Positions 1 to 64,000 of a stretch of 64,000 nt of DNA are shown here, piece after piece. Every line of letters begins with the position of its first letter. Within the stretch, counting starts at the first letter, position 1. The position numbers and the translations under genes were made by a program. The stretch is from the NCBI RefSeq assembly GCF_013410405.1, contig NZ_JACCFK010000001.1, forward strand, positions 3,472,001-3,536,000. Direction: 5' to 3'. The stretch is from Amycolatopsis endophytica (GTDB taxonomy: Bacteria > Actinomycetota > Actinomycetes > Mycobacteriales > Pseudonocardiaceae). The notes below the pieces were generated by a model. The model did not search any database. It was not told where the DNA came from and saw nothing but the letters and a program-made list of their open reading frames with translations.

Positions 1-177
1 CTTCGCGAGCGTCGTCTTGCCGCATCCGGACTCGCCGACCACCCCGATCGTCTCGCCGGGGCGGACGGTCAGCGTCGCGTCGGTGAGCGCGTGCACGCAG
101 TCGTGCCCGAACAGGCCGCGCCCGCGGATCTTGTGCACCACGTCCACGTGGTCGAGTTCGAGCAGCGGCGCGCTCAT
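1..177 (-). CDS. Oligopeptide/dipeptide ABC transporter ATP-binding protein (DppF/OppF-type), partial
   Basis: Only the first 59 codons lie in the window; the rest runs off the left edge. The ATG at 177-175 overlaps the stop of the upstream fusion gene by 4 nt (ATGA). The visible protein contains the start of an ABC nucleotide-binding domain, with a Walker A of form GESGCGKTTLAK at the window edge. As last gene of a peptide-import operon it should be the second cytoplasmic ATPase, pairing with the ATPase half of the fusion gene. Confidence 0.85.
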   Translation of the reverse strand, partial: MSAPLLELDHVDVVHKIRGRGLFGHDCVHALTDATLTVRPGETIGVVGESGCGKTTLAK

Positions 178-2150
178 GCCGGGGCTCCCTTCACCAGGAC
201 CTCCGGCGCGATCACCGGTTCGGCGGGGTGGTGGCATGCGACGAGGTGGTTCACGGCCTCGCCCTCGGCGGCCGGCGGTTCGGTCCGGCAGTGCGCCCGC
301 GCGGCGGGACAGCGGTCGGCGAACCGGCAGCCGGGTGTGAAGTCGGCCGGGGACGGGACGACGCCCTTGATCTGGGTGAGCCGCGCGTCGTTCTCCTCCA
401 GCGACAGCACCGCGCTGAGCAGGCCGCGCGTGTAGTGGTGCCGGGGCGCGCCGACGACCTGCGCGGTCGTCCCGGCCTCGGCCACCTGCCCGCCGTACAT
501 GACGACGACGCGGTCGGCGACGTCCGCCATCAGCGCGAGGTCGTGCGACACCAGGACGAGCGCGAAGCCCAGTTCCTCCTGCAACCGCAGCAGCAGCGAG
601 ATGACCTGCGCCTGCACCGTCACGTCGAGCGCGGTGGTCGGTTCGTCGGCGACGATCAGCTTCGGGCCGCGGGACAGGGCCATGGCGATCAGCACCCGCT
701 GGCGCTGCCCGCCGGACAGTTCGTGCGGGTAGGCCCGCAGCGTCCGGTCCGGGTCGAGGTTGACCAGCTCCACCAGCTCACGCGGGGTCCGGGTGCCGCC
801 GCGGCGGGTGAACTGCTTGAGCTGCGCGTTGATCGTCATCGCCGGGTTGAGCGAGCTGAGCGCGTCCTGGTAGATCATCGCGATGTCGTGGCCGAGGTGG
901 CGCCGCCGCGCGGCCGGCTTCATCGTCAGCAGGTCGTCGCCGTCGAACACCAGCCGCCCGGACAGGCTCGCGGTGCGGGGCTGCAGACCGACGACCGACA
1001 GCGCGGTGAGGGACTTGCCGCACCCCGACTCGCCGATCAGGCCGAGCACCTCGCCAGGCCGCACCGTGAACGACACGTCGTCGACGACGTTGACGCCGTT
1101 GTGCCGTTCGGGGAAGGAGATCGTCAGGCCTTCGACGGACAGCAGCGGCTCCGCGCCCGCCGGTGGCCGCGCGCGACGGGACAACCGCTCGCCGACCTCG
1201 CGCAGACCGCGGATCGGCAGTACCGGCGCGACGTTCTCCGCCGCTTCCCCGGCGACGACCGCCTTCGCGTTGTCCGCCGCCTTCGCGGTACGCGTCGACG
1301 GCGCGGCCCACGCGTCGGAAATGCCCTCCGACAACACGTTCAGCGCCAGCACGGTGATCAGGATCATCAGGCCGGGGAACAGGGTCGCCCACCAGCCGCC
1401 GGTCAGCACCATGTCCTTGCCGTCGGACAGTACCGAGCCCCAGGACGGATCGGGCGGCTGGATGCCGGCGCCGATGAACGACAGCGACGCCTCGAACACG
1501 ATCGCGTCCGCCACCATCACCGTGCAGAACACCAGGATCGGCGCGGCGCAGTTCACCGCGACGTGCCGCACCAGGATGAAGAACCGGCGGGCGCCGATGA
1601 TGCGTTCGGCGTCGACGTAGTCCTCGCTGTACTGCGCCAGCACGTTCGCCCGCACCACCCGCGCGACCGGCGGCACGTTGAGGAACGCGATCGCGAAGAT
1701 CAGCACCTGGATGTCCCGGCCGAACACGGCGACGAACACCGCCGCGAGCGCGACGCCGGGGAACGCCATGATCACGTCCAGGACCCGCATGATCACCGAG
1801 TCCGCGGCGCGGGCCGAGGTGGCGGCGAGCGCGCCGACCATCGCCCCGACGACCAGGGCGAGCGCGGCGGCGCCGAGGCCGATCGCGAGCGACCAGCGGG
1901 CGCCGTGCACGGTCCGGGAGAGGATGTCCCGGCCCGAGTTGTCGGTGCCGAACCAGTGCGCGGCGTCCGGCCCGGTGATCCGCGTGCCGATCGCGTACGG
2001 GTCCTGGACCAGCAGGGGACCGGCGAGTGCCACGAGGGCGAGCAGGACCAGCAGCACGATCGCGACCCACGACCCCGGGGTCAGCCTGCGGAACCGGAGA
2101 CCGGGCCTGGACAGCCGCTTCGTCAGCCCCGCCCGGTACAGCGGGCGCAT
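174..2150 (-). CDS. Fused peptide ABC transporter permease-ATPase (DppC-DppD fusion)
   Basis: This 658-aa protein joins two subunits that are usually separate. Residues about 1-290 are a DppC/OppC-type inner-membrane permease with an N-terminal OppC-like segment, about six membrane spans and the EAA-like loop. After a charged linker, residues about 325-658 form an ABC ATPase with Walker A GESGCGKS, signature LSGGQRQR, Walker [13 protein letters not shown] and the C-terminal oligopeptide-ATPase extension with the Cys-rich [12 protein letters not shown] segment. The ATG at 2150 is chosen because it overlaps the stop of the upstream permease by 1 nt (TGATG); upstream in-frame sequence is the shadow of that permease. 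With DppB, the binding protein and the next ATPase it completes an importer for peptides or similar solutes; nickel or opines cannot be excluded. Confidence 0.88.
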
Positions 2151-3109
2151 CACGACCGGCTCCGCAGGCGCGGATTCACGATCAGGTACAGCACGTCGAC
2201 GATCAGGTTGACCAGGACGAAGCCCACCGCGATGGTGATCACGAAGCCCTGGACCTTCGTGGTGTCGCCGTCCTTGACGGCCTGGATCATGTTCTGTCCC
2301 ATCCCGGGCAGCGCGAACATCGTCTCGATCACGACGGCGCCGCCCAGCAGGTAGCCGACCCGCAGGCCGAGCACGGTGAGGGGGTTGATCAGCGCGTTGC
2401 GCAGGACGTTGCGGCCCACCACCACGACCGGTGGCAGCCCGCCGCCGCGCGCGGTGCGGACGTAGTCCCGGTCCAGCTCCTCGACCATCGAGGTGCGGAT
2501 GATCCGGGTCAGCTGCGCCGCCACCGGCAGTGCCAGTGAGATCGCGGGCAGCGTCAGCGAGTTCAGCCAGCCGCCGAACGAGTCGGCCGGGCTGATGTAG
2601 CCGCTGGTGGGGAACAGGCCCGCACCGACGGCGAGCCACTGCACCAGCAGGATCGCGATCCAGAACGCGGGCGCGGCGACCCCGGCCAGCGTGACGATCC
2701 GGATCACCTGGTCCGGCCAGCGGTCGCGGAACAGGGCCGACGTCACGCCCAGCACGACGCCGAGGACGATCGCGATCAGCAGGCCCAGCAGGGTCAGCTG
2801 CACCGTCAGCGGCAGCGCGGTGGCGATGGTCTGCCCCACCGACTCCCGCGTGATCACGCTGATGCCGAAGTCGCCCTGCAGCAGGTTGCCCACGAAGTGC
2901 ACGAACTGCAGCGGAAGCGGATCCAGCAGCCCGTTCTCCTGGCGGAACTGCTGGAGCTGTTCCTGCGTCGGGTTGGATTCGCCGAGCGCGGCCACCGCCG
3001 GGTCGACGGGGGAGAACTGCATGACGACGAACACGAACAGGATCACGCCGAGTACCAACGGGATCAGCGCGAGGATGCGGGCGAGCAGCATCCGGAGGAC
3101 GACCACCAT
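2150..3109 (-). CDS. Peptide ABC transporter permease (DppB/OppB-type)
   Basis: A 319-aa inner-membrane permease of the binding-protein-dependent transport family. It has an N-terminal membrane span (residues 8-30), a long extracytoplasmic loop typical of DppB, five further spans, and a DYVRTARGGGLPP segment that fits the EAA loop contacting the ATPase. It starts 16 nt after the binding-protein gene and its stop overlaps the start of the permease-ATPase fusion, so the subunits are probably translationally coupled. Substrate is inferred only from family. Confidence 0.9.
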   Translation of the reverse strand: MVVVLRMLLARILALIPLVLGVILFVFVVMQFSPVDPAVAALGESNPTQEQLQQFRQENGLLDPLPLQFVHFVGNLLQGDFGISVITRESVGQTIATALPLTVQLTLLGLLIAIVLGVVLGVTSALFRDRWPDQVIRIVTLAGVAAPAFWIAILLVQWLAVGAGLFPTSGYISPADSFGGWLNSLTLPAISLALPVAAQLTRIIRTSMVEELDRDYVRTARGGGLPPVVVVGRNVLRNALINPLTVLGLRVGYLLGGAVVIETMFALPGMGQNMIQAVKDGDTTKVQGFVITIAVGFVLVNLIVDVLYLIVNPRLRSRS

Positions 3110-3125
3110 GAGCGCGCTCCCGCCG

Positions 3126-4727
3126 TCAGGCCGGTTTGGCCTGGTTGAGGTAGATGCCCGGGTAGCCCAGCGGTGTGACCCCGGTGATCTTGTCCCCGTC
3201 CCACGCGGTGCCCAGCTGCGTGAACACGATGGGGTAGAGGACGGCGTGCTCGGAGAGCATGTCGAGCAGCTGCTTGGTCAGCTGCTTGCGGCGCGCCTCG
3301 TCGGTCTCGGCGGCCGCCTGGTCCTGCAACGCGAGCAGCACCCGAGATTCCGGGCCGGTCCAGCGGCAGTAGGTGTTCATCTGCACCGAGGACGCCGAGT
3401 AGTAGTAGCGGGTCAGCAGGTCCGGGTCGTTGCCGAACTGCATCGGGTTGTTGGTGGTGGCCACCACCTCGAAGTCCTTGCCACTGTCCAGTTTGGAGAA
3501 CAGCGCCTTGGTGTCCTGCGCGTCCAGCGTGGTGTTCACGCCGATCGCGTCCCAGCCCTCCTTGATGACCTTGACGCAGTCCGCGACGAGCGAGGTGTTG
3601 GTGGTGGACAGCGTGACCGACAGCCCACTGACCCCGGCCTGCTGCAGCAACTGGCGCGCCTTGTCCGGGTCGTAGGTGAAGTCGTTCGCGGCGGGCTGCG
3701 ACGCGGGCAGCTTCGGGTTGATGAACGACGTCGCGGCGGTGCCGGCGCCCTGCAGGCCGATCTGGATCATCTTCTGCTTGTCGATCGCGTAGTGCAGCGC
3801 CTGCCGCACGAGCTTGTCACCGAACGGCGCGTGCGCGGTGTTGAACATCAGGAACAGGTTGTTGCCGCCGTCGGCGAATTCGACCGTGCGGCCGGCCTTG
3901 CGGAGCTGGTCGGCGTTGGCCGCCGGGATGTTCTCCACGATCTGCGCCTCGGGGTCGGCGCCGGAGATCGCCGCGATCCGCGGTGCCGCCTCGACGATCG
4001 ACTTCCACAGCATCGTCCGGTACGCCGCCGGGCGGGGCCCGTTGTACTCCTCGAACTTCTCGAACCTGGTGTAGGACAAGGGAGCCTGCTCGACGACCCG
4101 GTATGGTCCCGAGCCGACGACCTTGCCCGCCGCGGCGTCGGCCCACTTGCCCTCGAACACGTGCTTCGGCACGATCTTCACCGACTGCATGCGCTGCAGC
4201 GCGTACGGGAACGGGTGCTTGAGCACGAACTCGACGGTGCGGTCGTCGACCTTGCGCACCTCCTGGAGCCAGTCCGCGAAGAAGCTGTGCACCAGCACCT
4301 TTTCGTTCGGGTCCAGCGCGCGGGCGTAGGTGAACACCACGTCGTCCGCGACGACCGGGGTGCCGTCGTGCCATTTCGCGCCGTCGCGCAGCTCGAACTT
4401 CATGCTGGTGCCGCTCAGATCGGACGGCAGTGCCTTCGCCAGGCCGGGGAAGGGATCGCGGGTGACGGGGTCGCCTTCGACGAGCGATTCGTACACGTGC
4501 AGGTTGGCCGCCACCGAGAACGCGGACGCCGTCTGCAGCGGGTCCCAGGTCTGGTTGTTGCCGTAACCGATGACGGCGGTCAGCGATCCGGTGGAGTTGC
4601 CGGTGCTGTTGGTGGAAGCGGGGCCGCCGCAGGCACCGAGGGTGACCGAGATGGCCGCGGCCGTGCCGGCCACGCCGGTGAACCGCAGGAAGTCGCGGCG
4701 GCTGAGCCCGGACAGGGGGTGCGACAT
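3126..4727 (-). CDS. Peptide-type extracellular solute-binding protein (SBP family 5), Tat lipoprotein
   Basis: A 533-aa binding protein and first gene of the importer operon. The N-terminus has a twin-arginine motif SRRDFLRFTG, a hydrophobic stretch and a lipobox-like LGAC, so it is probably exported folded and lipid-anchored. The mature part shows family-5 features: an early WDPLQTAS segment, a WHDGTPVVADDVVFTYARAL region, and C-terminal YYYSASSVQMNTY near the ligand cleft. Length is typical for the family. Expression is probably controlled by the divergent GntR regulator through operators in the 170-bp intergenic region. Confidence 0.9.
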   Translation of the reverse strand: MSHPLSGLSRRDFLRFTGVAGTAAAISVTLGACGGPASTNSTGNSTGSLTAVIGYGNNQTWDPLQTASAFSVAANLHVYESLVEGDPVTRDPFPGLAKALPSDLSGTSMKFELRDGAKWHDGTPVVADDVVFTYARALDPNEKVLVHSFFADWLQEVRKVDDRTVEFVLKHPFPYALQRMQSVKIVPKHVFEGKWADAAAGKVVGSGPYRVVEQAPLSYTRFEKFEEYNGPRPAAYRTMLWKSIVEAAPRIAAISGADPEAQIVENIPAANADQLRKAGRTVEFADGGNNLFLMFNTAHAPFGDKLVRQALHYAIDKQKMIQIGLQGAGTAATSFINPKLPASQPAANDFTYDPDKARQLLQQAGVSGLSVTLSTTNTSLVADCVKVIKEGWDAIGVNTTLDAQDTKALFSKLDSGKDFEVVATTNNPMQFGNDPDLLTRYYYSASSVQMNTYCRWTGPESRVLLALQDQAAAETDEARRKQLTKQLLDMLSEHAVLYPIVFTQLGTAWDGDKITGVTPLGYPGIYLNQAKPA

Positions 4728-4778
4728 GACATCTCCTGACTTGTGCGTCGTTGATCAGGCCGGAGGATGACTGGAAGT

Positions 4779-4860
4779 AGGACGTGGGATGTCCTGCGTT
4801 CGGGTGACTGTAATGAGCGGCCGGGCGGGTGGTCAAGGGATCTGACGTAGGATGTCTGGA
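4779..4860. promoter_or_regulatory. Two near-identical operator sites of the divergent GntR/FCD regulator
   Basis: GACGTGGGATGTC at 4781-4793 and GACGTAGGATGTC at 4844-4856 differ at one base, and each has inverted GAC/GTC ends (the first extends to AGGAC-N7-GTCCT, 4779-4795). Their 63-bp spacing equals six helical turns, so both lie on the same DNA face. They sit between the importer operon and the regulator gene. Assignment to this regulator is inference from position and symmetry. Confidence 0.6.
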
Positions 4861-4896
4861 AATCAGCCGGCTCCGACTTCAGGCGGGGAGTAGAAG

Positions 4897-5595
4897 GTGG
4901 CACGCCCTCAGCTCGGCGACGAGATCAGCAAACGCATCATCGACCTCATCATCGAGCGCGAGCTCGAACCGGGGACGCCGATGCCGACCGAACTCGACCT
5001 GATGGCCGACATCGGGGTCAGCCGCAACTCGATCCGCGAGGCGATCCGGGCGCTGCGCGCGCTCGGTATCGTCGAGGTCCGCCATGGGTACGGCACGTTC
5101 GTCGGATCGGCCGGTTCGGAGGCGCTGCGCACCTGGCTGCTGTTCCGCACGCGCACGCCCGGTGCCGGCACCACGGGCAGGCTGCGGGACCTGCTGGAGG
5201 TGCGGGAGATGCTGGAGACCGAGCTGACCCGCCGCGTCGCCCGCCGTCATCGCCCGGAGCTGATCACGGACCTGCAGGCGTGCGTCGACCGGATGCGCCG
5301 CAAGGGCCCGGACAGCGCGGCCGCCGACCGCGAGTTCCACGACCTGATCTGCGCCGAGGCCGGGTTCGACCTGGCCCGCGAGCTGACCCGGCTGTTCTGG
5401 GACGTCTACCGCGCGGCCGAGAGCGAGCTGGGCGGCCCGGCCGCTTCCGCGGTCAGCACGGCCAAACGCCACCAGACGATCGTCGACGCGCTGGTGTCGG
5501 CCGACCCGGACGCCGCCGAGGAAGCCGTGCACCGGCACTTCGACGAGGTCCGCAAACGCGCGAAAGCCGGCAGCTACGGCGGGTTCGGCTCCTGA
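4897..5595 (+). CDS. GntR family transcriptional regulator, FadR/FCD subfamily
   Basis: A 232-aa regulator. Residues about 5-75 form a winged helix-turn-helix with the typical PTELDLMADIGVSRNSIREAIRALRALGIVEVR pattern (continuous over these residues). Residues about 90-225 form an all-helical FCD ligand-binding domain that usually binds a carboxylic acid, often through a metal. The GTG at 4897 follows a GGCGGGGAG purine stretch. It is divergent from the peptide-type importer, with repeated operator-like sites between, so it probably represses that operon and its own gene until a ligand binds. The ligand is unknown. Confidence 0.9.
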   Translation: MARPQLGDEISKRIIDLIIERELEPGTPMPTELDLMADIGVSRNSIREAIRALRALGIVEVRHGYGTFVGSAGSEALRTWLLFRTRTPGAGTTGRLRDLLEVREMLETELTRRVARRHRPELITDLQACVDRMRRKGPDSAAADREFHDLICAEAGFDLARELTRLFWDVYRAAESELGGPAASAVSTAKRHQTIVDALVSADPDAAEEAVHRHFDEVRKRAKAGSYGGFGS

Positions 5596-5617
5596 CCGCA
5601 CGCCGCGGCCGGGCGGG

Positions 5618-6595
5618 TCAGGGGGTGAGGGTCTTCGCCAGCCAGGCGGCCTGCTCGGCCACCTGCGCGCTCTGGCCGCCCTCGTGTTCGTTCCACTCCC
5701 ACACGCGGATCTCGCCCGGTCCGCCGTAGCGGTTGTAGGCCGCGAAGACGGTCGAGGGCGGGCACACCGGATCGCGCAGCGCGACGCTGAACAACGCGGG
5801 CGCGCTCGCCCTCGCGGACAGGACGGCGTTGTCGAAGTACCGCAGCGTGGCGAAGGCTTCGGCGGCGCGGTGCCGGTGCGCGGCCAGCCAGGTCACCAGC
5901 TCCCGGTAGGGACCGTCGGAGGCGATCTCGGCGCCGCGCCGGAAGTGGCACAGGAACGGGACGTCCGGCATCGCGGCGGCGACACCGGGCGCGAGCGCGG
6001 CCGCGGCGAGCGTGATGCCACCACCCTGGCTGCCGCCGGTGACGACGATCCGGTCCGCGTCGATCTCCGGGTGCGCCTTCGCGGCGGCCACGGCCCGCAC
6101 GGCATCGACGTAGACGCGGCGGTAGAAGTACTGCTCCGGGTCGAGGATGCCCAGTGTCAGGAAACCCGGCACATGCGGCCCCGGCGCCGCGGGCATCAGA
6201 TCCGCGGTCGAGCCCGGTATCGACTTGCCGCCCTGGCCACGGGTGTCGACGACCAGGTGCGCGTAGCCGAACGCCGACCAGGTGAGGAAGTCGTGCGGCA
6301 GCCCGCGGCCCAGGTTGTACCCGAGGTACTGCACGACGCACGGCGACCGCGCCGGGCGTGCGCGCGGCAGCACCAGCCAGGCCGAGACGCGTTGCCCGCC
6401 GGAGCCGGTGAACGAGGCATCGAACACCTCCACCGTCCGCAGCAGTGTCGAGTGTGGACGGAACTCCGGGTCGAGGGCGAGCTCGTCCGCCTCGGCCAGC
6501 GCGGCCGCCCAGAACGCGTCCAGATCGGCCGGTTCGTCCAGCGGCGGGCGGTACTCGGACAACTCGGACAGCGGCAGGTCGTACAGGGTGGTCAC
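5618..6595 (-). CDS. Acetylxylan esterase / cephalosporin-C deacetylase family hydrolase (AXE1)
   Basis: An alpha/beta-hydrolase of about 325 aa. It opens with YDLPLSELSEYRPPLDEPADLDAFW, the usual start of this family (residues 5-29), and carries the nucleophile motif GGSQGG, a later DPVCPPST with the acid, and the C-terminal His in EHEGGQ. Family members remove acetyl groups from xylo-oligosaccharides or cephalosporins; no signal peptide is seen, so it should be cytoplasmic. The GTG at 6595 is a compromise start because GGAGG lies directly next to it; a CTG a few codons downstream would have better ribosome-site spacing. It lies 68 nt after a PstS-like gene on the same strand and faces the GntR gene. 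Confidence 0.85.
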   Translation of the reverse strand: MTTLYDLPLSELSEYRPPLDEPADLDAFWAAALAEADELALDPEFRPHSTLLRTVEVFDASFTGSGGQRVSAWLVLPRARPARSPCVVQYLGYNLGRGLPHDFLTWSAFGYAHLVVDTRGQGGKSIPGSTADLMPAAPGPHVPGFLTLGILDPEQYFYRRVYVDAVRAVAAAKAHPEIDADRIVVTGGSQGGGITLAAAALAPGVAAAMPDVPFLCHFRRGAEIASDGPYRELVTWLAAHRHRAAEAFATLRYFDNAVLSARASAPALFSVALRDPVCPPSTVFAAYNRYGGPGEIRVWEWNEHEGGQSAQVAEQAAWLAKTLTP

Positions 6596-6663
6596 CTCCG
6601 TGACACTAGCGGCCGGACGCCACGATCTGGAGGTGTCCGGCCGATCCTGTCCGCTTCGGACAA

Positions 6664-8226
6664 TCACCGCTGCCGTCGGAAGCCGCGCAGAGCACCGCGC
6701 AGCAGCAGGGGCGCCGCGATCGCCACGAGCAGCACCAGAGCCGCCCACGCGCCGAAGCCACCGAAGCCGCCGTTTTCGTAGGCCGCCGGTTCGGCGTTGC
6801 GCCAGTCGGTCGAACCACCGTTGGCCAGTGACTCCTCGGCCGCGATCTCGGTGCCCGGGGTGGCGTTCGCGTCCGACGGACCACCGGTGCCCGCGCCTTC
6901 CGGCCCGTTCGTGCCCGGACCGGCGGTCCCGTTGCCGGTGCCGCCGTTGGTCAGCGCGTCGACACCGCCCAGCGCGACGAACGGGTCCTCCGGCGCGGTG
7001 GCGCCGGCGCCGAGACTGCCGTGGAACGTCGGGTTCGAGCAGTTGCCCGCGCTGAGCTGCTTCGGGGCCTGGCCGGTCAGGCGCGCGTTGGCGTTCATCA
7101 TCTCCTGCGACAGGTTCGGCGGCAGTGGCGAGTAGCCGATCCGCGCCATGTTGATCTGCCCGTCACAGGCGATGTGCTCGATGAACGCCGCCATGGTCTC
7201 CGTCTTGGCGCCGTCGGGATAGCCGCCGCGGCAGGTCTCGCGGCCGCCCGAGCACGGCGTCATCAGGTAGGAGTAGGCCGAGATCGGGTAGGTCGCCGGA
7301 TCCGGGTTCGTGTAGACGCCGCTCAGTTCCTGGCTCAGGTCCGGCCGCAGGTTCGCCTTCGTCAGCGCCGCGGCGATGTTCTGCGCGTAGGGCAGGGTGT
7401 ACTCGCCCGCCTGGTTGTCCACCCACGCGGTGGGCGCGTTGTACTTCTTCGCGTACCCGAACTCGTCGTAGCCGATCGAGAACGGCACGCTGCCGGTGGC
7501 GATCGTCTGCGCGATCTGGTCGGAGTCGGCGAACAGCCGGTAGTTGTCCGCGTCCGCACCCACCGTCGGCAGCTGGATGGGACGCACCCCGGCGGGCAGG
7601 TGCCCGACGCCCGAGTTGGCGTTGCGCGAGACGAACGCGTTGTACGGGCCGGGCGCCATGTGTGCCACGAAGTCGTAGAACAACGCCGTCGTCCCGGACT
7701 GACCGCTGCGGCCGATGAGCGTGATCGGCTGGTCGGGCAGCGGGAACCCGCCGTTGGTGCGGGTGATCTCCGGATCACTCCACCGCGTGATGTCGCGCGC
7801 GAAGATCCGCGCGACCGTCTGCCGCGTCAGGTGCAGCGAATCGACGCGACGGCCGGCCGCGTCGGTCACGTTGTACATCACCGCGACCGCGCCGGCGACG
7901 TCCGGCACGTACTGGAAACCGCGGCTGGTCGCGGACACCCCACCACCGCCGGCGGCCTGCAGCGAGCTGACCTCGGCCTCGGTGCCTGCGAAGTCCACGG
8001 TCCGGTCACCGTACTGGTTCACGCCGGCCGGTGAACCGAGCGCGCTGTAGTTGACCGGGATACCGCGCGAGTTGGCGCCGTTCTGCCAGTCGCTCATGGC
8101 CAGGCCCACGTAGGTGGAGCCGGACCCGTTGGCCTGCACGAAGGCCGCGGCGCTCGGCGCGAACAGCACCTGCGTCGCGAGGACGACGCTCGCGCCCGCC
8201 AGCGCGAGCCAGGTTCTGCGGTGCAT
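6664..8226 (-). CDS. PstS-like phosphate-binding protein with C-terminal membrane anchor (PstS-like 1)
   Basis: A 520-aa exported protein. A signal peptide covers residues 1-28 (MHRRTW... ending PSAAA). The body is a PstS-type periplasmic-binding fold, seen in GSGSTYVGLAMSDW near the N-terminus, SGQSGTTALFYDFVA (phosphate-loop-like) and SFPSIGYDEFGYA-type segments. A Gly/Thr/Pro-rich linker (about residues 425-480) leads to a hydrophobic span and a basic tail FRRQR, so the protein is tethered to the membrane. It has no LPXTG-like sorting motif. The ATG at 8226 follows GGGGGAAA. It is the last gene of pstC-pstA-pstB, 16 nt after pstB, whereas pstS is normally first. It probably delivers phosphate to PstCAB or senses it. 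Confidence 0.82.
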   Translation of the reverse strand: MHRRTWLALAGASVVLATQVLFAPSAAAFVQANGSGSTYVGLAMSDWQNGANSRGIPVNYSALGSPAGVNQYGDRTVDFAGTEAEVSSLQAAGGGGVSATSRGFQYVPDVAGAVAVMYNVTDAAGRRVDSLHLTRQTVARIFARDITRWSDPEITRTNGGFPLPDQPITLIGRSGQSGTTALFYDFVAHMAPGPYNAFVSRNANSGVGHLPAGVRPIQLPTVGADADNYRLFADSDQIAQTIATGSVPFSIGYDEFGYAKKYNAPTAWVDNQAGEYTLPYAQNIAAALTKANLRPDLSQELSGVYTNPDPATYPISAYSYLMTPCSGGRETCRGGYPDGAKTETMAAFIEHIACDGQINMARIGYSPLPPNLSQEMMNANARLTGQAPKQLSAGNCSNPTFHGSLGAGATAPEDPFVALGGVDALTNGGTGNGTAGPGTNGPEGAGTGGPSDANATPGTEIAAEESLANGGSTDWRNAEPAAYENGGFGGFGAWAALVLLVAIAAPLLLRGALRGFRRQR

Positions 8227-8242
8227 CGGATTTCCCCCAGCG

Positions 8243-9067
8243 TCAGCCGAAGCGGCCGTTGACGTAATCGTAGGTTCGGACATCCTCGGGCTCGCCGAAG
8301 ATTTGTTCGGTCGGGCCGTGTTCGACGATCCGGCCGGGCTCGTTTTCCCCGGCGAGAAAGAACGCGCAGTGGTCGGACACGCGTTGCGCCTGCTGCATGT
8401 TGTGCGTGACGATCACGATCGTGACCTCGTCGGCGATCTCGGCGATGGTCTGCTCGATGCGCCGCGTCGAGGTGGGGTCCAGCGCCGAGCACGGCTCGTC
8501 CATCAGCAGCACGTTCGGTTGCACCGCGAGGGATCGCGCGATGCACAACCGCTGCTGCTGACCGCCGGAGAGCGCGCCGCCGGGCTGGTTGAGCCGGTCC
8601 CGCACCTCGCGCCACAACCCGGCCCGCTCCAGGCTCTGCTCGACCAGTGCGTCCTTGTCGGGGCACTTCACGCCCGCGAGCTTGAGACCGGCCAGCACGT
8701 TGTCCCGGATGGACATCGCGGGGAACGGGTTGGGCTTCTGGAACACCATGCCGATCCGCAGCCGCGCGTGCTGGGCGCGGGTGCCGTCGGCGTAGATGTC
8801 CTGGCCGTCCAGCAGGACCTCACCGGCGAGGCTCGCCGACGGAACCAGTTCGTGCATCCGGTTGAGGATCCGCAGGAACGTCGACTTGCCGCAGCCGGAC
8901 GGCCCGATCAGCGCGGTGACCTCGCGTGCGGGCATTTCCAGCGAAACGCCGTCCAGCACCAGGTGGTCGCCGAACCACGCGGCCACCTCGCGGGCCTCCA
9001 GTGCCGCCGCGCCCGGCGGCGGACCGCCGATCACGCGGACCGGCTCGCGGTAGATCGTCTCGGTCAC
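8243..9067 (-). CDS. pstB: Phosphate ABC transporter ATP-binding protein PstB
   Basis: A 274-aa cytoplasmic ATPase that powers phosphate import. Walker A is GPSGCGKST, the signature is [15 protein letters not shown], Walker B is [20 protein letters not shown], followed by the switch His in [13 protein letters not shown]. The [13 protein letters not shown] segment is diagnostic for PstB. The GTG start at 9067 overlaps the pstA stop by 4 nt. Confidence 0.95.
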
Positions 9068-10185
9068 GGGGTGGCTCCTGTTTTCCGGGGCGCTTTACGC
9101 CGTTTCGACCAGCGCTTCCGGCCGATCAGCCGGGTCAGCGCGAACAACGCGAAGATCAGCAGGATGAGCACGAGCGCGCCGACGTACCCGCGCTGCTGCG
9201 CGGATTCCAGCGGCTCCTTGATGTAGCGGTAGACGAACCGCGGCAGGCTCTCCTGCGGGCCGCTGAACGGGTTGTAGTTCATCGCCAGCGACCCGAACGA
9301 GGTGAACAGCAGCGGCGCGGTCTCGCCGACGACCCGCGCGATGCCGAGGATGATCGCCGTGCTCACGCCGGTGCGGGCGGTCGGCAGCACGACCGACCAC
9401 ACCGTCCGGGCGCGGCTCGCGCCCAGCGCCAGCGACGCCTCGCGCAGGCCGTCGGGCACCAGTCGCAGCACCACGTCCACGGTGCGGGTGACGGTGGGTA
9501 GCATGATCATCGTCAGGGCGAGCGTCGCCATGAACCCGGAGAACCCGCCCGCGACCGGCGGCATGATCAGCGCCGCGTAGACGAACAGGCCTGCCACGAC
9601 CGAGGGCAGCCCGCTCATCGCGTCCACGAAGATCCGGACCGGGCGGCGGAACCGCGAGCGGGTCTCGTTGAGGAACACCGCGGTCAGCACGCCCAGCGGC
9701 ACCACGAACACCAGCGCCAGCGCGGTCTGCTCCAGCGTCCCGAGGATCGCGTGCAGACCACCCGTCGCGGTGGCCGGGTCCGTCGGGGCGACGCCGCCCA
9801 TGTCGTGGGTGAAGAACCCGGCGCGCAGGTTCGGCACTCCCTTGAACACGATGTAGCCGAGCAGGAACAGCAGTGGAACCAGCAGGCCGATCGCTCCGCT
9901 GACCACGACCGCCGACACCAGCTTGTCGACCGCGGCCAGCCTGCCCAGCCGGTCGCGGGTGACCAGGAACAGCATCACCAGGTACAGCAGGTAGGCCACG
10001 GCCAGATCGGCGAGCCAGCCCGGCGAGGTGAGCAGCTCGTGCATGACGAACCAGGTCAGCAGTGTCGCCGAGGCCGCGCACCCCAGTGCCACCCACCGGT
10101 CCTGCGGGGTGGTGGCCGACGTGCGCCGCCTGACCGGCGGGCCGGAGCGCGGCGGGGTCCGGGTTTCGTCCAGCGTCGCGGTCAC
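9064..10185 (-). CDS. pstA: Phosphate ABC transporter permease PstA
   Basis: A 373-aa permease with a long N-terminus: about 45 hydrophilic residues, two membrane spans (about 45-90), then the six-span permease domain with the EAA loop [16 protein letters not shown]. The GTG at 10185 overlaps the pstC stop (GTGA), and the end overlaps pstB in the same way. It forms the membrane channel with PstC. The extra N-terminal spans are longer than in the E. coli type. Confidence 0.93.
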
Positions 10186-11147
10186 GCGTCCACCCCCGCA
10201 CCGGAGCGGCTGCGTGAGATGATCATCGACGCGGTGAAGTTCGTCGCCAGCGTGAACACGAACAGCACGAGACCGGCCGCCATCAGTCCGTTGAGGAAGA
10301 TCCCGGTCGCGCCCGCGTTGTTCGCGATGAACCCGGAGATCGTGGCGCCGCCGAACTCCAGGAAGTGTGTCGTGATCTCGGGAACCTGCGGCAGCAGCAG
10401 GGAAACCGCGATGGTCTCGCCGAGCGCGCGGCCCAGCCCGAGCATCGCGCCGCCGATGATCCCGCCGCGGCCGAACGGCAGCACCACGGTCTTCACCATG
10501 CCCCACCGCGTGCTGCCCAGTGCCAGCGCCGCTTCCTTCTCGCCGAGCGGGGTCTGCACGAAGACCTCGCGGATCACCGACGTGGTGATCGGGATGACCA
10601 TCAGCGACACCACGAGCCCGGCCACGAACATCGAGTTGAACAGCACCGCGTCCGGCTCGGTGGCGAAGAGCGGGAACCAGCCGAGGTTCCCGGTCATCCA
10701 CTCCGCCACCGGCGTGAGGTAGGGCCCGAGGAAACTGAACGCCCACAGGCCGTAGAGCAGGCTGGGGATCGCCGCGAGCAGATCGACCAGACCGGTGAGG
10801 AGCCCGCGCATCCGGCCGCTCGCGTACTCGGTGATGAACAGCGCGGCCAAGATCGACAGCGGCACGGCGACGACCACCGCGATCACCGCGACGACCACCG
10901 TGCCGTACAGCAGGCCGAGCACGCCCATCACCCCGGTGGCGGGGTCGAAGCGGATCGTGCCGAAGAACCCGAAACCGCTCACCTGGAACGCCGGGACCGA
11001 CCGGAAGATCAGGAAGAACCCGATGACGATCAGCAACGCCAGCACGGACAGGCCCGCGCCGGTGGTGATGCGGCGGAAGGCGCGGTCGGCGCGGGAGGGT
11101 GCGTCGGCGATCGGCCGCACGGGCGGCGGCTCACCGGATTTCGGCAT
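10182..11147 (-). CDS. pstC: Phosphate ABC transporter permease PstC
   Basis: A 321-aa inner-membrane permease and first gene of the operon. It shows an N-terminal span, the PstC-typical VPAFQVSGFGFFGTIRFDP region, AIPSLLYGLWAFSFLGPYL, and the EAA loop GEKEAALALGSTRWGM. The start is uncertain: ATG at 11147 is used, an in-frame GTG lies at 11159, and neither has a convincing ribosome-binding site. A 145-bp divergent region separates it from the second PstS-like gene, so both units may share phosphate control; I could not identify convincing PHO-box repeats. Confidence 0.92.
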   Translation of the reverse strand: MPKSGEPPPVRPIADAPSRADRAFRRITTGAGLSVLALLIVIGFFLIFRSVPAFQVSGFGFFGTIRFDPATGVMGVLGLLYGTVVVAVIAVVVAVPLSILAALFITEYASGRMRGLLTGLVDLLAAIPSLLYGLWAFSFLGPYLTPVAEWMTGNLGWFPLFATEPDAVLFNSMFVAGLVVSLMVIPITTSVIREVFVQTPLGEKEAALALGSTRWGMVKTVVLPFGRGGIIGGAMLGLGRALGETIAVSLLLPQVPEITTHFLEFGGATISGFIANNAGATGIFLNGLMAAGLVLFVFTLATNFTASMIISRSRSGAGVDA

Positions 11148-11292
11148 GGCGAGGGTCACGGAGCGAGTATCGCGATCCCGCGGCCGGGAAACGTGGACGA
11201 TCAGGGAAGGCCCGACGGCGCATCGGTGAATTGGGCGCTCCGAGGGGTTTCCGCCGTTGACGGGATGCGGGCGCGATGGCGAAGTTGGGCCC

Positions 11293-13563
11293 ATGACTGG
11301 CGTTCGACGTGTGCTGCTCGTTTTCGTGAGCGGTTTTCTCGCCGTGGCGGGAGTGCTCGTGGTTCCGTCCGCGACCGCCCAGACGGCGTCGCTGAGCTAC
11401 TCCGTCCAGACGAGCGGGGTGGACCCGTTGCACGCACAGGACGGCGATCCGTTGCGGATCACCATTTCCGGCCTGCCTGCCGGCGCGACCGCGAACTACC
11501 GGGTGTGCCCGAGCCCGCTGCCGGACGGGTTGCTCAAGCCCGGCACGTGGGCGCCCGACCACACGGTCGCGGCACGCGTCGCCGCCTACTGCTCCGCCTT
11601 CAACGACGAGCTGTCCGGTGCGGTGTTCGCGCCGCCCAACACCCCGCGCGGCCGCAGCGCCGCCACGCAGAACATCGTGCTGGACACGTTCGTGCCACGC
11701 GGCAGCCGGACCCCGGCGAACATCAACTTCGACCCGGAGTACACGCAGCTGCAGCCGTCGCAGGCCCTCACCTGGCCGAGCAACCCGGAGGGCAAGAAGT
11801 ACTCCTACACCTGCGACGAGAACAACCCGTGCACGATGACGCTGACGATCACCGGCACGCCGCCGGGCTCGACCGCCGCGCAGACGGTCTACGACAGCTC
11901 GATCACCTTCGCCGCGTCCGCGCCCGGCCTGGAGATCCAGGGCTGCGGCGGTGTCGGCGCGAGCACGCTCAACGCGAGCATGCCGGAGCGGTTCGGCGAC
12001 ACGGCGGTGTCCTGGAACCAGATGCTGTGCGCGCCGACGCAGTCCGCGCAGCCCGCCAACATCGTCGCCGAGACGGAGGACGCGGGGCTGAGGGCGTTCG
12101 ACACGGGTGCGTCCGACATCGCGATGACCGGTTCCGGTGGCAGGCTGGCGAGCCAGACGGAGCGCGAGCGGGCCTACGTGCCCGCCGCGCTCAACGCGAC
12201 CGTGATCGCCGCGGTGGGCTGGGCGCCCACCGACGTCACGGACAGCGGAGCGCTGGTGAGTTCCCGTCTCGGCACCGCGTTGACCTTCACCTGGGACGAC
12301 GTGGCGAACATGCTCAGCAAGGGCGGCCTGAGCCCGTCCTCCACCGGACGCGGCGGCATCTTCCGGAACGGATCACCGCTGGTGACCCGCAACCCCGCGC
12401 TCGACGCGATCAAGGACGGCAACGGCAACACCACGAGCGCGCCCGAAACCCGCGCCGGCGTGGACACCGCCAACCTCAGCTTCTTCGGCGTCACGGGGGA
12501 GTCCGGGCCGAGCACGGTCCCGGCGATCCTGAGCGGGAAGCTGGCGAGCGCGGCCCCCGGCGCCTGGGTGTATGGCACCACGTCGTACTTCGCGGACAAG
12601 GGCGGTGGCCCGGTCGGCACCGTCACCGACCTCAACGCGCTGAACCTCGACCTGGTCAACGTGCACAACGTGGACGCCAAGTCCGGCCGGGTCAACGTGC
12701 GCAAGCAGGTCAACGGGCCAGTGCTCGGGACCGGGTTCGAATGCACCAACGGCTGCCTGAACTGGGTCGTGACCGACCTGGCGACGGCGACCGAGTACGG
12801 CTGGGCGCCCGTCGCGCTGCCCGACGGTCACGGCGGGTACGTCGCGCCGACCCCGGCGTCGCTGCGGGCCGCGGCGGCGCACGCGACCCAGGCCGAGGAC
12901 GGTTCGGTCACGATCGGCGACGTCAGCGCCGATCCGGCCGCGTACCCGCTGACGTTCGTGGAGTCGGTGGCGGCACCGGTCAACCCGCTGATCGACGAAA
13001 GCTGCCAGCCGCTGGCCGACAAGCAGGCCCAGCTGGCCACCTTCCTCAAGGCCGCCACCAACGGCGGGCAGGGCGGGCTCGGGGCCGGGCTGGTGCCGCT
13101 GACGCCGGAACTGCTGAGCGCGGCGCAGGAAGCGGCGGCACTGGTCGGCACCGGCACCGCCGCTGAGGCGTGCCAGGAGCGGGAAGACGCGCGGAACCCC
13201 GGATCGGCGACCGGTGGATCGTCCGGTTCGTACACGACGGGGTCCGGCGGCGACGGACTCGGCACCGGCTTCGGCACCGGTGGCCTTGGCGCGGGCGGTT
13301 CCGGCTCGGCCGCGGGCGCCGCTCCGCTGGACACCAAGGTGCCGACGCCGGAGAGTCTCACCGAGTCCCGCAACCTCGCGGCCTCGACGAAGATCCCGTT
13401 CTTCCCTGGCGGCACCGCGCTCGCGGCCCTGATCCCGCTGCTGGCACTGGTCGGACTGGTGGTGCTGCCCGCGGGCACCGCCTACGCCTCCGCCGGACGG
13501 CCGCTGCCGCCCTGGCTGGACGCGCTGAAACGGCGGATCACCTCGATGCGGAGCGGTTCATGA
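11293..13563 (+). CDS. Large surface PstS-like protein with N-terminal all-beta region and C-terminal anchor (PstS-like 2)
   Basis: A 756-aa exported protein. Residues 1-32 are a signal peptide (ending SATAQ). Residues about 35-215 are rich in Thr/Pro and short beta-type segments, with a Cys pair in YSYTCDENNPCTM, resembling an Ig-like or adhesive module. Residues about 215-640 look like a PstS fold: TGASDIAMTGSGG, LTFTWDDVANMLSKG, GVTGESGPSTVPAIL and VYGTTSYFADKG match the family pattern. A Gly/Ser-rich linker is followed by a membrane span near residues 710-732 and a basic tail. ATG 11293 fits the signal peptide. Its stop overlaps the pseudo-sortase start by 4 nt. No LPXTG motif is present. 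Phosphate binding is inferred, not shown. Confidence 0.8.
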   Translation: MTGVRRVLLVFVSGFLAVAGVLVVPSATAQTASLSYSVQTSGVDPLHAQDGDPLRITISGLPAGATANYRVCPSPLPDGLLKPGTWAPDHTVAARVAAYCSAFNDELSGAVFAPPNTPRGRSAATQNIVLDTFVPRGSRTPANINFDPEYTQLQPSQALTWPSNPEGKKYSYTCDENNPCTMTLTITGTPPGSTAAQTVYDSSITFAASAPGLEIQGCGGVGASTLNASMPERFGDTAVSWNQMLCAPTQSAQPANIVAETEDAGLRAFDTGASDIAMTGSGGRLASQTERERAYVPAALNATVIAAVGWAPTDVTDSGALVSSRLGTALTFTWDDVANMLSKGGLSPSSTGRGGIFRNGSPLVTRNPALDAIKDGNGNTTSAPETRAGVDTANLSFFGVTGESGPSTVPAILSGKLASAAPGAWVYGTTSYFADKGGGPVGTVTDLNALNLDLVNVHNVDAKSGRVNVRKQVNGPVLGTGFECTNGCLNWVVTDLATATEYGWAPVALPDGHGGYVAPTPASLRAAAAHATQAEDGSVTIGDVSADPAAYPLTFVESVAAPVNPLIDESCQPLADKQAQLATFLKAATNGGQGGLGAGLVPLTPELLSAAQEAAALVGTGTAAEACQEREDARNPGSATGGSSGSYTTGSGGDGLGTGFGTGGLGAGGSGSAAGAAPLDTKVPTPESLTESRNLAASTKIPFFPGGTALAALIPLLALVGLVVLPAGTAYASAGRPLPPWLDALKRRITSMRSGS

Positions 13564-14516
13564 GCACCCTGTCCACGGTGGAGAACGACGAGGCGTGGGA
13601 CGAGGAGGAGCAGACGGAGACCGTCCTCGACGAACCGGTCGAGGAACCCGCGCCGCGGTTCGCCACGTTCGGTCCGAAATGGATCGCCGGAACGGCGGTC
13701 GCCTGGGTGCTCACCACGGCGCTGTGCTTCGTGCTGGTCACCTACGCGCTCGGGCCGATGCTCGCCAACAACGACCAGCGCGCCGCGCTCGCCGACCTGA
13801 AAGGCGAGATCGCCGAGGCGTACGGGGCGACCCGGACACTGCTGGGTGCCGCGCCGGTCACGAAACCGCCGGAGTTCGGATCGCCGGTCGCGATCCTGGA
13901 GATCCCGAAGCTGAACCTGCAGCAGGTCGTGCTGGAGGGCGTCACCCCGGAGCAGACCGCGTCCGGGGCCGGTCACGTGCCGGGGACGTCGAGGCCGGGG
14001 CAGGCGGGCAACAGCGGCATCGTGGGCCGCTACTCCGGGTACGGGGCGCCGTTCTCGCGCCTGGGGGAGCTGGCCGCCGGTGACCAGATCGTCGTCGCGA
14101 CCACCCAGGGCAAGTCCGTCTACACCGTCACCGGGACGGCCACGCGGGAGTTCGACGAGGACGGCGACTACGGCAAGAGTCAGGACGACCGGCTCACGCT
14201 CGTCACGTCGGCGTCGTGGTGGCCCGGTTCGGCCTCGTCCGCGACGGTGGTGACCGCGGTGATCGAGGGCAAGCCGTTCCGCCCGACGCCGCAGAACGGA
14301 CGAGCCGATGCGCAGGACGGCCGCACCGGCGATCCGTCCGCGTGGGCGCAGCTGGTGCTGGCATTCGGCGGATTCGTCGCGGTCGCCGCCGGAGCTACGC
14401 TGCTTTACCGGCGGTGGCGCCCGGTGTCCACCTATGTCGTCACCACCCCGGCCCTGCTGGTGCTGGCCGTGCTCGCGGCGACCGCCGTGTGGCGCCTGCT
14501 GCCTGCCTGGGCCTGA
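13560..14516 (+). CDS. Sortase-fold membrane protein lacking catalytic His and Cys (class E-like pseudo-sortase)
   Basis: A 318-aa protein. An acidic cytoplasmic tail (residues 1-40) is followed by a membrane span at 41-65, an extracellular sortase-like domain at about 105-240, and two C-terminal spans at about 262-283 and 293-313. IPKLNLQQVVLEGVTPE, GAGHVPGTSRPGQAGNSG, YGAPFSRLGELAAGD and LTLVTS follow the class E sortase order. Where that class has a catalytic His (GHRTTY type) this protein has R157 in GRYSGYG; where it has the TLxTC cysteine it has S217 in TLVTS. It should therefore not catalyse transpeptidation. ATG 13560 overlaps the PstS-like 2 stop (ATGA), so the two are translationally coupled and probably form a complex. 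Automatic annotation would call it sortase. Confidence 0.8.
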   Translation: MSTLSTVENDEAWDEEEQTETVLDEPVEEPAPRFATFGPKWIAGTAVAWVLTTALCFVLVTYALGPMLANNDQRAALADLKGEIAEAYGATRTLLGAAPVTKPPEFGSPVAILEIPKLNLQQVVLEGVTPEQTASGAGHVPGTSRPGQAGNSGIVGRYSGYGAPFSRLGELAAGDQIVVATTQGKSVYTVTGTATREFDEDGDYGKSQDDRLTLVTSASWWPGSASSATVVTAVIEGKPFRPTPQNGRADAQDGRTGDPSAWAQLVLAFGGFVAVAAGATLLYRRWRPVSTYVVTTPALLVLAVLAATAVWRLLPAWA

Positions 14517-14548
14517 CCATGCCGAGAAGACCGATCAGGGGGAACATG

Positions 14549-15721
14549 ATGCTGCGTCAGGAGCGCTGGGCCGCGGAGCGGCGACGGCGCAAGTCCGAGG
14601 CCAGGCGCGTCAAGCTCGGCGCGTACGCGGCGGCCTCGCTGGCACTCGTGCCGTTCCTGCCCAGCGGCGGTGTGCCGATCGCGCTGGTCGCCGAGACCGG
14701 GGCGACGGGGGAGTCCGCGCAGGCGTCGTTGAGCCCGGCGGTGCTGGACGCGGCGGACGACCCGCTGATGCTCGCCGCGCAGCTGCCCTCGTTCGCGGAC
14801 CTGCCGATCACGCCGATGGGTGCCCCGGTGACGTCGGCGCCGCGCATCCCGGCGAGCGTGTGGGACGCCTACCACCGCGCGGCCGCGGAGATGGCCCGGA
14901 TCGCGCCGGACTGTCACCTGGACTGGTCGCTGCTGGCGGCGATCGGCCGCATCGAATCGGGCCACGCGCGCGGCGGCCGGGTGGACGCCGACGGCACGAC
15001 CACGGGCGCGATCCTCGGCCCGGTGCTCGACGGCGGCGCCTTCGCGGCCATCCGGGACACCGACGGCGGTGCACTGGACGGCGATGTCCATTGGGACCGC
15101 GCGGTGGGGCCGATGCAGTTCATCCCGGCCACGTTCAGGTCGTTCGGCGCGGACGGCAACGGCGACGGCGTGGTGAGCCCGCACAACATCTTCGACGCGG
15201 CGCTCGCGGCGGGCAGGTACCTGTGCGCCGGCGGCGGTGACCTGCGGGATCCGCGGCAGCGGGCGCAGGCGGTGTTCCGGTACAACCACTCGGACGCCTA
15301 TGTCGCGACGGTCCTGCTGTGGGCGGACGCCTACGCCCGCGGCGGCACCCCGGTGGCGGACTCGCCCGGTGTGGCCGGCCCGGTCGTGGGAGCGGTGGTG
15401 CCCGGTGCGGTGGCGCCCGGTGCTCCCGTCGTGTCGTTGCCGGGCGCGCCGGTGGCCGTACCGCCGCCCCCGCCGGTGACGGTGCCCGCGCCTCCGTCGG
15501 TCACGCCCCCGGCAACCCCGCCCCCGTCCCCGACGCGGACACTGGTTCCCACCACGACGTCGACCACGAGTGAGCCGCCCTCGTCGAGCTGCACCCCGGC
15601 GCCCACGACGACCTCGACGCCGACGACGACCACGCCGGTGGAGACGACCACTCCTCCGGTGGAGACGACGAGCAGCAGCGCTCCCAGCACGACTCCGTCA
15701 CCTTCGGAGCCCGCCTGCTGA
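14549..15721 (+). CDS. Secreted lytic murein transglycosylase (MltB/SLT-type) with Pro/Thr-rich tail
   Basis: About 390 aa. A basic N-terminus and hydrophobic stretch (LGAYAAASLALVPFLP) act as a signal or anchor. Residues about 115-280 form a transglycosylase domain: catalytic Glu in LLAAIGRIESGHARGG, AVGPMQFIPATFRSFGADGNGDG, and NIFDAALAAGRYLCAGGG. The last 110 residues are a Pro/Val then Thr/Ser-rich low-complexity tail ending in Cys, likely wall-spanning. The start at 14549 has GGGGG at ideal spacing; ATGs at 14519 and 14546 are alternatives. It lies 32 nt after the pseudo-sortase gene in the same orientation, which suggests local cell-wall opening for the surface PstS/pseudo-sortase assembly. 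Confidence 0.83.
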   Translation: MLRQERWAAERRRRKSEARRVKLGAYAAASLALVPFLPSGGVPIALVAETGATGESAQASLSPAVLDAADDPLMLAAQLPSFADLPITPMGAPVTSAPRIPASVWDAYHRAAAEMARIAPDCHLDWSLLAAIGRIESGHARGGRVDADGTTTGAILGPVLDGGAFAAIRDTDGGALDGDVHWDRAVGPMQFIPATFRSFGADGNGDGVVSPHNIFDAALAAGRYLCAGGGDLRDPRQRAQAVFRYNHSDAYVATVLLWADAYARGGTPVADSPGVAGPVVGAVVPGAVAPGAPVVSLPGAPVAVPPPPPVTVPAPPSVTPPATPPPSPTRTLVPTTTSTTSEPPSSSCTPAPTTTSTPTTTTPVETTTPPVETTSSSAPSTTPSPSEPAC

Positions 15722-15763
15722 GGTTGGGTTGCCGCTACGCGGGTTCTGGCGCTACGCGCGAAC

Positions 15764-15880
15764 GGCCAACACGCCGCCGCGAACAGCAAACACGCCAGCG
15801 GGAGCGGCAAACACGCCGCGCGCCGCGCTGTGTTTGCCGTTCCGGGCGGCGTGTTTGCCGCTGCGGGCGGCGTGTTTGCC
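15764..15880. repeat. Symmetric 21-bp phased array (3 direct + 3 inverted 12-bp units)
   Basis: Units GGCCAACACGCC, AGCAAACACGCC and GGCAAACACGCC start at 15764, 15785 and 15806. Their inverted forms (G-C/G-TGTGTTTGCC type) start at 15827, 15848 and 15869. Every step is exactly 21 bp, including the step across the centre, so each 12-bp unit is followed by a 9-bp GC-rich linker. The whole can fold as one large stem or serve as sites on one face of the helix. Confidence 0.85.
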
Positions 15881-15958
15881 GTTCCGGGCGGCGCACCCGG
15901 CAACGGGAAGTGACCAGCTCCGAACCAGTCCTCTCCCGCAACCCGATCCCCAGCCACA

Positions 15959-16022
15959 TCGGTTGCCGAGCAGTCGGGTCAAGGCACGCTTTCCCGCCTT
16001 GACGCGACTGCTCGGCAACCGA
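15959..16022. repeat. Long hairpin with conserved inner core, copy 1
   Basis: A 27-bp stem with one internal mismatch and a 10-nt loop. The inner stem is GTCAAGGC (15978-15985) with GCCTTGAC (15996-16003) around loop ACGCTTTCCC. The outer arms begin GGTTGCCGAGCAGTC. No U-run follows on either strand, so it is not a canonical terminator, although it lies between convergent genes. Confidence 0.85.
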
Positions 16023-16158
16023 ACACTGAGAGATCGGGTTCGGGAGGGGCCGATCGGGGCGTAGCGAAGCGAAGCCGGTGCTTGAGGTACCCGCGTAGCG
16101 ACCCTCGCTTCGGTCTCGCGCGGCCGCGCGCGGATTCCGTTAGCGCCATCCGGAAAGA

Positions 16159-16197
16159 AACCGGCCCGCGCGGGGAAAAACCCCACGCGGGCCGGTT
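16159..16197 (-). terminator. Hairpin terminator of PstS-like gene 3
   Basis: A 17-bp arm pair with one mismatch (left arm 16159-16175, right arm 16181-16197) around a 5-nt A/T loop. It starts 15 nt past the stop of the gene at 16213-17280 on the minus strand. Confidence 0.8.
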
Positions 16198-16212
16198 CCG
16201 GGGAGCAGTGGG

Positions 16213-17280
16213 TCAGGACAGGGTGCAGGTGACACCCGAGGTGCCCAGCGGCTGGAAACCGTAGTCGCTGATCAGGGTGTTCAGCGCGCCGGAGCAGAGG
16301 GGGCTCGGGCCGGACGCGTCGAAGCCGACGATGTTCAGCGCGGCGCCGTAGGAGAGCGAACGGGTGTCCAGGACGTGGTACACCGTGCGCGCGCCCCGGA
16401 AGGCAGGCAGGAACGTCGGCTCCCACTTGCCGGAGGTGGCGTTCACGCCCACCGGCGCGACGTCCGAGTCCGCACCGGTCAGGGTGCCCTCGAAGAAGCC
16501 CGCGCGCTTGTCCGTGACGACCGCGTTGGCCTGGGCGACCCACTGGGCCACCGAGTACGGCGCGATCGCGGTCCCGGCGTCACCTGCGGCGATGGTGGTG
16601 GCGTCGTTCTCCTGCATGCGGTGGATGGTGACACCGGTGGTGGTCGGGTCGAAGCCGAGGACGTTGCCGGTGAAGAAGGACAGCGTGCCCGAACCCGTCT
16701 GCGGCAGGTACACGGCGATCGGGGCGTCCGCGCCGCCGACCTCGCTCCAGTTGTCGATGGAGCCGTTGTAGATGCCCTTCAGCTGGTCCAGCGTCAGGGT
16801 GACGCCGGCACCGGCACCGGTCGACGAGGCGGCCCAGGACACGCCGTCGCGGGCGAAACCGTAGTACTCGAACTCGACCGGATCGCTGGAGCTCGGGCCG
16901 GACGACGAACGGGCGACGTCGATCAGCGCGCCGCCCGACGAGGCGTTGGCGTTCAGCGCGTTCTTGCCGGCCGACGAACCGTTGGGCACCGGGTTGCTGG
17001 TGGTGTCGTAGGTGGTGCCGCCGTCGTAGAGGTCCGCGGGGACCGTGAAGGTGCCGCCCGCCGGCAGCACCGGCGGCACGTTCACGTAGTTGTCCTCGCC
17101 GCCGTTCGCCTGGGCGAAGAGCGCGTTGGTGAAGTCCTGGATGGTGTCGGAACCGGCGGCGGTCACGACCTCGTTGAGGCCGTTGTCGCCGGGCACCGCG
17201 CTGGCGGTACCGGTGAGGAGCAGGCAGGCCCCGGTGGCGGCGCCGATGACGCCGGCAAACCGTGCGGTACGAGCACGCAT
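16213..17280 (-). CDS. Secreted PstS-like phosphate-binding protein (PstS-like 3)
   Basis: A 355-aa exported protein with a classical signal peptide (residues 1-29, ending GTASA). The mature protein starts with a TAAGSDTIQDFTNALF motif, as in PstS-type proteins, then ANASSGGALIDVARSSSGPS, LTLDQLKGIYNGSIDNWSEVGG and LPQTGSGTLSFFTGNVLGFD, which fit the phosphate-binding loops. It lacks the lipobox and the C-terminal span, so unlike PstS-like 1 and 2 it should be released or wall-trapped. It is monocistronic, with its own hairpin terminator, and faces the transglycosylase gene across the repeat element. Other oxyanions are possible ligands. Confidence 0.83.
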   Translation of the reverse strand: MRARTARFAGVIGAATGACLLLTGTASAVPGDNGLNEVVTAAGSDTIQDFTNALFAQANGGEDNYVNVPPVLPAGGTFTVPADLYDGGTTYDTTSNPVPNGSSAGKNALNANASSGGALIDVARSSSGPSSSDPVEFEYYGFARDGVSWAASSTGAGAGVTLTLDQLKGIYNGSIDNWSEVGGADAPIAVYLPQTGSGTLSFFTGNVLGFDPTTTGVTIHRMQENDATTIAAGDAGTAIAPYSVAQWVAQANAVVTDKRAGFFEGTLTGADSDVAPVGVNATSGKWEPTFLPAFRGARTVYHVLDTRSLSYGAALNIVGFDASGPSPLCSGALNTLISDYGFQPLGTSGVTCTLS

Positions 17281-17430
17281 AGTGTCAGTACTCTTTTCTG
17301 TCTGTTCTCGGCCGGGGGATTTCCGCGGCCGGGAACCAACTTCGCCGCCTTGGGCAACGTCTGGCGGTGCCTTGCCTTCTCGCCCGACGGCGTGGCGGTT
17401 AATGCCCGACGAACGCACGCAGCGTGCCCG

Positions 17431-17847
17431 TCATGGCGGGGAATCGAGCCGGTATTTCGCCCGCCAGTCCAGGATCCGTCCGTCACTGCCGGATTCCGCG
17501 GCGATCCCGACGGCCGCGACGAATCGTTCGTACCCCCGTTTGGCTTCGATCTTCCGGCCGTACGGGCGAGTCGCGGTGGCGATCGGCCCGGAACCGGAGT
17601 GCAGCACCCAGCGCCACTGGATCCCGTTGAGGTGCGTCAGATCCATGCGCGTCCGCGACAGGTTCCGGCACAGCCACTGGATGGCGGTCGCGCATTCGGT
17701 GCTGTCCCGGTAATCGACCACTCCCAGGCCGAGTGACACGTTGTTGCTGCCCAGCAGTCGCCAGCGGGTGCTTCCGTCGTGACCGCCGATGAGCTGGAAC
17801 CGCGGCGTCCGGACGTTACCCGGCCGGCGGTCGTCTGCGTTTTTCAT
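17431..17847 (-). CDS. YegP/DUF1508-like two-repeat protein
   Basis: A 138-aa protein with two related segments of about 45 residues: RFQLIGGHDGSTRWRLLGSN followed by LGLGVVDYRD, and RWVLHSGSGPIATATRPYG followed by RGYERFVAAV. This tandem pattern resembles the DUF1508 (YegP) fold, a small beta-rich domain of unknown role. ATG 17847 is preferred over the longer frame because the extension lacks coding character. No signal peptide. It is upstream of, and codirectional with, PstS-like 3 with a 150-bp gap, so it is probably independent. Confidence 0.55.
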   Translation of the reverse strand: MKNADDRRPGNVRTPRFQLIGGHDGSTRWRLLGSNNVSLGLGVVDYRDSTECATAIQWLCRNLSRTRMDLTHLNGIQWRWVLHSGSGPIATATRPYGRKIEAKRGYERFVAAVGIAAESGSDGRILDWRAKYRLDSPP

Positions 17848-18371
17848 TTGTGTGTCCCCAGTTCCACGGCCCGCCTCGGTGGCCGCTTCCGGTCGAAAAA
17901 TCACCGACGTCCTGCTATCGCGTCCATGCCCGGGTGGAGTTACGGCGCTGGGTTAAGGCGCGACGGCGGGAAGGTGAATGATCGGTTCTCCCCGCGCGTC
18001 ACCCGCGCCCGGCGGCTCCGCGTATTGCGGCCCGTTCGGGGTTTCGCCTACCATCGATTTTTCGGGCCGGGTCCGGAAATCGCGGCGGAGTTTACCGGCG
18101 ATGATTCGGGAGTTTGCGTGTTCTGGTACTGGAGCCGACGGTGATCCGAATTCTTTCACGGCACACGTTTGGCTCAGTGGGGGCGCGGTCGTTGCGGGCT
18201 CGTCACCGTGGATCAACCCTCGGTGACGTGCGGTGGCAGGCGGCGGGTGGCGCGATCCGGGCGGCTGGTCTGTTCGGGACCGCGACAGCGCCGTGTGGCA
18301 GCGGTTGGTCATCGGCGAGCGACTAAGCTGACGCGAAGCCCGGGTTCGTTACTACGCGATTTGGGGAGACC
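17848..18371. other. 524-bp intergenic region, no gene recognised
   Basis: This stretch is less GC-rich at wobble positions than its neighbours and every frame of more than 60 codons lacks normal actinobacterial codon bias. It should hold the promoters of the YegP-like gene (left) and the Uma2 gene (right). I see no RNA gene or clear operator. Confidence 0.6.
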
Positions 18372-18926
18372 ATGGCGACTGTCCCGGTGTTCGGACACCG
18401 CGAACCATTCACGCGTAGGGATCTGGAGTCGATCGCCGATGACGGTCACCGCTACGAGCTCGTGGACGGGGTGCTCCTGATGAGCCCCTCACCCCGTCCG
18501 CTGCACCAGCGTGTCGTGGCCAGGGTCCTCACCGCCGTCACCCGGAACTGCCCGAAGGACTGCGAGGCGTTGCCCGCGCCGGTGGACGTGGTCCTCGCCG
18601 ACGACACCGTGCTGATCCCCGACGTCGTGGTCGGGCGGCGCGGCGACTACACCGAACGTGCCCTGGTCGGCGTGCCGGTGCTGTCGGTCGAGGTGATCTC
18701 GCCGTCCAGCCGCCTGATCGACACCGAGCTGAAGCGGGCGCGCCTCGCGGTGGCCGGCTGTCCGAACTACTGGATCGTCGACCCGTATGTGCCCAGCGTC
18801 CTGTGCCTCGCGCTGCGCGAGGGCGCCTACTTCACGCTCGACGAAGCCGTGCGCGACGAGACGATCACGCTCACGGCTCCGTACGAGGTGGTTCTCAACC
18901 CGGCCGAGCTGGTCTCCGACTACTGA
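18372..18926 (+). CDS. Uma2 family (DUF820) PD-(D/E)XK nuclease-like protein
   Basis: A 184-aa member of the Uma2 family, a restriction-endonuclease fold common in multicellular bacteria. The core elements are present: RYELVDGVLLMSPSP (first acidic residue), LIPDVVVGRRG (PD motif), LSVEVISPSSRLIDTELKRA (E-x-I plus downstream Lys), and YWIVDP. GGGGAG lies before the ATG at 18372. The biological role of the family is unknown; it has been linked to mobile DNA. It faces the DUF6119 gene. Confidence 0.85.
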   Translation: MATVPVFGHREPFTRRDLESIADDGHRYELVDGVLLMSPSPRPLHQRVVARVLTAVTRNCPKDCEALPAPVDVVLADDTVLIPDVVVGRRGDYTERALVGVPVLSVEVISPSSRLIDTELKRARLAVAGCPNYWIVDPYVPSVLCLALREGAYFTLDEAVRDETITLTAPYEVVLNPAELVSDY

Positions 18927-18961
18927 CCGCTCTCCCGCTACGAGGATCCTCGTCCCGCTGT

Positions 18962-20587
18962 CTACGGGATCACGGTGACGCACAGGGGAATCCCGTACGT
19001 GTTCAGCGCGACCGCCGCCGACACCAGCGCGGAGCGCGCGAAGGTGAACAGCGTGCCGGGGTCGAGCGGTTTGTCCGGGCGGTGGATGGCGTAGACCAGT
19101 CCGGCGGGCCGGGACCCGAGCGCGGCGGCGCGAGCGGGGTCCTGTTCGGACACCAGACCGGTGAACCGCTGCCACGTCTGCCGGTCGGTGAGGCTTTCCA
19201 CCGCGACCAGCCCCTGCGCGAAGAGGTGGCTGAGCACCGGCGAACCGGTCCGGCGGCTGAACTTCTTCACGTGCACCAGCACGTTGCCCGGCCCGAGCAG
19301 ATCGCACGCCTCGAAGCCGTGCGGGTGGACGCGGGTGCGCAGGGTCCGGCGGTCCAGGCAGAGGAACCGCGGGTCGGTGCGTGCGACGTGCTCGTTGTAG
19401 GCGGCCTCGATGACGCGGCCGTCCCGGTCGCGTGGGGCGTCGTTCCACGGCGGCAGGGTCCACGGCGGGGTGTTCGCGAACGCGTCGGTGACCACGCGCT
19501 CGACGTGGTCGAGATAGCGGTCGCCGAGCTGGTACCAGTCGCCGTCGAGCAGCAGGTAACGGCCGTCGCGGTGGGTGATTTCGGCGGCGAGCCAGTGCAA
19601 CGCGGACACGTCACCGCCGAGGCTGTGGCCGCTGTCGTCGAGCCCCTCGATCGTGCCCGTGCGCAGCGCGGTGAGGCGGTGGCCATCCGCGGGCAGCCCG
19701 GCGCGCAGGTCGTCGAGGGTGAGGTCGTCGGTGTCGATCTCCCGTTCGCCCACGCGGCCCCGGTAGCGGGAGACGCCGGGGCCGTCGTGGTAGCGGGCGG
19801 GGTAGGCGATGCCGACCTCGCCGTCGCCGTCGTCCGGATCGGCCAGCAGGTCGGCGGCGGCGCCGTCCAGTTCGCCGGTCAGCTCGTGCCCCGCGCCGAG
19901 GCGCCGCACCCAGCGCAGCGGTTCGAGTCGTTCGTGCACCGGTCCCTCGGTGGTGACGCGGGTCAGTTCCCGCAGGTCGGACACCAGTGAGCTGCCCTCG
20001 GTGCCGAGGTGCAGGTGCAGTCCGTCGCCGCAGTCGAGGCTGAAACGGAAGTTGCGGTACCGGCCGCGGCGGCGGACGTAGGTCAGGTCGGCGCCGGCAC
20101 CCTCGTGCACGCGTCCGGTGAGGTTGCGGACCAGCTCGGCGTGCTCACGCAGGCCGAACGCCCACAGCCCCTGCCCGCCGGGCACCAGGTTCCGGTCCAC
20201 GCGGGCCTTCGCGCTCAGCGCCCAGCGGGTGATCCTGCGGATCTGGTCCGGGTCGAGCATGCGCACCGCGACGTCCAGGCCGAACCCGCGGTCGATCTTC
20301 TCGGTCCGCAGGTAGCGCCAGCCCTGCCCGAAGGTGAGCGCGTAGTGCGTGCCGTCGACGGCCAGCAGCAGCGCGGCCGACGGTGCCGCGCTGGTGTAAC
20401 CGAGGTCGACGCCGGTCAGCGAGCGGATGGCGGCGGTCCATTCGACCGGATCCGGATCGGGCGCGGCGGACACCAGCACGGCCGGTACCGAGTCCACGCG
20501 CACGTCCCGCACGTCGGCGGCGTCGAGCACCTTCGGCACGACCAGGTCGCGCGGATCCACGGCCGGGTACATCCGGTACACGCTCAT
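18962..20587 (-). CDS. DUF6119 family protein (TIGR04141 'sporadically distributed' type)
   Basis: A 541-aa protein of a family known for patchy distribution. Recognisable blocks: VDGTHYALTFGQGWRYLR, IDRGFGLDVAVRMLDPDQIR, WAFGLREHAELVRNLTGR, and C-terminal CDLLGPGNVLVHVKKFSRRT with SHLFAQGLVAVESL, where the His-Lys-Lys segment is a conserved possible active or binding site. ATG 20587 is chosen because the longer frame adds non-conserved residues. No membrane or signal segment. The function is not established; occurrence in mobile or defence-like settings is reported for the family. The Uma2 gene next to it fits an accessory locus. Confidence 0.75.
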   Translation of the reverse strand: MSVYRMYPAVDPRDLVVPKVLDAADVRDVRVDSVPAVLVSAAPDPDPVEWTAAIRSLTGVDLGYTSAAPSAALLLAVDGTHYALTFGQGWRYLRTEKIDRGFGLDVAVRMLDPDQIRRITRWALSAKARVDRNLVPGGQGLWAFGLREHAELVRNLTGRVHEGAGADLTYVRRRGRYRNFRFSLDCGDGLHLHLGTEGSSLVSDLRELTRVTTEGPVHERLEPLRWVRRLGAGHELTGELDGAAADLLADPDDGDGEVGIAYPARYHDGPGVSRYRGRVGEREIDTDDLTLDDLRAGLPADGHRLTALRTGTIEGLDDSGHSLGGDVSALHWLAAEITHRDGRYLLLDGDWYQLGDRYLDHVERVVTDAFANTPPWTLPPWNDAPRDRDGRVIEAAYNEHVARTDPRFLCLDRRTLRTRVHPHGFEACDLLGPGNVLVHVKKFSRRTGSPVLSHLFAQGLVAVESLTDRQTWQRFTGLVSEQDPARAAALGSRPAGLVYAIHRPDKPLDPGTLFTFARSALVSAAVALNTYGIPLCVTVIP

Positions 20588-20674
20588 CCGGCGCGTCGGC
20601 TCGTGGATCACAGTCCACCGATAACAACCCGGCGGGTGCGGGACCAGATCCACGGCGAGGAATTGCGCCGGACG

Positions 20675-21358
20675 TCACCCTCCGTTCGCCGAATCCCCCT
20701 GTTCGCCGCGCAGGCTCGGCAGGCCCGCGGCGAGCGCGCGCAGCATCCGTTTCGCGACGGGGACGAACTCGAAGCACAGCGCCGCGACCGCCGCGTCCTC
20801 GGCGTAGAGCCGGGCCAGCACGGGTGGCGGGTGTGCCGCGGGATAGAGCAGTCCGGCGAAACCCGCGGCCGCGGCGACCAGTTCGCCCGCTTCGTCCCCG
20901 GTCAGGTCCGGACGCGCCTGCGCCACGGCCGCCGAGATCTTCGCGAAGCTGCCGGCGGTCTGCAGCTTGAACGCGCGGGCCGCCTCCATGGTGGCGTTGC
21001 GCTCCAGCGTGGTCGCGCTGTGGCTGAGCAGGTCGCAGAACAGCGGGCGCTCGTCGAGGGTCTCGACCAGTGCGTCGAGCACGGACTCCGGACCGGGCGC
21101 GACGGCGACGCGGGCCACGGCCGCGGCCTCCCAGCCGCGGAACTCCTCGGCGGCCAGTTCGAGGAAGATCTCCTCGCGGGTGGCGAAGTAGCGGGCGAGG
21201 TTGGACTTGACGAGCCCGACCGCGGCCGCGACACCGCCCAGGCTCACCGTGCGCACCCCGTCCCGGAGCGCCAGCTCACGCGCGGCGGCGAGGATCGCCT
21301 CGCGCCGCTGCTGCTTGTGCTCGGGGCTGCGCGCCCGCAGGAACGCTTTGTGGGACAT
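20675..21358 (-). CDS. TetR family transcriptional regulator
   Basis: A 227-aa regulator with an N-terminal helix-turn-helix at residues about 18-64 (REAILAAARELALRDG through VKSNLARYFATREEIF) and a helical ligand-binding C-terminus. It is divergent from the paoABC-type operon, and a 33-bp imperfect palindrome lies between the two starts, so it very likely represses the operon. The inducer may be an aldehyde or N-heterocycle handled by the enzyme; that is inference. Confidence 0.88.
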   Translation of the reverse strand: MSHKAFLRARSPEHKQQRREAILAAARELALRDGVRTVSLGGVAAAVGLVKSNLARYFATREEIFLELAAEEFRGWEAAAVARVAVAPGPESVLDALVETLDERPLFCDLLSHSATTLERNATMEAARAFKLQTAGSFAKISAAVAQARPDLTGDEAGELVAAAAGFAGLLYPAAHPPPVLARLYAEDAAVAALCFEFVPVAKRMLRALAAGLPSLRGEQGDSANGG

Positions 21359-21389
21359 CAGCTCGTGATTCTATAACCTCAAGATAAGA

Positions 21390-21422
21390 GTACGTCGTTC
21401 TCTTGTTAAGAGGACGGCGTAC
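21390..21422. promoter_or_regulatory. 33-bp palindromic operator between tetR-type gene and oxidase operon
   Basis: Left arm GTACGTCGTTCTCTT (21390-21404) and right arm AAGAGGACGGCGTAC (21408-21422) are inverted repeats matching at 13 of 15 positions around a 3-nt centre. The length and symmetry fit a TetR dimer pair. It lies 32 nt from the regulator start and 43 nt from the first oxidase gene. Confidence 0.7.
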
Positions 21423-21464
21423 TGCTAGCTTCGGTGTGACACGGGCCGGACCGGGAGGAACCAG

Positions 21465-21950
21465 ATGGTCGAGGTGTCATTGCGGGTCAACGGATCCGAG
21501 CGAAGACTGGACGTGCCGCCCCAGGTGAGCCTGCTCGACGCGCTGCGCGAGCGGATGGGGCTGACCGGCACGAAGAAGGGCTGCGACCAGGGCGCGTGTG
21601 GCGCGTGCACGGTGCTGGCCGACGGCGAGCGCATCAACTCCTGCCTGGCGCTGGCCGTGCAGTACGACGGGCGCGAGATCACCACCGTCGAGGGGCTCGA
21701 TGACCCGCCGCAGGAGGCGTTCGTGCGCGCCGACGGGCTCCAGTGCGGATACTGCACGCCGGGTCAGCTGTGCTCGGCCGTCGGGATGCTGGCCGAGCAC
21801 AAGGACGGGACGCCGAGCGCGGTCACCGAGGACCTGACCGCCACCGCCGAGCTGACCGAGGACGAGATCCGTGAACGGATGAGCGGCAACCTGTGCCGCT
21901 GCGGCGCCTACAACGGCATCGTCGAGGCGATCCGGGAGGTCGCGGAATGA
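21465..21950 (+). CDS. Aldehyde/xanthine oxidase-type [2Fe-2S] subunit (PaoA-like)
   Basis: A 161-aa electron-transfer subunit. The plant-type cluster site is GCDQGACGACTVLADG with a further Cys in RINSC, and the second cluster site is GLQCGYCTPGQLC plus NLCRCGAYNG. It has no Tat signal, unlike E. coli PaoA, so the enzyme should be cytoplasmic. The ATG at 21465 follows GGGAGGA. It overlaps the next gene by 4 nt. Confidence 0.9.
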   Translation: MVEVSLRVNGSERRLDVPPQVSLLDALRERMGLTGTKKGCDQGACGACTVLADGERINSCLALAVQYDGREITTVEGLDDPPQEAFVRADGLQCGYCTPGQLCSAVGMLAEHKDGTPSAVTEDLTATAELTEDEIRERMSGNLCRCGAYNGIVEAIREVAE

Positions 21951-22942
21951 GGTCGTTCACCTACGTCAGCGCCCGGGACGTCCGCGGCGCGCTGGAGGCC
22001 GTCGCGGGTGACGGCGACGCGAAGTTCCTGGGCGGCGGCACGAACCTGGTCGACCTGATGCGCGAGGGCATCGAAACCCCGGGCACGGTCGTCGACGTCA
22101 GCAGGCTGCCGCTGACCGGGGTCGAGGAGCTGCCCGGCGGCGGCATCCGGATCGGCGCGCTGGTGCGCAACAGCCGCCTGGCCGCGCATCCGGTGATCCG
22201 GGCCCGCTACCCGGTGCTCGCGCACGCGATCCTGCACGGCGCGTCGGCCCAGCTGCGCAACATGGCCACCGTCGGCGGGAACCTGATGCAGCGCACCCGC
22301 TGCCTGTACTTCTACGACGACGCGTCGCCGTGCAACAAGCGCGTGCCCGGCAGCGGGTGCGGCGCGATGGACGGATTCGCCCGCTCCACCGCGGTGCTGG
22401 GCGTCAGCGAGCACTGCATCGCCACGCACCCCTCGGACATGGCCGTCGCGCTCGCGATGCTGGACGCCGTCGTCGAGGTCGAGAGCACCCGCGGCATCCG
22501 GCGCATCCCGATCGCGGAGTTCCCTCTGCTGCCCGGCGACACCCCGCACCGCGAAACCGCGCTGGAGCCCGACGAGCTGATCACGGCCGTCGAACTGCCG
22601 CCCGTGGAGGTCGCCCGGAACTCGCGCTACCGCAAGGTCCGCGACCGCGCGTCCTACGCCTTCGCGCTCGTTTCGGTCGCCGCGGCCCTGCGGGTCGAGG
22701 ACGGTGTGATCGTCGAAGCGCGCCTGGCCCTGGGCGGTGTGGGCACGAAGCCGTGGCGCGCGACCGAGGCCGAGCGGCTGCTACCCGGTCGGCCAGCGAC
22801 CGACGAGACGTTCGCGCGTGCCGCCGAGGCCGAACTGTCGGCGGCGGTCACCCGCCCGTCGAACGCGTTCAAGGTCGGCCTGGCGAACCGCACGATCGTC
22901 GCCACACTGCGGCGACTCGCGACCGAGGGAGGCGCGGCATGA
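21947..22942 (+). CDS. Aldehyde oxidase FAD-binding subunit with extra Fe-S cysteines (PaoB-like)
   Basis: A 331-aa FAD subunit of the CO-dehydrogenase flavoprotein family. FLGGGTNLVDLM and TVGGNLMQRTRC mark the FAD site. Between them and the C-terminal domain is a Cys-rich insert (RCLYFYDDASPCNKRVPGSGC, then EHC), as in PaoB, where it binds a [4Fe-4S] cluster. This insert separates PaoABC-type enzymes from ordinary xanthine dehydrogenases. Overlaps both neighbours by 4 nt. Confidence 0.9.
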   Translation: MRSFTYVSARDVRGALEAVAGDGDAKFLGGGTNLVDLMREGIETPGTVVDVSRLPLTGVEELPGGGIRIGALVRNSRLAAHPVIRARYPVLAHAILHGASAQLRNMATVGGNLMQRTRCLYFYDDASPCNKRVPGSGCGAMDGFARSTAVLGVSEHCIATHPSDMAVALAMLDAVVEVESTRGIRRIPIAEFPLLPGDTPHRETALEPDELITAVELPPVEVARNSRYRKVRDRASYAFALVSVAAALRVEDGVIVEARLALGGVGTKPWRATEAERLLPGRPATDETFARAAEAELSAAVTRPSNAFKVGLANRTIVATLRRLATEGGAA

Positions 22943-25119
22943 CCGCGATCGGTGCACCACTGGACCGGGTCGACGGCCCGGCCAAGACGACCGGCGCCGC
23001 CCGGTTCGCCGCGGAACAGCAACCGCCGGGCCTCACCTACGCCGCGCTCGTGCACGCCACGATCAGCCGCGGCCGGATCACCGCACTGGACACCAGCGCG
23101 GCCCGCGCGGTACCCGGGGTGATCGCCGTGCTCACCCACGAGAACGCGCCACCGCTCACCCCGGCGCGCAAGGTGACCCCGCTCGATCTGAGCACGATGG
23201 CGTCCGGCACCTCGGTCAACTACCTGCAGGACGACGAGATCCACTGGAACGGGCAGCCGATCGCGGTCGTGGTGGCGGAGGACCCGGCCGCCGCCAGGGA
23301 GGCCGCCTCACTCGTGCGCGCGGAGTACGCGGTCCTTCCCGCCACAGTGGACTTCGCCGCGATGGAGCCGGCAGCCAAGCAGCAGCCCAACAGCATGATC
23401 TCGCCGGGCGAGGGGAAGAAGGGCGACGCGGAGAAGGCGCTCGCCGCGGCGCCGGTGACCGTGGACCTGCGGTTCACCACGCCCGGGCACTCCCACAACG
23501 CGCTCGAACCGCACGCCACCGTCGCGGTCTGGGAGGGGAACCGGCTGACCGTGCACGACGCGACCCAGTCGCTGGACTGGTTCCGCAACCACCTCGCGGC
23601 CCGCTTCGACATCCCGGTCGCGGACGTGCGGGTGCTCGCGCCGTTCGTCGGCGGCGGGTTCGGCGGCAAAGGCGCGGTGTGGCCGGGCACGATTCTGGCC
23701 GCGCTCGCCGCCCGCGCCACCGGCCGTCCGGTGCGGCTGGCCCTGACCAGGGAGGACGTCTACCGCACGGTCGGGGGGCGCACGCCGACGACTCAGCGCG
23801 TCGCACTCGGCGCGGACCGCGACGGCAAGCTGACCGCGCTGATCCACACGAGCGTGTCCCGGCTCGGCCGGGTCGGCGGGATGCCCGAGCAGATCACCTC
23901 GCAGTCGCGGCACCTTTACGACGCCGCGAACATCCTGGTGCGGCAGAGCGTGGTCGAGCTGGACCTGCTGCCCAACACCTTCATGCGCGCGCCCGGCGAG
24001 GCGATCGGCACCTTCGCGCTGGAGGCCGCGATGGACGAGCTGGCCGCCGAGACCGGTCTCGACCCGGTCGAGCTGCGCAGGCGCAACGAACCGGCGGTGA
24101 ACCCGGTGGACGGCAAGAAGTTCACCCACCGCAGGCTGCGCGAGGTCTACGCGCTGGGGGCGGAGCGCTTCGGCTGGTCCGACCGCACGCCCGAGCCGGG
24201 GTCGATGCGGGATGGCCGGTGGCTGGTCGGAATGGGCGTCGCGTCGGCGTTCCACCCGGCGTTGCGGTTCCCGGCCAACGTGACCCTGCGGGTGTCCGCG
24301 GCGGGCACCGTGGTGCTGCGCTGCGGGTTCCAGGAGATGGGCATGGGCGCCGCGACCGCGCAGGCCCAGGTCACGGCGGACGCGCTCGGGGTGCCGGTCG
24401 AGGCGGTCCGCGTCGAGTACGGCGATTCGGATCTGCCGGTGTCCCCGAGCGCGGGCGGTTCGGTGCAGACCGCGAGCATCGCCGGAAGCGTGGTCGAGGC
24501 GGCGGAGAAGCTGACGCGGTCGCTGCGGCGCCTGGCGAAGCGCACCGGCGGAGACGATCCGTTCGCGGTCCTCCGGCAGGCGGGTGTGCCGCACGTCGAG
24601 GCGTCCGTCGGTTCTGACACCCGGCTCGGGCGGCTGTCCACACAGGCGCGATTCATCGGCGGGTTCCTGCGCGACTCACGCAAGATGCGGGCCGCGTCCG
24701 GCGCTCAGTTCTGTGAGGTGCGGGTCGACCCGGACACCGGCGAGACGCGGATTTCCCGGTGGCTCGGCGTGTTCGACATCGGCACCGTGGTCAACGCGAA
24801 GACCGCGGTCAGCCAGCTGCGCGGCGGCATCGTGATGGGCATCGGGATGGCCCTGTCCGAGGAGACCCTCGTCGACCCGCGTACCGGGCGCATCATGAAC
24901 CCCAGTCTCGCCGAGTACCACGTTCCGGTGCACGCCGACATCCCGCGCATCGAAGTGTCCATGTTGGACGATCCGGATCCGACGATGCCGATGGGCGTCA
25001 TCGGGGCCGGGGAGGTCGGGATCACCGGGGTCGCGGCGGCGGTCGCCAACGCGGTGTACCACGCGACCGGCCGCCGGGTGCGTGACCTGCCGATCACGCT
25101 GGACAAAGTGGCGGGCTGA
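22939..25119 (+). CDS. Aldehyde oxidase molybdenum-cofactor catalytic subunit (PaoC-like)
   Basis: A 726-aa catalytic subunit. It has the GAARFAAEQQPPGLTYAALV start, FVGGGFGGKGAVWP cofactor-binding segment, FMRAPGEAIGTFALE, CGFQEMGMGAATAQAQVTAD, and the C-terminal GAGEVGITG carrying the catalytic Glu. With the two preceding subunits it should oxidise aldehydes (or heterocycles) to acids. No maturation chaperone (PaoD/XdhC-like) is in this window, so it must be encoded elsewhere. Ends at a strong palindromic terminator. Confidence 0.92.
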   Translation: MTAIGAPLDRVDGPAKTTGAARFAAEQQPPGLTYAALVHATISRGRITALDTSAARAVPGVIAVLTHENAPPLTPARKVTPLDLSTMASGTSVNYLQDDEIHWNGQPIAVVVAEDPAAAREAASLVRAEYAVLPATVDFAAMEPAAKQQPNSMISPGEGKKGDAEKALAAAPVTVDLRFTTPGHSHNALEPHATVAVWEGNRLTVHDATQSLDWFRNHLAARFDIPVADVRVLAPFVGGGFGGKGAVWPGTILAALAARATGRPVRLALTREDVYRTVGGRTPTTQRVALGADRDGKLTALIHTSVSRLGRVGGMPEQITSQSRHLYDAANILVRQSVVELDLLPNTFMRAPGEAIGTFALEAAMDELAAETGLDPVELRRRNEPAVNPVDGKKFTHRRLREVYALGAERFGWSDRTPEPGSMRDGRWLVGMGVASAFHPALRFPANVTLRVSAAGTVVLRCGFQEMGMGAATAQAQVTADALGVPVEAVRVEYGDSDLPVSPSAGGSVQTASIAGSVVEAAEKLTRSLRRLAKRTGGDDPFAVLRQAGVPHVEASVGSDTRLGRLSTQARFIGGFLRDSRKMRAASGAQFCEVRVDPDTGETRISRWLGVFDIGTVVNAKTAVSQLRGGIVMGIGMALSEETLVDPRTGRIMNPSLAEYHVPVHADIPRIEVSMLDDPDPTMPMGVIGAGEVGITGVAAAVANAVYHATGRRVRDLPITLDKVAG

Positions 25120-25122
25120 GCG

Positions 25123-25154
25123 CGGTGCCGGGTGCCCGCGGGCACCCGGCACCG
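25123..25154. terminator. Perfect 32-bp palindrome, bidirectional terminator
   Basis: A perfect GC-only-cored palindrome (arms of 16 bp, centre between 25138 and 25139) begins 4 nt after the oxidase operon stop and ends 13 nt before the lectin gene stop on the other strand. It suits both convergent transcripts. Confidence 0.8.
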
Positions 25155-25166
25155 GGGGCCGGACGG

Positions 25167-25781
25167 TCAGAACCACCACTGGTTCTGCGCGCCGGCCACG
25201 TAGTCCCACAGCTGCACGACGGTGCCGTTGCGGTAGGCCGTGTTGAGGTCCGCGTCCAGGTAGCGGCCGCCGCGCACGTTCTGCAGCCGCAGGTAGCCCT
25301 CGGGGATCTCGGTGAGGGCGAACCACTGGTTGCTGCCACCGGCCATGTAGTCCCACAGCTGGATCTTCGTGCCGTTGCCGTTGATCGTGTTCAGGTCGGC
25401 GTCGAGGTACCGGCCGCTGTACACGTTCTGGAAACGGTAGTAGCCCTCGGGGATCAGCGTGAGGTACCACGCCTGGTTGGCGGCGTAGGCGTCACAGTCC
25501 CACAGCTGGACCTTGGTGCCGTTGCCGCCGATGGTGTTCAGGTCGGCGTCGAGGCAGCGGCCCGGATCGTTGGCCGGGCCGATCAGGAATGCCTCCTGGT
25601 CGGCGTGCAGGTCGATGCCGCCGGGCTTGACCGGGTGGGCAGGCCGCAGGACGAGCCCGCCGAGGCTGGTCACCTCGGTACCGTTGGGCTGGTCGGCCGC
25701 GCTCGCCGACGGGGCGACGAACAGCGTCAGGAGCCCGGCCAGCAGTGCCGCGGCCGCGAACGGCCGCTTGAGTCTTCTCAT
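25167..25781 (-). CDS. Secreted ricin B-type lectin domain protein
   Basis: A 204-aa exported protein: signal peptide at residues 1-28 (ending PSASA), a 40-residue lead, and a beta-trefoil of three repeats. Each carries RCLDADLNT or RYLDADLNT, then NGTKVQLWD-type and NQWW/NQAWY motifs (QxW). The lead contains no catalytic domain, so it is a lone carbohydrate-binding module protein. Near-identity of repeats 2 and 3 suggests recent internal duplication. Sugar target unknown. Confidence 0.85.
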   Translation of the reverse strand: MRRLKRPFAAAALLAGLLTLFVAPSASAADQPNGTEVTSLGGLVLRPAHPVKPGGIDLHADQEAFLIGPANDPGRCLDADLNTIGGNGTKVQLWDCDAYAANQAWYLTLIPEGYYRFQNVYSGRYLDADLNTINGNGTKIQLWDYMAGGSNQWFALTEIPEGYLRLQNVRGGRYLDADLNTAYRNGTVVQLWDYVAGAQNQWWF

Positions 25782-25962
25782 CGAGTCCCCATCTCAGTGG
25801 CGGGGCGCGGTTTCCTCACGCCGCACCCCGGGGAAAAGATCTTCCCCATGTGGCGGGCCGTGCGTCGAGGACTTTTCCGCCTCCGGCAACAACGCTGTTC
25901 AATGCTGTAACGGACTGGCATCGCCCGCGATCTTCCTGGTGTCCCCACGGAAAGGATCGCCG

Positions 25963-26898
25963 GTGCGCCTGGAACTGAAGCCGCGCGATCTCACCCGCGT
26001 GGGGCTGGCGGGCGACGCCGATCCGTGCCTGGAACTGGCCTGCAGCGTGCGCGTGCTGGGCGGTGACGACGGCGGGTTCGGCTGGTGGCGGCGCGGCCTG
26101 CGCCTGCCCGAATCGTTCCCGGTGCTGCGATGGCTGTACTCGGGGGAGGTGGCGGAGTTCCTGCTGCCCGCGTGCGCCGATTTCGCGTCCGGGCTGGCGT
26201 CGATCCTGGAAACCCCGCCGGACCGGGTGCGATCCGCGCTCGCCGGGCTGCCGCGGACGCCGGGGTTGCCTGCCTGGGCCGCCGACCTGCGTTCGGGGGA
26301 CGACGCCGCGTTGTCGCGGCTGGTGCAGGCGCTGCGCGAGTACTTCGCGGTGGCACTCGCCCCGCACTGGGACACCGTCCGCGCACGCGTCGAGGCTGAC
26401 CGGCGGGCACGGGTGCGTGCTCTCGCCGAAAACGGCGTCGACGGGCTGCTGGCCACGCTGCGCCCGATGCTGCGGTGGGACCCGCCGTACCTGGTGACCG
26501 GGGTGGCCGGCCCGCAGCTTCCGCGTGGGAGGGCGGGGGTGCTGTTGGTGCCGGTGTGTTTCACGGCGCAGCCGTGGATCGTGCCGGGCGCGGGCCCGGT
26601 CCGCCTCGCCTACCCGGCTTCGGCGGAGGACCCACGCGTGCGGCGCGCCCGTCCGACGCCGCCTCGGGCGCTGTCCGCGCTGCTGGGCCCGACGCGCGCG
26701 GCGGCGATGACGTTCGTGGCCGCCGGATGCAGCACGACCGACCTGGCGGCCCGCCTGGGTGTCACCCCGTCGGCGGCGAGCAAGCATATGTCCGTGCTGC
26801 GCGCGGCGGGCCTGATCGCGAGCCACCGCAACCGCAACACGGTGCGGCACTCGCTGACCGCGCTGGGACTCGCGCTGGTCGAGGGCGCCTCGACGTGA
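25963..26898 (+). CDS. ArsR-type helix-turn-helix regulator with N-terminal DUF5937-like domain
   Basis: A 311-aa regulator. Residues about 1-225 form a sensor-like domain seen in many actinobacterial ArsR-type proteins (pattern EVAEFLLP, RVRSAL, WDTVRARVEADR). Residues about 230-305 are a winged helix-turn-helix with AGCSTTDLAARLGVTPSAASKHMSVLRAAGLI. The GTG at 25963 is selected because GGAAAGGA precedes it by 6-7 nt. No metal-binding Cys motif is visible. Target unknown; followed by a strong hairpin. Confidence 0.82.
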   Translation: MRLELKPRDLTRVGLAGDADPCLELACSVRVLGGDDGGFGWWRRGLRLPESFPVLRWLYSGEVAEFLLPACADFASGLASILETPPDRVRSALAGLPRTPGLPAWAADLRSGDDAALSRLVQALREYFAVALAPHWDTVRARVEADRRARVRALAENGVDGLLATLRPMLRWDPPYLVTGVAGPQLPRGRAGVLLVPVCFTAQPWIVPGAGPVRLAYPASAEDPRVRRARPTPPRALSALLGPTRAAAMTFVAAGCSTTDLAARLGVTPSAASKHMSVLRAAGLIASHRNRNTVRHSLTALGLALVEGAST

Positions 26899-26938
26899 AC
26901 GAGCCCCCGGCGCAAGGGCAGCGGCGCCGGGGGCTCGT
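26899..26938. terminator. Hairpin terminator between convergent arsR-type and actP-type genes
   Basis: A perfect 15-bp stem (26899-26913 with 26924-26938) around a 10-nt loop directly follows the regulator stop and ends 12 nt before the symporter stop, so it can serve both strands. Confidence 0.8.
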
Positions 26939-26949
26939 CGAGAAGGCTC

Positions 26950-28548
26950 CTAGTGTGCGGTGGCCTTCTCCGCACCGGCGCCGGTCAGCGAGCGGACCTC
27001 CATCTCCGCGTGCTTGCGCTCGTCGTGCTCCTTCGACAGCAGGGTGCCGAGGATGCCGAGCAGGAACGACGCCGGGATCGACACCAGGCCCGGGTTCTGC
27101 AGCGGGAACCAGTCGAAGTCGGCGCTGGGCAGCATCGCCTTCGCGTTGCCCGACACCGCGGGCGAGAACACGATCAGCGTGATCGTGATCGCCAGTCCGC
27201 CGTAGATGCTCCACAGCGCGCCCGAGGTGTTGAACCGCTTCCAGAACAGCGAGTACAGGATCGTCGGCAGGTTCGCCGAGGCCGCCACCGCGAACGCCAG
27301 CGCCACGAGGAACGCCACGTTCTGGTTCTTCGCCAGGATGCCCCCGACGATCGCGACCGCGCCGATGACCACGGCGGTGATCCGGGCGACCCGCACCTCG
27401 CCGTTCTTCGTGTCGACCTTGCCCTTCTTGATCACGTTGGCGTAGATGTCGTGCGCGAACGACGCCGACGCCGTGATCGTCAGGCCCGCGACCACCGCGA
27501 GGATCGTGGCGAACGCGACCGCCGCGATGAACCCGAGCAGCACCGGGCCGCCGAGTTCGAGCGCCAGCAGCGGTGCCGCGGCGTTCTCGGTGCCCGGCGC
27601 CGTGCGGATGACGTCCGCGCCGACGAGTGCGTTCGCGCCGTAGCCCAGCACCAGCGTGAACAGGTAGAACAGGCCGATCAGCACGATCGCCCAGACGACC
27701 GACTTGCGCGCTTCCTTGGCCGTGGGCACGGTGTAGAAACGCATCAGCACGTGCGGCAGGCCCGCGGTGCCCAGCACCAGCGCCAGCCCCAGCGACAGGA
27801 AGTCTATTTTGGACGTTCCGCTGACACCGTACTTCGCGCCCGGGTTCAGCACGCTTTCGCCGGAGCGGTCGACCGCGCCCTGCAGCAGCGCGGACAGGTC
27901 GAAGCCGTGCTTGCCCAGCACCCACACCGTCATCAGCGCGGCACCCGCGATCAGCAGGACCGCCTTGATGATCTGCACCCACGTGGTGCCCTTCATACCG
28001 CCGACCAGCACGTAGATGATCATCACGACGCCGACCACGGCGATCACCACCGACTGGCCCACGCCGCTGGACACGCCCAGCAGCAGCGAAACCAGGATCC
28101 CGGCGCCCGCCATCTGGGCCAGCAGGTAGAAGAAGCTGACGGCCATCGTCGAGGTCGCGGCCGCGGCACGCACCGGGCGCTGCCGCATCCGGAACGCGAG
28201 CACGTCACCCATCGTGAACTTGCCGGTGTTGCGCAGCAGTTCGGCAACCAGCAACAGTGCGACCAGCCACGCCACCAGGAACCCGATCGAGTACAGGAAC
28301 CCGTCGTAGCCGTACACCGCGATGGCACCGGCGATGCCGAGGAACGACGCCGCCGACAGGTAGTCACCGGCGATCGCGATGCCGTTCTGCGGTCCGGTGA
28401 ACGCGCGCCCGGCGGCGTAGTAGTCGGACGCGGTCTTGGTGTTCCGGCTCGCCCGCAGCACCACCACCAGGGTGATCACCACGAACAGGCCGAAGATGGT
28501 GATGTTGAGCGCCGGGTTGCTGCCGGCCACGGCCGCGGCGAGGTTCAT
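26950..28548 (-). CDS. Cation/acetate symporter (ActP/MctC-like, SSS family)
   Basis: A 532-aa sodium:solute symporter with about 13 membrane spans. ASDYYAAGRAFTGPQNGIAIAGDYLSAASFLG, GTAGLPHVLMRFYTVPTAKEARKS and SASFAHDIYANVIKKGK (each over its own contiguous region) match ActP/MctC transporters of acetate, pyruvate or propionate. ATG 28548 overlaps the DUF485 stop by 4 nt. Probably imports short monocarboxylates under the LytS/LytTR system upstream. Confidence 0.9.
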   Translation of the reverse strand: MNLAAAVAGSNPALNITIFGLFVVITLVVVLRASRNTKTASDYYAAGRAFTGPQNGIAIAGDYLSAASFLGIAGAIAVYGYDGFLYSIGFLVAWLVALLLVAELLRNTGKFTMGDVLAFRMRQRPVRAAAATSTMAVSFFYLLAQMAGAGILVSLLLGVSSGVGQSVVIAVVGVVMIIYVLVGGMKGTTWVQIIKAVLLIAGAALMTVWVLGKHGFDLSALLQGAVDRSGESVLNPGAKYGVSGTSKIDFLSLGLALVLGTAGLPHVLMRFYTVPTAKEARKSVVWAIVLIGLFYLFTLVLGYGANALVGADVIRTAPGTENAAAPLLALELGGPVLLGFIAAVAFATILAVVAGLTITASASFAHDIYANVIKKGKVDTKNGEVRVARITAVVIGAVAIVGGILAKNQNVAFLVALAFAVAASANLPTILYSLFWKRFNTSGALWSIYGGLAITITLIVFSPAVSGNAKAMLPSADFDWFPLQNPGLVSIPASFLLGILGTLLSKEHDERKHAEMEVRSLTGAGAEKATAH

Positions 28549-28880
28549 CGCGCTTCTTCCTCGATGTCTTCGCGGATGCGGTCGGCGACCGGGTCCAGCT
28601 TGCGGTTGGCGAAGCGGACGTAGAGACCGGTGATCAGGAACGTGGACACGAACTGCAGCAGTCCCAGCAGGAGACCGACGTTGAAGTTGCCGACCAGCTT
28701 GGTCGACATGAACCCGTGCGCGTAGTCGGCCAGCAGGACGTAGAGCAGGTACCAGCCGAGGAAGAGCGCGGTCATGGGAAAGACGAAGCCCCGCAGCCGC
28801 CGTCGCAGCCGGGTGAATTCGGGACTGGAATGGACCCGCGTCCATTCCTCGTGGCCGAGATCGTGCTCGGTGGCCGCCAC
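28545..28880 (-). CDS. DUF485 family membrane protein
   Basis: A 111-aa protein with two membrane spans and the DUF485 pattern (SPEFTRLRRRLRGFVFPMT, YAHGFMSTKLVGNFNVGLLLG). DUF485 genes typically precede acetate symporters, as here. The GTG at 28880 is chosen over an upstream ATG because AAGGAGG sits 7 nt before it. Probably a small partner that helps fold or regulate the symporter. Confidence 0.88.
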   Translation of the reverse strand: MAATEHDLGHEEWTRVHSSPEFTRLRRRLRGFVFPMTALFLGWYLLYVLLADYAHGFMSTKLVGNFNVGLLLGLLQFVSTFLITGLYVRFANRKLDPVADRIREDIEEEAR

Positions 28881-28958
28881 TTGAGGACCTCCTTGTCGTG
28901 TGGTGGCGGACACGTTAGGAGGTCACGGCGCCCGGTGACGAACGGTCCCGACCAACCG

Positions 28959-30695
28959 TCAGCGACCGCGACGAACGGCCGACAAGCGGTAGCGGAAACC
29001 GGTCGAACGGCGGGGCCCGTGCTGCCGCGGCGGGGTCTCGTCGAGGTGCAGGCGCAGCATGGCGGTGATCGCCCAGGCGGGCGGGCGCCCCCGCAGGGAC
29101 ACCAGCACCATCGTGCCGAAAGCCAGCGGAACCGACCAGGGCGCGGGCTGCGCGAGCAGGATCGCGAGCCACCCGTGCACTCCGACGCCCGCCATGGTCG
29201 CGAGAATGCCGCCCGAGGACGCCGCCAGACCGGTCAGCACACCGGCGATCGCGCCGCGCGCGGTCAACCGCGCCCACCAGATCCCGAGAACCAGCAGCGG
29301 GCAGAACGTCGACGCGGCCACGGTGAAGCCCCACGTCACGAGCACGCCGGCGTCGAAGTGCGCGGCGAACAACGCGAGCACCACGACGACGGCCGCGGCG
29401 GCGACGACCGTGCCCCGCAACCGGGCGAGCCCGCCGGGCGCCAGGTCGTGCGCGATCGCGCCGGACACCGCGAGCAGCAGTCCCAGCGACGTGGCGAGGA
29501 ACGCGGCGAACGCGCCGGCGGTGAGCAGGCCGGTGAACAGCGTGCCCGCCCAGCCGGTGTCGACCTGCATCGGCAGCGCGACGACGGCGGTGTCGGTGGC
29601 GCCGGAGAGGTACAGGTGGGGCACCAGGACACGCCCGAGCACGCCGTAGACACCGGGGAAGATGTAGAAGGCGGACAGCAGCGCGACGGTCAGTGCCGCG
29701 GTGCGCCGGGCGGCGCGGCCGTCCGGGCTGGTGTGGAAGCGCATGATCACGTGCGGCAGGCCCATGGTGCCCAGCGCGGTCGCCACCAGCACGGCGAGCG
29801 TGCCGAGCAGCGGATGGCCCTCGTCGTTCAGGTCGAGCAGCGGACGTTCCCAGCCGGGCACGCCGGGCGGGGCGACGCCCTGCACCGCCGGAACCGGTTG
29901 TCCGGTCAGGAGGACGAGTTCGGTGCCCGCCGCGATGGTGTGCGTGCCGGGGCCGAGTGTGACGGGCGCGCCGTCGGTTCCCCTGGCGTGGACGGGTTCG
30001 GCGACCTCGAGGGTGACGTCCACGCGGAAGACGACGTGGGTGTCGCGGTGCAGTTCGGTGAACTCGGCCGGGTGCAGGGCTTCGGTCCGGGTGACGGCGG
30101 TCGTGGTGATGATCAGCCACAGCGCCGGCACGGCGAAGAGGACGACCTTGAGCACGAACTGGAATGCCTGCACGTAGGTCGCCGCGCGCATGCCGCCGAG
30201 CGCGAGCGTGGTGGCGACGGCGGCCCCGGCGAGGACGACGCCGACCCAGTAGGGCGTTCCGCTGACCACGCTGAGCACCAGGCCCGACGTGCGGAACTGC
30301 GGTACGAGGTAGAGGGCACCGATGACGAGGACGACGACCGCGGCGAGTCTCCGCAGCGCGGGCGAGGCCAGGCGCGCCTCGGCGAAGTCCGGCACCGTGA
30401 GGGCCCCGGAGCGGCGCATCGGGGCCGCGACGAGCACGAGCATCGCGATGTACCCGGCCGTGAACCCCACGGGATACCAGAGCGACCCGATCCCGTCCTT
30501 CACGACGAGACCCGCGACCCCGAGGAACGACGCCGCGGACAGGTACTCACCCGATACGGCGGCCGAGTTGAGAAGGGGAGTCACCCGTCTGGAGGCGACG
30601 AGGAAGTCCGAAGTGGTGCGCATCGCCGCGACCCCGCGCAACCCGATGAGGAGCGTGACGAGGACGACCGGCGCGACCGCGAAGAGCCCGACCAT
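28959..30695 (-). CDS. Second SSS-family monocarboxylate symporter
   Basis: A 578-aa paralogue of the ActP-type gene at 26950-28548, with SSS features TSDFLVASRRVTPLLNSAAVSGEYLSAASFLG (residues 27-58), GTMGLPHVIMRFHTSPDGRAARRT and SGAIAHDLAPGGL. It has an insertion of about 65 hydrophilic residues (about 205-275) not seen in the first copy. It starts directly (0 nt) after the small membrane gene, so it belongs to the four-gene unit beginning with the histidine kinase. Substrate may differ from acetate. Confidence 0.87.
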   Translation of the reverse strand: MVGLFAVAPVVLVTLLIGLRGVAAMRTTSDFLVASRRVTPLLNSAAVSGEYLSAASFLGVAGLVVKDGIGSLWYPVGFTAGYIAMLVLVAAPMRRSGALTVPDFAEARLASPALRRLAAVVVLVIGALYLVPQFRTSGLVLSVVSGTPYWVGVVLAGAAVATTLALGGMRAATYVQAFQFVLKVVLFAVPALWLIITTTAVTRTEALHPAEFTELHRDTHVVFRVDVTLEVAEPVHARGTDGAPVTLGPGTHTIAAGTELVLLTGQPVPAVQGVAPPGVPGWERPLLDLNDEGHPLLGTLAVLVATALGTMGLPHVIMRFHTSPDGRAARRTAALTVALLSAFYIFPGVYGVLGRVLVPHLYLSGATDTAVVALPMQVDTGWAGTLFTGLLTAGAFAAFLATSLGLLLAVSGAIAHDLAPGGLARLRGTVVAAAAVVVVLALFAAHFDAGVLVTWGFTVAASTFCPLLVLGIWWARLTARGAIAGVLTGLAASSGGILATMAGVGVHGWLAILLAQPAPWSVPLAFGTMVLVSLRGRPPAWAITAMLRLHLDETPPRQHGPRRSTGFRYRLSAVRRGR

Positions 30696-31040
30696 TCAGC
30701 GCCTCTCGGCCCGTTCGGCGCGCCTGAGGTGCCAGCGTCCGAGCGCGATGAGCAGCGGGTAGGGGACGATCCCGAGGACCAGCCAGGAGACCGGGACGCC
30801 GTGGAAACGGATGTCGTCGAGCCCCGGCCAGAGCGCGAAGAGGACCGGCAGCGCGCCGAGGACCCCGAAGAGCAGGACGAGAGCCGTGATGGCGCGGCGC
30901 CGCTGCAGGCGGTAGTTCCGCATGGCACGCTCGGCTTCGGCCGCTTCGAGACGGGGCAGGCGCCAGCGCCCGCGCTGCCGCCTCCGCGCATGCGCCAGCC
31001 TGGTCTGCGGGCTCATGACGGCTACGCGCTTGGGCGGCAT
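30696..31040 (-). CDS. Small two-span membrane protein of the symporter operon
   Basis: A 114-aa protein: basic N-terminus (residues 1-48), two membrane spans (about 49-70 and 82-100), basic tail. It sits exactly where DUF485 proteins sit for ActP and may be a functional analogue, though I see no clear DUF485 signature. The ATG at 31040 forms a TGATG overlap with the response-regulator stop; ATG 31016 is an alternative. Confidence 0.7.
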   Translation of the reverse strand: MPPKRVAVMSPQTRLAHARRRQRGRWRLPRLEAAEAERAMRNYRLQRRRAITALVLLFGVLGALPVLFALWPGLDDIRFHGVPVSWLVLGIVPYPLLIALGRWHLRRAERAERR

Positions 31041-31795
31041 CAGCGGCCCAGTTCACTGCGCCGCGCCGCGCGCAGCAAGCGCTCGCGCAACTCGCGCGCG
31101 TGCCGCCGGCTCACCGGCACGTCCCCGACGTCGGTGTGCGCCAGCAGCCCGCCCACCGAATCGCTCCGCAGCTCGCGCACCGCGTCGAGCGCCACCAGGA
31201 AACCGCGGTGGGCACGCACGAAACCGCTGCCCTCCCAGTACTCCGCGAGCCGCGAGATGGGCATCCGCACCTCGTGCACGCCGCCGCCGGTGTGCAGTTT
31301 GACGTAGTCGCCGTGCGCCTCGACGAACAGCACCTCGCTGCGCCGCACGTACCGCGTCCGCCCGCGTGACTCGACCGGCAGCGCGGCGAGCGCGTCGGCC
31401 AGGCCGGGCGAACGGGGCGTGGCCGCGGGCAGCATCCGCAGCACCTTCCCCAGCGCCGCCGACAGCCGTTCCGCCCGCACCGGTTTCAACAGGTAGTCCA
31501 CCGCGCCGATCCCGTACGCCGTCACCGCGTGCCCGTCGTGCGCGGTGACGAACACGATGACCGGCGGTTCGCTCAGCTTCGCCAGCAGCCCGGCCAGCTC
31601 CAGACCGTCCAGGCCGGGCATCGAGATGTCCAGGAACACCGCGTCGAACCGGTCGCTCTGGATCATCCGCAGAGCGTCGACGGCGTCGCCGGCCCCGGTC
31701 ACCTCGCCCACCTCGGGCGCGTCCCGCAGCAGGCGGCAGATGTCCTCCAGGGCGGGCGGGACGTCGTCGACCGCCAGCACCCGCAGACCCGTCAC
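31040..31795 (-). CDS. LytTR family response regulator
   Basis: A 251-aa regulator. The receiver (residues about 3-120) has the phospho-Asp in DAVFLDISMPGLDG, plus VFVTAHDGHA and the Lys of LLKPV. The C-terminal LytTR DNA-binding domain (about 145-245) shows LFVEAHGDYVKLHTGGG, RMPISRLAEY and FVRAHRGFLVALDAV. GTG 31795 overlaps the kinase stop by 4 nt. LytTR proteins bind direct repeats; likely target is the symporter promoters. Confidence 0.92.
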   Translation of the reverse strand: MTGLRVLAVDDVPPALEDICRLLRDAPEVGEVTGAGDAVDALRMIQSDRFDAVFLDISMPGLDGLELAGLLAKLSEPPVIVFVTAHDGHAVTAYGIGAVDYLLKPVRAERLSAALGKVLRMLPAATPRSPGLADALAALPVESRGRTRYVRRSEVLFVEAHGDYVKLHTGGGVHEVRMPISRLAEYWEGSGFVRAHRGFLVALDAVRELRSDSVGGLLAHTDVGDVPVSRRHARELRERLLRAARRSELGR

Positions 31796-32859
31796 GGCAG
31801 GATCACCCCCGGCTGGAACAGGGGCACCCGCACGAGGACGCGCGTGCCCGCGCCCGGCGCGGTCTCCACGACCAGCCCGTACCACGGGCCGTACACGCTG
31901 CGCAGCCGCCGGTCGACGTTCGCGAGCCCGACGCGCTCGCCGTCGCCGGAGAGCACCGCCTCCGCGTCCTCCGGCGGCATGCCCGCGCCGTCGTCCTCCA
32001 CGCTGATCACGCAGTCGTTCCCTTCCGCGCCGCCGCGCACGGAAACCGTGCCGGGCCGGCTCAGTGGCTCGATACCGTGCCGGATCGCATTCTCGACCAG
32101 TGGCTGCAGCACGAGGTAGGGCACCGGCACGGCCAGCACGTCCGGGGCGACGCGGATCTGCACCCGCAGCCGGTCACCGAGGACGGCGCGCTGCAGGGCG
32201 AGGTAGGTCTCGATGGCGTGGAACTCGTCGGCCAGCGCCGTGTAGTCGCCGTGTTTGGCCAGGCTGTGCCGGATGTGGTCGGCGAAGTCCAGCATCAGCT
32301 CCCGCGACCGGTCCGGATCGGTACGCACCAACGAGGCGATGACGGTGAGCGCGTTGTAGACGAAGTGCGGCGAGATCTCCGCCCGCAGCGCCCGCAGTTC
32401 CGACTGGGCGGCCAGCTCGGCCGAGGACTCCAGCTTGCCGCGCGCGAGCGCCGACTCGACGAGCCGCGCCACTTCCCGGACGGTCCCGCGAGAGGCCGCG
32501 CCCTCGACGACGAGCACGCCGGCCAGCTCGCCGTCGACGTCGAGCGGAACCGCCTGCAGGGGCGCCTTCCCGGAAGGCGTCTCACTGTGCAGGACGTCGG
32601 AGACCAGTCCGCCGGCGTCCGCGGCCGGGGGACCGGACCAGGTGATCGCGCCGGAGAGATCGGCGAGCCCCACCGCACGCGCGCCGAGCAGGTTCCGGAC
32701 ACCCCTGGCGGCGGCCCGCGCGCCCGTCCCGGTCAGTCCGTCGGCGAGCTGCCCGGCGACGCGCCGTGCCGTGGCGAGCACCGGTACCGCGTCCGGCCGG
32801 GCACGCCGGAACAGGCGCGCGGCCCTCGGCTCCCGCTCGGTGACCACCAGTCCTCCCAT
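31792..32859 (-). CDS. LytS-type sensor histidine kinase
   Basis: A 355-aa cytoplasmic-looking kinase, no membrane spans. Residues about 25-140 may form a GAF-like sensor. The His_kinase segment has the phospho-acceptor in LRAEISPHFVYNALTVIASL, and the ATPase has VLQPLVENAIRHGIEP (N box) and VEDDGAGMPPEDAE (G1). ATG 32859 lies beside an 8-bp inverted repeat (32858-32883) that could be its operator. Pairs with the downstream LytTR regulator. By analogy with BtsSR/YpdAB of E. coli, which control pyruvate uptake, it may sense a monocarboxylate. Confidence 0.9.
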   Translation of the reverse strand: MGGLVVTEREPRAARLFRRARPDAVPVLATARRVAGQLADGLTGTGARAAARGVRNLLGARAVGLADLSGAITWSGPPAADAGGLVSDVLHSETPSGKAPLQAVPLDVDGELAGVLVVEGAASRGTVREVARLVESALARGKLESSAELAAQSELRALRAEISPHFVYNALTVIASLVRTDPDRSRELMLDFADHIRHSLAKHGDYTALADEFHAIETYLALQRAVLGDRLRVQIRVAPDVLAVPVPYLVLQPLVENAIRHGIEPLSRPGTVSVRGGAEGNDCVISVEDDGAGMPPEDAEAVLSGDGERVGLANVDRRLRSVYGPWYGLVVETAPGAGTRVLVRVPLFQPGVILP

Positions 32860-32909
32860 CGACCGCGATGAGTGCCGGTCGATAGTACGGGGCGCGCCCG
32901 CGTATCTCT

Positions 32910-34094
32910 TTACGCCACCGGGGGCGAGCCGGACGCCTTGCGACGCGCGAGAACGGTGATTGCGGCGATTGTCGCGCCGAGCGCGCCCGCGAGGACGAAC
33001 GTGGTGCCCAGTCCGGCCGCATCGACGACCGGTTGCGCGACGAGTGGTGAGGCGAACTGGCCGAGGAACAACACGGAGGTCAGTGTTCCGAGCGCGCGGG
33101 TGCGTTGCGCGGGCGGCACCGAGGCGACGACCCAGCCGTTGAGCACCGGGTTCTGCAACCCGATACCGATACCGGTGATGAGCATGCCGACCGCCGCCAT
33201 CCAGAGACCACCGGCGAGGCCGAGGACGATGAGACCGGCGGCGTAGGCCACGAAGAGCACAACGGCGAGCGCGCGAAAGTCCCAACGAGCGCGCAGCCGG
33301 CGGAAGTTCAGGCCGATGAGGGTGTTGACGAGGTTGACCGCGGCGATCATCGCGCCGGAGATCAGCGGCCCGGCTTCACCCACCTCCGCGAGCCAGAACG
33401 GCGCCTGCGTGGGGACCGTGTAGAAGACGATGACGCCGAGGAACATCAACGCGTAGAGGCCGGTCAGCCGCGGTGCGCGTCGTGCCGCTTCTTCTTCGGG
33501 CTTCGCGCGCGCCGCTTCGGGCACGTTCCGCAGCACGAGGACGAGCATCGGCACGGCGAGCAGGTAGACGGCGAACGGACCGCGCCAGCTCAGGTCGGCG
33601 AGCACCCCGCCGAGCAGCAGGGCGACGACACCACCGAACCCCATCGCCGCACCCTGCAGCCCCAGCACCCGCCCGTGCTCGGCGGCGGGAAAGTGGTCGG
33701 CGAGCAGCGCGGTGGAGGTGACCATGATGCCGGCGATCCCCGCACCCAGCACAGCTCGCCCGGCGAGCAGCCCGGGCAACCAGTCGAGGACGAGACCGGA
33801 TCCACCACCCACCACGTACAGCAGCAGGGAACAAGCCAGCACCCGCGTCCGGCCGGCCCGGCCACTGAGCCGGGCGAGCACCGGCGCGGCGATCATGATC
33901 GCCAGACCCGGGAGCGTGAGGACGAGGCGCACCAGCAGCGCCGCGTGCGGAGTCGCGGCGAAGTGGCGCTCCATCTCCGGAAGGGCGGGCGTGATCGTCG
34001 CGCTGGCCATGATGGTCATCGTGCTCGCGCCGAGCAACGTGAGGAGGAGCGATCTCGGAGGCAGTCGCACCTCGGACGCGATGGTGTCGGTCAT
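32910..34094 (-). CDS. MFS transporter, drug-efflux type
   Basis: A 394-aa 12-span major facilitator. Features: ATITPALPEMERHF at the first loop, RLSGRAGRTRVLACSLLLY (motif A region), [24 protein letters not shown] (motif C region), and WRGPFAVYLLAVPM. Family members of this shape export drugs or metabolites. Its promoter has a MerR-type geometry (see 34102-34132), so expression is probably induced by a compound or stress sensed by a MerR/SoxR-like regulator that is not encoded next to it. Confidence 0.85.
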   Translation of the reverse strand: MTDTIASEVRLPPRSLLLTLLGASTMTIMASATITPALPEMERHFAATPHAALLVRLVLTLPGLAIMIAAPVLARLSGRAGRTRVLACSLLLYVVGGGSGLVLDWLPGLLAGRAVLGAGIAGIMVTSTALLADHFPAAEHGRVLGLQGAAMGFGGVVALLLGGVLADLSWRGPFAVYLLAVPMLVLVLRNVPEAARAKPEEEAARRAPRLTGLYALMFLGVIVFYTVPTQAPFWLAEVGEAGPLISGAMIAAVNLVNTLIGLNFRRLRARWDFRALAVVLFVAYAAGLIVLGLAGGLWMAAVGMLITGIGIGLQNPVLNGWVVASVPPAQRTRALGTLTSVLFLGQFASPLVAQPVVDAAGLGTTFVLAGALGATIAAITVLARRKASGSPPVA

Positions 34095-34101
34095 GATCGC
34101 G

Positions 34102-34132
34102 ACCGTAGGACCTCTAGCTAACTGTAGGTCAA
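34102..34132 (-). promoter_or_regulatory. MerR/SoxR-type promoter with 19-bp spacer
   Basis: On the minus strand TTGACC (34132-34127) and TACGGT (34107-34102) are separated by 19 bp, the abnormal spacing of MerR-activated promoters. Between them is a dyad, ACCTACAGTTAGCTAGAGGT (34129-34110), close to the SoxR-box pattern ACCT-x2-AGTTA-x-CT-x2-AGGT. The dyad ends 15 nt before the MFS start codon. Confidence 0.72.
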
Positions 34133-34248
34133 GCGGTGGTTTCGTTGCGAGGGAACGTGATCGGGCCGGAGGCACCAACCGGCACGGCATGGCAGCGCCG
34201 GACCCGGCGCAGGGGTTTCCGGTCTCGCCGGCCAGGGAATCCACCGAC

Positions 34249-35709
34249 ATGGGCGCGAAGACGGTGACGGAGCGGGAGCGGAAGTTCGATTTCGACGACG
34301 GCAGACCGGTGCCCCGGCTGGCGGGCACGGGCCCGGTGACGGAACAGGGTGATCCCCGGGAGTCCCGGCTGGACAACACGTACTACGACACCGCCGATCT
34401 GCGGCTGGCGCGCGCGGGCGTGACCCTGCGGCGGCGCTCGGGCGGGGACGACGCGGGCTGGCACCTGAAACGACCCGCGGCGGGTGGTGCGGGCGAGGAA
34501 ACCCAGCTGCCTCCCGGTGATCGGTTGCCGGACGAACTGGCGGAGGCCGTGCGCGAGTGGACCGGTGGCGCGGACCTCGTGCGGGTCGCGCACCTGCGGG
34601 TCGACCGGTTCAGTTACGACCTGACCGGCGCCGACGGGCGGCGGCTGGCGGTGCTGACCGACGATCACGTGCACGGTGAGCGGGCGGGCGCGCGGGCGCG
34701 CCTGGACCGGTGGCGGGAGCTGGAGGTCGAGCTCGACGAAGGTCACCCGGACCTGCTGGAGACGTTGACCGGGGCGCTGGTGGCGGACGGTGTCCGGCCG
34801 GGTCACTGGCCGTCGAAGCTGCGGCGCCTGCTCGCCGGCGACCTGGCCGAGGACGGTGGCCGGGGCAACGCCGGTGAGGTCGTGATGACCTACGTGCGCG
34901 CGCAGGTCGAGGCGATCCGCACGCACGACGAGGGTGTGCGGCGCGGGACGGACGATTCGGTGCACCAGTTGCGGGTCGCGTTGCGGCGGTTGCGGAGCGC
35001 GCTGCGTGGTTACCGGCGGTTGTTCGTGCGGGAGCGGGCGAGGGCGCTCGCCGACGAGGTGAAATGGGCCGGGCAGGCGCTCTCGCCGGCGCGCGACGGG
35101 GAGGTGCTGGCCGGGAACGTGGCGGGCGAACTGGCGAATTTGCCGCACATGCCGGAGGTGGAGCACACGCGGACCGCGCTGATGAGGCACCTGGACGAGG
35201 CCGCGCAGCGGGACCGGGAGTCGTTGCTGGTGGCGCTGAACAGCGGCCGGTACGCGCGGTTGATGGGCGCCTTGGACGAATGGGTGGCGAATCCGCCGCT
35301 CACCACCTCGGCCGAGGCGGGCCGCCGCGAACTGCGCCGCGCGATCCGCCGCGCGGACAGCCGCTTGGCGCGAGCCGTTGACGATTTGCGTGATACGCCC
35401 GATCCGGACGCGGCCCTGCACGAGGTCCGCAAGAAGGCCAAGGCGGCCCGCTACGTGGCCGACGTGGCGCGGCCGGTGCTGGGCAAGCGTGTGCGCAAGT
35501 GGCGCCGGGCGGCGAAGTCGGTGCAGAGCGGACTGGGCGACTACCACGACTTCGTCGGCGTCGCGCAACTGGCGCGCGAGCGGGCTTCGTCGGTGAGTCC
35601 GGCGGAGGCATTCGTGCTGGGGCGGTTGTACGAGCGGGCACGGGCGCGTTGCTCCGTGCTGCGCAAGGAATTCGAGCGCGAGCGGAAGGGGATGCCGACG
35701 GCGCCGTGA
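34249..35709 (+). CDS. CYTH and CHAD domain protein
   Basis: A 486-aa cytoplasmic protein. Residues about 1-190 are a CYTH (triphosphate tunnel metalloenzyme) domain opening with the ExExK-type TERERKF, with DNTYYDTADLRLARAGVTLRRR and ELEVELDEG. Residues about 205-480 are a CHAD helical domain with paired His helices (VHQLRVALRRLRSALRGYRRLF; LHEVRKKAKAARYV). CHAD binds polyphosphate, and CYTH domains hydrolyse triphosphates or polyphosphate, so a role in polyphosphate metabolism is likely. ATG 34249 begins the conserved motif. Confidence 0.88.
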   Translation: MGAKTVTERERKFDFDDGRPVPRLAGTGPVTEQGDPRESRLDNTYYDTADLRLARAGVTLRRRSGGDDAGWHLKRPAAGGAGEETQLPPGDRLPDELAEAVREWTGGADLVRVAHLRVDRFSYDLTGADGRRLAVLTDDHVHGERAGARARLDRWRELEVELDEGHPDLLETLTGALVADGVRPGHWPSKLRRLLAGDLAEDGGRGNAGEVVMTYVRAQVEAIRTHDEGVRRGTDDSVHQLRVALRRLRSALRGYRRLFVRERARALADEVKWAGQALSPARDGEVLAGNVAGELANLPHMPEVEHTRTALMRHLDEAAQRDRESLLVALNSGRYARLMGALDEWVANPPLTTSAEAGRRELRRAIRRADSRLARAVDDLRDTPDPDAALHEVRKKAKAARYVADVARPVLGKRVRKWRRAAKSVQSGLGDYHDFVGVAQLARERASSVSPAEAFVLGRLYERARARCSVLRKEFERERKGMPTAP

Positions 35710-36162
35710 CTACTCGCGCCGGTCCGGAGATGTCGGCCAGGGGAGCACGGTGAGTGCCGGCCACTGCTCCCGCCAGCGGGCGGTCTTGGTTTCGTAGACG
35801 TGCCCGGGCGCCAGGAGCGGGTTCGGGCGCACGACAAGACCGAAGACGTCGGCCAGGCCGTGCGGGGCGTAGACGCGCCAGCGCTGTCCCGGCTCCGCCC
35901 GGATGCCGACGCAGCAGGTGGTGGCGGCGAACGAGTCGATTGCCGCCTCCGTGGACGGGTGCGGCGCGCACCGCACCCCGAACTTCTGTTCATACCAGAG
36001 GTGGACGCGCGCTTCGTTGCGGATTTCCACGGTCGCCGGGACGTCGGCGAACACGGCCCGGCCGGGCTGGACGACGGCGTCCTCCGCTTCCCGCGACAGG
36101 TCGGAGGCGTCGAAGTAGCACAGGTCGTAGTCGAGGATGCCCTCCTCCGCGGGCCTGGTTCA
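35710..36162 (-). pseudogene. Nucleotidyltransferase-family protein (DUF925-like), 5'-truncated
   Basis: The open reading frame continues upstream of its first possible start codon into recognisable protein, TRPAEEGILDYDLCYFDASD, and then meets an in-frame TGA at about 36163. Intact members of this family have about 50 more N-terminal residues with the conserved WNxLTG segment just before this point. The rest is well preserved: EVRIRNEARVHLWYE-like segment, ctd FGVRCAPHPSTEAAIDSFAATT and WRVYAPHGLADVFGLVVRPNP. So the gene lost its 5' end. A short product from GTG 36054 is possible but would lack the acidic catalytic motif region. Confidence 0.75.
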
Positions 36163-36222
36163 TGACCGCACCCTACTGCTCACCGGTGCTCTCCCGACCG
36201 CACACGCCCGTACGATCGGCCC

Positions 36223-36918
36223 ATGGTGCCGGAAGAGATCGCCGTCCCCTCCGCGGCCGCTGTCGTGCTGGCCAGTGGCGCCGGCACGCGCGTCGGGGCG
36301 GGGGTGAACAAGGTGTACCTTCCGCTGGCGGGCCGGCCGGTCGTCTGGTGGTCGCTGGATGCTTTCGCCCGCACGCCCGGCATCGCGCCGCTCGTGTTCG
36401 TCATCCGCCCGCAGGACCGGGGACTCGCCGACGACGTCCTCGCCTCCCTCGACGTGCCCGTGGAGATCGTGCACGGCGGGGCCAGCAGGCAGGAGTCCGA
36501 GCTGAACGCGTTGCGGCACTTGGCGGCGCGGGCCGAGGCGGGCGAGGTCGACACCGTCCTCGTGCACGACGGTGCCCGTCCGCTCGTCACGCCACCCCTG
36601 ATCACCGAGGTCACGCGCGTGGCCCGCGAGCACGGCGGCGCCATGCCGGGACTCCAGGCGGACGACATCGTCACGGCCGAGGGCGCTCGTCCGGCAGGGA
36701 GGCTGGTCCGCGCGCAGACGCCGCAGGCATTCCGCGCCGCGCCGCTGCTCGCCGCCTACGAGGAAGCCGCGCGCGAGGGCTTCGCGGGTACCGACACCGC
36801 GTCGGTGATGGAGCGCTTTTCCGCCCTGCCCGTGCACTGGGTGCCCGGCGCGCCGGAGAACATCAAGGTCACCTACCCGCACGACCTCCTGGTCGCGGCC
36901 CAGATTCTGGCCGGCTGA
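36223..36918 (+). CDS. IspD/TarI-family cytidylyltransferase (2-C-methyl-D-erythritol 4-phosphate cytidylyltransferase-like)
   Basis: A 231-aa nucleotidyltransferase: VVLASGAGTRVGAGVNKVYLPLAGRPVVWW (residues 15-44) is the CTP-binding signature, GGASRQESELNAL and VLVHDGARPLVTP follow, then TPQAFRAAPLLAAY and GTDTASVMERF. IspD makes CDP-methylerythritol in isoprenoid synthesis. It is unusual that ispF and carD are not adjacent, and the N-terminal signature is GAGVNK rather than the common xPK form, so this may be a second, paralogous cytidylyltransferase. Its last 50 nt overlap the convergent IclR gene. Confidence 0.8.
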   Translation: MVPEEIAVPSAAAVVLASGAGTRVGAGVNKVYLPLAGRPVVWWSLDAFARTPGIAPLVFVIRPQDRGLADDVLASLDVPVEIVHGGASRQESELNALRHLAARAEAGEVDTVLVHDGARPLVTPPLITEVTRVAREHGGAMPGLQADDIVTAEGARPAGRLVRAQTPQAFRAAPLLAAYEEAAREGFAGTDTASVMERFSALPVHWVPGAPENIKVTYPHDLLVAAQILAG

Positions 36919-37690
36919 CCTCGGCGCGCTGCCGCAGGGTGGTGGTCAGCGCATGGGCCTCCTTGAGCAGCAGCGCGCCCATCTGCGAGCGGCGCGGCTC
37001 GCGGAAGCGGGACTCGACGCCCGTCAGCGTCAGGGCCCACGCCGGTTCGCCCGCCGCGCCGAACACCGCGGCCGCCATGCCCCAGCTGCCCTCGACGACC
37101 AGACCCGGATTGACGGAGTACCCGCGTTCGCGCGTCTCGGCGATCCGCTCCCGCAACGGCTCCGGCCCGTGCTCGGCTCCCCAGCGCTCGGTCAGGTCGA
37201 CCCGCGCCAGGTACTCGTCGATCTCCCGGTCGCCGAGCAGGGACAGCACGACCAGGCCGGCCGAGACCACGCCGAGCGGGAACCGCGCGCCTTCGTAGAG
37301 CACGAACGACCGGATGGGGAAGTCGCCGTCCTCACGCAGCAGGCACACCGTTTCGTCGCCACGGCGGGCGGAGAAGAACGCGCTCTCCCCGGTCGCGGCC
37401 GCGAGCCGGTGCACGCTGTCCCGCGCCTGCTGGGTGACGTCGTAGCGCGCGGCCGCGGACTCGCCCAGCAGGTACAGCTCCGGGCCCAGGTACCACTGCC
37501 CGGAGCGCTGGTCGCGGTCGACGAACCCCTCGTCGGCCAGCGCGGCGAGCAGGCGGTGGGCCGTCGGGCGCGCGAGACCGGTCGCCCGTGCCACGTCCGA
37601 GGTCGACGCGCCCGGTTCTCCCGTCACGGACAACGCACGCAGCACCAGCGCGGCGCGGCCGATCAGGTTGTCGGTTGGCATGGCACCCAT
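36869..37690 (-). CDS. IclR family transcriptional regulator
   Basis: A 273-aa regulator: winged helix at residues about 10-70 (GASTSDVARATGLARPTAHRLLAALADEGFV) and an IclR effector domain at about 85-250 (VCLLREDGDFPIRSFVLYEGARFPLGVVSAGL). Divergent from the CoA-transferase genes with palindromes between, so it probably regulates them, like PcaR/PobR for beta-ketoadipate genes. ATG 37690 or 37681. Confidence 0.88.
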   Translation of the reverse strand: MGAMPTDNLIGRAALVLRALSVTGEPGASTSDVARATGLARPTAHRLLAALADEGFVDRDQRSGQWYLGPELYLLGESAAARYDVTQQARDSVHRLAAATGESAFFSARRGDETVCLLREDGDFPIRSFVLYEGARFPLGVVSAGLVVLSLLGDREIDEYLARVDLTERWGAEHGPEPLRERIAETRERGYSVNPGLVVEGSWGMAAAVFGAAGEPAWALTLTGVESRFREPRRSQMGALLLKEAHALTTTLRQRAEVSRPESGPRPGGRAGR

Positions 37691-37705
37691 CGTACGTCCA
37701 CTCAG

Positions 37706-37802
37706 TGAACGCGTTCATCGCACTCGTTCATCTGGCGAGAGATCGAAGCACGCTGCTTGACCGTGTTTGCGCAGGTCGTCTTGACTGGTGACCAAGTGGT
37801 CA
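37706..37802. promoter_or_regulatory. Candidate IclR operators upstream of CoA-transferase operon
   Basis: TGAACGCGTTCA (37706-37717) is a perfect 12-bp palindrome 16 nt from the regulator start, with a further CGTTCA half-site at 37725-37730. TGACCAAGTGGTCA (37789-37802) is a second dyad with perfect 6-bp arms, 27 nt before scoA. Either could be the IclR site; the assignment is inference. Confidence 0.5.
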
Positions 37803-37829
37803 TCAGACGGACGCTCGAAGGAGAGTTAC

Positions 37830-38546
37830 GTGTCCAAGGTGTTCGGCACAGCCGCCGACGCGATGGCAGGCGCGCTGCGGGACGGCATCACGATCGCGGT
37901 CGGCGGCTTCGGCCTCAGCGGTGTCCCCTACGACCTCATCGAGATCGTCCGCGACTCCGGGATCCGCGATCTGACGATCGTGTCGAACAACATGGGCGTC
38001 GACGGCAAGGGCCTCGGCCTGCTGCTGGAGAACAAGCAGGTCCGCAAGGTGGTCGCGTCCTACGTCGGCGAGAACAAGCTGTTCGCGCAGCAGTACCTCG
38101 ACGGCACGGTCGAGGTCGAGTTCGCGCCGCAGGGCACGCTGGCCGAGCGGATGCGCGCCGGCGGCGCCGGGATTCCCGCCTTCTACACCAAGACCGGTGT
38201 CGGCACACCCATCGCCGAAGGCAAGCCGCACGCCGAGTTCGACGGCGTGACTTTCGTGCAGGAACGGGGAATCGTGGCCGATCTCGCCCTGGTGCACGCG
38301 CACACCGCCGACCACGAGGGCAACCTCGTGTACCGGATGACCTCGCGCAACTTCAACCCCGTCATCGCCACCTGCGGGCGCGTGACCGTGGTGGAGGCCG
38401 AGGTGCTCCTCGACGGCTTCGTCGACCCCGATCTGGTGATCACGCCCGGTGTGTTCGTCGACCGGCTGGTGGTCGCGACGCCGCGGGAGAAGGAGATCGA
38501 GAAGCGCACGGTGCGCCAGCGGGCGCTCGCCGGAACGGAGGCGTGA
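37830..38546 (+). CDS. scoA: 3-oxoacid CoA-transferase subunit A
   Basis: A 238-aa subunit A of succinyl-CoA:3-ketoacid CoA-transferase (or PcaI of 3-oxoadipate CoA-transferase). [36 protein letters not shown] and [17 protein letters not shown] [21 protein letters not shown] identify it. GTG 37830 has GAAGGAG at optimal spacing; an upstream ATG at 37788 does not. Regulated probably by the divergent IclR protein. Confidence 0.9.
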
Positions 38547-38548
38547 CC

Positions 38549-39190
<642 letters not shown>

Positions 39191-39210
39191 CGGTGCCGGT
39201 CTGACGTCAG

Positions 39211-39496
39211 CTACCGGCGCCAGATGAGCGGGCTGCCGTCGTAGTCGTTGCCGTCGTACCTGGCGGCGACCACGGTGTCGCCCGCGACGAGGGCGTCGAG
39301 CTGCGGGCCGTTTCCTGGTGCCGTAGTCCGAGCCGCTGAGGTTCTCCACGGGACAGCGGGTGCAGAACGGGGTCGGGCCCCGCGCCTGGTCGCCGAACGC
39401 GGTGTCGAACTCGGTCTGGTTCGCCTGCCTGTCCGAATCGGACCCACCGCGGCCGCTGCGAAAGAAGGTCGTCCACACTTCATGCCGGATGCTCAC
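39211..39496 (-). pseudogene. Small protein gene interrupted by a single-base frameshift, family not recognised
   Basis: Two frames with good third-position GC join at about 39310. The first (from ATG 39496) reads ...TPFCTRCPVENLSGSDYG; the second reads NGPQLDALVAGDTVVAARY...SPLIWRR and stops at 39211. Removing one A from the AAA at the junction joins them into about 94 aa with GTRNGPQLDA across the join. I do not recognise the family. It may be a sequencing error or a real broken gene. Confidence 0.5.
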
Positions 39497-39584
39497 CGGA
39501 GCGCCGGATACCGCGGGAAGATGGTGCGATCCCGCTCACGGTGACGGCCCGGTTCGGGTGAGATTGCCGTCGGGGCGGCACCGT

Positions 39585-40553
39585 TCACCGCGCGGGGCCG
39601 GCCGGAACCTCTCGTCGCTGGAACGCCGACCGGTAGGAGTTCGGGCTGGTGCCGACCACGCGGCGGAAACCGTCGCGGAACGCGGTCGGTGAGCCGAATC
39701 CGACCTGGCCCGCGATGCGGTCCACCGGGTGCGTGGTCGTCTCCAGCAGGTACTGCGCCCGCCGGATCCGTTCGCGGTGCAGCCAGCGCAGCGGCGTCGT
39801 CCCGGTGTGCTCGCGGAACCGGCGGTTGAGCGAACGCGTGCTGAGCCCGGCGCGCGCCGCGATGTCGGCGAGTGCCAGATCGCGGTCGAGGTGGTCGGAC
39901 ATCCACCGCAGCACCGGTTCCAGCGTCGACCCGCGCGGCACGGGCGGCTGGTCGTGCACGATGAACTGCGCCTGGCCGCCCTCCCGTTCCAGCGGCATGA
40001 CCGACAGCCGCGCGGCGTCGGCCGCCACGGCGGACCCGTGGTCGCGACGGATGAGGTGCAGGCACAGGTCCAGTCCGGCCGCCGCGCCGGCCGAGGTGAG
40101 GAACTGGCCGTTGTCGACGTAGAGGACGTCCGGGTCGACCTCGACCTCCGGGTACCGGCGGGCGAGCACGTCCGCGCCGAGCCAGTGCGTCGTGGCGCGC
40201 AGCCCGTCGAGCAGCCCGGTGGCGGCGAGGACGAACGCACCCGTGCAGATCGAGGCGAGGCGCGTGCCGTTCGCGGCGGCCTTGCGCAGGGCGTCGAGCA
40301 CATCCTCCGGGATTCCCGCCGCCGGGTCCGCGCAGCCGGGCAGGATGATCGTGTCCGCGTCGGTGAGTGCTTCGAGCCCCCAGTCCGCCTGGATCTTGAA
40401 GGTGCCCGCGTCGACGGTCGGCGTCGGCGCACACACCCGCACCCGGTAGGCGGGACGGCCGCCGGGCAGGCGGGTTCGGGTGAAGACTTCGATCGGGGTG
40501 GCCAGGTCGAACGGGACGACCTGGTCCAGTGCCAGCACGGCGACGATGTGCAT
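39585..40553 (-). CDS. GlxA-type AraC family regulator with DJ-1/PfpI domain
   Basis: A 322-aa regulator. Residues 1-185 form a DJ-1/PfpI-like domain (VAVLALDQVVPFDLATPIEVF, LPGCADPA, SICTGAFVLAATGLLDG with the nucleophile-elbow Cys). Residues about 215-315 are an AraC helix-turn-helix (LALADIAARAGLSTRSLNRRFREHTG; RIAGQVGFGSPTAFRDGFRRVVG). ATG 40553 starts the conserved core. Divergent neighbour is a small membrane protein gene, a possible target. Confidence 0.9.
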   Translation of the reverse strand: MHIVAVLALDQVVPFDLATPIEVFTRTRLPGGRPAYRVRVCAPTPTVDAGTFKIQADWGLEALTDADTIILPGCADPAAGIPEDVLDALRKAAANGTRLASICTGAFVLAATGLLDGLRATTHWLGADVLARRYPEVEVDPDVLYVDNGQFLTSAGAAAGLDLCLHLIRRDHGSAVAADAARLSVMPLEREGGQAQFIVHDQPPVPRGSTLEPVLRWMSDHLDRDLALADIAARAGLSTRSLNRRFREHTGTTPLRWLHRERIRRAQYLLETTTHPVDRIAGQVGFGSPTAFRDGFRRVVGTSPNSYRSAFQRREVPAGPAR

Positions 40554-40696
40554 GACGACACCGTAGGCCCTCGCCACCCCTGCCGACCACGGGATGTGGC
40601 GTGAAATGCCTGGTCGCGGCGGTTGGCGAGAATCCGTTGGAAGATGGCCATCCTGCCGGTTTTCCCGGTCGCCGGAGACCGTTAGCGTTTCGGCGC

Positions 40697-41155
40697 GTGA
40701 CGAAGGTTCTCCTCTCCCTCCATGTGCTCGCGGCGTTGATCGCGATCGGCCCGGTGACCGTCGCGGCCAGCATGTTCCCCTCGGCGACCCGCCGTGCCGC
40801 GGATGGCGCCGACCGCGAAGTCGCCGTCCTGCGCACACTGCACCGCATCTGCCGGGTCTACGCCGCGATCGGCGTCGCCGTCCCGGTTTTCGGTTTCGCG
40901 ACGGCCGGAGTTCTCGGCGTGACGGGCGACGCGTGGGTCGTGGTGTCCATTGTGCTCACCGGGATCGCGGCGGCCGTGCTGGTGCTCGTCGTGCTGCCGC
41001 GTCAGCAGGGAATCCTCGACGGCATCGGCGAGGGAACCGAACCGGGCCCGCGCGCCCCCGCGCGGCTGGCGATGTACACCGGGATCTTCAACATCCTCTG
41101 GGCGGCCGTCACGGTTCTGATGATCGTCCGCCCAGGCTCGACCACCAGCGCTTAG
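40697..41155 (+). CDS. Four-span integral membrane protein (DUF2269-like)
   Basis: A 152-aa membrane protein with spans at about 5-28, 55-75, 80-102 and 128-147. The LSLHVLAALIAIGPVTVAASMFP start resembles DUF2269-type proteins, which have a conserved His in the first helix. GTG 40697 is used; no good ribosome site is visible. Ends overlap the convergent DUF6194 gene by 4 nt. Function unknown. Confidence 0.65.
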   Translation: MTKVLLSLHVLAALIAIGPVTVAASMFPSATRRAADGADREVAVLRTLHRICRVYAAIGVAVPVFGFATAGVLGVTGDAWVVVSIVLTGIAAAVLVLVVLPRQQGILDGIGEGTEPGPRAPARLAMYTGIFNILWAAVTVLMIVRPGSTTSA

Positions 41156-41577
41156 GACGTGGCCGCGCGGCGGTTCGCGTGCTTGCGTGCCGCGAGTTCG
41201 TGGGCCTCCGCCAGCAGCGGGGCGATGCCGTCCAGGCCCGCCGGGTCCACGACACACGCCCAGCTCCGCGACGCGTGGACCGGATGGGGCATCAGGACAT
41301 CGCGGGCGGTGTGGTCGACCTCGCTCGTGGCGTCACCGAAACGGGACCGGTACGTGGCCTCCATCAGGCCGATGTCGAGCCGGAACGAGCCACGCCGAGC
41401 GAGGTCGGAGGCCGAGTCGTGGCTGTCGCTGGTCAGGAGCGCCGCGAAGGGGAACATCCGCTCGGCTGGCAGGTCGTCGTGCGGGTCGTACACGAAGAAG
41501 GTGTCACCGGCGCTCTGCACGGGGCTGACCCCGGCGAACGTGTCGCAGATATAGCGCTTGACCTCGTCGGCATGCAC
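41152..41577 (-). CDS. DUF6194 family protein
   Basis: A 141-aa protein whose pattern (FVYDPHDDLPAERMFPFAALLTSDSHD; FRLDIGLMEATYRSRFG; DVLMPHPVHASRSWACVVDP) matches a family of unknown function common in actinomycetes. The conserved D-P, H-P and W suggest a ligand-binding fold, but no activity is known. Soluble, no signal peptide. Confidence 0.75.
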   Translation of the reverse strand: MHADEVKRYICDTFAGVSPVQSAGDTFFVYDPHDDLPAERMFPFAALLTSDSHDSASDLARRGSFRLDIGLMEATYRSRFGDATSEVDHTARDVLMPHPVHASRSWACVVDPAGLDGIAPLLAEAHELAARKHANRRAATS

Positions 41578-41620
41578 ACGCCAACCCTAACCGCCTGCCG
41601 GGTTTGCCCGGAAGGGTTCC

Positions 41621-41980
41621 TCAGCGGGTCACTTCGCGTGCTTCGTCGAGGGACGTGGTGACGTTCAGGATGCGGTCGAGACCGGTCATCTCCAGCGGCC
41701 TGGCGACGACCGGGGTGGGGCAGACCAGTGCGAGCGACTGGTCGGCGGAGTGGCATTCGGCGGCAGCCTCCACGAGGACGGCCAGCCCCACCGAGTCGAG
41801 GTGCTCGACGTCGGACAGGTCGATGATGAGGCTGGTCAGCGGGACCGGGGCGGTGCTGTCGCGTGCGTCCTTGACGGACTCGCGGACCTGGGGCGCGGTG
41901 CCGAGGTCGACGTCGCCCGCGATGGCGACGATCGCTTCGCTCCCCTCGCGCGTCCACCGGGTGGCGAAGGGCTGCGCCAC
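41621..41980 (-). CDS. STAS domain anti-sigma factor antagonist
   Basis: A 119-aa STAS protein: IVAIAGDVDLGTAPQVRESV and LIIDLSDVEHLDSVGLAVLVEA, with the phosphorylatable Ser in HLDSVGL. Such proteins bind an RsbW-type kinase/anti-sigma factor when unphosphorylated. The GTG at 41980 follows TTGGAGG at 4-5 nt. It is 98 nt downstream of a degenerate RsbW-like gene on the same strand. Confidence 0.85.
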   Translation of the reverse strand: MAQPFATRWTREGSEAIVAIAGDVDLGTAPQVRESVKDARDSTAPVPLTSLIIDLSDVEHLDSVGLAVLVEAAAECHSADQSLALVCPTPVVARPLEMTGLDRILNVTTSLDEAREVTR

Positions 41981-42078
41981 GAATCCTCCAACGTCGTCCT
42001 GCTTTTCGGCCGTCGACCACCCTATCGGCCGTCGCCGGTGGCCCGGGTCCGGACCACCGGCGACCGGGTTCAGGCCGG

Positions 42079-42510
42079 CTACCGCCTGGCCGATCCGGCG
42101 ACGTGCACCGCGTCGAGCGCCGGTTTGTCCGGCACCGACGGTGCGGCGATCGCCACGTCGGCCCACAGTGCGGTCTCGCCAGGTCGGGGCGTCATCCCCC
42201 ACCTGGCGGCGACCCCGTCCAGGACAGCCGCCGACGTGGCGATCTCGCGACGCCCGGGTGGCTCCGCGGTGATCGTCACGTCCACGCGGACCGTGTCCGT
42301 GCCCGCCCAGCCCAACCGCACCGTGAACGGCTGGCGGGTGGACAGCCAGGCGATGCTGGCGATCTCGTCGGTCACCAGCAGCGCGTCGACGACGTGCTGT
42401 TCGCCGACCCCGGCGAGCATGACCCGCGCCCGCCTCCGCAGGGCCGCCAGTTCTCGCGGCCCGTCCACGACACTGGTGAACCGATCCGGCCGATGCACCA
42501 TGGCATCCAC
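42079..42510 (-). CDS. RsbW-like histidine-kinase-fold protein with lost ATP-binding motifs
   Basis: A 143-aa protein aligning with actinobacterial anti-sigma ATPases: N-terminal RELAALRRRARVMLAGVGEQHVVDALLVTDEIASIAWL and C-terminal RLGWAGTDTVRVDVT, RWGMTPRPGETALWADV. In active relatives the N box reads E-L-V-T-N-A; here it is E49-I-A-S-I53-A, with Asn replaced by Ile. No DxGxG G1 box is present. It should bind nucleotide poorly or not at all. GTG 42510 has GGAGGAGG 9 nt upstream; ATG 42501 is an alternative. Likely partner of the STAS protein downstream. Confidence 0.72.
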   Translation of the reverse strand: MDAMVHRPDRFTSVVDGPRELAALRRRARVMLAGVGEQHVVDALLVTDEIASIAWLSTRQPFTVRLGWAGTDTVRVDVTITAEPPGRREIATSAAVLDGVAARWGMTPRPGETALWADVAIAAPSVPDKPALDAVHVAGSARR

Positions 42511-42697
42511 GATGCACCACCTCCTCCGTCGACTCGTCAACGCGAGGATCTTGGGTTTACCCGGCCGTGATCGTTCCAAACCGGTCCACTGAGGAGTCCG
42601 AGTATGTAAGCGCTACGCGGGTTGTTGCGCTGCGCGAGGCTGAAAGCGCCGGGCTCGCAAGCTCGCAATAGGTTGGGACGCCCCGATTTTTCATTGT

Positions 42698-42765
42698 TTC
42701 TCCGGCCGATCAGGCGGAGTCAAGGCGGGACAGCGTGCCTTGACTCCGCCTGATCGTCCGGAGAA
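42698..42765. repeat. Long hairpin with conserved inner core, copy 2
   Basis: A 29-bp stem with one mismatch and a 10-nt loop GGGACAGCGT (42727-42736). The inner 8 bp and the loop equal copy 1 read on the other strand except one base, while the outer arms (TTCTCCGGCCGATCAGGCGGA) have no similarity to copy 1 but pair perfectly with each other bar one position. Confidence 0.85.
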
Positions 42766-42862
42766 CTGGGCTGGGGATCGGGGTGCGGGGGAGGGCTGGG
42801 CGGCCTGGTGGCTGGGTTGCGTTGCCGGGCGGCGATGTGGTGGCTGGGTGGTGTCCCGGAGG

Positions 42863-43021
42863 GGCAAACACGGCGCCCGCAAGGGCCAACACGCCAGCGG
42901 GAGCGGCAAACACGCCAGCGGGAGCGGCAAACACGGCGCGGCACCCGCCGTGTTTGCCGCTCCGGGCGGCGTGTTTGCCGCTCGCGGCGCTGTGTTGGCT
43001 GTTCCGGGCGCTGTGTTTGCC
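42863..43021. repeat. Symmetric 21-bp phased array (4 direct + 4 inverted 12-bp units)
   Basis: Direct units start at 42863, 42884, 42905 and 42926 (GGCAAACACGGC/GGCCAACACGCC/GGCAAACACGCC types). Inverted units start at 42947, 42968, 42989 and 43010. All steps are exactly 21 bp. The linker AGCGGGAGC occurs twice here and once in copy 1. Confidence 0.85.
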
Positions 43022-43113
43022 GGTCGCGGCGGGGGGCAAGGTCTCAGGACGGTAAAGGTCTGTGGCCCGCACTGGTTTTCGGGCAAGGTGGGATCTACGT
43101 TGCCAGTGAACTA

Positions 43114-43127
43114 ATCAAACCTTTGAT
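43114..43127. promoter_or_regulatory. AT-rich dyad upstream of MHS symporter
   Basis: ATCAAACCTTTGAT has perfect 6-bp arms and stands out in GC-rich DNA. It lies 30 nt before the start codon at 43158, so it may be an operator of the symporter gene. Confidence 0.4.
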
Positions 43128-43157
43128 CTTCTTTCCAATGGCGGGAAGGGATGTCCC

Positions 43158-44525
43158 ATGACGCAGACCCCCGAGGCGCGGACCGGCCGCTCCTCGAGCA
43201 GCGCCCAGCTCCGTCGCGTCGTCGGTGCGAGCCTGGTCGGTACGACGATCGAGTGGTACGACTTCTTCATCTACGCCTCGGCCGCCGGCCTGGTGTTCGG
43301 CAAGCAGTTCTTCCCCTCGCTCGACGGGACCGCCGCGCTGCTGGCGTCGTTCGCGACGCTCGGGGTGAGCTTCGTGGCGCGCCCGATCGGCGGGATCATC
43401 GCCGGACACCTCGGTGACCGCGTGGGGCGCAAGGCGGTCCTCGTCGCGACCCTGCTGCTGATGGGGATCTCCACGATCGGCGTGGGCCTGCTGCCGTCCT
43501 ACGCCTCGATCGGCGTCGCCGCGCCGATCCTGCTCGTCGCGCTGCGGCTGCTGCAGGGTCTGTCCGCCGGCGGTGAGTGGGGTGGCGCCGCGCTGATGTC
43601 GGTCGAGCACGCACCGCCGGGCAGGCGCGGCTACTTCGGATCGTACCCGCAGATCGGGGTGCCGGTCGGGCTGCTGCTGGCGAACCTGGTGTTCTTTACC
43701 GTGTCCTCCGCCACCACCGACGACCAGTTCGCACGCTGGGGGTGGCGGATCCCGTTCCTGCTCAGCGTCGTCCTCATCGCGGTCGGGTTCTTCGTGCGGG
43801 CACGGGTTTCGGAAAGCCCGGTGTTCAGCGAACTGCGCGCCCGCCGCGCTCGCCGGTCGGCGCCGCTGGCCGAGGTGCTGCGGTCCAACCGCCGGGAACT
43901 CGTCATCGCGATCGGCCTGTTCATCGCGAACAACATGGTCGGCTACATCCTGATCGCCTTCATCAACTCCTACGGCACCCGCACGCTGGGCCTGTCCAGC
44001 ACGGCGATGCTGTTCGTCGGAATGGTCGGCGCCGTGGCGTGGGGCGTGTTCACGCTGCTGGCGGGCGCCTGGTCGGACACCTGGGGCCGCCGCCGCACCT
44101 ACCTCGTCGGCACCGTCGCGATGGCCGCCTGGACGTTCCCGTTCTTCCTGCTGTTCGACACCACGTCGATGCCGCTGATGCTGCTGTCGGTGATCGTGCT
44201 GGCCTTCGGACTCGGCCTGACCTACGGACCGCAGGCCGCCGCCTACAGCGAGCTGTTCCCGGCCGGCATCCGCTACAGCGGCGTCTCCTTCGCCTACGCG
44301 TTCGGCGCGATCCTCGGCGGTGGATTCGCCCCGCTGGTCTCGACCTGGCTGGTCGGGGAGACCGGCACCTCGCTGTCGGTGTCCGGCTACATGCTGGTGG
44401 CGTGCCTGGTGACGCTGGCCGCGGTGCTCGCGCTGCGGGAGAAGCCCGCCGCCGAGCGGGAGGCGTTCGTGACCGGCGCCGAACAGGTACCGCCGAGCCC
44501 TGAAACCGAGGTGAAGCCCACCTGA
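43158..44525 (+). CDS. MFS metabolite:H+ symporter (MHS family)
   Basis: A 455-aa 12-span transporter of the shikimate/proline-betaine/alpha-ketoglutarate permease family. Diagnostic: GTTIEWYDFFIYASAAGLVFG, FVARPIGGIIAGHLGDRVGRK, RLLQGLSAGGEWGGAALMSVEHAPPGRRG (residues about 135-163) and the C-terminal TYGPQAAAYSELFPAGIRYSG. Imports an organic acid or osmolyte; substrate not assignable. GGAAGG precedes the ATG at 43158. Confidence 0.9.
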   Translation: MTQTPEARTGRSSSSAQLRRVVGASLVGTTIEWYDFFIYASAAGLVFGKQFFPSLDGTAALLASFATLGVSFVARPIGGIIAGHLGDRVGRKAVLVATLLLMGISTIGVGLLPSYASIGVAAPILLVALRLLQGLSAGGEWGGAALMSVEHAPPGRRGYFGSYPQIGVPVGLLLANLVFFTVSSATTDDQFARWGWRIPFLLSVVLIAVGFFVRARVSESPVFSELRARRARRSAPLAEVLRSNRRELVIAIGLFIANNMVGYILIAFINSYGTRTLGLSSTAMLFVGMVGAVAWGVFTLLAGAWSDTWGRRRTYLVGTVAMAAWTFPFFLLFDTTSMPLMLLSVIVLAFGLGLTYGPQAAAYSELFPAGIRYSGVSFAYAFGAILGGGFAPLVSTWLVGETGTSLSVSGYMLVACLVTLAAVLALREKPAAEREAFVTGAEQVPPSPETEVKPT

Positions 44526-44574
44526 AACCGGCCCCTCCGAAGCTGGTCAGCACACCGACCAACCAGGAGGAGCT

Positions 44575-45531
44575 TTGACCACCACCACGGCCACCCCGGC
44601 CATCGAGGTCGCCGGGATGCGCAAGGCGTTCGGGGACAAGGTCGTGCTCGACGGGATCGACCTGCGGATTCCGGCCGGCTCGATCTTCGCCCTGCTCGGG
44701 CCCAACGGCGCGGGCAAGACCACCATGGTCCAGATCCTGTCGACCTACCTGCGGACCGGTTCCGGCAGCGCCCGCGTCGCCGGACACGACGTCGACGCCG
44801 AGCCCGACGCGGTGCGCGCCGCCATCGGGGTCACCGGCCAGTTCTCCGCCGTGGACAACAAGCTCACCGGCGAGGAGAACCTGTGGCTGATGGCGGACCT
44901 GCACCATCTGCCGCGTCAGGAGGGCCGCCGGAGGGCCGCCGACCTGCTGGCGCGCTTCGACCTGGTCGAGCCGGCCCGCAAGCTCGCCGCCGTGTACTCC
45001 GGCGGCATGCGGCGGCGGCTCGACCTCGCGATGAGCCTCATGGGCGAACCGCGCATCATCTTCCTCGACGAGCCGACCACCGGCCTCGACCCGCGCAGCC
45101 GCCGCACCATGTGGACCATCATCCGCGATCTCGTCGCCCGCGGCGTCACCGTTTTCCTCACCACCCAGTACCTGGACGAGGCCGACGAGCTGGCCGACCG
45201 CATCGCCGTGCTCGACCACGGCGTGCTCGTCGCCGAGGGCAGCCCGGACGAACTCAAGCGCCGCATCCCCGGTGGGCACGTCGAACTGCGCTTCGCCGAC
45301 ACGTCCTCCCTGGAGACCGCCGCCCGCACCTTCGGCGAGGTCTCCCGCGACGACGACGCGCTGACCCTGCAGATCCCCAGCGACGGCGGCGTCCGCTCCC
45401 TGCGCACCCTGCTCGACCGCATGGACCACGCCGGCATCGAGCCCGAGGGCCTGTCCGTGCACACGCCCGACCTCGACGACGTCTTCTTCGCCCTGACCGG
45501 CCACCCCACCGCAGAGAAGGTCTCCCACTGA
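44575..45531 (+). CDS. ABC drug exporter ATP-binding protein (DrrA/daunorubicin-resistance type)
   Basis: A 318-aa ATPase: Walker A GPNGAGKTT, VTGQFSAVDNKLTGEENL typical of DrrA, signature YSGGMRRRLDLA, Walker B IIFLDEPTTGLDPRSR, and a C-terminal DrrA-type regulatory domain. The start is TTG at 44575 with AGGAGGAG at good spacing. Its stop shares one base with the next start (TGATG). Forms an exporter with DrrB for drug-like compounds. Confidence 0.9.
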   Translation: MTTTTATPAIEVAGMRKAFGDKVVLDGIDLRIPAGSIFALLGPNGAGKTTMVQILSTYLRTGSGSARVAGHDVDAEPDAVRAAIGVTGQFSAVDNKLTGEENLWLMADLHHLPRQEGRRRAADLLARFDLVEPARKLAAVYSGGMRRRLDLAMSLMGEPRIIFLDEPTTGLDPRSRRTMWTIIRDLVARGVTVFLTTQYLDEADELADRIAVLDHGVLVAEGSPDELKRRIPGGHVELRFADTSSLETAARTFGEVSRDDDALTLQIPSDGGVRSLRTLLDRMDHAGIEPEGLSVHTPDLDDVFFALTGHPTAEKVSH

Positions 45532-46310
45532 TGCACGCGCTCACCGACTCCGCCACCATGCTGCGGCGCAACCTCCGCCACGCGCTGCGCTACCCGTCCA
45601 TGACGTTCAGCGTCGCCGCCATCCCGATCATGATGCTGCTGTTGTTCAACTACGTGTTCGGCGGCGCGATCGGCGGCGGGCTCACCGGCGCGCCCGCGGG
45701 CGGCGACTACCTCGCCTACCTCGTGCCCGGCATCCTGCTGCTCACCATCGGCTCGGCCACGACGCCGGTCGCGGTCGCGATCTGCACCGACCTCGCCGAG
45801 GGCATCGTCGCCCGCCTGCGCACCATGGCGATCGCCCGCGCGTCCGTCCTCACCGGGCACGTCGTCGGCAACGTGATCCAGACCGTGATCAGCGTCGTGC
45901 TGGTGCTCGGCGTGGCCCTGCTGATGGGGTTCCGCGCCTCGGCCGGGTTCGCGGACTGGCTGCTCGTGATCGCCGTCCTGCTGCTGCTCACGCTCGGCCT
46001 GAGCTGGTTCTCCACCGCGCTCGGCCAGCTGTCCAAGACGCCGGAGGGCGCGAGCAACGTCGTGCTGCCCATGACGTTCCTGCTGCCGTTCCTGTCCAGC
46101 GCGTTCGTGCCACTGGACTCGATGCCCGGGGGCATCCGCTGGTTCGCCGAATACCAGCCGTTCACCGCGGTGATCGAGACGCTGCGCGGTCTGTTGGCCG
46201 GCACCCCGATCGGCTGGTACGGCTGGGCCGCCGTCGGCTGGGGCGCGGGCATCGCGCTGCTGGGCTACCTGTGGTCCAAGGCGCTGTTCAACCGGGAACC
46301 GACTCGCTGA
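45531..46310 (+). CDS. ABC-2 type drug exporter permease (DrrB-like)
   Basis: A 259-aa six-span ABC-2 permease: YPSMTFSVAAIPIMMLLLFNYVFGGAI, YLVPGILLLTIGSATT, and LSKTPEGASNVVLPMTFLLPFLSSAFVP plus IRWFAEYQPFTAVIETLRGLL, all characteristic of DrrB. Coupled to the ATPase gene. Its 3' end overlaps by 23 nt the end of the convergent BTAD regulator, a possible source of antisense interference. Confidence 0.9.
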   Translation: MHALTDSATMLRRNLRHALRYPSMTFSVAAIPIMMLLLFNYVFGGAIGGGLTGAPAGGDYLAYLVPGILLLTIGSATTPVAVAICTDLAEGIVARLRTMAIARASVLTGHVVGNVIQTVISVVLVLGVALLMGFRASAGFADWLLVIAVLLLLTLGLSWFSTALGQLSKTPEGASNVVLPMTFLLPFLSSAFVPLDSMPGGIRWFAEYQPFTAVIETLRGLLAGTPIGWYGWAAVGWGAGIALLGYLWSKALFNREPTR

Positions 46311-49300
46311 TCAGCGCCAGCGCCGCCGTGCGCAGCTCGTCCGGCCCGAGGCCGGCGTACTCCGACACCGCGTCGGCGTAGGCCGGCCCGTCGGCTTTTT
46401 CGGCGGTGGCGCGGAATCCGGCCGGTGCCATGGTCGGCTGGAAGTTGCGCAGGAACCCCATCCGCTCCGCCAGCGCGATCATCCGCACCCCGGCCGGATC
46501 GCCACGATCCAGTGTCACCAGGCCCAGAGCGAGCAGCACGGCGCCACGGATCGGCGCGCCGAAGAGGTAGGCGGGCAACCGGGCCGCCGCGTCGCCGAAC
46601 AACGATCGCGCCAGACCGGTCAGCTCGTCGACAAGATCGGCGACCAGGCCGGACCTGCCGTGCTGCGTGTGCGCCACCACGGTGACGCTCATCAGCTCCA
46701 GCTTCCACGAGTCCAGCCCCGGCGGCTCGCGCACCGTCAAGCCGCCGCTGTTCCGCTGCTGGGTCACCGCCTGTCGCCACAGGGCCAGCCCGCGGTCGAT
46801 TTCGTTGCGCGCCAAGGCGATCTCCGCCCGAACGCCGAGGTCGAAGGTGATGACGTCGAACCGGTCCTCGACGGCTTCCCGGGAGGCCCTGGCGAGCCAG
46901 CGCTCGGCCTCGTCCACGTCGCCCGCCTGCAGGGCGGCGAGCATGAGGCCCCATCGCACACCCGTGGTGTCGGGCCAGGGCGCGTGCGCTTCCAGCACCC
47001 GCATGGCCGACCGCAGCTGGTGGGTGGCGGCCGCGGCGTCACCGCTGTTGAGGTACAGCTCGCCGAGGCGGGCGTGCGCCATCAGGCGGAGCCACGGCAT
47101 GGCCGGGCCGCCGGTGACTTCGAGCATGCGCAGCGCCGCGGCGATGGCGTGATCGGGACGACCTTCGGTCTCCCACCGGTAGCTGTCCACGCTGTTGGCG
47201 GCGAAGGCGAGCATCGGATGGTCGCTGGCGCACATCGCGTCCAGCACCCGCCGGTCCGGGTGCATGATCTCCCGGAACGAGCTCAGCACCGTGGACAGCG
47301 CCCGCACCACGGTGGTCGGTGCTGCCTCGGGCAGCCGCCGCAGCACGATCAGCGAACGCACCGCGCGCGGACCCCGGAGCATGAAGGTCGTGACGGCGCA
47401 CACGGCCGCGGCCGCGCGGGTCACCTCCACGAACTCCGGCTTCGGGTGGAAGTGCGCGAGCACGTCCGGCACGTCCACCGTGAGCGCGTCCAGCCGCCCG
47501 AAGTTGGAGTCGGCGACCCACAAGGCGCCCAGCGCGGCCGCCGCCGCGGCGACCGTGGGCCCGTCGCCACGCTTGACGGACAGGCGCAGGGCCAGCACGA
47601 GGTTGTCCTGCTCGGCCCGGATGCGCTCGCCTGCCGGGTAGGGGTTCGCGCCGAACACCGGTTCGTGATGGGCCAGCCCGAAATCCCGGGCCCACTGGAG
47701 AAACCCCTCGGTGACGCGCTCGGTTTCCCCGGCCTCGTCGAGGCGGGCCGCGCCGAATTCGCGCACGGTTTCCAGCATCCGGAACCGGGTGCCGGCGGGC
47801 GTGTCGGTGACTTTGAGGAGGGACTGGCCGGACAGCTCGCCGAGGAGGTCGAGGGTGTCGCGCTCGCCCACCAGGTGCCGCGCCGCGTCCTCGGTGAACC
47901 CGCCGGGGAACACCGACAGCGTGCGCATCGCGGCCCGCGCCCGTTCGTCGAGCAGATGCCAGCTCCAGTCGACCACCGCCTGGAGGGTGCGGTGCCGGTG
48001 CGGCGCGTCACGAGGGCCGCCGCGCAGCAGCGCGAAGCGGTCGTCGAGGCGCCGGGCGACTTCGGTGACCGACAGGACCCGCACCCGTGCCGCCGCGAGT
48101 TCGACCGCCAGCGGCAGGCCGTCGAGATGGCGGCAGAGCTCGGTCACGGTGTCCGCGGGAAGGTCGGCGCCCGGGCGCGCGGCCCGCGCGCGTTGCGTGA
48201 ACAGCTCGGCCGTGGTGGCCAGGTCCAGCTCCGCGAGCGGATAGACCGACTCCGACGACAGGCCGAGCGGGGCTCGGCTGGTCGTGAGCACGTGCAGGCC
48301 ACGCGTCGCCGAGACCAGGGACCGGACGAGGTCGGCGACGCCGTCGAGGACCTGTTCGCAGTTGTCCAGGATCAGCAGGGACGGTGCGGCGCCGAGGATC
48401 TCGATGACACCGGTCAGCTCGTCGGGCAGGCGCATCGACGGTGTCCGGCGGGGTTCGCCGACCCCGAGCACGGTCGCGACCTGGCTGAGGACGTCTTCGT
48501 CCACGCGGGCACCGGCGAGCGGGACGAAGTGCACGACCGGTTGCTCCGCGTCGCGGCCCACCGCGTGCGCGAGGCGGGTCTTGCCCAGCCCGCCGGGGCC
48601 GACGATCGAGGCGACCCGGGACCGGCGCAGCAGGCTCGTGAGCGCGGCGATGTCGTCCGCGCGGCCGAGCAGCGGGTTGGGGTCGTGCGGGATGCCGTGC
48701 CGGACCACCGGCACCGGGCTGGTCAGCGCTTCCCGTTGCCACGCCTGGAGGTCCGGGCCGGGATCGGTGCCGAGATCGTCGCGCAGGGTGCGCCGGTACG
48801 CCTCGTATCGGGCCAGCGCCGCTGACGGGCCCGCCGTGGCGGACTCGGAGCGCAGCAGTTCCAGCAGCAGTTCCTCGTCCCGTGGATGATCGGCCGCGGC
48901 CCCGGTGAGCGGTTCGACGGCCTCGGTGTGCCGTCCCAGCCGGGACAGGGCCAAGCCGCGGGCACGCGTCAGGAACCGGTGGGCGCTCCGGCGTTCGCGG
49001 CGCAGCGTGGACAACGGGTCGAGGGCGTCGTCGGCCGAACCGTCCCAGAGTTCGAGTCCGGCGTCGGCTTCGGCGAGGGCTGTCGCCGGGTCGGGGGTGC
49101 GGGCCGCGGCCGCGTGCCGCAGGAGTGCCGCGGCGTCGACCTGGCCGGGTTCGAGCGTGAGGCGGTAGCCGGTGGGCGTGCCGGCGATGAGGTCGGCGCC
49201 GAGCCGGGACCGGGTCCGCGAGACGAGGATCTGCAGCGCCTTCACGGGGTTGTCCGGTTGCTCGTCGGGCCACAGACCCTCGACGAGACGGGCGGTGCCG

Positions 49301-49413
49301 CAGCCGGCGGGCAACTCGGCGGCGAGCAGCGCGAGAAGGTCCCGCATCCTCGGCGCGGTGATGTCCCGGCCCCGGCAGGTCACGCGGGACAACAGGCGCA
49401 GCTCGACGTTCAC
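46288..49413 (-). CDS. Large AfsR/SARP-like regulator: BTAD + NB-ARC ATPase + TPR-like region
   Basis: A 1041-aa multidomain regulator. Residues about 1-90: OmpR-like winged helix (RMRDLLALLAAELPAG, NPVKALQILVSRTRSRLG). About 90-235: BTAD domain. About 250-560: NB-ARC/AAA ATPase with Walker A GPGGLGKTRLA, Walker B LLILDNC and the VLTTSRAPLG sensor. The rest is helical, TPR-like (e.g. ARLGELYLNSGDAAAATHQL). Such proteins activate antibiotic or stress genes. GTG 49413 overlaps the stop of the MmcQ-type gene by 4 nt. It converges on the drug exporter, a possible target, but no biosynthetic cluster is in view. Confidence 0.88.
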   Translation of the reverse strand: MNVELRLLSRVTCRGRDITAPRMRDLLALLAAELPAGCGTARLVEGLWPDEQPDNPVKALQILVSRTRSRLGADLIAGTPTGYRLTLEPGQVDAAALLRHAAAARTPDPATALAEADAGLELWDGSADDALDPLSTLRRERRSAHRFLTRARGLALSRLGRHTEAVEPLTGAAADHPRDEELLLELLRSESATAGPSAALARYEAYRRTLRDDLGTDPGPDLQAWQREALTSPVPVVRHGIPHDPNPLLGRADDIAALTSLLRRSRVASIVGPGGLGKTRLAHAVGRDAEQPVVHFVPLAGARVDEDVLSQVATVLGVGEPRRTPSMRLPDELTGVIEILGAAPSLLILDNCEQVLDGVADLVRSLVSATRGLHVLTTSRAPLGLSSESVYPLAELDLATTAELFTQRARAARPGADLPADTVTELCRHLDGLPLAVELAAARVRVLSVTEVARRLDDRFALLRGGPRDAPHRHRTLQAVVDWSWHLLDERARAAMRTLSVFPGGFTEDAARHLVGERDTLDLLGELSGQSLLKVTDTPAGTRFRMLETVREFGAARLDEAGETERVTEGFLQWARDFGLAHHEPVFGANPYPAGERIRAEQDNLVLALRLSVKRGDGPTVAAAAAALGALWVADSNFGRLDALTVDVPDVLAHFHPKPEFVEVTRAAAAVCAVTTFMLRGPRAVRSLIVLRRLPEAAPTTVVRALSTVLSSFREIMHPDRRVLDAMCASDHPMLAFAANSVDSYRWETEGRPDHAIAAALRMLEVTGGPAMPWLRLMAHARLGELYLNSGDAAAATHQLRSAMRVLEAHAPWPDTTGVRWGLMLAALQAGDVDEAERWLARASREAVEDRFDVITFDLGVRAEIALARNEIDRGLALWRQAVTQQRNSGGLTVREPPGLDSWKLELMSVTVVAHTQHGRSGLVADLVDELTGLARSLFGDAAARLPAYLFGAPIRGAVLLALGLVTLDRGDPAGVRMIALAERMGFLRNFQPTMAPAGFRATAEKADGPAYADAVSEYAGLGPDELRTAALALISESVPG

Positions 49414-49814
49414 CCGCGTAGGTTAGTGCTTCCGCGCGGGGTCTTCTCGTGACTCAGCGCGACCCAGTGCAGTTTCTCCTGTTCCCGGCGCGGCAGGCCG
49501 GCGACCACGAGGTCGTAGGAGTCCTCGGTCATTTCCTCCACGAGGGAGCCGGGCACCGACCCGTCCAGCACGACGGTGTTCCAGTGCTTCTTGTTCAGGT
49601 GGTAGCCCGCCGTGATCGCCGGATGGTCGAGGCGCAGCTGCACGGCGAGGTCCGGATCGCACTTGAGGCTGACCCGCAGCGGCCGAGCCTCCAGGCGGCT
49701 GAGCGCGAAGATCTTGCCCGCGACCTTGAACACGCTGGTGCCCTCGTCGAAGGGGAACTCCTCGCGGGCTCCCGGAAACGACAGGCACAGCTTCCTCAGC
49801 GCGGCAGGCGTCAT
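49410..49814 (-). CDS. MmcQ/YjbR family DNA-binding-fold protein
   Basis: A 134-aa protein with the MmcQ/YjbR pattern: LCLSFPGAREEFPFDEGTSVFKVAGKIFAL, SLKCDPDLAVQLRL, and GYHLNKKHWNTVVLDG. The fold resembles a double-wing DNA-binding domain; function unknown. It is the first gene of a unit with the BTAD regulator, coupled by a GTGA overlap. Confidence 0.88.
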   Translation of the reverse strand: MTPAALRKLCLSFPGAREEFPFDEGTSVFKVAGKIFALSRLEARPLRVSLKCDPDLAVQLRLDHPAITAGYHLNKKHWNTVVLDGSVPGSLVEEMTEDSYDLVVAGLPRREQEKLHWVALSHEKTPRGSTNLRG

Positions 49815-49832
49815 GTCCTCAGGGTAGAGGGG

Positions 49833-49860
49833 TTGACGTATTCCCATATGGGTATACGAT
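49833..49860 (+). promoter_or_regulatory. Promoter with embedded ArsR operator
   Basis: TTGACG (49833-49838) and TACGAT (49855-49860) with 16-bp spacing form a sigma-70-type promoter. Between them CCCATATGGG (49843-49852) is a perfect palindrome extended by TATT/GTATA. A repressor bound here would block the promoter, which fits autoregulation by the ArsR gene starting at 49867. Confidence 0.7.
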
Positions 49861-49866
49861 GGGGGT

Positions 49867-50223
49867 ATGGCAAGGGCAGCGACGACAGCGGACGCGTTCA
49901 ACGCGGTGGCCGAGCCGCGGCGCCGGGAGATCCTCGATCTCCTGGCCGGCGGGGAGAAGCCGGTGAACGATCTGGTCGCGGTGCTCGGGCTGGCTCAGCC
50001 GCTGGTGTCGAAGCACCTGCGGGTCCTGCGGGAGGTGGGGCTGGTCGAGGTGCGCGACTCGGGGCGGCAGCGGGTGTACCGGCTGAACGCCCAGCCCCTG
50101 AAAGACATCCACGACTGGGTCAGCGGTTACCGGCGGTTGTGGTCCGAGCGCTTCGACCGCATCGACGTGGTGCTGGAAGAACTCAAGGAGATGGAGGACG
50201 GAGATGAGCACGGTGACGAGTAG
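49867..50223 (+). CDS. ArsR family helix-turn-helix repressor
   Basis: A 118-aa small winged-helix regulator of the type paired with AHSA1 proteins: AVAEPRRREILDLLAGGEKPVNDLVAVLGLAQPLVSKHLRVLREVGLV (residues about 13-60) and the C-terminal WSERFDRIDVVLEELKE. No metal-site Cys. It overlaps the SRPBCC gene by 20 nt. Confidence 0.92.
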   Translation: MARAATTADAFNAVAEPRRREILDLLAGGEKPVNDLVAVLGLAQPLVSKHLRVLREVGLVEVRDSGRQRVYRLNAQPLKDIHDWVSGYRRLWSERFDRIDVVLEELKEMEDGDEHGDE

Positions 50224-50692
50224 TGGCACGGCAGTGGTGACCTTCCCGGCGGACAACCAGATCCTGGTCACGCGGGAGTTCGACGCACCCGCGCGCCTGG
50301 TGTGGAAGGCGTGGACGACGCCGGAGCTGGTGAAGCGCTGGTGGGCGGGCGAGCGCGGCGAGGTCACCTCGGTGGAGATCGACCTCCGGGTCGGCGGGAG
50401 ATGGCGCAACGTGATGTCCGCGAACGGCGGTTTCGAGGTCGCCTTCCACGGTGAGTACCGCGAGATCGTCGAAAACGAGCGCATCGTGTCCACGGAGGCC
50501 TTCGAGGGCCTGCCGGACGCCCATTCGGTGAACACGCTGACCCTGACGGAGCACGCGGGCCGCACCACACTGACAGTGCTGGCGGAGTACCCGGACCAGA
50601 AAACCCGCGACGGCCACGTCGAGTCCGGCATGGAGGGTGGCATGCAGGAGTCGCTGGACAAGCTGGAGCAGGTGGCGGTGTCGCTCGCCTGA
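50204..50692 (+). CDS. SRPBCC/AHSA1-family protein
   Basis: A 162-aa START-like ligand-binding protein: LVTREFDAPARLVWKAWTTPELVKRWWAG, DLRVGGRWRNVM, GEYREIVENERIVST and a SGMEGGMQESLDKLEQ C-terminus. It is the standard partner of this ArsR subtype and is co-transcribed with it. It may bind a hydrophobic ligand; true function unknown. Confidence 0.9.
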   Translation: MSTVTSSGTAVVTFPADNQILVTREFDAPARLVWKAWTTPELVKRWWAGERGEVTSVEIDLRVGGRWRNVMSANGGFEVAFHGEYREIVENERIVSTEAFEGLPDAHSVNTLTLTEHAGRTTLTVLAEYPDQKTRDGHVESGMEGGMQESLDKLEQVAVSLA

Positions 50693-51137
50693 ACGCGTTG
50701 TGCGGTGGTGGGGTCACGCTTCGGCGCGTGACCCCACGGTGGGCGCGGTGGCGGTTGCGCGGGCTGTCTTGGGCCCGTGAGCTGGGGTCGGGAGCGCTCG
50801 CCCCGGTCGCGCGCCGTGCCCGCGCGACGACGCCCGCGCCGTGCCCGCGCGACGACGCCCGCGCCGCCGCGCGGTGCTGTACGCGCCGTCGCGCCGCGCT
50901 GTACGCGCCGGTCGAACGAGCCGCCGCACGGCCGGTGCGTCACGGCGCCGTGCTGGCGGCACCGTGTCCTGCTTGCGGCACCGTGTCCTGCTTGCGGCAC
51001 CGTGTCCTGCTTGCGGCACTGCGCGACGGTGGTGCGCTGTCCCAGGCAACCTCCCCTGTGTGAGCGTGCCGCTGAGCGATGGTGATGGTTGCTGACGGCA
51101 CGACGGTGCGCTTTGGCCCGGCGGTGGTCGTGCGCCG
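50693..51137. repeat. Gene-free 445-bp stretch with tandem minisatellites
   Basis: Contains a 25-bp unit twice (50811-50835, 50836-50860), a 13-bp GCTGTACGCGCCG unit twice (about 50876-50910), and a 19-bp GCGGCACCGTGTCCTGCTT unit three times plus 7 nt (50956-51019). No frame has normal codon bias. Probably polymorphic between strains. Confidence 0.75.
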
Positions 51138-51620
51138 TCAGGTGGTCAGGATTTCTTGCGCCACCAGAGTTTCCCGCAGGCGGTCCACGATGGGCACCTG
51201 TCCCTTGACGAGCAGCTCGGCCGCGCGGTCGGGGCCGGTCCAGGCGATGCGGTCGACTTCGGGGAACTCCTGCACCCGGCCGGAACCCTTGGGCCACTCC
51301 ATCTCGAACGTGTTGCTCGCGAAACCGGCCGGGTCGAAGTCGCCCTCGGCGGCGAAGGTCGTGATGACCTTGCCGCTCGACTGGCGGACCTCGCCCAGAT
51401 CGAGGATCTCGCCCGTCAGCACGGGTTCACCGACCTCCTCGGCGAACTCGCGCCGCGCGGCGGGCAGCGGGTCCTCGTCGGTGTACTCGCCCTTCGGGAT
51501 CGACCAGGCCCGCTCGTTCTTGCGCGCCCAGAACGGCCCGCCCATGTGGGCGATCAGCACCTCCAGCCGCCCGTCGCCGGTCAGCCGGTAGAGCAGGAAC
51601 GCCGCGCTTTTCCTGGGCAC
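51138..51620 (-). CDS. NUDIX hydrolase
   Basis: A 160-aa NUDIX protein. The box GEYTDEDPLPAARREFAEEVGE carries the metal-binding Glu residues. The AWSIPKGEY and ARKNERAW segments resemble predicted NTP pyrophosphohydrolases of the MutT subfamily. GTG start at 51620. Substrate unknown. Lies 4 nt downstream of the nitroreductase gene and is probably cotranscribed with it. Confidence 0.88.
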   Translation of the reverse strand: MPRKSAAFLLYRLTGDGRLEVLIAHMGGPFWARKNERAWSIPKGEYTDEDPLPAARREFAEEVGEPVLTGEILDLGEVRQSSGKVITTFAAEGDFDPAGFASNTFEMEWPKGSGRVQEFPEVDRIAWTGPDRAAELLVKGQVPIVDRLRETLVAQEILTT

Positions 51621-51624
51621 CCGG

Positions 51625-52260
51625 TCACCAGCGGTCGTGGTGGAGGATCTCCGGCAACGGCTGCCGCTTCGCCGGCTTGAACGTCTCGCCCGTGTAGAAG
51701 GCGGTCGGGATCAGCGCGGCCTGGCGGACGTGGTCCGGAATGCCGAGGATCTCCGCCGCTTCCCGCTCGTAGGTCAGGTGCAGAGACGTCCACGCCGTGC
51801 CGAGGCCCAGGTTGCGGGCGGCGAGCATGTAGCTCCACACCGCGGGCAGGATCGAACCCCACAAGCCGGCCTGGTTGCCCTCGGGCAGCTTCCCGCCCGG
51901 AACGTGGATCGCCGGGACCAGCAGCACCGGAACCTCGGCCATGTGCTCGGCCAGGTAGTCGGAGCTGCTCACGACGCGTCGCTGGGTGGCGGCGCGGTCC
52001 TGGTCATCGGCGTAGCGCTCCTCCGGAGCAGGGCCCATGCTCCGGTAGGCGTTGTAGGACTTCGCGTACAGCTCGGCGAGCTTGGCCCGCTGACCGGCGT
52101 CGGTGACGACGATCCAGTGCCAGTCCTGCCGGTTCGAGCCGGTCGGCGCCTGCAACGCGAGGGTGATCGCCTGCTCGATCAGCTCGTTCGGCACGGGACG
52201 GGACAGGTCCAGCCGTTTCCGGACGCTGCGGGTGGTGGTCAACAGCTCCTCAGGTGTCAT
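51625..52260 (-). CDS. Nitroreductase family protein
   Basis: A 211-aa FMN-dependent oxidoreductase: TRSVRKRLDLSRPVPNELIEQAI, QAPTGSNRQDWHWIVVTD (FMN site), and GLGTAWTSLHLTYEREAAEILGIP. Start at ATG 52260 because the upstream frame lacks coding character. Reduces nitro, quinone or flavin-type substrates with NAD(P)H. Confidence 0.88.
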   Translation of the reverse strand: MTPEELLTTTRSVRKRLDLSRPVPNELIEQAITLALQAPTGSNRQDWHWIVVTDAGQRAKLAELYAKSYNAYRSMGPAPEERYADDQDRAATQRRVVSSSDYLAEHMAEVPVLLVPAIHVPGGKLPEGNQAGLWGSILPAVWSYMLAARNLGLGTAWTSLHLTYEREAAEILGIPDHVRQAALIPTAFYTGETFKPAKRQPLPEILHHDRW

Positions 52261-52373
52261 ACCCCCGATCCTGGCATGTGGTCGTACCGGCCGTCGGCAC
52301 CGGTGTGATGCGGAGGTGGCCGTGCCGGGTGACAATGCCGGGGCCGGTACCGCCGAGGGCAAGGAGGCCTGAC

Positions 52374-52589
52374 ATGGCAGGGCACACGTATCGCGTCACC
52401 GAAATCGTCGGCTCGTCGAGCGAAAGCCTCGACGCGGCGATCCGCGGGGGGATCGAGCGCGCCGCGCGGACGTTGCGGGAACTCGACTGGTTCGAGGTGA
52501 CCGAAGTCCGCGGCCACATCGAAAACGGCACCGTCGGGCACTTCCAGGTCGGCATGAAGGTGGGCTTCCGCCTGGAGGACGCGGACTGA
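52374..52589 (+). CDS. Dodecin flavin-storage protein
   Basis: A 71-aa protein that matches dodecin: YRVTEIVGSSSESLDAAIRGGIERAARTLRELDWFEVTEVRGHIENG (residues 5-51), with the flavin-stacking Trp in LDWFEV, and HFQVGMKVGFRLED. Forms a hollow dodecamer storing FMN or CoA. AAGGAGG precedes the ATG. It is divergent from the FMN-using nitroreductase, with a 113-bp shared region. Confidence 0.93.
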   Translation: MAGHTYRVTEIVGSSSESLDAAIRGGIERAARTLRELDWFEVTEVRGHIENGTVGHFQVGMKVGFRLEDAD

Positions 52590-53006
52590 CCGGTGCTCGC
52601 TCCCCGCGACGGCGCCCGGAAGACACCGCGGAAGACGATGTGGGAGGCGCCGCGGACGATCGTGCGGCAGATATCGCCGTCGTCTCGCGTGGCCGTCCGC
52701 GCGCCGTCGCGAACGGGGCGCAGCCGCGCCGGAGTGGTCCGCGCCGGGAGCCGATGGTGACGGGTGGCGCGAAGGAGCCCACGGTTCACCGTGCGGGCGG
52801 GACCGCGCCGTGCGGGCGAACCGCACCAGCCGAAGTGTCCACTTGAGACAACGGGCGATCGTGGTGATGGCTTTCGTCTTCATGGCGTCACCGTACGAGC
52901 CACCACCGACAGAAAACCGTGCTCCAGCGGGAAAACGCCACCCGATCGTGTCGGACGTCGCGAATCACCCGGCCGGAGCACGGAATGCAGCGCTGCGAAC
53001 GGAACC
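52590..53006. other. 417-bp intergenic region, no gene recognised
   Basis: Between dodecin and the CBS gene (convergent). All frames are Arg/Pro-rich shadows without normal third-position bias. I see no clear hairpin, RNA or repeat here. Confidence 0.6.
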
Positions 53007-53423
53007 TCAGTCGGTCGAGAGGGCCTGCACCAGGTCGCCCACCTTGGGGTCCTTGAGGGCACGGGCGACATCCGCCTGGGCGACGATCCCGACCAGGTCG
53101 TGACCGTCGATCACCGGCAGCCGCCGGACCTTGTGGTTCGTCATCGTGGCCAGGATCTCCTCGGCGTCGTCGTCCGCGCCGATCGTGACGGCCTCGCCCT
53201 GGGCCAGTTCACCGGCGTTCACCGCGCGGGGGTCCTTGCCCTCCGCCAGCACCTTCACCACGATGTCCCGGTCGGTCAGCATCCCCTTCAACCGGTTGTC
53301 CTCACCGCAGATGGGCAGCGCCCCCACCTGCAGTTCCGCCATCCGCTTCGCGGCGTCGAGCACGGTCTCACTGGACTGCACGCACCGCGCGTCGGGCGTC
53401 ATGATTTCGCGAGCCTTGGTCAT
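53007..53423 (-). CDS. CBS domain pair protein
   Basis: A 138-aa stand-alone protein with two CBS domains: REIMTPDARCVQSSETVLDAAKRMAELQVGALPI with LTDRDIVVKVLAEGKDP, and AEEILATMTNHKVRRLPVIDGHDLVGIVAQADVAR. This type resembles the hypoxia/dormancy CBS proteins and probably binds an adenosyl ligand. ATG 53423 has GGAGGC upstream. Confidence 0.9.
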   Translation of the reverse strand: MTKAREIMTPDARCVQSSETVLDAAKRMAELQVGALPICGEDNRLKGMLTDRDIVVKVLAEGKDPRAVNAGELAQGEAVTIGADDDAEEILATMTNHKVRRLPVIDGHDLVGIVAQADVARALKDPKVGDLVQALSTD

Positions 53424-53551
53424 CTTCTGCTTGCCTCCGGTCCACGTCGAACTGGGCTCTCCCCGCATACCCGGCCCGAGTGGGGGCAAACGCGTCCGCC
53501 CGGCCGGTACCGATCCCCACCTGGGCAGGCCGCGGTTGGTTTACTCGTCGC

Positions 53552-54178
53552 ATGTCCGAGATCGAGATCCACTACGACGTCGCCACCGGCGGTGACCTGG
53601 ACGCGCACTACGCGCGAGGCGAGTCACGGCCGGTCACCGTGGTGGGCAACCCCGTGTTGCACGAGCCGTGCGCCGACGTGACCGAATTCGGCGACGAGCT
53701 GGGCCGGCTGGTGTCCGACCTGTTCGTCAGCATGCGCACCGCCCGCGGTGTCGGTCTCGCGGCCAACCAGGTCGGGGTGCCGCTGCGCGTGTTCGTCTAC
53801 CTTTGCCCCGAGAGCTACGAGCGCGCCGGGGACGAGCTGTGGCACGCCGGGCACGTGGTCAACCCGGTCGTCGAGGTCAGCGGCGACGAGACCGGCGCCC
53901 ACCCCGAGGGATGCCTGTCGGTGCCCGGGGCACGGGCGGTCGTGCCGCGGGCCGCGCGCGTCACGGTCCGCGGCTTCGACCTGGCGGGCCACCCGGTCGC
54001 CATCCCCGGCCGTGACCTGCTCGCCCGCTGCTTCCAGCACGAGACCGACCACCTCAACGGCCGCCTCTACCTCGATCACCTCACCGCCGAGGGGCGTCGG
54101 GCGGCGCTGGCGGAGATGGGTGAACCGGCTTACCCGGTGGTCCCGAACCCGGTAGCGGACGGCGCCATTCGGCCGTGA
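53552..54178 (+). CDS. def: Peptide deformylase
   Basis: A 208-aa metallo-deformylase removing the formyl group from nascent proteins. All three motifs are intact: GVGLAANQVG, EGCLSVPG and QHETDHLNG. It has about 20 extra N-terminal residues before the usual start. The C-terminal 98 nt overlap the 3' end of the convergent pseudo-kinase gene. Actinomycetes carry several copies, so this may be an accessory one. Confidence 0.93.
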   Translation: MSEIEIHYDVATGGDLDAHYARGESRPVTVVGNPVLHEPCADVTEFGDELGRLVSDLFVSMRTARGVGLAANQVGVPLRVFVYLCPESYERAGDELWHAGHVVNPVVEVSGDETGAHPEGCLSVPGARAVVPRAARVTVRGFDLAGHPVAIPGRDLLARCFQHETDHLNGRLYLDHLTAEGRRAALAEMGEPAYPVVPNPVADGAIRP

Positions 54179-55502
54179 CGCGGTCCGGGCCGACACGGAC
54201 CACCACGCCCTCGCGCACCCCGGCCAGCGCCTCCCGCACGCCGGGCCGTCCGGCCGCGACGACGCGCAAGGTGATCGCCGCGTCGGCGAGCGCGAGCTCC
54301 GCCTCCTCCGCGCCGCCCCCAGGGACCGTCGCGGCGTGGAGCAGTTCGCGCAGCACCTGGACCAGCTCGGCCACGACGTCCACGGGTGGTTCGGCGCTGA
54401 GGTGGCCCGTGAACAGCAGGCCGGGCGCCGCGCCCCTGGTCGTCTCCAGCTCCCCGACCACCTCGCTGACCTGCGCCCGCAGCGTGGCGGGCGTCCCGGC
54501 CGGTGCCGACCCGTACACCGAGGTTCGCAACGCGGAGATGGTGCGGTCGATGCCGGTGATCGCGGTCGCCATCACGGGCCCGGACCGGGGGAAGCGGGCG
54601 GCCGCGGACTGCAGGTCGAGCGTGATGCCGTAGAGCCGCCGGATCGCGGTGTCGCCGAGGCTGCGCGCGATCCGGTCGGTCTCCTCCAGCCTGGCGATGC
54701 GGTGGGCCGACGCGGCGACCTGCTCGGTCTCCGACAGGATCCGCACCCGCATCGCCTCGACCGCTGTACCGAGCTCGGCCAGTTCGCCGGGGCCGCTGGC
54801 CTCGACCTCGCGGTGCAGTTCGCCGCCGGAAACCTCGCGCACCTGCGAAACGAGCCGGTCCAGCGGCACGACCAGTGACCGTCGCACCAGGAACGCCGCC
54901 ACGAGGCCCAGCACGAGGGCGAGGCCCACGCACACCGCGGTCGTCACGTTGGCCGTGGTGCTCGCGCCGCTGGACGAGGCGAGCCCGGCTGCGACCAGGG
55001 CGTTGACATGGTTTTCCAGCGAGCCCAGTCGGGTGCGCAGGGTGTCGAACAACGCGGTGCTGGGCTCGTTGGTGACCGCGCCGCCGCGGCCGGCCAGTGC
55101 GATCCCTGGCTCGGCGACCCGGGTGCGCCAGGCTTCGCCCGCGGCGTCGATGTCGGCGAGGATGGCGACGGATCCGGGGTCGTCGCCGAGCAACTGCCCG
55201 AGACGGTCGCGTGCCGCTGCCGCCGCTTCCCGGCCGGAATCGTAGGGTTTCAGGAATTCCGGATCGCGGGTGAGCTGAAAACCGCGCTCACCCGTTTCCA
55301 TGTCGACGTACGCACGGCCGAGGCCGGCCGTCGCGATCTGCGCCGGCCGGAGTACCTCCCGCACCCGGGAACCCACGTCGCTGACGTGGAACCGCGCCAC
55401 GGTGGCGACGGTCGCCGTCGTCAGGAGCAGCAGGAGAAACCCGCCGACGAGAAGGATGACCCGCCACCGCAACGTCCGCGGCCGGAATCGCGGAATGGTC
55501 AC
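54081..55502 (-). CDS. Membrane sensor with CHASE3-HAMP and degenerate HisKA_3 region (pseudo-kinase)
   Basis: A 473-aa membrane protein: span at 13-35, extracellular CHASE3-like region (about 38-180, with YVDMETGERGFQLTRDPEFL), span at 188-207, HAMP, then a coiled coil and a NarX-type dimerisation helix. In active relatives the helix reads R-I-A-R-D-L-H-D; here it is RIARSLGD with G283 in place of the phospho-accepting His. The C-terminal 170 residues lack N, G1 and G2 boxes. It cannot be a normal kinase and may act as a sensor or scaffold. GTG 55502 overlaps the exporter stop by 4 nt. Confidence 0.75.
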   Translation of the reverse strand: MTIPRFRPRTLRWRVILLVGGFLLLLLTTATVATVARFHVSDVGSRVREVLRPAQIATAGLGRAYVDMETGERGFQLTRDPEFLKPYDSGREAAAAARDRLGQLLGDDPGSVAILADIDAAGEAWRTRVAEPGIALAGRGGAVTNEPSTALFDTLRTRLGSLENHVNALVAAGLASSSGASTTANVTTAVCVGLALVLGLVAAFLVRRSLVVPLDRLVSQVREVSGGELHREVEASGPGELAELGTAVEAMRVRILSETEQVAASAHRIARLEETDRIARSLGDTAIRRLYGITLDLQSAAARFPRSGPVMATAITGIDRTISALRTSVYGSAPAGTPATLRAQVSEVVGELETTRGAAPGLLFTGHLSAEPPVDVVAELVQVLRELLHAATVPGGGAEEAELALADAAITLRVVAAGRPGVREALAGVREGVVVRVGPDRVTAEWRRPLPGSGPPGKPVHPSPPAPPDAPRR

Positions 55503-56822
55503 GAATCACGATAACCCCCGTCCGGGAAGACGCGGGAGTTCCGTTTTTTCGTCATCACCACGGTGGCCGGGACGACGCCGATCACCACCACGACGGCGAG
55601 GCGGTAGGCGGCGGTCGCACCACCCGTGAGGCACACGCCGCCCAGTACCGCGACACCGAACGTGGCGCCCAGTTGCTGCACGGCGTTGAGCAGGCCGGCC
55701 GCGGAGCCGACTTCCGCCGGTTCCACGGTGTGCAGGGCGGAGGTGAAGAAGGCCGGGCTGAACATTCCGGCGCCGATCCCGATCACCGCGAGGGCGCCGA
55801 GGAATACGACGCGGTCCGCGGTGTGGCCCGCGACGAGCAGACCCGCGGCGAGCACGACGATCCCCGCGGGCATCACCGCGGTTCCGAAGCGGCGCACCAG
55901 GAACGACCCCGACACCCGGGACGCGACGCCGAGCCCCGCCGCCCACGGCACGAGCGTCAGCCCGGCTGAGCGGGCGTCCGCACCGGCTTCCAGTTGCTCG
56001 TGCAGGACCACCACGAGGGTCACCCCGGAGGTCACGGTGAAGAACAACAGCGAGTTCACCAGTGCGGCGGGAAACCGCGGGCCGCCGAACAGCGAGCGTT
56101 CGACCAACGGGTGCGAGCTGCGGCGCTGGTGCACGGCGAAGACAGTGAGCACGACGACCCCGGCGGCGCAGACCAGCCCGTCGCGTGTGGACATCGTCGT
56201 CCCACCCGCGATGAGCGGTCCGATGAGCAGGCCGGATCCGGCGATCGCCAGCGCGGTCCCGATGAGGTCCAGCCGCGGGCGGCCGGGCGCCCGGTCCTCC
56301 GGCAGGTGACGGGTGAGCGCCAGTACCGCGACGCCGAGCGGCACGTTGATCAGGAACGCGGAACGCCAGGACCAGGTCTGGGTGAGCACGCCGCCGAGCA
56401 CCGGGCCGCATACGGCGGCCAAGCCCATGACCGGTCCGATCGCGCCCAGCGCCCGCGACAGCGCCGGGCCGGTGAACATCGCGCGGATCAGGCCGATGGT
56501 CTGCGGGATGATCACGGCGGCCGCGGCGCCCTGCAGGACGGCGGTGGGCGCGAGCGCGCAGGCGAGCGAGGAGAGCACGAACGCGCCCACGCCGAGCCGG
56601 AACACGCGGCGCCGCCCGGCGAGGTCCCCGAGGCGGCCCCCCGGTGATCAGCAGCACCGCGAACGGCAACGTGTAGGCGGCGCTGAACCACTGGACGTCC
56701 GACACCGGGCCGGGCAGGTCCGCGTGCACGGCCGGTGCGGCGACCTGGACGATCGTCGAGTCGAGCAGGTTCATCGCTTCGGCGGTGAGGAGCGCGGTCA
56801 GCGCCGCTGTTCGGTATCGCAT
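55499..56822 (-). pseudogene. MFS exporter (DHA2/EmrB-QacA type) interrupted by a frameshift in a C6 tract
   Basis: The N-terminal frame from ATG 56822 gives MNLLDSTIVQVAAPAVHADL and WFSAAYTLPFAVLLITGG, then runs out of MFS sequence at the six-C run 56637-56642. Deleting one C restores motif A as GGRLGDLAGRRRVFRLG and continues through an otherwise intact permease to the stop at 55499 (about 441 aa; GPVLGGVLTQTWSWRSAFLINVPLG is motif C and the following loop, residues continuous). The downstream pseudo-kinase start overlaps this downstream frame's stop. Either a sequencing error in the homopolymer or a real, possibly reversible, frameshift. Confidence 0.75.
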
Positions 56823-56870
56823 GGAGCGACAGCGTGGGGAGCGCATCCACCCGGTTCCACTCGTGCCGTG

Positions 56871-56885
56871 AGATCTGACGGATCT
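56871..56885. promoter_or_regulatory. Short dyad between MFS and AsnC-type genes
   Basis: AGATC-N5-GATCT at 56871-56885 lies in the 86-bp divergent region, 24 nt before the regulator start. Candidate AsnC-family operator; weak evidence. Confidence 0.35.
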
Positions 56886-56908
56886 TCTCGTATTAGGGCG
56901 CTACTGTG

Positions 56909-57904
56909 ATGGATATGACCGCGCTGGACGACCTCGATCGCGGGCTGCTCCACGCGTTGCACCTCGACGCGCGGGCGCCCTTCACGGAGATCGCGGACGT
57001 GCTCGGCACCTCGACGCAGACCGTGACCAGGCGCTACCAGCGGCTCGTCCGGGACGCCGGGTTGCGTGTCACCGGGTTACCCGACGCGGCCGGGACACGG
57101 CAGCAGCAGTGGATCGTCCGGCTGACCGCGACGCCGGGCCCGGCGCACGACATCGCGCACGCCCTCGCGCGCCGGGCGGACACCGCGTGGGTGCGGCTCA
57201 CCTCCGGGGGAACGGAAATCGTGGCGATCGTGCGGTCCGAACCGGGTGCGGGAAACTCGTTGCTGCTACGCGACGTTCCGCGCACGTCGAGCGTGACCTC
57301 GGTGTCGGCGCACTACATGCTGCACACCTACCTCGGTGGCCCGACGGCCTGGCGCGGCCACGTCGACGCACTTTCCCTTGCGCAACAACAGGAACTGGCC
57401 CGTCCGACGGGATCGGGTGAACCAGTGGATCTCGGTGACGCCGATCGGGCCCTGCTGGCCGCGCTGGCCCAGGACGGCCGCGTCGGCTACGCCGCCCTCG
57501 CCGCGGTGACGGGGTGGTCGGCGTCGACGGTGGCTCGGCGGATCGAGCACCTGCGGACCCGCGGCGCGTTGTTCTTCGACGTCGAGGTCGACGACTCGCG
57601 GCTCGGCGTCACGGCTTCGGCGCTGCTGTGGATGTCCGTGCCGCCCGCTCAGCTGGACGTGGTGGCGGCGGAACTGGCCGGGCACGCGGAACTCGCGGTG
57701 GTCGCCGCCACGACGGGCCGCACCAACCTGCTGGCGAACGCGTTGTGCGCGGACACCGAAGCCCTGCACCGGTACCTGACGACGCGGCTCGCGCTGCCCG
57801 CGATCACCCACCTGGAGACGACGCCGATCCTGCGCACGCTGAAAGCCGTGGCCCCGGCCGGCGCGGCATCGGTCCGCGCCGGCCGGGGACGGCCCGCTCG
57901 GTAG
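56909..57904 (+). CDS. Lrp/AsnC family regulator with two HTH-RAM-like halves
   Basis: A 331-aa protein, twice the usual Lrp length. The first helix-turn-helix is LDDLDRGLLHALHLDARAPFTEIADVLGTSTQTVTRRYQRL (residues about 5-45), followed by an effector-like domain. The second is LGDADRALLAALAQDGRVGYAALAAVTGWSASTVARRIEHL, with a second effector domain. This duplicated arrangement is common in actinomycetes. Divergent from the MFS/pseudo-kinase unit, which it may control. Start may be GTG 56906, ATG 56909 or ATG 56915; no clear ribosome site, so possibly leaderless. Confidence 0.85.
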   Translation: MDMTALDDLDRGLLHALHLDARAPFTEIADVLGTSTQTVTRRYQRLVRDAGLRVTGLPDAAGTRQQQWIVRLTATPGPAHDIAHALARRADTAWVRLTSGGTEIVAIVRSEPGAGNSLLLRDVPRTSSVTSVSAHYMLHTYLGGPTAWRGHVDALSLAQQQELARPTGSGEPVDLGDADRALLAALAQDGRVGYAALAAVTGWSASTVARRIEHLRTRGALFFDVEVDDSRLGVTASALLWMSVPPAQLDVVAAELAGHAELAVVAATTGRTNLLANALCADTEALHRYLTTRLALPAITHLETTPILRTLKAVAPAGAASVRAGRGRPAR

Positions 57905-58087
57905 GCGGGCCCGCGAACGCACGCCCAGCGAACCGCACCGTGCATCCGGTGTGGAGCCGGGCGCACCGGAACGGGCGGGCGACGCGTCAGGATCCGGTAC
58001 CGGTCAGGGTCCCCGGTGAACGCGGCCCCGTCAAAGGGTTTTCCGGACTAGATTGGGAGAACCGGCTCCTGGGGAAACGAGGACATC

Positions 58088-58489
58088 GTGACGAGATCAC
58101 GCATCACCGCACCGGTCGAGACCCGCACCGCCGACAGGACCCTGATCGGGCACACCAGCCCGGTGAACGCGGTCGCTTTCCACCCCGACGGACACCTCTT
58201 CGCCACGGGCGGGGACGCCACGGCACGCCTGTGGGACGCCGGGACCGGAGAACCGGGACTCGTCTACACCGCCGACGCGCACGTGCTTTCGGTGGCGTTC
58301 AACCCGGACGGCACGACTCTCGCGATCGGCGACTGGTCCGGCACCGTCGCGCTGTGGCGGCTGGGCACGGACGAGGTCACCACGCTGGCCGGACCGGACG
58401 CGCCCGTGCAGAAGCTGGCGTTCAGCCCGGACGGCGGCATGCTCGCCGCGAGCTACGCCGAGCGCCTGGACGGAACGGGCCGCCGCTGA
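58088..58489 (+). CDS. WD40 repeat protein, N-terminal part of a split propeller
   Basis: A 133-aa fragment with WD40 blades 1 and 2 (GHTSPVNAVAFHPDGHLFATGGDATARLWD; AHVLSVAFNPDGTTLAIGDWSGTVALW) and the first half of blade 3 (VQKLAFSPDGGMLAASYAERLDGTG). It stops in mid-blade at TGA 58487-58489. The next frame's ATG overlaps this stop (TGATG) and finishes blade 3. GTG 58088 start; no signal peptide. Confidence 0.75.
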   Translation: MTRSRITAPVETRTADRTLIGHTSPVNAVAFHPDGHLFATGGDATARLWDAGTGEPGLVYTADAHVLSVAFNPDGTTLAIGDWSGTVALWRLGTDEVTTLAGPDAPVQKLAFSPDGGMLAASYAERLDGTGRR

Positions 58490-59007
58490 TGCGTCCCACG
58501 GTCCGCGCCTGGAACCTGGCCGGCACCGCCACGGTGCTGTCCGTCCGGCCGGACGGGTACGGCCACGCGCTCGCCTTCGCACCGGACGGGCGCACCCTGG
58601 CGACCAGCGGAGGTCTCGACGGCAGCGGGCAGCTGATCGACCTGGCCACCGGTGCTTCGACGACGTTCACCGGTCACGGCGGCGGCATCGAGGTGCTCGC
58701 CTACTCGCCGGACGGGACGCTGGCCAGCGGCAGCGTGGACAGCACGATCCGGTTGTGGCGCGATCCCGTCCTGACCCTCGAACCCCGGGCGAGTTACGTG
58801 ACCGCACTGGCGTTCAGCCCGGACGGCACGACGCTCGCCACGTCGAGTGAGCGTGCGGTGCGGCTGTGGGATCCGGCCAGCGGGCGGCACCGGGCCACGC
58901 TGTTCGGACCCGAGGAGCACGTCACGCAGCTCGCGTTCAGCCCGGACGGCCGCACCCTCGTCGCGGCGGGGCACGACGGGGCGGTCCGGTGGTGGGAACT
59001 CGGCTGA
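58489..59007 (+). CDS. WD40 repeat protein, C-terminal part of a split propeller
   Basis: A 172-aa continuation. MRPTVRAWNLAG ends blade 3; four more blades follow (HALAFAPDGRTLATSG, EVLAYSPDGTLASGS, TALAFSPDGTTLATSS with ERAVRLWD, TQLAFSPDGRTLVAAG with GAVRWWE). With the preceding fragment this gives exactly seven blades, the canonical number. The halves are related by a -1 shift. Either one base is missing in the sequence, or two coupled polypeptides assemble into one propeller. Confidence 0.72.
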   Translation: MRPTVRAWNLAGTATVLSVRPDGYGHALAFAPDGRTLATSGGLDGSGQLIDLATGASTTFTGHGGGIEVLAYSPDGTLASGSVDSTIRLWRDPVLTLEPRASYVTALAFSPDGTTLATSSERAVRLWDPASGRHRATLFGPEEHVTQLAFSPDGRTLVAAGHDGAVRWWELG

Positions 59008-59067
59008 GGTGTGCTCGCCCCCTCCTCACCCGCCGCCTGACCGAGCACGGCGGGTGAGGGGCCCGCG

Positions 59068-60603
59068 TCACGCCTGCTGCGCCCCCGCGCGGCCGTCCTC
59101 GATCACGAACCGCGCGCGGTCCTGGATCGGCGCGCCGGTCCGCGTCACGTAGTCGACGATCCGGTAGTCGGCCGTCCACGAGTCCCGTGTGATGGTGTTG
59201 CGCACGTAGCCGCGCTTGCGGTTGATGAACTTGATGTGCGGGTTCTCCGCCAGCTGCACCGCGTCACCGGCGTTCTGGTCGGTGCCGTCGCCGCCCGAGG
59301 TGATGGACGTGCCGACCAGTTCGGTGGCCACCGTGGCCGACGACGGGTCCTCGAAGTCCGCCTTCACGTCCGCCACGTAGCTCGCGTGCACGTCACCGGT
59401 GATGACCACCGGGTTGCTCGCCCGCGCCAGCCGTTCGCGCACCAGGTTCCGCTCGACGTAGTAGTTGTCCCACGCGTCGTCGCTGAACGAGTCGGCCGTG
59501 CCGGAGGTGAAGTCGCGCTGCGCGAAGAACACCTGCTGCGCCAGTACGTTCCACCGGGCGGTCCGCCCGGCGAGATTGCGCAGCAGCCATTCCTTCTGCC
59601 GGGCGCCCAGGATCGTGCGCGACGGGTCCAGCCGCGCGTCGCCCGCGACCTGGTCGTCGCGGTACTGGCGGGTGTCGAGCAGGTGCAGGTCGACCAGGTC
59701 GCCGAAGGTGAGCCGCCGGTGGATGCGGATGTCCGGGCCGCTCGGGTGCTGGGCGCGGCGCAGCGGCATGTGCTCCCAGTAGGCCTGGAACGCCTGCGCC
59801 CTGCGCTGCCGGAACACGGCCGGGTCCTGGTCGGGCTCGGTGTCGGGCTGGGAGATGTCGCCCGCCCAGTTGTTCTCCACCTCGTGGTCGTCGAACACGA
59901 CGGCCCACGGGAACGCGGCATGCGCGGCCTGCAGGTCGGCGTCGCCCTTGTACTGGGCCAGCCGCACGCGGTAGTCGGCGAGGGTGAAGATCTCGGCGGC
60001 CGGGGTGTGGCTGCGGCCGATCTTGCTGGTGCCCACGCCCTCGTAGATGTAGTCGCCGAGGAACGCGACCAGGTCGAGGTCCTCCTCCGCGAGGTGGCGG
60101 TGGGCGGTGTAGAAGCCCTCCGGGTAGTTCTGGCAGCTCGCGAACGCGAACGAGAACCTGTCCAGGCGCGCGCCCGGCCGCGGCGCGGTCTTGGTCCGGC
60201 CGACCGGGCTGATCTGGTTGCCGGTGCGGAAGCGGTAGAAGTACTCGGCGCCGGCACGCAGCCCGGACACCTCGGCGTGCACGGTGTGCGCGGACTCCGG
60301 CCGGGCGATCTCCGCGCCGGCGCGCACCACGTGCCGGAAGCGCTCGTCCGTCGCGACCTGCCATTCGACCGGGACGATCCGCGACGGCATGCCGCCGAGC
60401 CCGTCGGCGGCGAGCGGGTCGGGCGCGAGGCGGGTCCACAACACGACACCGTCGGGCAGCGGGTCGCCCGAGGCCACGCCCAGGGTGAAGGGCTCGCGGA
60501 CGGGGCTGGCGGAGGCGGTGCCCCAGCCGGAGACGGCGGCCACGCCGAGAGTGGCGGACCCGGCGATCAGGACCTGACGGCGCGTGGGGGAGCGATCGGA
60601 CAT
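59068..60603 (-). CDS. phoD: Alkaline phosphatase PhoD, Tat-exported
   Basis: A 511-aa phosphatase/phosphodiesterase. The Tat signal is SPTRRQVLIAGSATLGVAA with cleavage after ASASP. Then the PhoD N-terminal domain (FTLGVASGDPLPDGVVLWTRLAP) and metallophosphatase core: FAFASCQNYPEGFYTAHRHLAEEDLDLVAFLGDYIYEG (continuous), VVFDDHEVENNWAGD, and VVITGDVHASYVADV with metal ligands. Uses Ca/Fe to release phosphate from phosphoesters outside the cell, so it likely belongs to the same phosphate-starvation response as the pst region. Confidence 0.93.
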   Translation of the reverse strand: MSDRSPTRRQVLIAGSATLGVAAVSGWGTASASPVREPFTLGVASGDPLPDGVVLWTRLAPDPLAADGLGGMPSRIVPVEWQVATDERFRHVVRAGAEIARPESAHTVHAEVSGLRAGAEYFYRFRTGNQISPVGRTKTAPRPGARLDRFSFAFASCQNYPEGFYTAHRHLAEEDLDLVAFLGDYIYEGVGTSKIGRSHTPAAEIFTLADYRVRLAQYKGDADLQAAHAAFPWAVVFDDHEVENNWAGDISQPDTEPDQDPAVFRQRRAQAFQAYWEHMPLRRAQHPSGPDIRIHRRLTFGDLVDLHLLDTRQYRDDQVAGDARLDPSRTILGARQKEWLLRNLAGRTARWNVLAQQVFFAQRDFTSGTADSFSDDAWDNYYVERNLVRERLARASNPVVITGDVHASYVADVKADFEDPSSATVATELVGTSITSGGDGTDQNAGDAVQLAENPHIKFINRKRGYVRNTITRDSWTADYRIVDYVTRTGAPIQDRARFVIEDGRAGAQQA

Positions 60604-60774
60604 GCGTCACCTTTTCGGGGTTCGGGGACGAAGCCCGCACACGCTAGGTTCGCCAGGTTGCCGCAGCCCGAATGCCTGGTGGACGACGGGTTGAAGAGGG
60701 TGGAAGCGCATCACAGGTTGATCACCGGACGTAGCGGATTGCCCCGGACGGACGATCAGCGGGATGTGCGCTTG

Positions 60775-61158
60775 ATGATCGAGTTGGCGGTACTGGTGGT
60801 GGCCGTGGTGCCGGCCTTCTGGGTGGGCCGCCGGTCCGCCGGACGGCGTAGCGGGCGTGGCGGCGGGCCGGTGCCCCGCTTCGACCTGGACGCCCTGCCG
60901 CAGCAGTGGTACCGCCTGGTCAACAGCGGCGGAGTGCCAGCCACGGGCGTGCGCGTCGGTTTCGGCGAGGGCTACGACCGTTCCCTCACGCGACGGTTGC
61001 CCGAGGTGACCGACCTCGGTCCGGGCGAGTCCGTCACTTTCCTGATGCTCGGCACGTGGGCCACGCCGAGGCCGGCCGAACTGCGGGTGAGCTGCGCCGA
61101 GTTGTCCAAACCCGCCGTCGTCACCGTTCCGGAGGGTGCCGAGCCACTCGCGTCCTGA
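60775..61158 (+). CDS. Small membrane-anchored hypothetical protein
   Basis: A 127-aa protein: one N-terminal span (residues 1-19), a basic linker RRSAGRRSGRG, then an all-beta domain of about 90 aa (WYRLVNSGGVPATGVRVGFGEGYD, LGPGESVTFLML, AELRVSCAELSKP) resembling a small Ig-like or fibronectin-like module. No family recognised. Divergent from phoD with a 171-bp gap. ATG 60775 chosen; GTG 60766 possible. Confidence 0.55.
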   Translation: MIELAVLVVAVVPAFWVGRRSAGRRSGRGGGPVPRFDLDALPQQWYRLVNSGGVPATGVRVGFGEGYDRSLTRRLPEVTDLGPGESVTFLMLGTWATPRPAELRVSCAELSKPAVVTVPEGAEPLAS

Positions 61159-61206
61159 CGCGGCCGCCCCCGCCCTGGTACGAAGGAGGGCGTAGCGAGG
61201 AGGGTC

Positions 61207-62199
61207 ATGGCTTCGGTATCCCGGATCGGTCTGGTGGTGCACGGCGGGAAGGAGACCGCGCGGCGCACCGCAGGTGAGGTGCGTGCGTGGGCGGCAGGCC
61301 GGGGCGTCCAGTGCACCGACATCGACGTGTGGGACGACTTCGACGGTCACCGCCTGCACGCCAAGGAGGAGGCCGAGCGCGCGGGCAACCCGGACCTGAT
61401 CGTCACCGTCGGCGGGGACGGCACGTTCCTGCGCGGGGTGCGTGTCGCGGCGCCGGTGGAGTCGCTGGTGCTGGGCGTCAACGTCGGGCGCGTCGGGTTC
61501 CTCACCGAGGTCGCGACCGAGGACGTGATCACCGCGCTGGACGCGGTCAACGACGGTGCCTACCACGTGGACTCGCGGATGACGCTGACGATGTGCGCGT
61601 CGAGGCCGCTGAGCATCCCGAAGGGCATCGAGCCGATGCTGCGTTACGGGCGCGGCCCGGTGCTGCCGCCGCCCCCCACGCGGCAGGACCTCGTGAACGG
61701 TGACGGCATCCAGCTCGACGTGCTGGGCCTCAACGACATCGTGGTCGAGAAGCTCGCCAGGGACCGGCAGGCGAGCCTCGCGGTCTACGTCGACGGCAAG
61801 CAGTTCGCCGTCTACTCCACCGACGCGTTCGTGGTGGCGTCCTCGACCGGTTCCACCGCCTACAGTTTCTCCGCGGGCGGTCCGATCGTCTCGCCCGGCC
61901 TGGACGCGCTGGTGTTCACGCCGGTCGCACCGCACATGGTGTTCAACCGCAGCGTCGTGCTCGCGCCGCGGCAGCGGGTCGGGATCCGGGTGCTGGAGCA
62001 CTCCGGCGAGGCCGCGGTCAGCGTCGACGGGCAGCTGCGTGGCGTGCTGGAGCCGGGCGACTGGATCACCGTGCAGGCCGCGACCCGCCGGGCGCGCCTG
62101 GTCCGTTTCGAGGAACCGGACTTCCTGTGCCGGGTCCGCGACCGGTTCGGGCTGACCGATTCGGTCGCCGCGCTCGCCGACGAACGCCCGCCACGCTGA
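61207..62199 (+). CDS. NAD kinase
   Basis: A 330-aa NAD/ATP-NAD kinase making NADP. Motifs: VTVGGDGTFLRGVRVA (GGDGT), LGVNVGRVGFLTEV, GLNDIVVEK (NE/D site), STGSTAYSFSAGGPIVSP, and FNRSVVLAP. It contains an insertion of about 25 residues (LRYGRGPVLPPPPTRQD region) beyond the usual ~295 aa. Many actinomycetes have a second NAD kinase paralogue; the lack of recN/tlyA neighbours suggests this is such a paralogue. Confidence 0.9.
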   Translation: MASVSRIGLVVHGGKETARRTAGEVRAWAAGRGVQCTDIDVWDDFDGHRLHAKEEAERAGNPDLIVTVGGDGTFLRGVRVAAPVESLVLGVNVGRVGFLTEVATEDVITALDAVNDGAYHVDSRMTLTMCASRPLSIPKGIEPMLRYGRGPVLPPPPTRQDLVNGDGIQLDVLGLNDIVVEKLARDRQASLAVYVDGKQFAVYSTDAFVVASSTGSTAYSFSAGGPIVSPGLDALVFTPVAPHMVFNRSVVLAPRQRVGIRVLEHSGEAAVSVDGQLRGVLEPGDWITVQAATRRARLVRFEEPDFLCRVRDRFGLTDSVAALADERPPR

Positions 62200-62233
62200 C
62201 CCGCCCCCCGCGCGAGCCGACGCTTCCCGATGT

Positions 62234-62264
62234 GGCATTGGTAGCGTCAGACGCCACCAATGCC
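62234..62264. terminator. 31-bp near-perfect palindrome after the NAD kinase gene
   Basis: Arms GGCATTGGT and ACCAATGCC enclose an inner GCGTC-A-GACGC dyad; only one pair (A/C) mismatches. It starts 35 nt past the stop. May act as a terminator, or be a dispersed palindromic repeat. Confidence 0.6.
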
Positions 62265-62364
62265 GCTTGGGGGGGACGTGCGGTCAGGACTTGTCGCCGA
62301 GTGGGTTGAGGTTTTCCGGTTTGCCGCCCGCGGCGAAGAGCAGCAGGTCGGTCATCGTGAAGCT

Positions 62365-62512
62365 GCCAGCCCGCTCGTGATCGGCGTCTCTGCCGCCAAC
62401 ACCCACGACCTCCACGCCCTCACACCGCTGGTAATGGCGATCGCGGCGATCAAGTCCCGCCGCGGTCCGCGGCGGCGCAAGCCTGCCAGGCCGCACGCCG
62501 ACTCCGCACACT
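62365..62512 (+). mobile_element. Transposase gene remnant (IS5-like DDE family)
   Basis: About 49 codons read SPLVIGVSAANTHDLHALTP, LVMAIAAIKSRRGPRRRKPARPHAD, the middle of IS5-type transposases, where V-S-x-A-N-x-H-D and P-x-x-LHADKAYD occur. Here the expected A-D-K/R-A-Y-D reads ADSAHSS, then similarity ends. No start, no terminal inverted repeats and no other parts are seen, so it is a dead fragment. Confidence 0.7.
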
Positions 62513-62530
62513 CATCACATGAGTCGAGCT

Positions 62531-62995
62531 CTACACCCTCGAAACTCGTTCGGCGTTACCCCAGAACCTGGCACTCATCTCACCAAGAATACGCATCCAG
62601 GCCTTGCTGTGCTCGTGGCCGTGCCAGTTGTCGGGCAGATTGCTCTGCGTCAGTGTTATTGCGCAGAATCGTGGGTCATCGGAATCGACCGCGAACTCGA
62701 CGAGAATTTTGGTCTCGTAGTAATCGGTCCACTCTGACGTCCACGTGTATTCGATCAACTTGCCAGGTTCCAGGCGAGTGAACTCCCCCCAGTGGTCCCA
62801 CGCCCCGCCGCCCCCGCCCAGGTCCGAGAAATTGTGGTCGAACCAGTTGTACCGGCCGCCCACCCGCGCGTCGAGCGCGCGTTGTCCGTCGCCGACCCAA
62901 GGGCCGCGCGGATCGTCTGGCGAGAGCCATACGTCGTAGACCCGCTGTGGCGTTGCCATGATCTTGTGGGTGACCGTGAACTGATAGTTGGCCAT
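62531..62995 (-). CDS. SRPBCC (START-like) domain protein
   Basis: A 154-aa AHSA1-like protein: HKIMATPQRVYDVWLSPDDPRGPW, ARVGGRYNWFDHNFSDLGGGGGAWDHWGEF (continuous), KLIEYTWTSEW, and a C-terminal SKAWMRILGEMSARFW. GGAAAGGA lies before ATG 62995. Lower third-position GC than its neighbours hints at recent acquisition, like the transposase remnant and decayed SDR around it. Confidence 0.85.
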   Translation of the reverse strand: MANYQFTVTHKIMATPQRVYDVWLSPDDPRGPWVGDGQRALDARVGGRYNWFDHNFSDLGGGGGAWDHWGEFTRLEPGKLIEYTWTSEWTDYYETKILVEFAVDSDDPRFCAITLTQSNLPDNWHGHEHSKAWMRILGEMSARFWGNAERVSRV

Positions 62996-63090
62996 CTTGG
63001 TTCCTTTCCGTGTTTCAGTGGCCACAAAATGGTGCTCTCATGGCGATTAAGCGCGAACGCCATCGTGGTATCAAGTCGCTCATGAGTGGC

Positions 63091-63799
63091 TCAGTCTCCC
63101 TGATCGAGCGCCGTCAGTTGCTCACTGATGCCGCGTAGCCGGGCCCGATCGTCGAAGTCGTAGGCCTGCGGATGCATCCGCGTCTCGCGCACGCCGTCGA
63201 AATACCGGCCAGTGGAGTGCGCCAGTCTCTCGGCGGAGAGAAGCCGATGCACCGCATTGGCCCCTTCCTCCGCCGTACCGGCGGGTGCGATGCCGGCGGC
63301 GCGCACCATGGTGGTGTCGAGGTGTGTTCCCGGATGCAAGCAGTTGGCGGTCAGGTCTTCGAAATCGACGGAGCTCTGGCCCGCGGAGGCCACGTTCACC
63401 ACGAGCGAAGGCCGCGCGGTTCCGAGCACGGGCAGTGGCAGGTGGGTCAGCAGGAACGGTGCCGGATGGTTGACCGCGAGATGCAGTTCGAACCCGTCCA
63501 GGCTCTCGCGGCGCGGTCCGCTCGGGATCGACACTCCGGCGTTGTTGACCAGAGCGTCGATGTGGTCGTGCTCGCGCAGGACGCCCTCGGCCGACGCGCG
63601 GACTTCGGCCAACGACGCAAAGTCGGCCCGAACGAAGGACGCTGAACCGCCTGCGCTCGATGCTGGAAGTCGCCGCGGCCCCGCGCTCCGCGTCACGGCC
63701 ATGGACGAGCAGATGTGTTGCGGGGGCGGCGAGTCGCACGGCCAGTTCGCGTCCAACGCCGTCGGTCGAGCCGGTGATCAGGATGACGCGCTTGGACAT
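63091..63799 (-). pseudogene. Short-chain dehydrogenase/reductase, frameshifted and missing the catalytic YxxxK
   Basis: From ATG 63799 the frame gives SKRVILITGSTDGVGRELAVRL (Rossmann TGxxxGxG) and LVHGRDAERGAAATSSIER, then shifts near 63650. The other frame continues AGGSASFVRADFASLAEVRA, DALVNNAGVSIPSG and LVVNVASAGQSSVDFEDL. Immediately after DFEDL comes TANCLHPGTHLDTTMVRAAG, whereas intact relatives have about 30-35 residues there containing the catalytic Tyr and Lys. Two independent lesions make a non-functional gene nearly certain. Confidence 0.8.
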
Positions 63800-63817
63800 G
63801 ATCTCTCCTCCTCCGGC

Positions 63818-63864
63818 TAAACGTAGGGGTACTACGTACTGGACCCGTAGAGACCCTACGCTTA
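63818..63864. promoter_or_regulatory. Inverted repeat in the divergent SDR/TetR promoter
   Basis: TAAACGTAGGG (63818-63828) and CCCTACGCTTA (63854-63864) are inverted with one mismatch, 25 nt apart, with a further GTAC-x-ACGTAC dyad (63829-63839) between. Likely TetR operators in the 76-bp divergent region. Confidence 0.55.
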
Positions 63865-63875
63865 GGCTCGATTCC

Positions 63876-64000
63876 GTGCAAAGCGGCAGCGAAGGCCCGA
63901 CGACATCACCGGTGCGCAAGCCGCGCGCCGACGCGGCGCGCAATCGCTCGCGCCTCGTCGCCGCCGGCAGGAACGTCGTAGCCGACCAGGGGGCGAACGC
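63876..64000 (+). CDS. TetR family regulator, partial (N-terminus)
   Basis: From GTG 63876 the frame reads RKPRADAARNRSRLVAAGRNVVADQGANA at the window edge, the typical start of a TetR helix-turn-helix. The rest lies beyond the window. Divergent from the decayed SDR gene, its probable former target. Confidence 0.8.
   Translation, partial: MQSGSEGPTTSPVRKPRADAARNRSRLVAAGRNVVADQGAN

Follow-up and report, generated by a model that had tools for sequence, protein, structure and literature searches.

A strand-polar interspersed hairpin element of the Pseudonocardiaceae that may be copied through a folded single strand

ERIC, BOX and Correia/NEMIS elements are intergenic imperfect palindromes of about 100-150 bp, some of them mosaic, and integron attC sites are marked by RYYYAAC/GTTRRRY boxes together with an integron integrase. 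REP sequences, in the portion of PMC3733652 on which we draw, are intergenic palindromes of 20-40 bp tagged with GTAG or CGTC, the CGTC type being without a dedicated transposase. According to the part of PMC6393395 available to us, what is recognised in an attC site is a hairpin of folded single-stranded DNA, and one of the two strands is strongly preferred. Here we describe an interspersed element of the Pseudonocardiaceae that is non-coding and polar, and we give about even chances to the reading that it is copied through a folded single strand, in the manner of a very large REP/BIME.

The element occurs twice in the window, by which we mean the whole 64,000-nucleotide stretch of Amycolatopsis endophytica DNA that was analysed. 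Like REP/BIME, as the same portion of PMC3733652 presents them, it has many intergenic copies, some of them paired and most of them between convergent or co-directional genes, and as with CGTC REP no dedicated transposase was found for it. By the gene calls of our own codon-usage script, the copies examined lie between predicted genes, and among 65 in the genome 38 are flanked by convergent, 22 by co-directional and 4 by divergent genes (1 undetermined). In other respects the element departs from REP: it measures about 130 nt and belongs to a unit of about 460 bp in many relatives' copies, as against 20-40 bp; it has a two-helix fold with a conserved internal loop; it is restricted to Pseudonocardiaceae in the samples scanned and comes without a RAYT; and its ends bear no constant unpaired GTAG or CGTC tag. 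When four helix-end windows were read in 65 copies, CTAC (26) and GTAG (14), both in the 3' outer window, were most frequent, with CGTC at 3 or fewer and GACG at 12 or fewer in any window. Because the element differs from REP in size, tag and RAYT, we do not file it there, although on our reading it would work like a giant REP/BIME. It recalls attC in the one-strand preference of its hairpin, but no cassette array was seen at the element; and it recalls ERIC, BOX and Correia/NEMIS, as generally described, in being an intergenic imperfect palindrome of comparable size, but these belong to other taxa and have other sequences.

Both window copies contain the core GTCAAGGC-N10-GCCTTGAC (Table 1). 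Taken within the window alone, two cores are weak evidence, because shuffled windows hold a mean of 0.37 core matches at up to 3 mismatches and 8 of 100 shuffles reach 2. Both copies fold much more stably than shuffles, at z -7.3 to -12.1, as DNA or RNA and on either strand. An earlier note on this DNA had described the two hairpins, and inverted repeats do lie at both places; with copy 2 taken on the minus strand, 25 of the 26 core positions are identical, and each hairpin has the single mismatch that had been reported, a G·G beside the core in copy 1 (the same in 93 of 177 copies) and a C·T, which is A·G when read on the minus strand, in copy 2. The fold, however, is larger than had been claimed, with an outer helix added in both copies. 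Copy 1 lies between convergent genes, an SLT-domain gene on one side and a PBP-like gene on the other, and copy 2 between divergent genes, adjoining an MFS transporter gene.

Table 1. Positions of the two element copies, their parts and the neighbouring arrays, numbered within the window
Feature	Start	End	Strand	Evidence
Element copy 1: hairpin I and outer helix, ~130 nt	15926	16054	+	Model R1, 132.5 bits, E 1.2e-28
Copy 1 core: inner stem GTCAAGGC/GCCTTGAC, 10-nt loop ACGCTTTCCC	15978	16003	+	Core pattern match
Copy 1 hairpin: core and outer arms	15959	16022	+	Sequence, DNA fold
Copy 1 outer helix, 5' strand (partner 16032-16049)	15930	15948	+	DNA fold
Copy 1 outer helix, 3' strand (partner 15930-15948)	16032	16049	+	DNA fold
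Copy 1 5' leader motif CCGGCAACG, close to the repeat's left boundary	15897	15905	+	Sequence
21-bp tandem array (GTGTTTGCCG type), separate repeat 5' of copy 1	15757	15893	.	Repeat/motif analysis
Element copy 2: hairpin I and outer helix	42666	42798	-	Model R1, 124.7 bits, E 7.3e-27
Copy 2 core, minus-strand loop ACGCTGTCCC	42719	42744	-	Core pattern match
Copy 2 hairpin: core and outer arms	42698	42765	-	Sequence, DNA fold
Copy 2 outer helix, 5' strand (partner 42681-42687)	42777	42783	-	DNA fold
Copy 2 outer helix, 3' strand (partner 42777-42783)	42681	42687	-	DNA fold
Copy 2 5' leader motif CCGGCAACG	42820	42828	-	Sequence
21-bp tandem array 5' of copy 2	42884	43031	.	Repeat/motif analysis

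In the 7.2-Mb genome the core recurs exactly at 20 places, against 0 in the reversed-pattern control, and at up to 3 mismatches at 65, the control again giving 0. Scored with a covariance model, 70 places exceed 70 bits, 58 on contig 1 and 12 on contig 2. Among the 65 are a second core type, GTCAAGGT...GCCTTGAC, with a G·T pair, and a third, GTCAAGCC...GGCTTGAC, with a compensated pair. The loop is directional, reading ACKCTTTCCC on one strand in 58 of these 65 places, a list that had itself been selected by similarity to an ACKCTTTCCC-like sequence. The outer arms of the window copies had been held to lack any similarity, as if a core were acquiring new arms. This view is overturned once 48 copies, out of 52 selected for diversity, are aligned: the copies form one family with several subfamilies, and the arms of the window copies look unrelated because these two belong to different ones. 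In fact, their 5' arms agree at 11 of 18 aligned positions, outer conserved stretches are common to both, intermediate copies link them, and the arms are diverged homologues.

In this alignment the arms are diverged variants with strong covariation, both sides having changed in 16 of the 28 predicted pairs. Against shuffles in which relatedness remains, and with the structure taken from the same sequences, paired cells amount to 98.0% vs 82.4%, double-change cells to 203 vs 58.9 and the covariation score to 0.448 vs 0.163, values that 0 of 500 shuffles reach in each case. On coarser measures the distance shrinks, to 16 vs 13.4 for pairs changed on both sides, a figure attained by 9 of 500 shuffles, and to 35 vs 32.6 for further pair types, attained by 49 of 500. 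Slid registers all fail in the covariation test. Alignment and covariation thus uphold the proposal of the earlier note that the arms are conserved in structure and the core in sequence, and neither of the findings that it had set against itself, a sequence confined to two loci or arms that are not self-complementary, turned up among the 70 places and the aligned copies.

The fold is also polar. What pairs as G·T on one strand appears as A·C on the opposite one, and the two were scored alike in the arms of 177 distinct elements. Counted over 19 arm positions (past the arms, an A/C-rich internal loop gives GT 219 and AC 291), and in copies that share descent, so that many changes are inherited within subfamilies and are not independent events, G·T/T·G pairs number 171 and A·C/C·A pairs 9; without the innermost pair, which the search pattern had favoured, the figures are 99 vs 9, and as distinct contexts, innermost pair included, 40 vs 8. 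From this excess it follows that only one strand is kept foldable, with its long hairpin, outer helix, conserved internal loop, covarying arms and fixed core. A protein-bound duplex cruciform, one option of the earlier note, would explain the near-perfect inverted repeats, but because both strands of a cruciform fold, it predicts as many A·C as G·T pairs, contrary to the counts, and we consider this option very improbable. The polarity is also foreign to the idea that the element has no function and consists of old palindromes that intrastrand template switching (quasipalindrome correction) keeps perfect and gene conversion has spread. Such a process would agree with genome-wise homogenisation and with the varied internal deletions of the tip (13 of the 15 weaker matches read, L070-L084, have lost the core through differing deletions), but it should be strand-blind and does not predict 99 G·T vs 9 A·C, nor C-GNA-G loops on varying stems, and the core recurs between genera with few changes. 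We therefore regard a functionless origin as unlikely.

Polarity is the same whatever the direction of the neighbours. In the genome of the window, G·T and A·C pairs number 44 and 1 at convergent sites, 12 and 0 in copies running against or away from their neighbours (-E- and -E+) and 10 and 1 in copies running with them, and contexts present in at most 2 loci give 19 and 2 over all classes. The polarity is therefore not created by the direction of host transcription, which weighs on a rival reading: that of a multi-copy structured RNA, transcribed from the plus strand, whose fold binds a protein or acts in trans and which spread by occasional duplication and conversion. An RNA would be at home with G-U pairs on one strand, with conserved internal and apical loops and with double changes in 16 of 28 pairs; indeed, strand polarity alone fits single-stranded DNA and RNA equally and separates neither. 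But the polarity persists in copies against or away from neighbouring genes, no promoter-like conserved stretch was seen upstream by eye, and no Rfam family reaches cut-off over the element. With the loops described below, these points leave the structured RNA a possibility that we rate well short of even.

Rfam gave 0 matches at gathering score for the window and 0 for eight loci; over 15 loci it gave 16 matches at E<=1, of which the only one at cut-off level is a tRNA away from the element, the others being sub-threshold hairpin matches. Nor did the parts of the literature on such repeats or structured RNAs that were available to us contain a description of the element, in keeping with the earlier note, which knew of no named family with this design. 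With 70 copies above 70 bits in a single genome, this large family of repeats from antibiotic producers has no name in Rfam or in those parts of the literature.

Small loops favour DNA. In several genomes (G008, G014, G018 and others) mini-hairpins, mostly three, stand between GTCAAG and CTTGAC in place of the 10-nt loop and give the apex a cloverleaf form. C-GNA-G loops cap 48 of 55 such mini-hairpins, a count over the 19 distinct apices of the 22 of 29 cloverleaf loci that could be parsed, the other 7 being left out; GAA accounts for 34, GCA for 12 and GTA and GGA for 1 each, and the stems vary while the loop G and A stay constant. The same preference appears 3' of the 65 copies in the genome of the window, where GNA mini-hairpins number 38 vs 1 for TNC (9 vs 1 distinct), as against 8 and 11 on the 5' side and 21 and 20 over the whole window. 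DNA mini-hairpins with GNA or GNNA loops are extraordinarily stable, according to the portion of PMC4686876 at our disposal. Because of these loops we prefer single-stranded DNA to RNA as the likelier guess, the loops being a basis for it and no proof. Read together from sequence, polarity and GNA loops point to one folded strand, single-stranded DNA or else RNA, and away from a duplex cruciform, and the comparison of G·T with A·C pairs and of GNA with TNC loops offers a sequence-only way to separate single-strand elements from duplex palindromes.

Could the element instead serve its neighbours, as a cis-acting 3'-end element that terminates or stabilises the mRNAs of convergent genes? The 38 of 65 copies between convergent genes, with only 4 between divergent ones, would suit such a role, but co-directional copies show no preference for the direction of the genes (13 run against it and 9 with it), window copy 2 sits between divergent genes, and at one shared site a T-tailed hairpin resembling the gene's own terminator precedes the element. 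Moreover, no T-run follows either window copy, as had been argued earlier against simple termination. We see no sign that the element terminates neighbouring genes and judge the 3'-end role improbable.

Copies in relatives share the ends of a longer unit. Many of them open a unit of about 460 bp whose far end is a second giant hairpin (hairpin II); 15 of 20 relatives' copies have its base motif GGGATGACCACCCAGC, at 413-456 bases beyond the model start. Of the 25 best matches linking copies of three relatives (G017, G010 and G005), 23 begin 28-53 bases ahead of the model start and the other 2 begin 93 bases ahead; 15 end 413-474 bases after it, 5 at 257-341 and 5 at 175-181. The long unit is thus not universal, 10 of the 25 ending earlier, at 175-341. 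In the genome of the window many copies carry other 3' modules; when its copies are matched with one another, left ends cluster, 522 of the 1657 matches having theirs between -90 and -80 of the core. Inspection by eye of the 15 of 20 copies in which both ends could be seen revealed no target-site duplication. No flanking gene recurs, the largest clusters comprising 4 loci of generic families, and in low-copy genomes flanking gene families common to more than 2 loci were not found.

Eight of 20 loci from the same three relatives share flanks with an element site in the genome of the window, one of them at only 69% identity. Orientation at shared sites is the same in 13 of 16 single-copy cases and opposite in 3, a further site being a pair with both, in a count that may include paralogs, some flanks being only 69-72% identical. 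For L006/L007, L012, L014, L032, L057 and L060, some of which mapped beyond the compared stretch, at least one relative showed no exact-type core around the position to which the site maps. In an ortholog test (14 comparisons, 12 elements, 11 sites) a copy from the same genome was the closer one in 14 of 14: the best of 64 own copies, pitted against one ortholog, is 91-98.5% identical, the ortholog 61-85% and the best of 25 relatives' copies 64-86%, although the flanks are 69-93% identical, mostly above 81%. It follows that copies are rewritten where they stand or exchanged for others at preferred sites, and the orientation kept at 13 of 16 sites fits new insertion as well as in-place conversion of old copies. 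One pair, L207/L210, was considered as an empty site and rejected, its flanks being too diverged (68-76%) to place the insertion; no clean empty site was found among the sites compared. Both a mobile palindromic element and an RNA, the other options of the earlier note, still stand, and multi-locus spread, the ends shared in relatives and genome-wise homogenisation favour the mobile element.

Copying through a folded single strand could then proceed as follows: one strand of fixed polarity would fold, more likely as single-stranded DNA than as RNA, an enzyme supplied in trans would act on it, and the element would spread or be rewritten in place. The search for a RAYT (Y1 transposase, PF01797), the enzyme that goes with REP of the GTAG type, matched in 1 of 19 genomes of the genus, G011, where no element was found, and the genome of the window (G000) has neither a Y1 nor a Y2 match. 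Weak Y2 matches, in frames of about 1300 aa, occur in the element-rich G002, G007 and G017 (21.7-23.8 bits against a cut-off of 20.9), in a search that gave no signal in control genomes either. Reverse transcriptase (PF00078) is present in 8 of the 19 genomes and absent from G000 and 10 of the 18 others, and the element is found without it in G000, G003, G005, G008, G010, G013, G016 and G017. We reject a group II intron or other retroelement, the genome of the window being without a reverse transcriptase, and likewise RAYT, reverse transcriptase or Y2 as mobiliser, no such enzyme tracking the element in that genome. Tentatively, and with considerable doubt, we envision a new type of bacterial mobile element, which would carry giant hairpins at both ends, in some species with a cloverleaf apex of GNA mini-hairpins. 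Its folded DNA strand would be the form in which it moves or is rewritten, and would be recognised by a host enzyme other than the known Y1, Y2 or reverse-transcriptase mobilisers. If the copying enzyme is new, this would be a further class of single-strand DNA mobility beside REP/RAYT and integrons.

In the genome scans 11, 83, 132 or 150 candidates per genome were scored out of a larger number, so that copy numbers in relatives are lower bounds and absences soft. With this in mind, 15 of 19 genomes of the genus, that of the window included, carry the element at E<=1e-8, as against 0 of 22 outside it, and G014 has weaker matches besides (1.5e-7). At E<=1e-6 it is present in 80 of 297 Pseudonocardiaceae genomes, again including that of the window, and in 15 of 46 genera, while 0 of 295 other genomes in a phylum sample match, the genome of the window being the sole match. 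Plasmid and phage collections gave no match to a 129-base blastn query, nor viral contigs to the exact pattern. Exact cores are also found in at least Actinokineospora and Halosaccharopolyspora, among the 80 listed of 119 matching stretches.

Finally, within a distance of 330 bases, 32 of 65 copies have the GTGTTKGCC motif of the 21-bp tandem array on their 5' side and none has it on the 3' side. Contig 1 holds four copy pairs within 420 bp, all head to head, and contig 2 one pair, in the same direction.

The 21-bp tandem arrays that lie beside both copies of the hairpin element in the window, each of the GTGTTTGCCG type, are a dispersed repeat independent of the element. The array repeat is also abundant in an Amycolatopsis genome with one strong element match (G012), and it is present in another, G001, in which there is no element match.

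Coordinates of tandem repeats, second giant hairpins and the transposase gene
Feature	Location	Remark
21-bp tandem array, GTGTTTGCCG type	window 15757-15893	
21-bp tandem array, GTGTTTGCCG type	window 42884-43031	
147-bp tandem repeat, 2.6 copies	window 25175-25562	inside predicted gene
25-bp and 19-bp tandem repeats	window 50810-51019	intergenic
Second giant hairpin with the stretch between the hairpins	L128:1440-2070	
Second giant hairpin with the stretch between the hairpins	L135:1290-1990	
Second giant hairpin with the stretch between the hairpins	L201:2340-2950	
Mutator-family transposase gene	L169:1570-2922	adjoins element copy

At three element loci (L128, L135 and L201), the second giant hairpin has arms of ~60 nt, and the stretch between the two hairpins, running from AAAGATCAAAAGA to GTCCTCGCCGGAC, appears highly conserved when judged by eye.

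The 5' leader, near the left boundary of the element, is tandemly duplicated at L135 (about 1369-1469) and, upstream of the hairpin, at L027. Four of the weaker covariance-model matches in the own genome (L072, L074, L075 and L076) are relics that have lost the hairpin tip through differing deletions.

The transposase gene at L169 is missing at the matching site, L220. In a further Amycolatopsis genome, G017, 29 of the 30 element places among the matches listed for that genome fall at 3.38-8.26 Mb of contig C1 (8.68 Mb).
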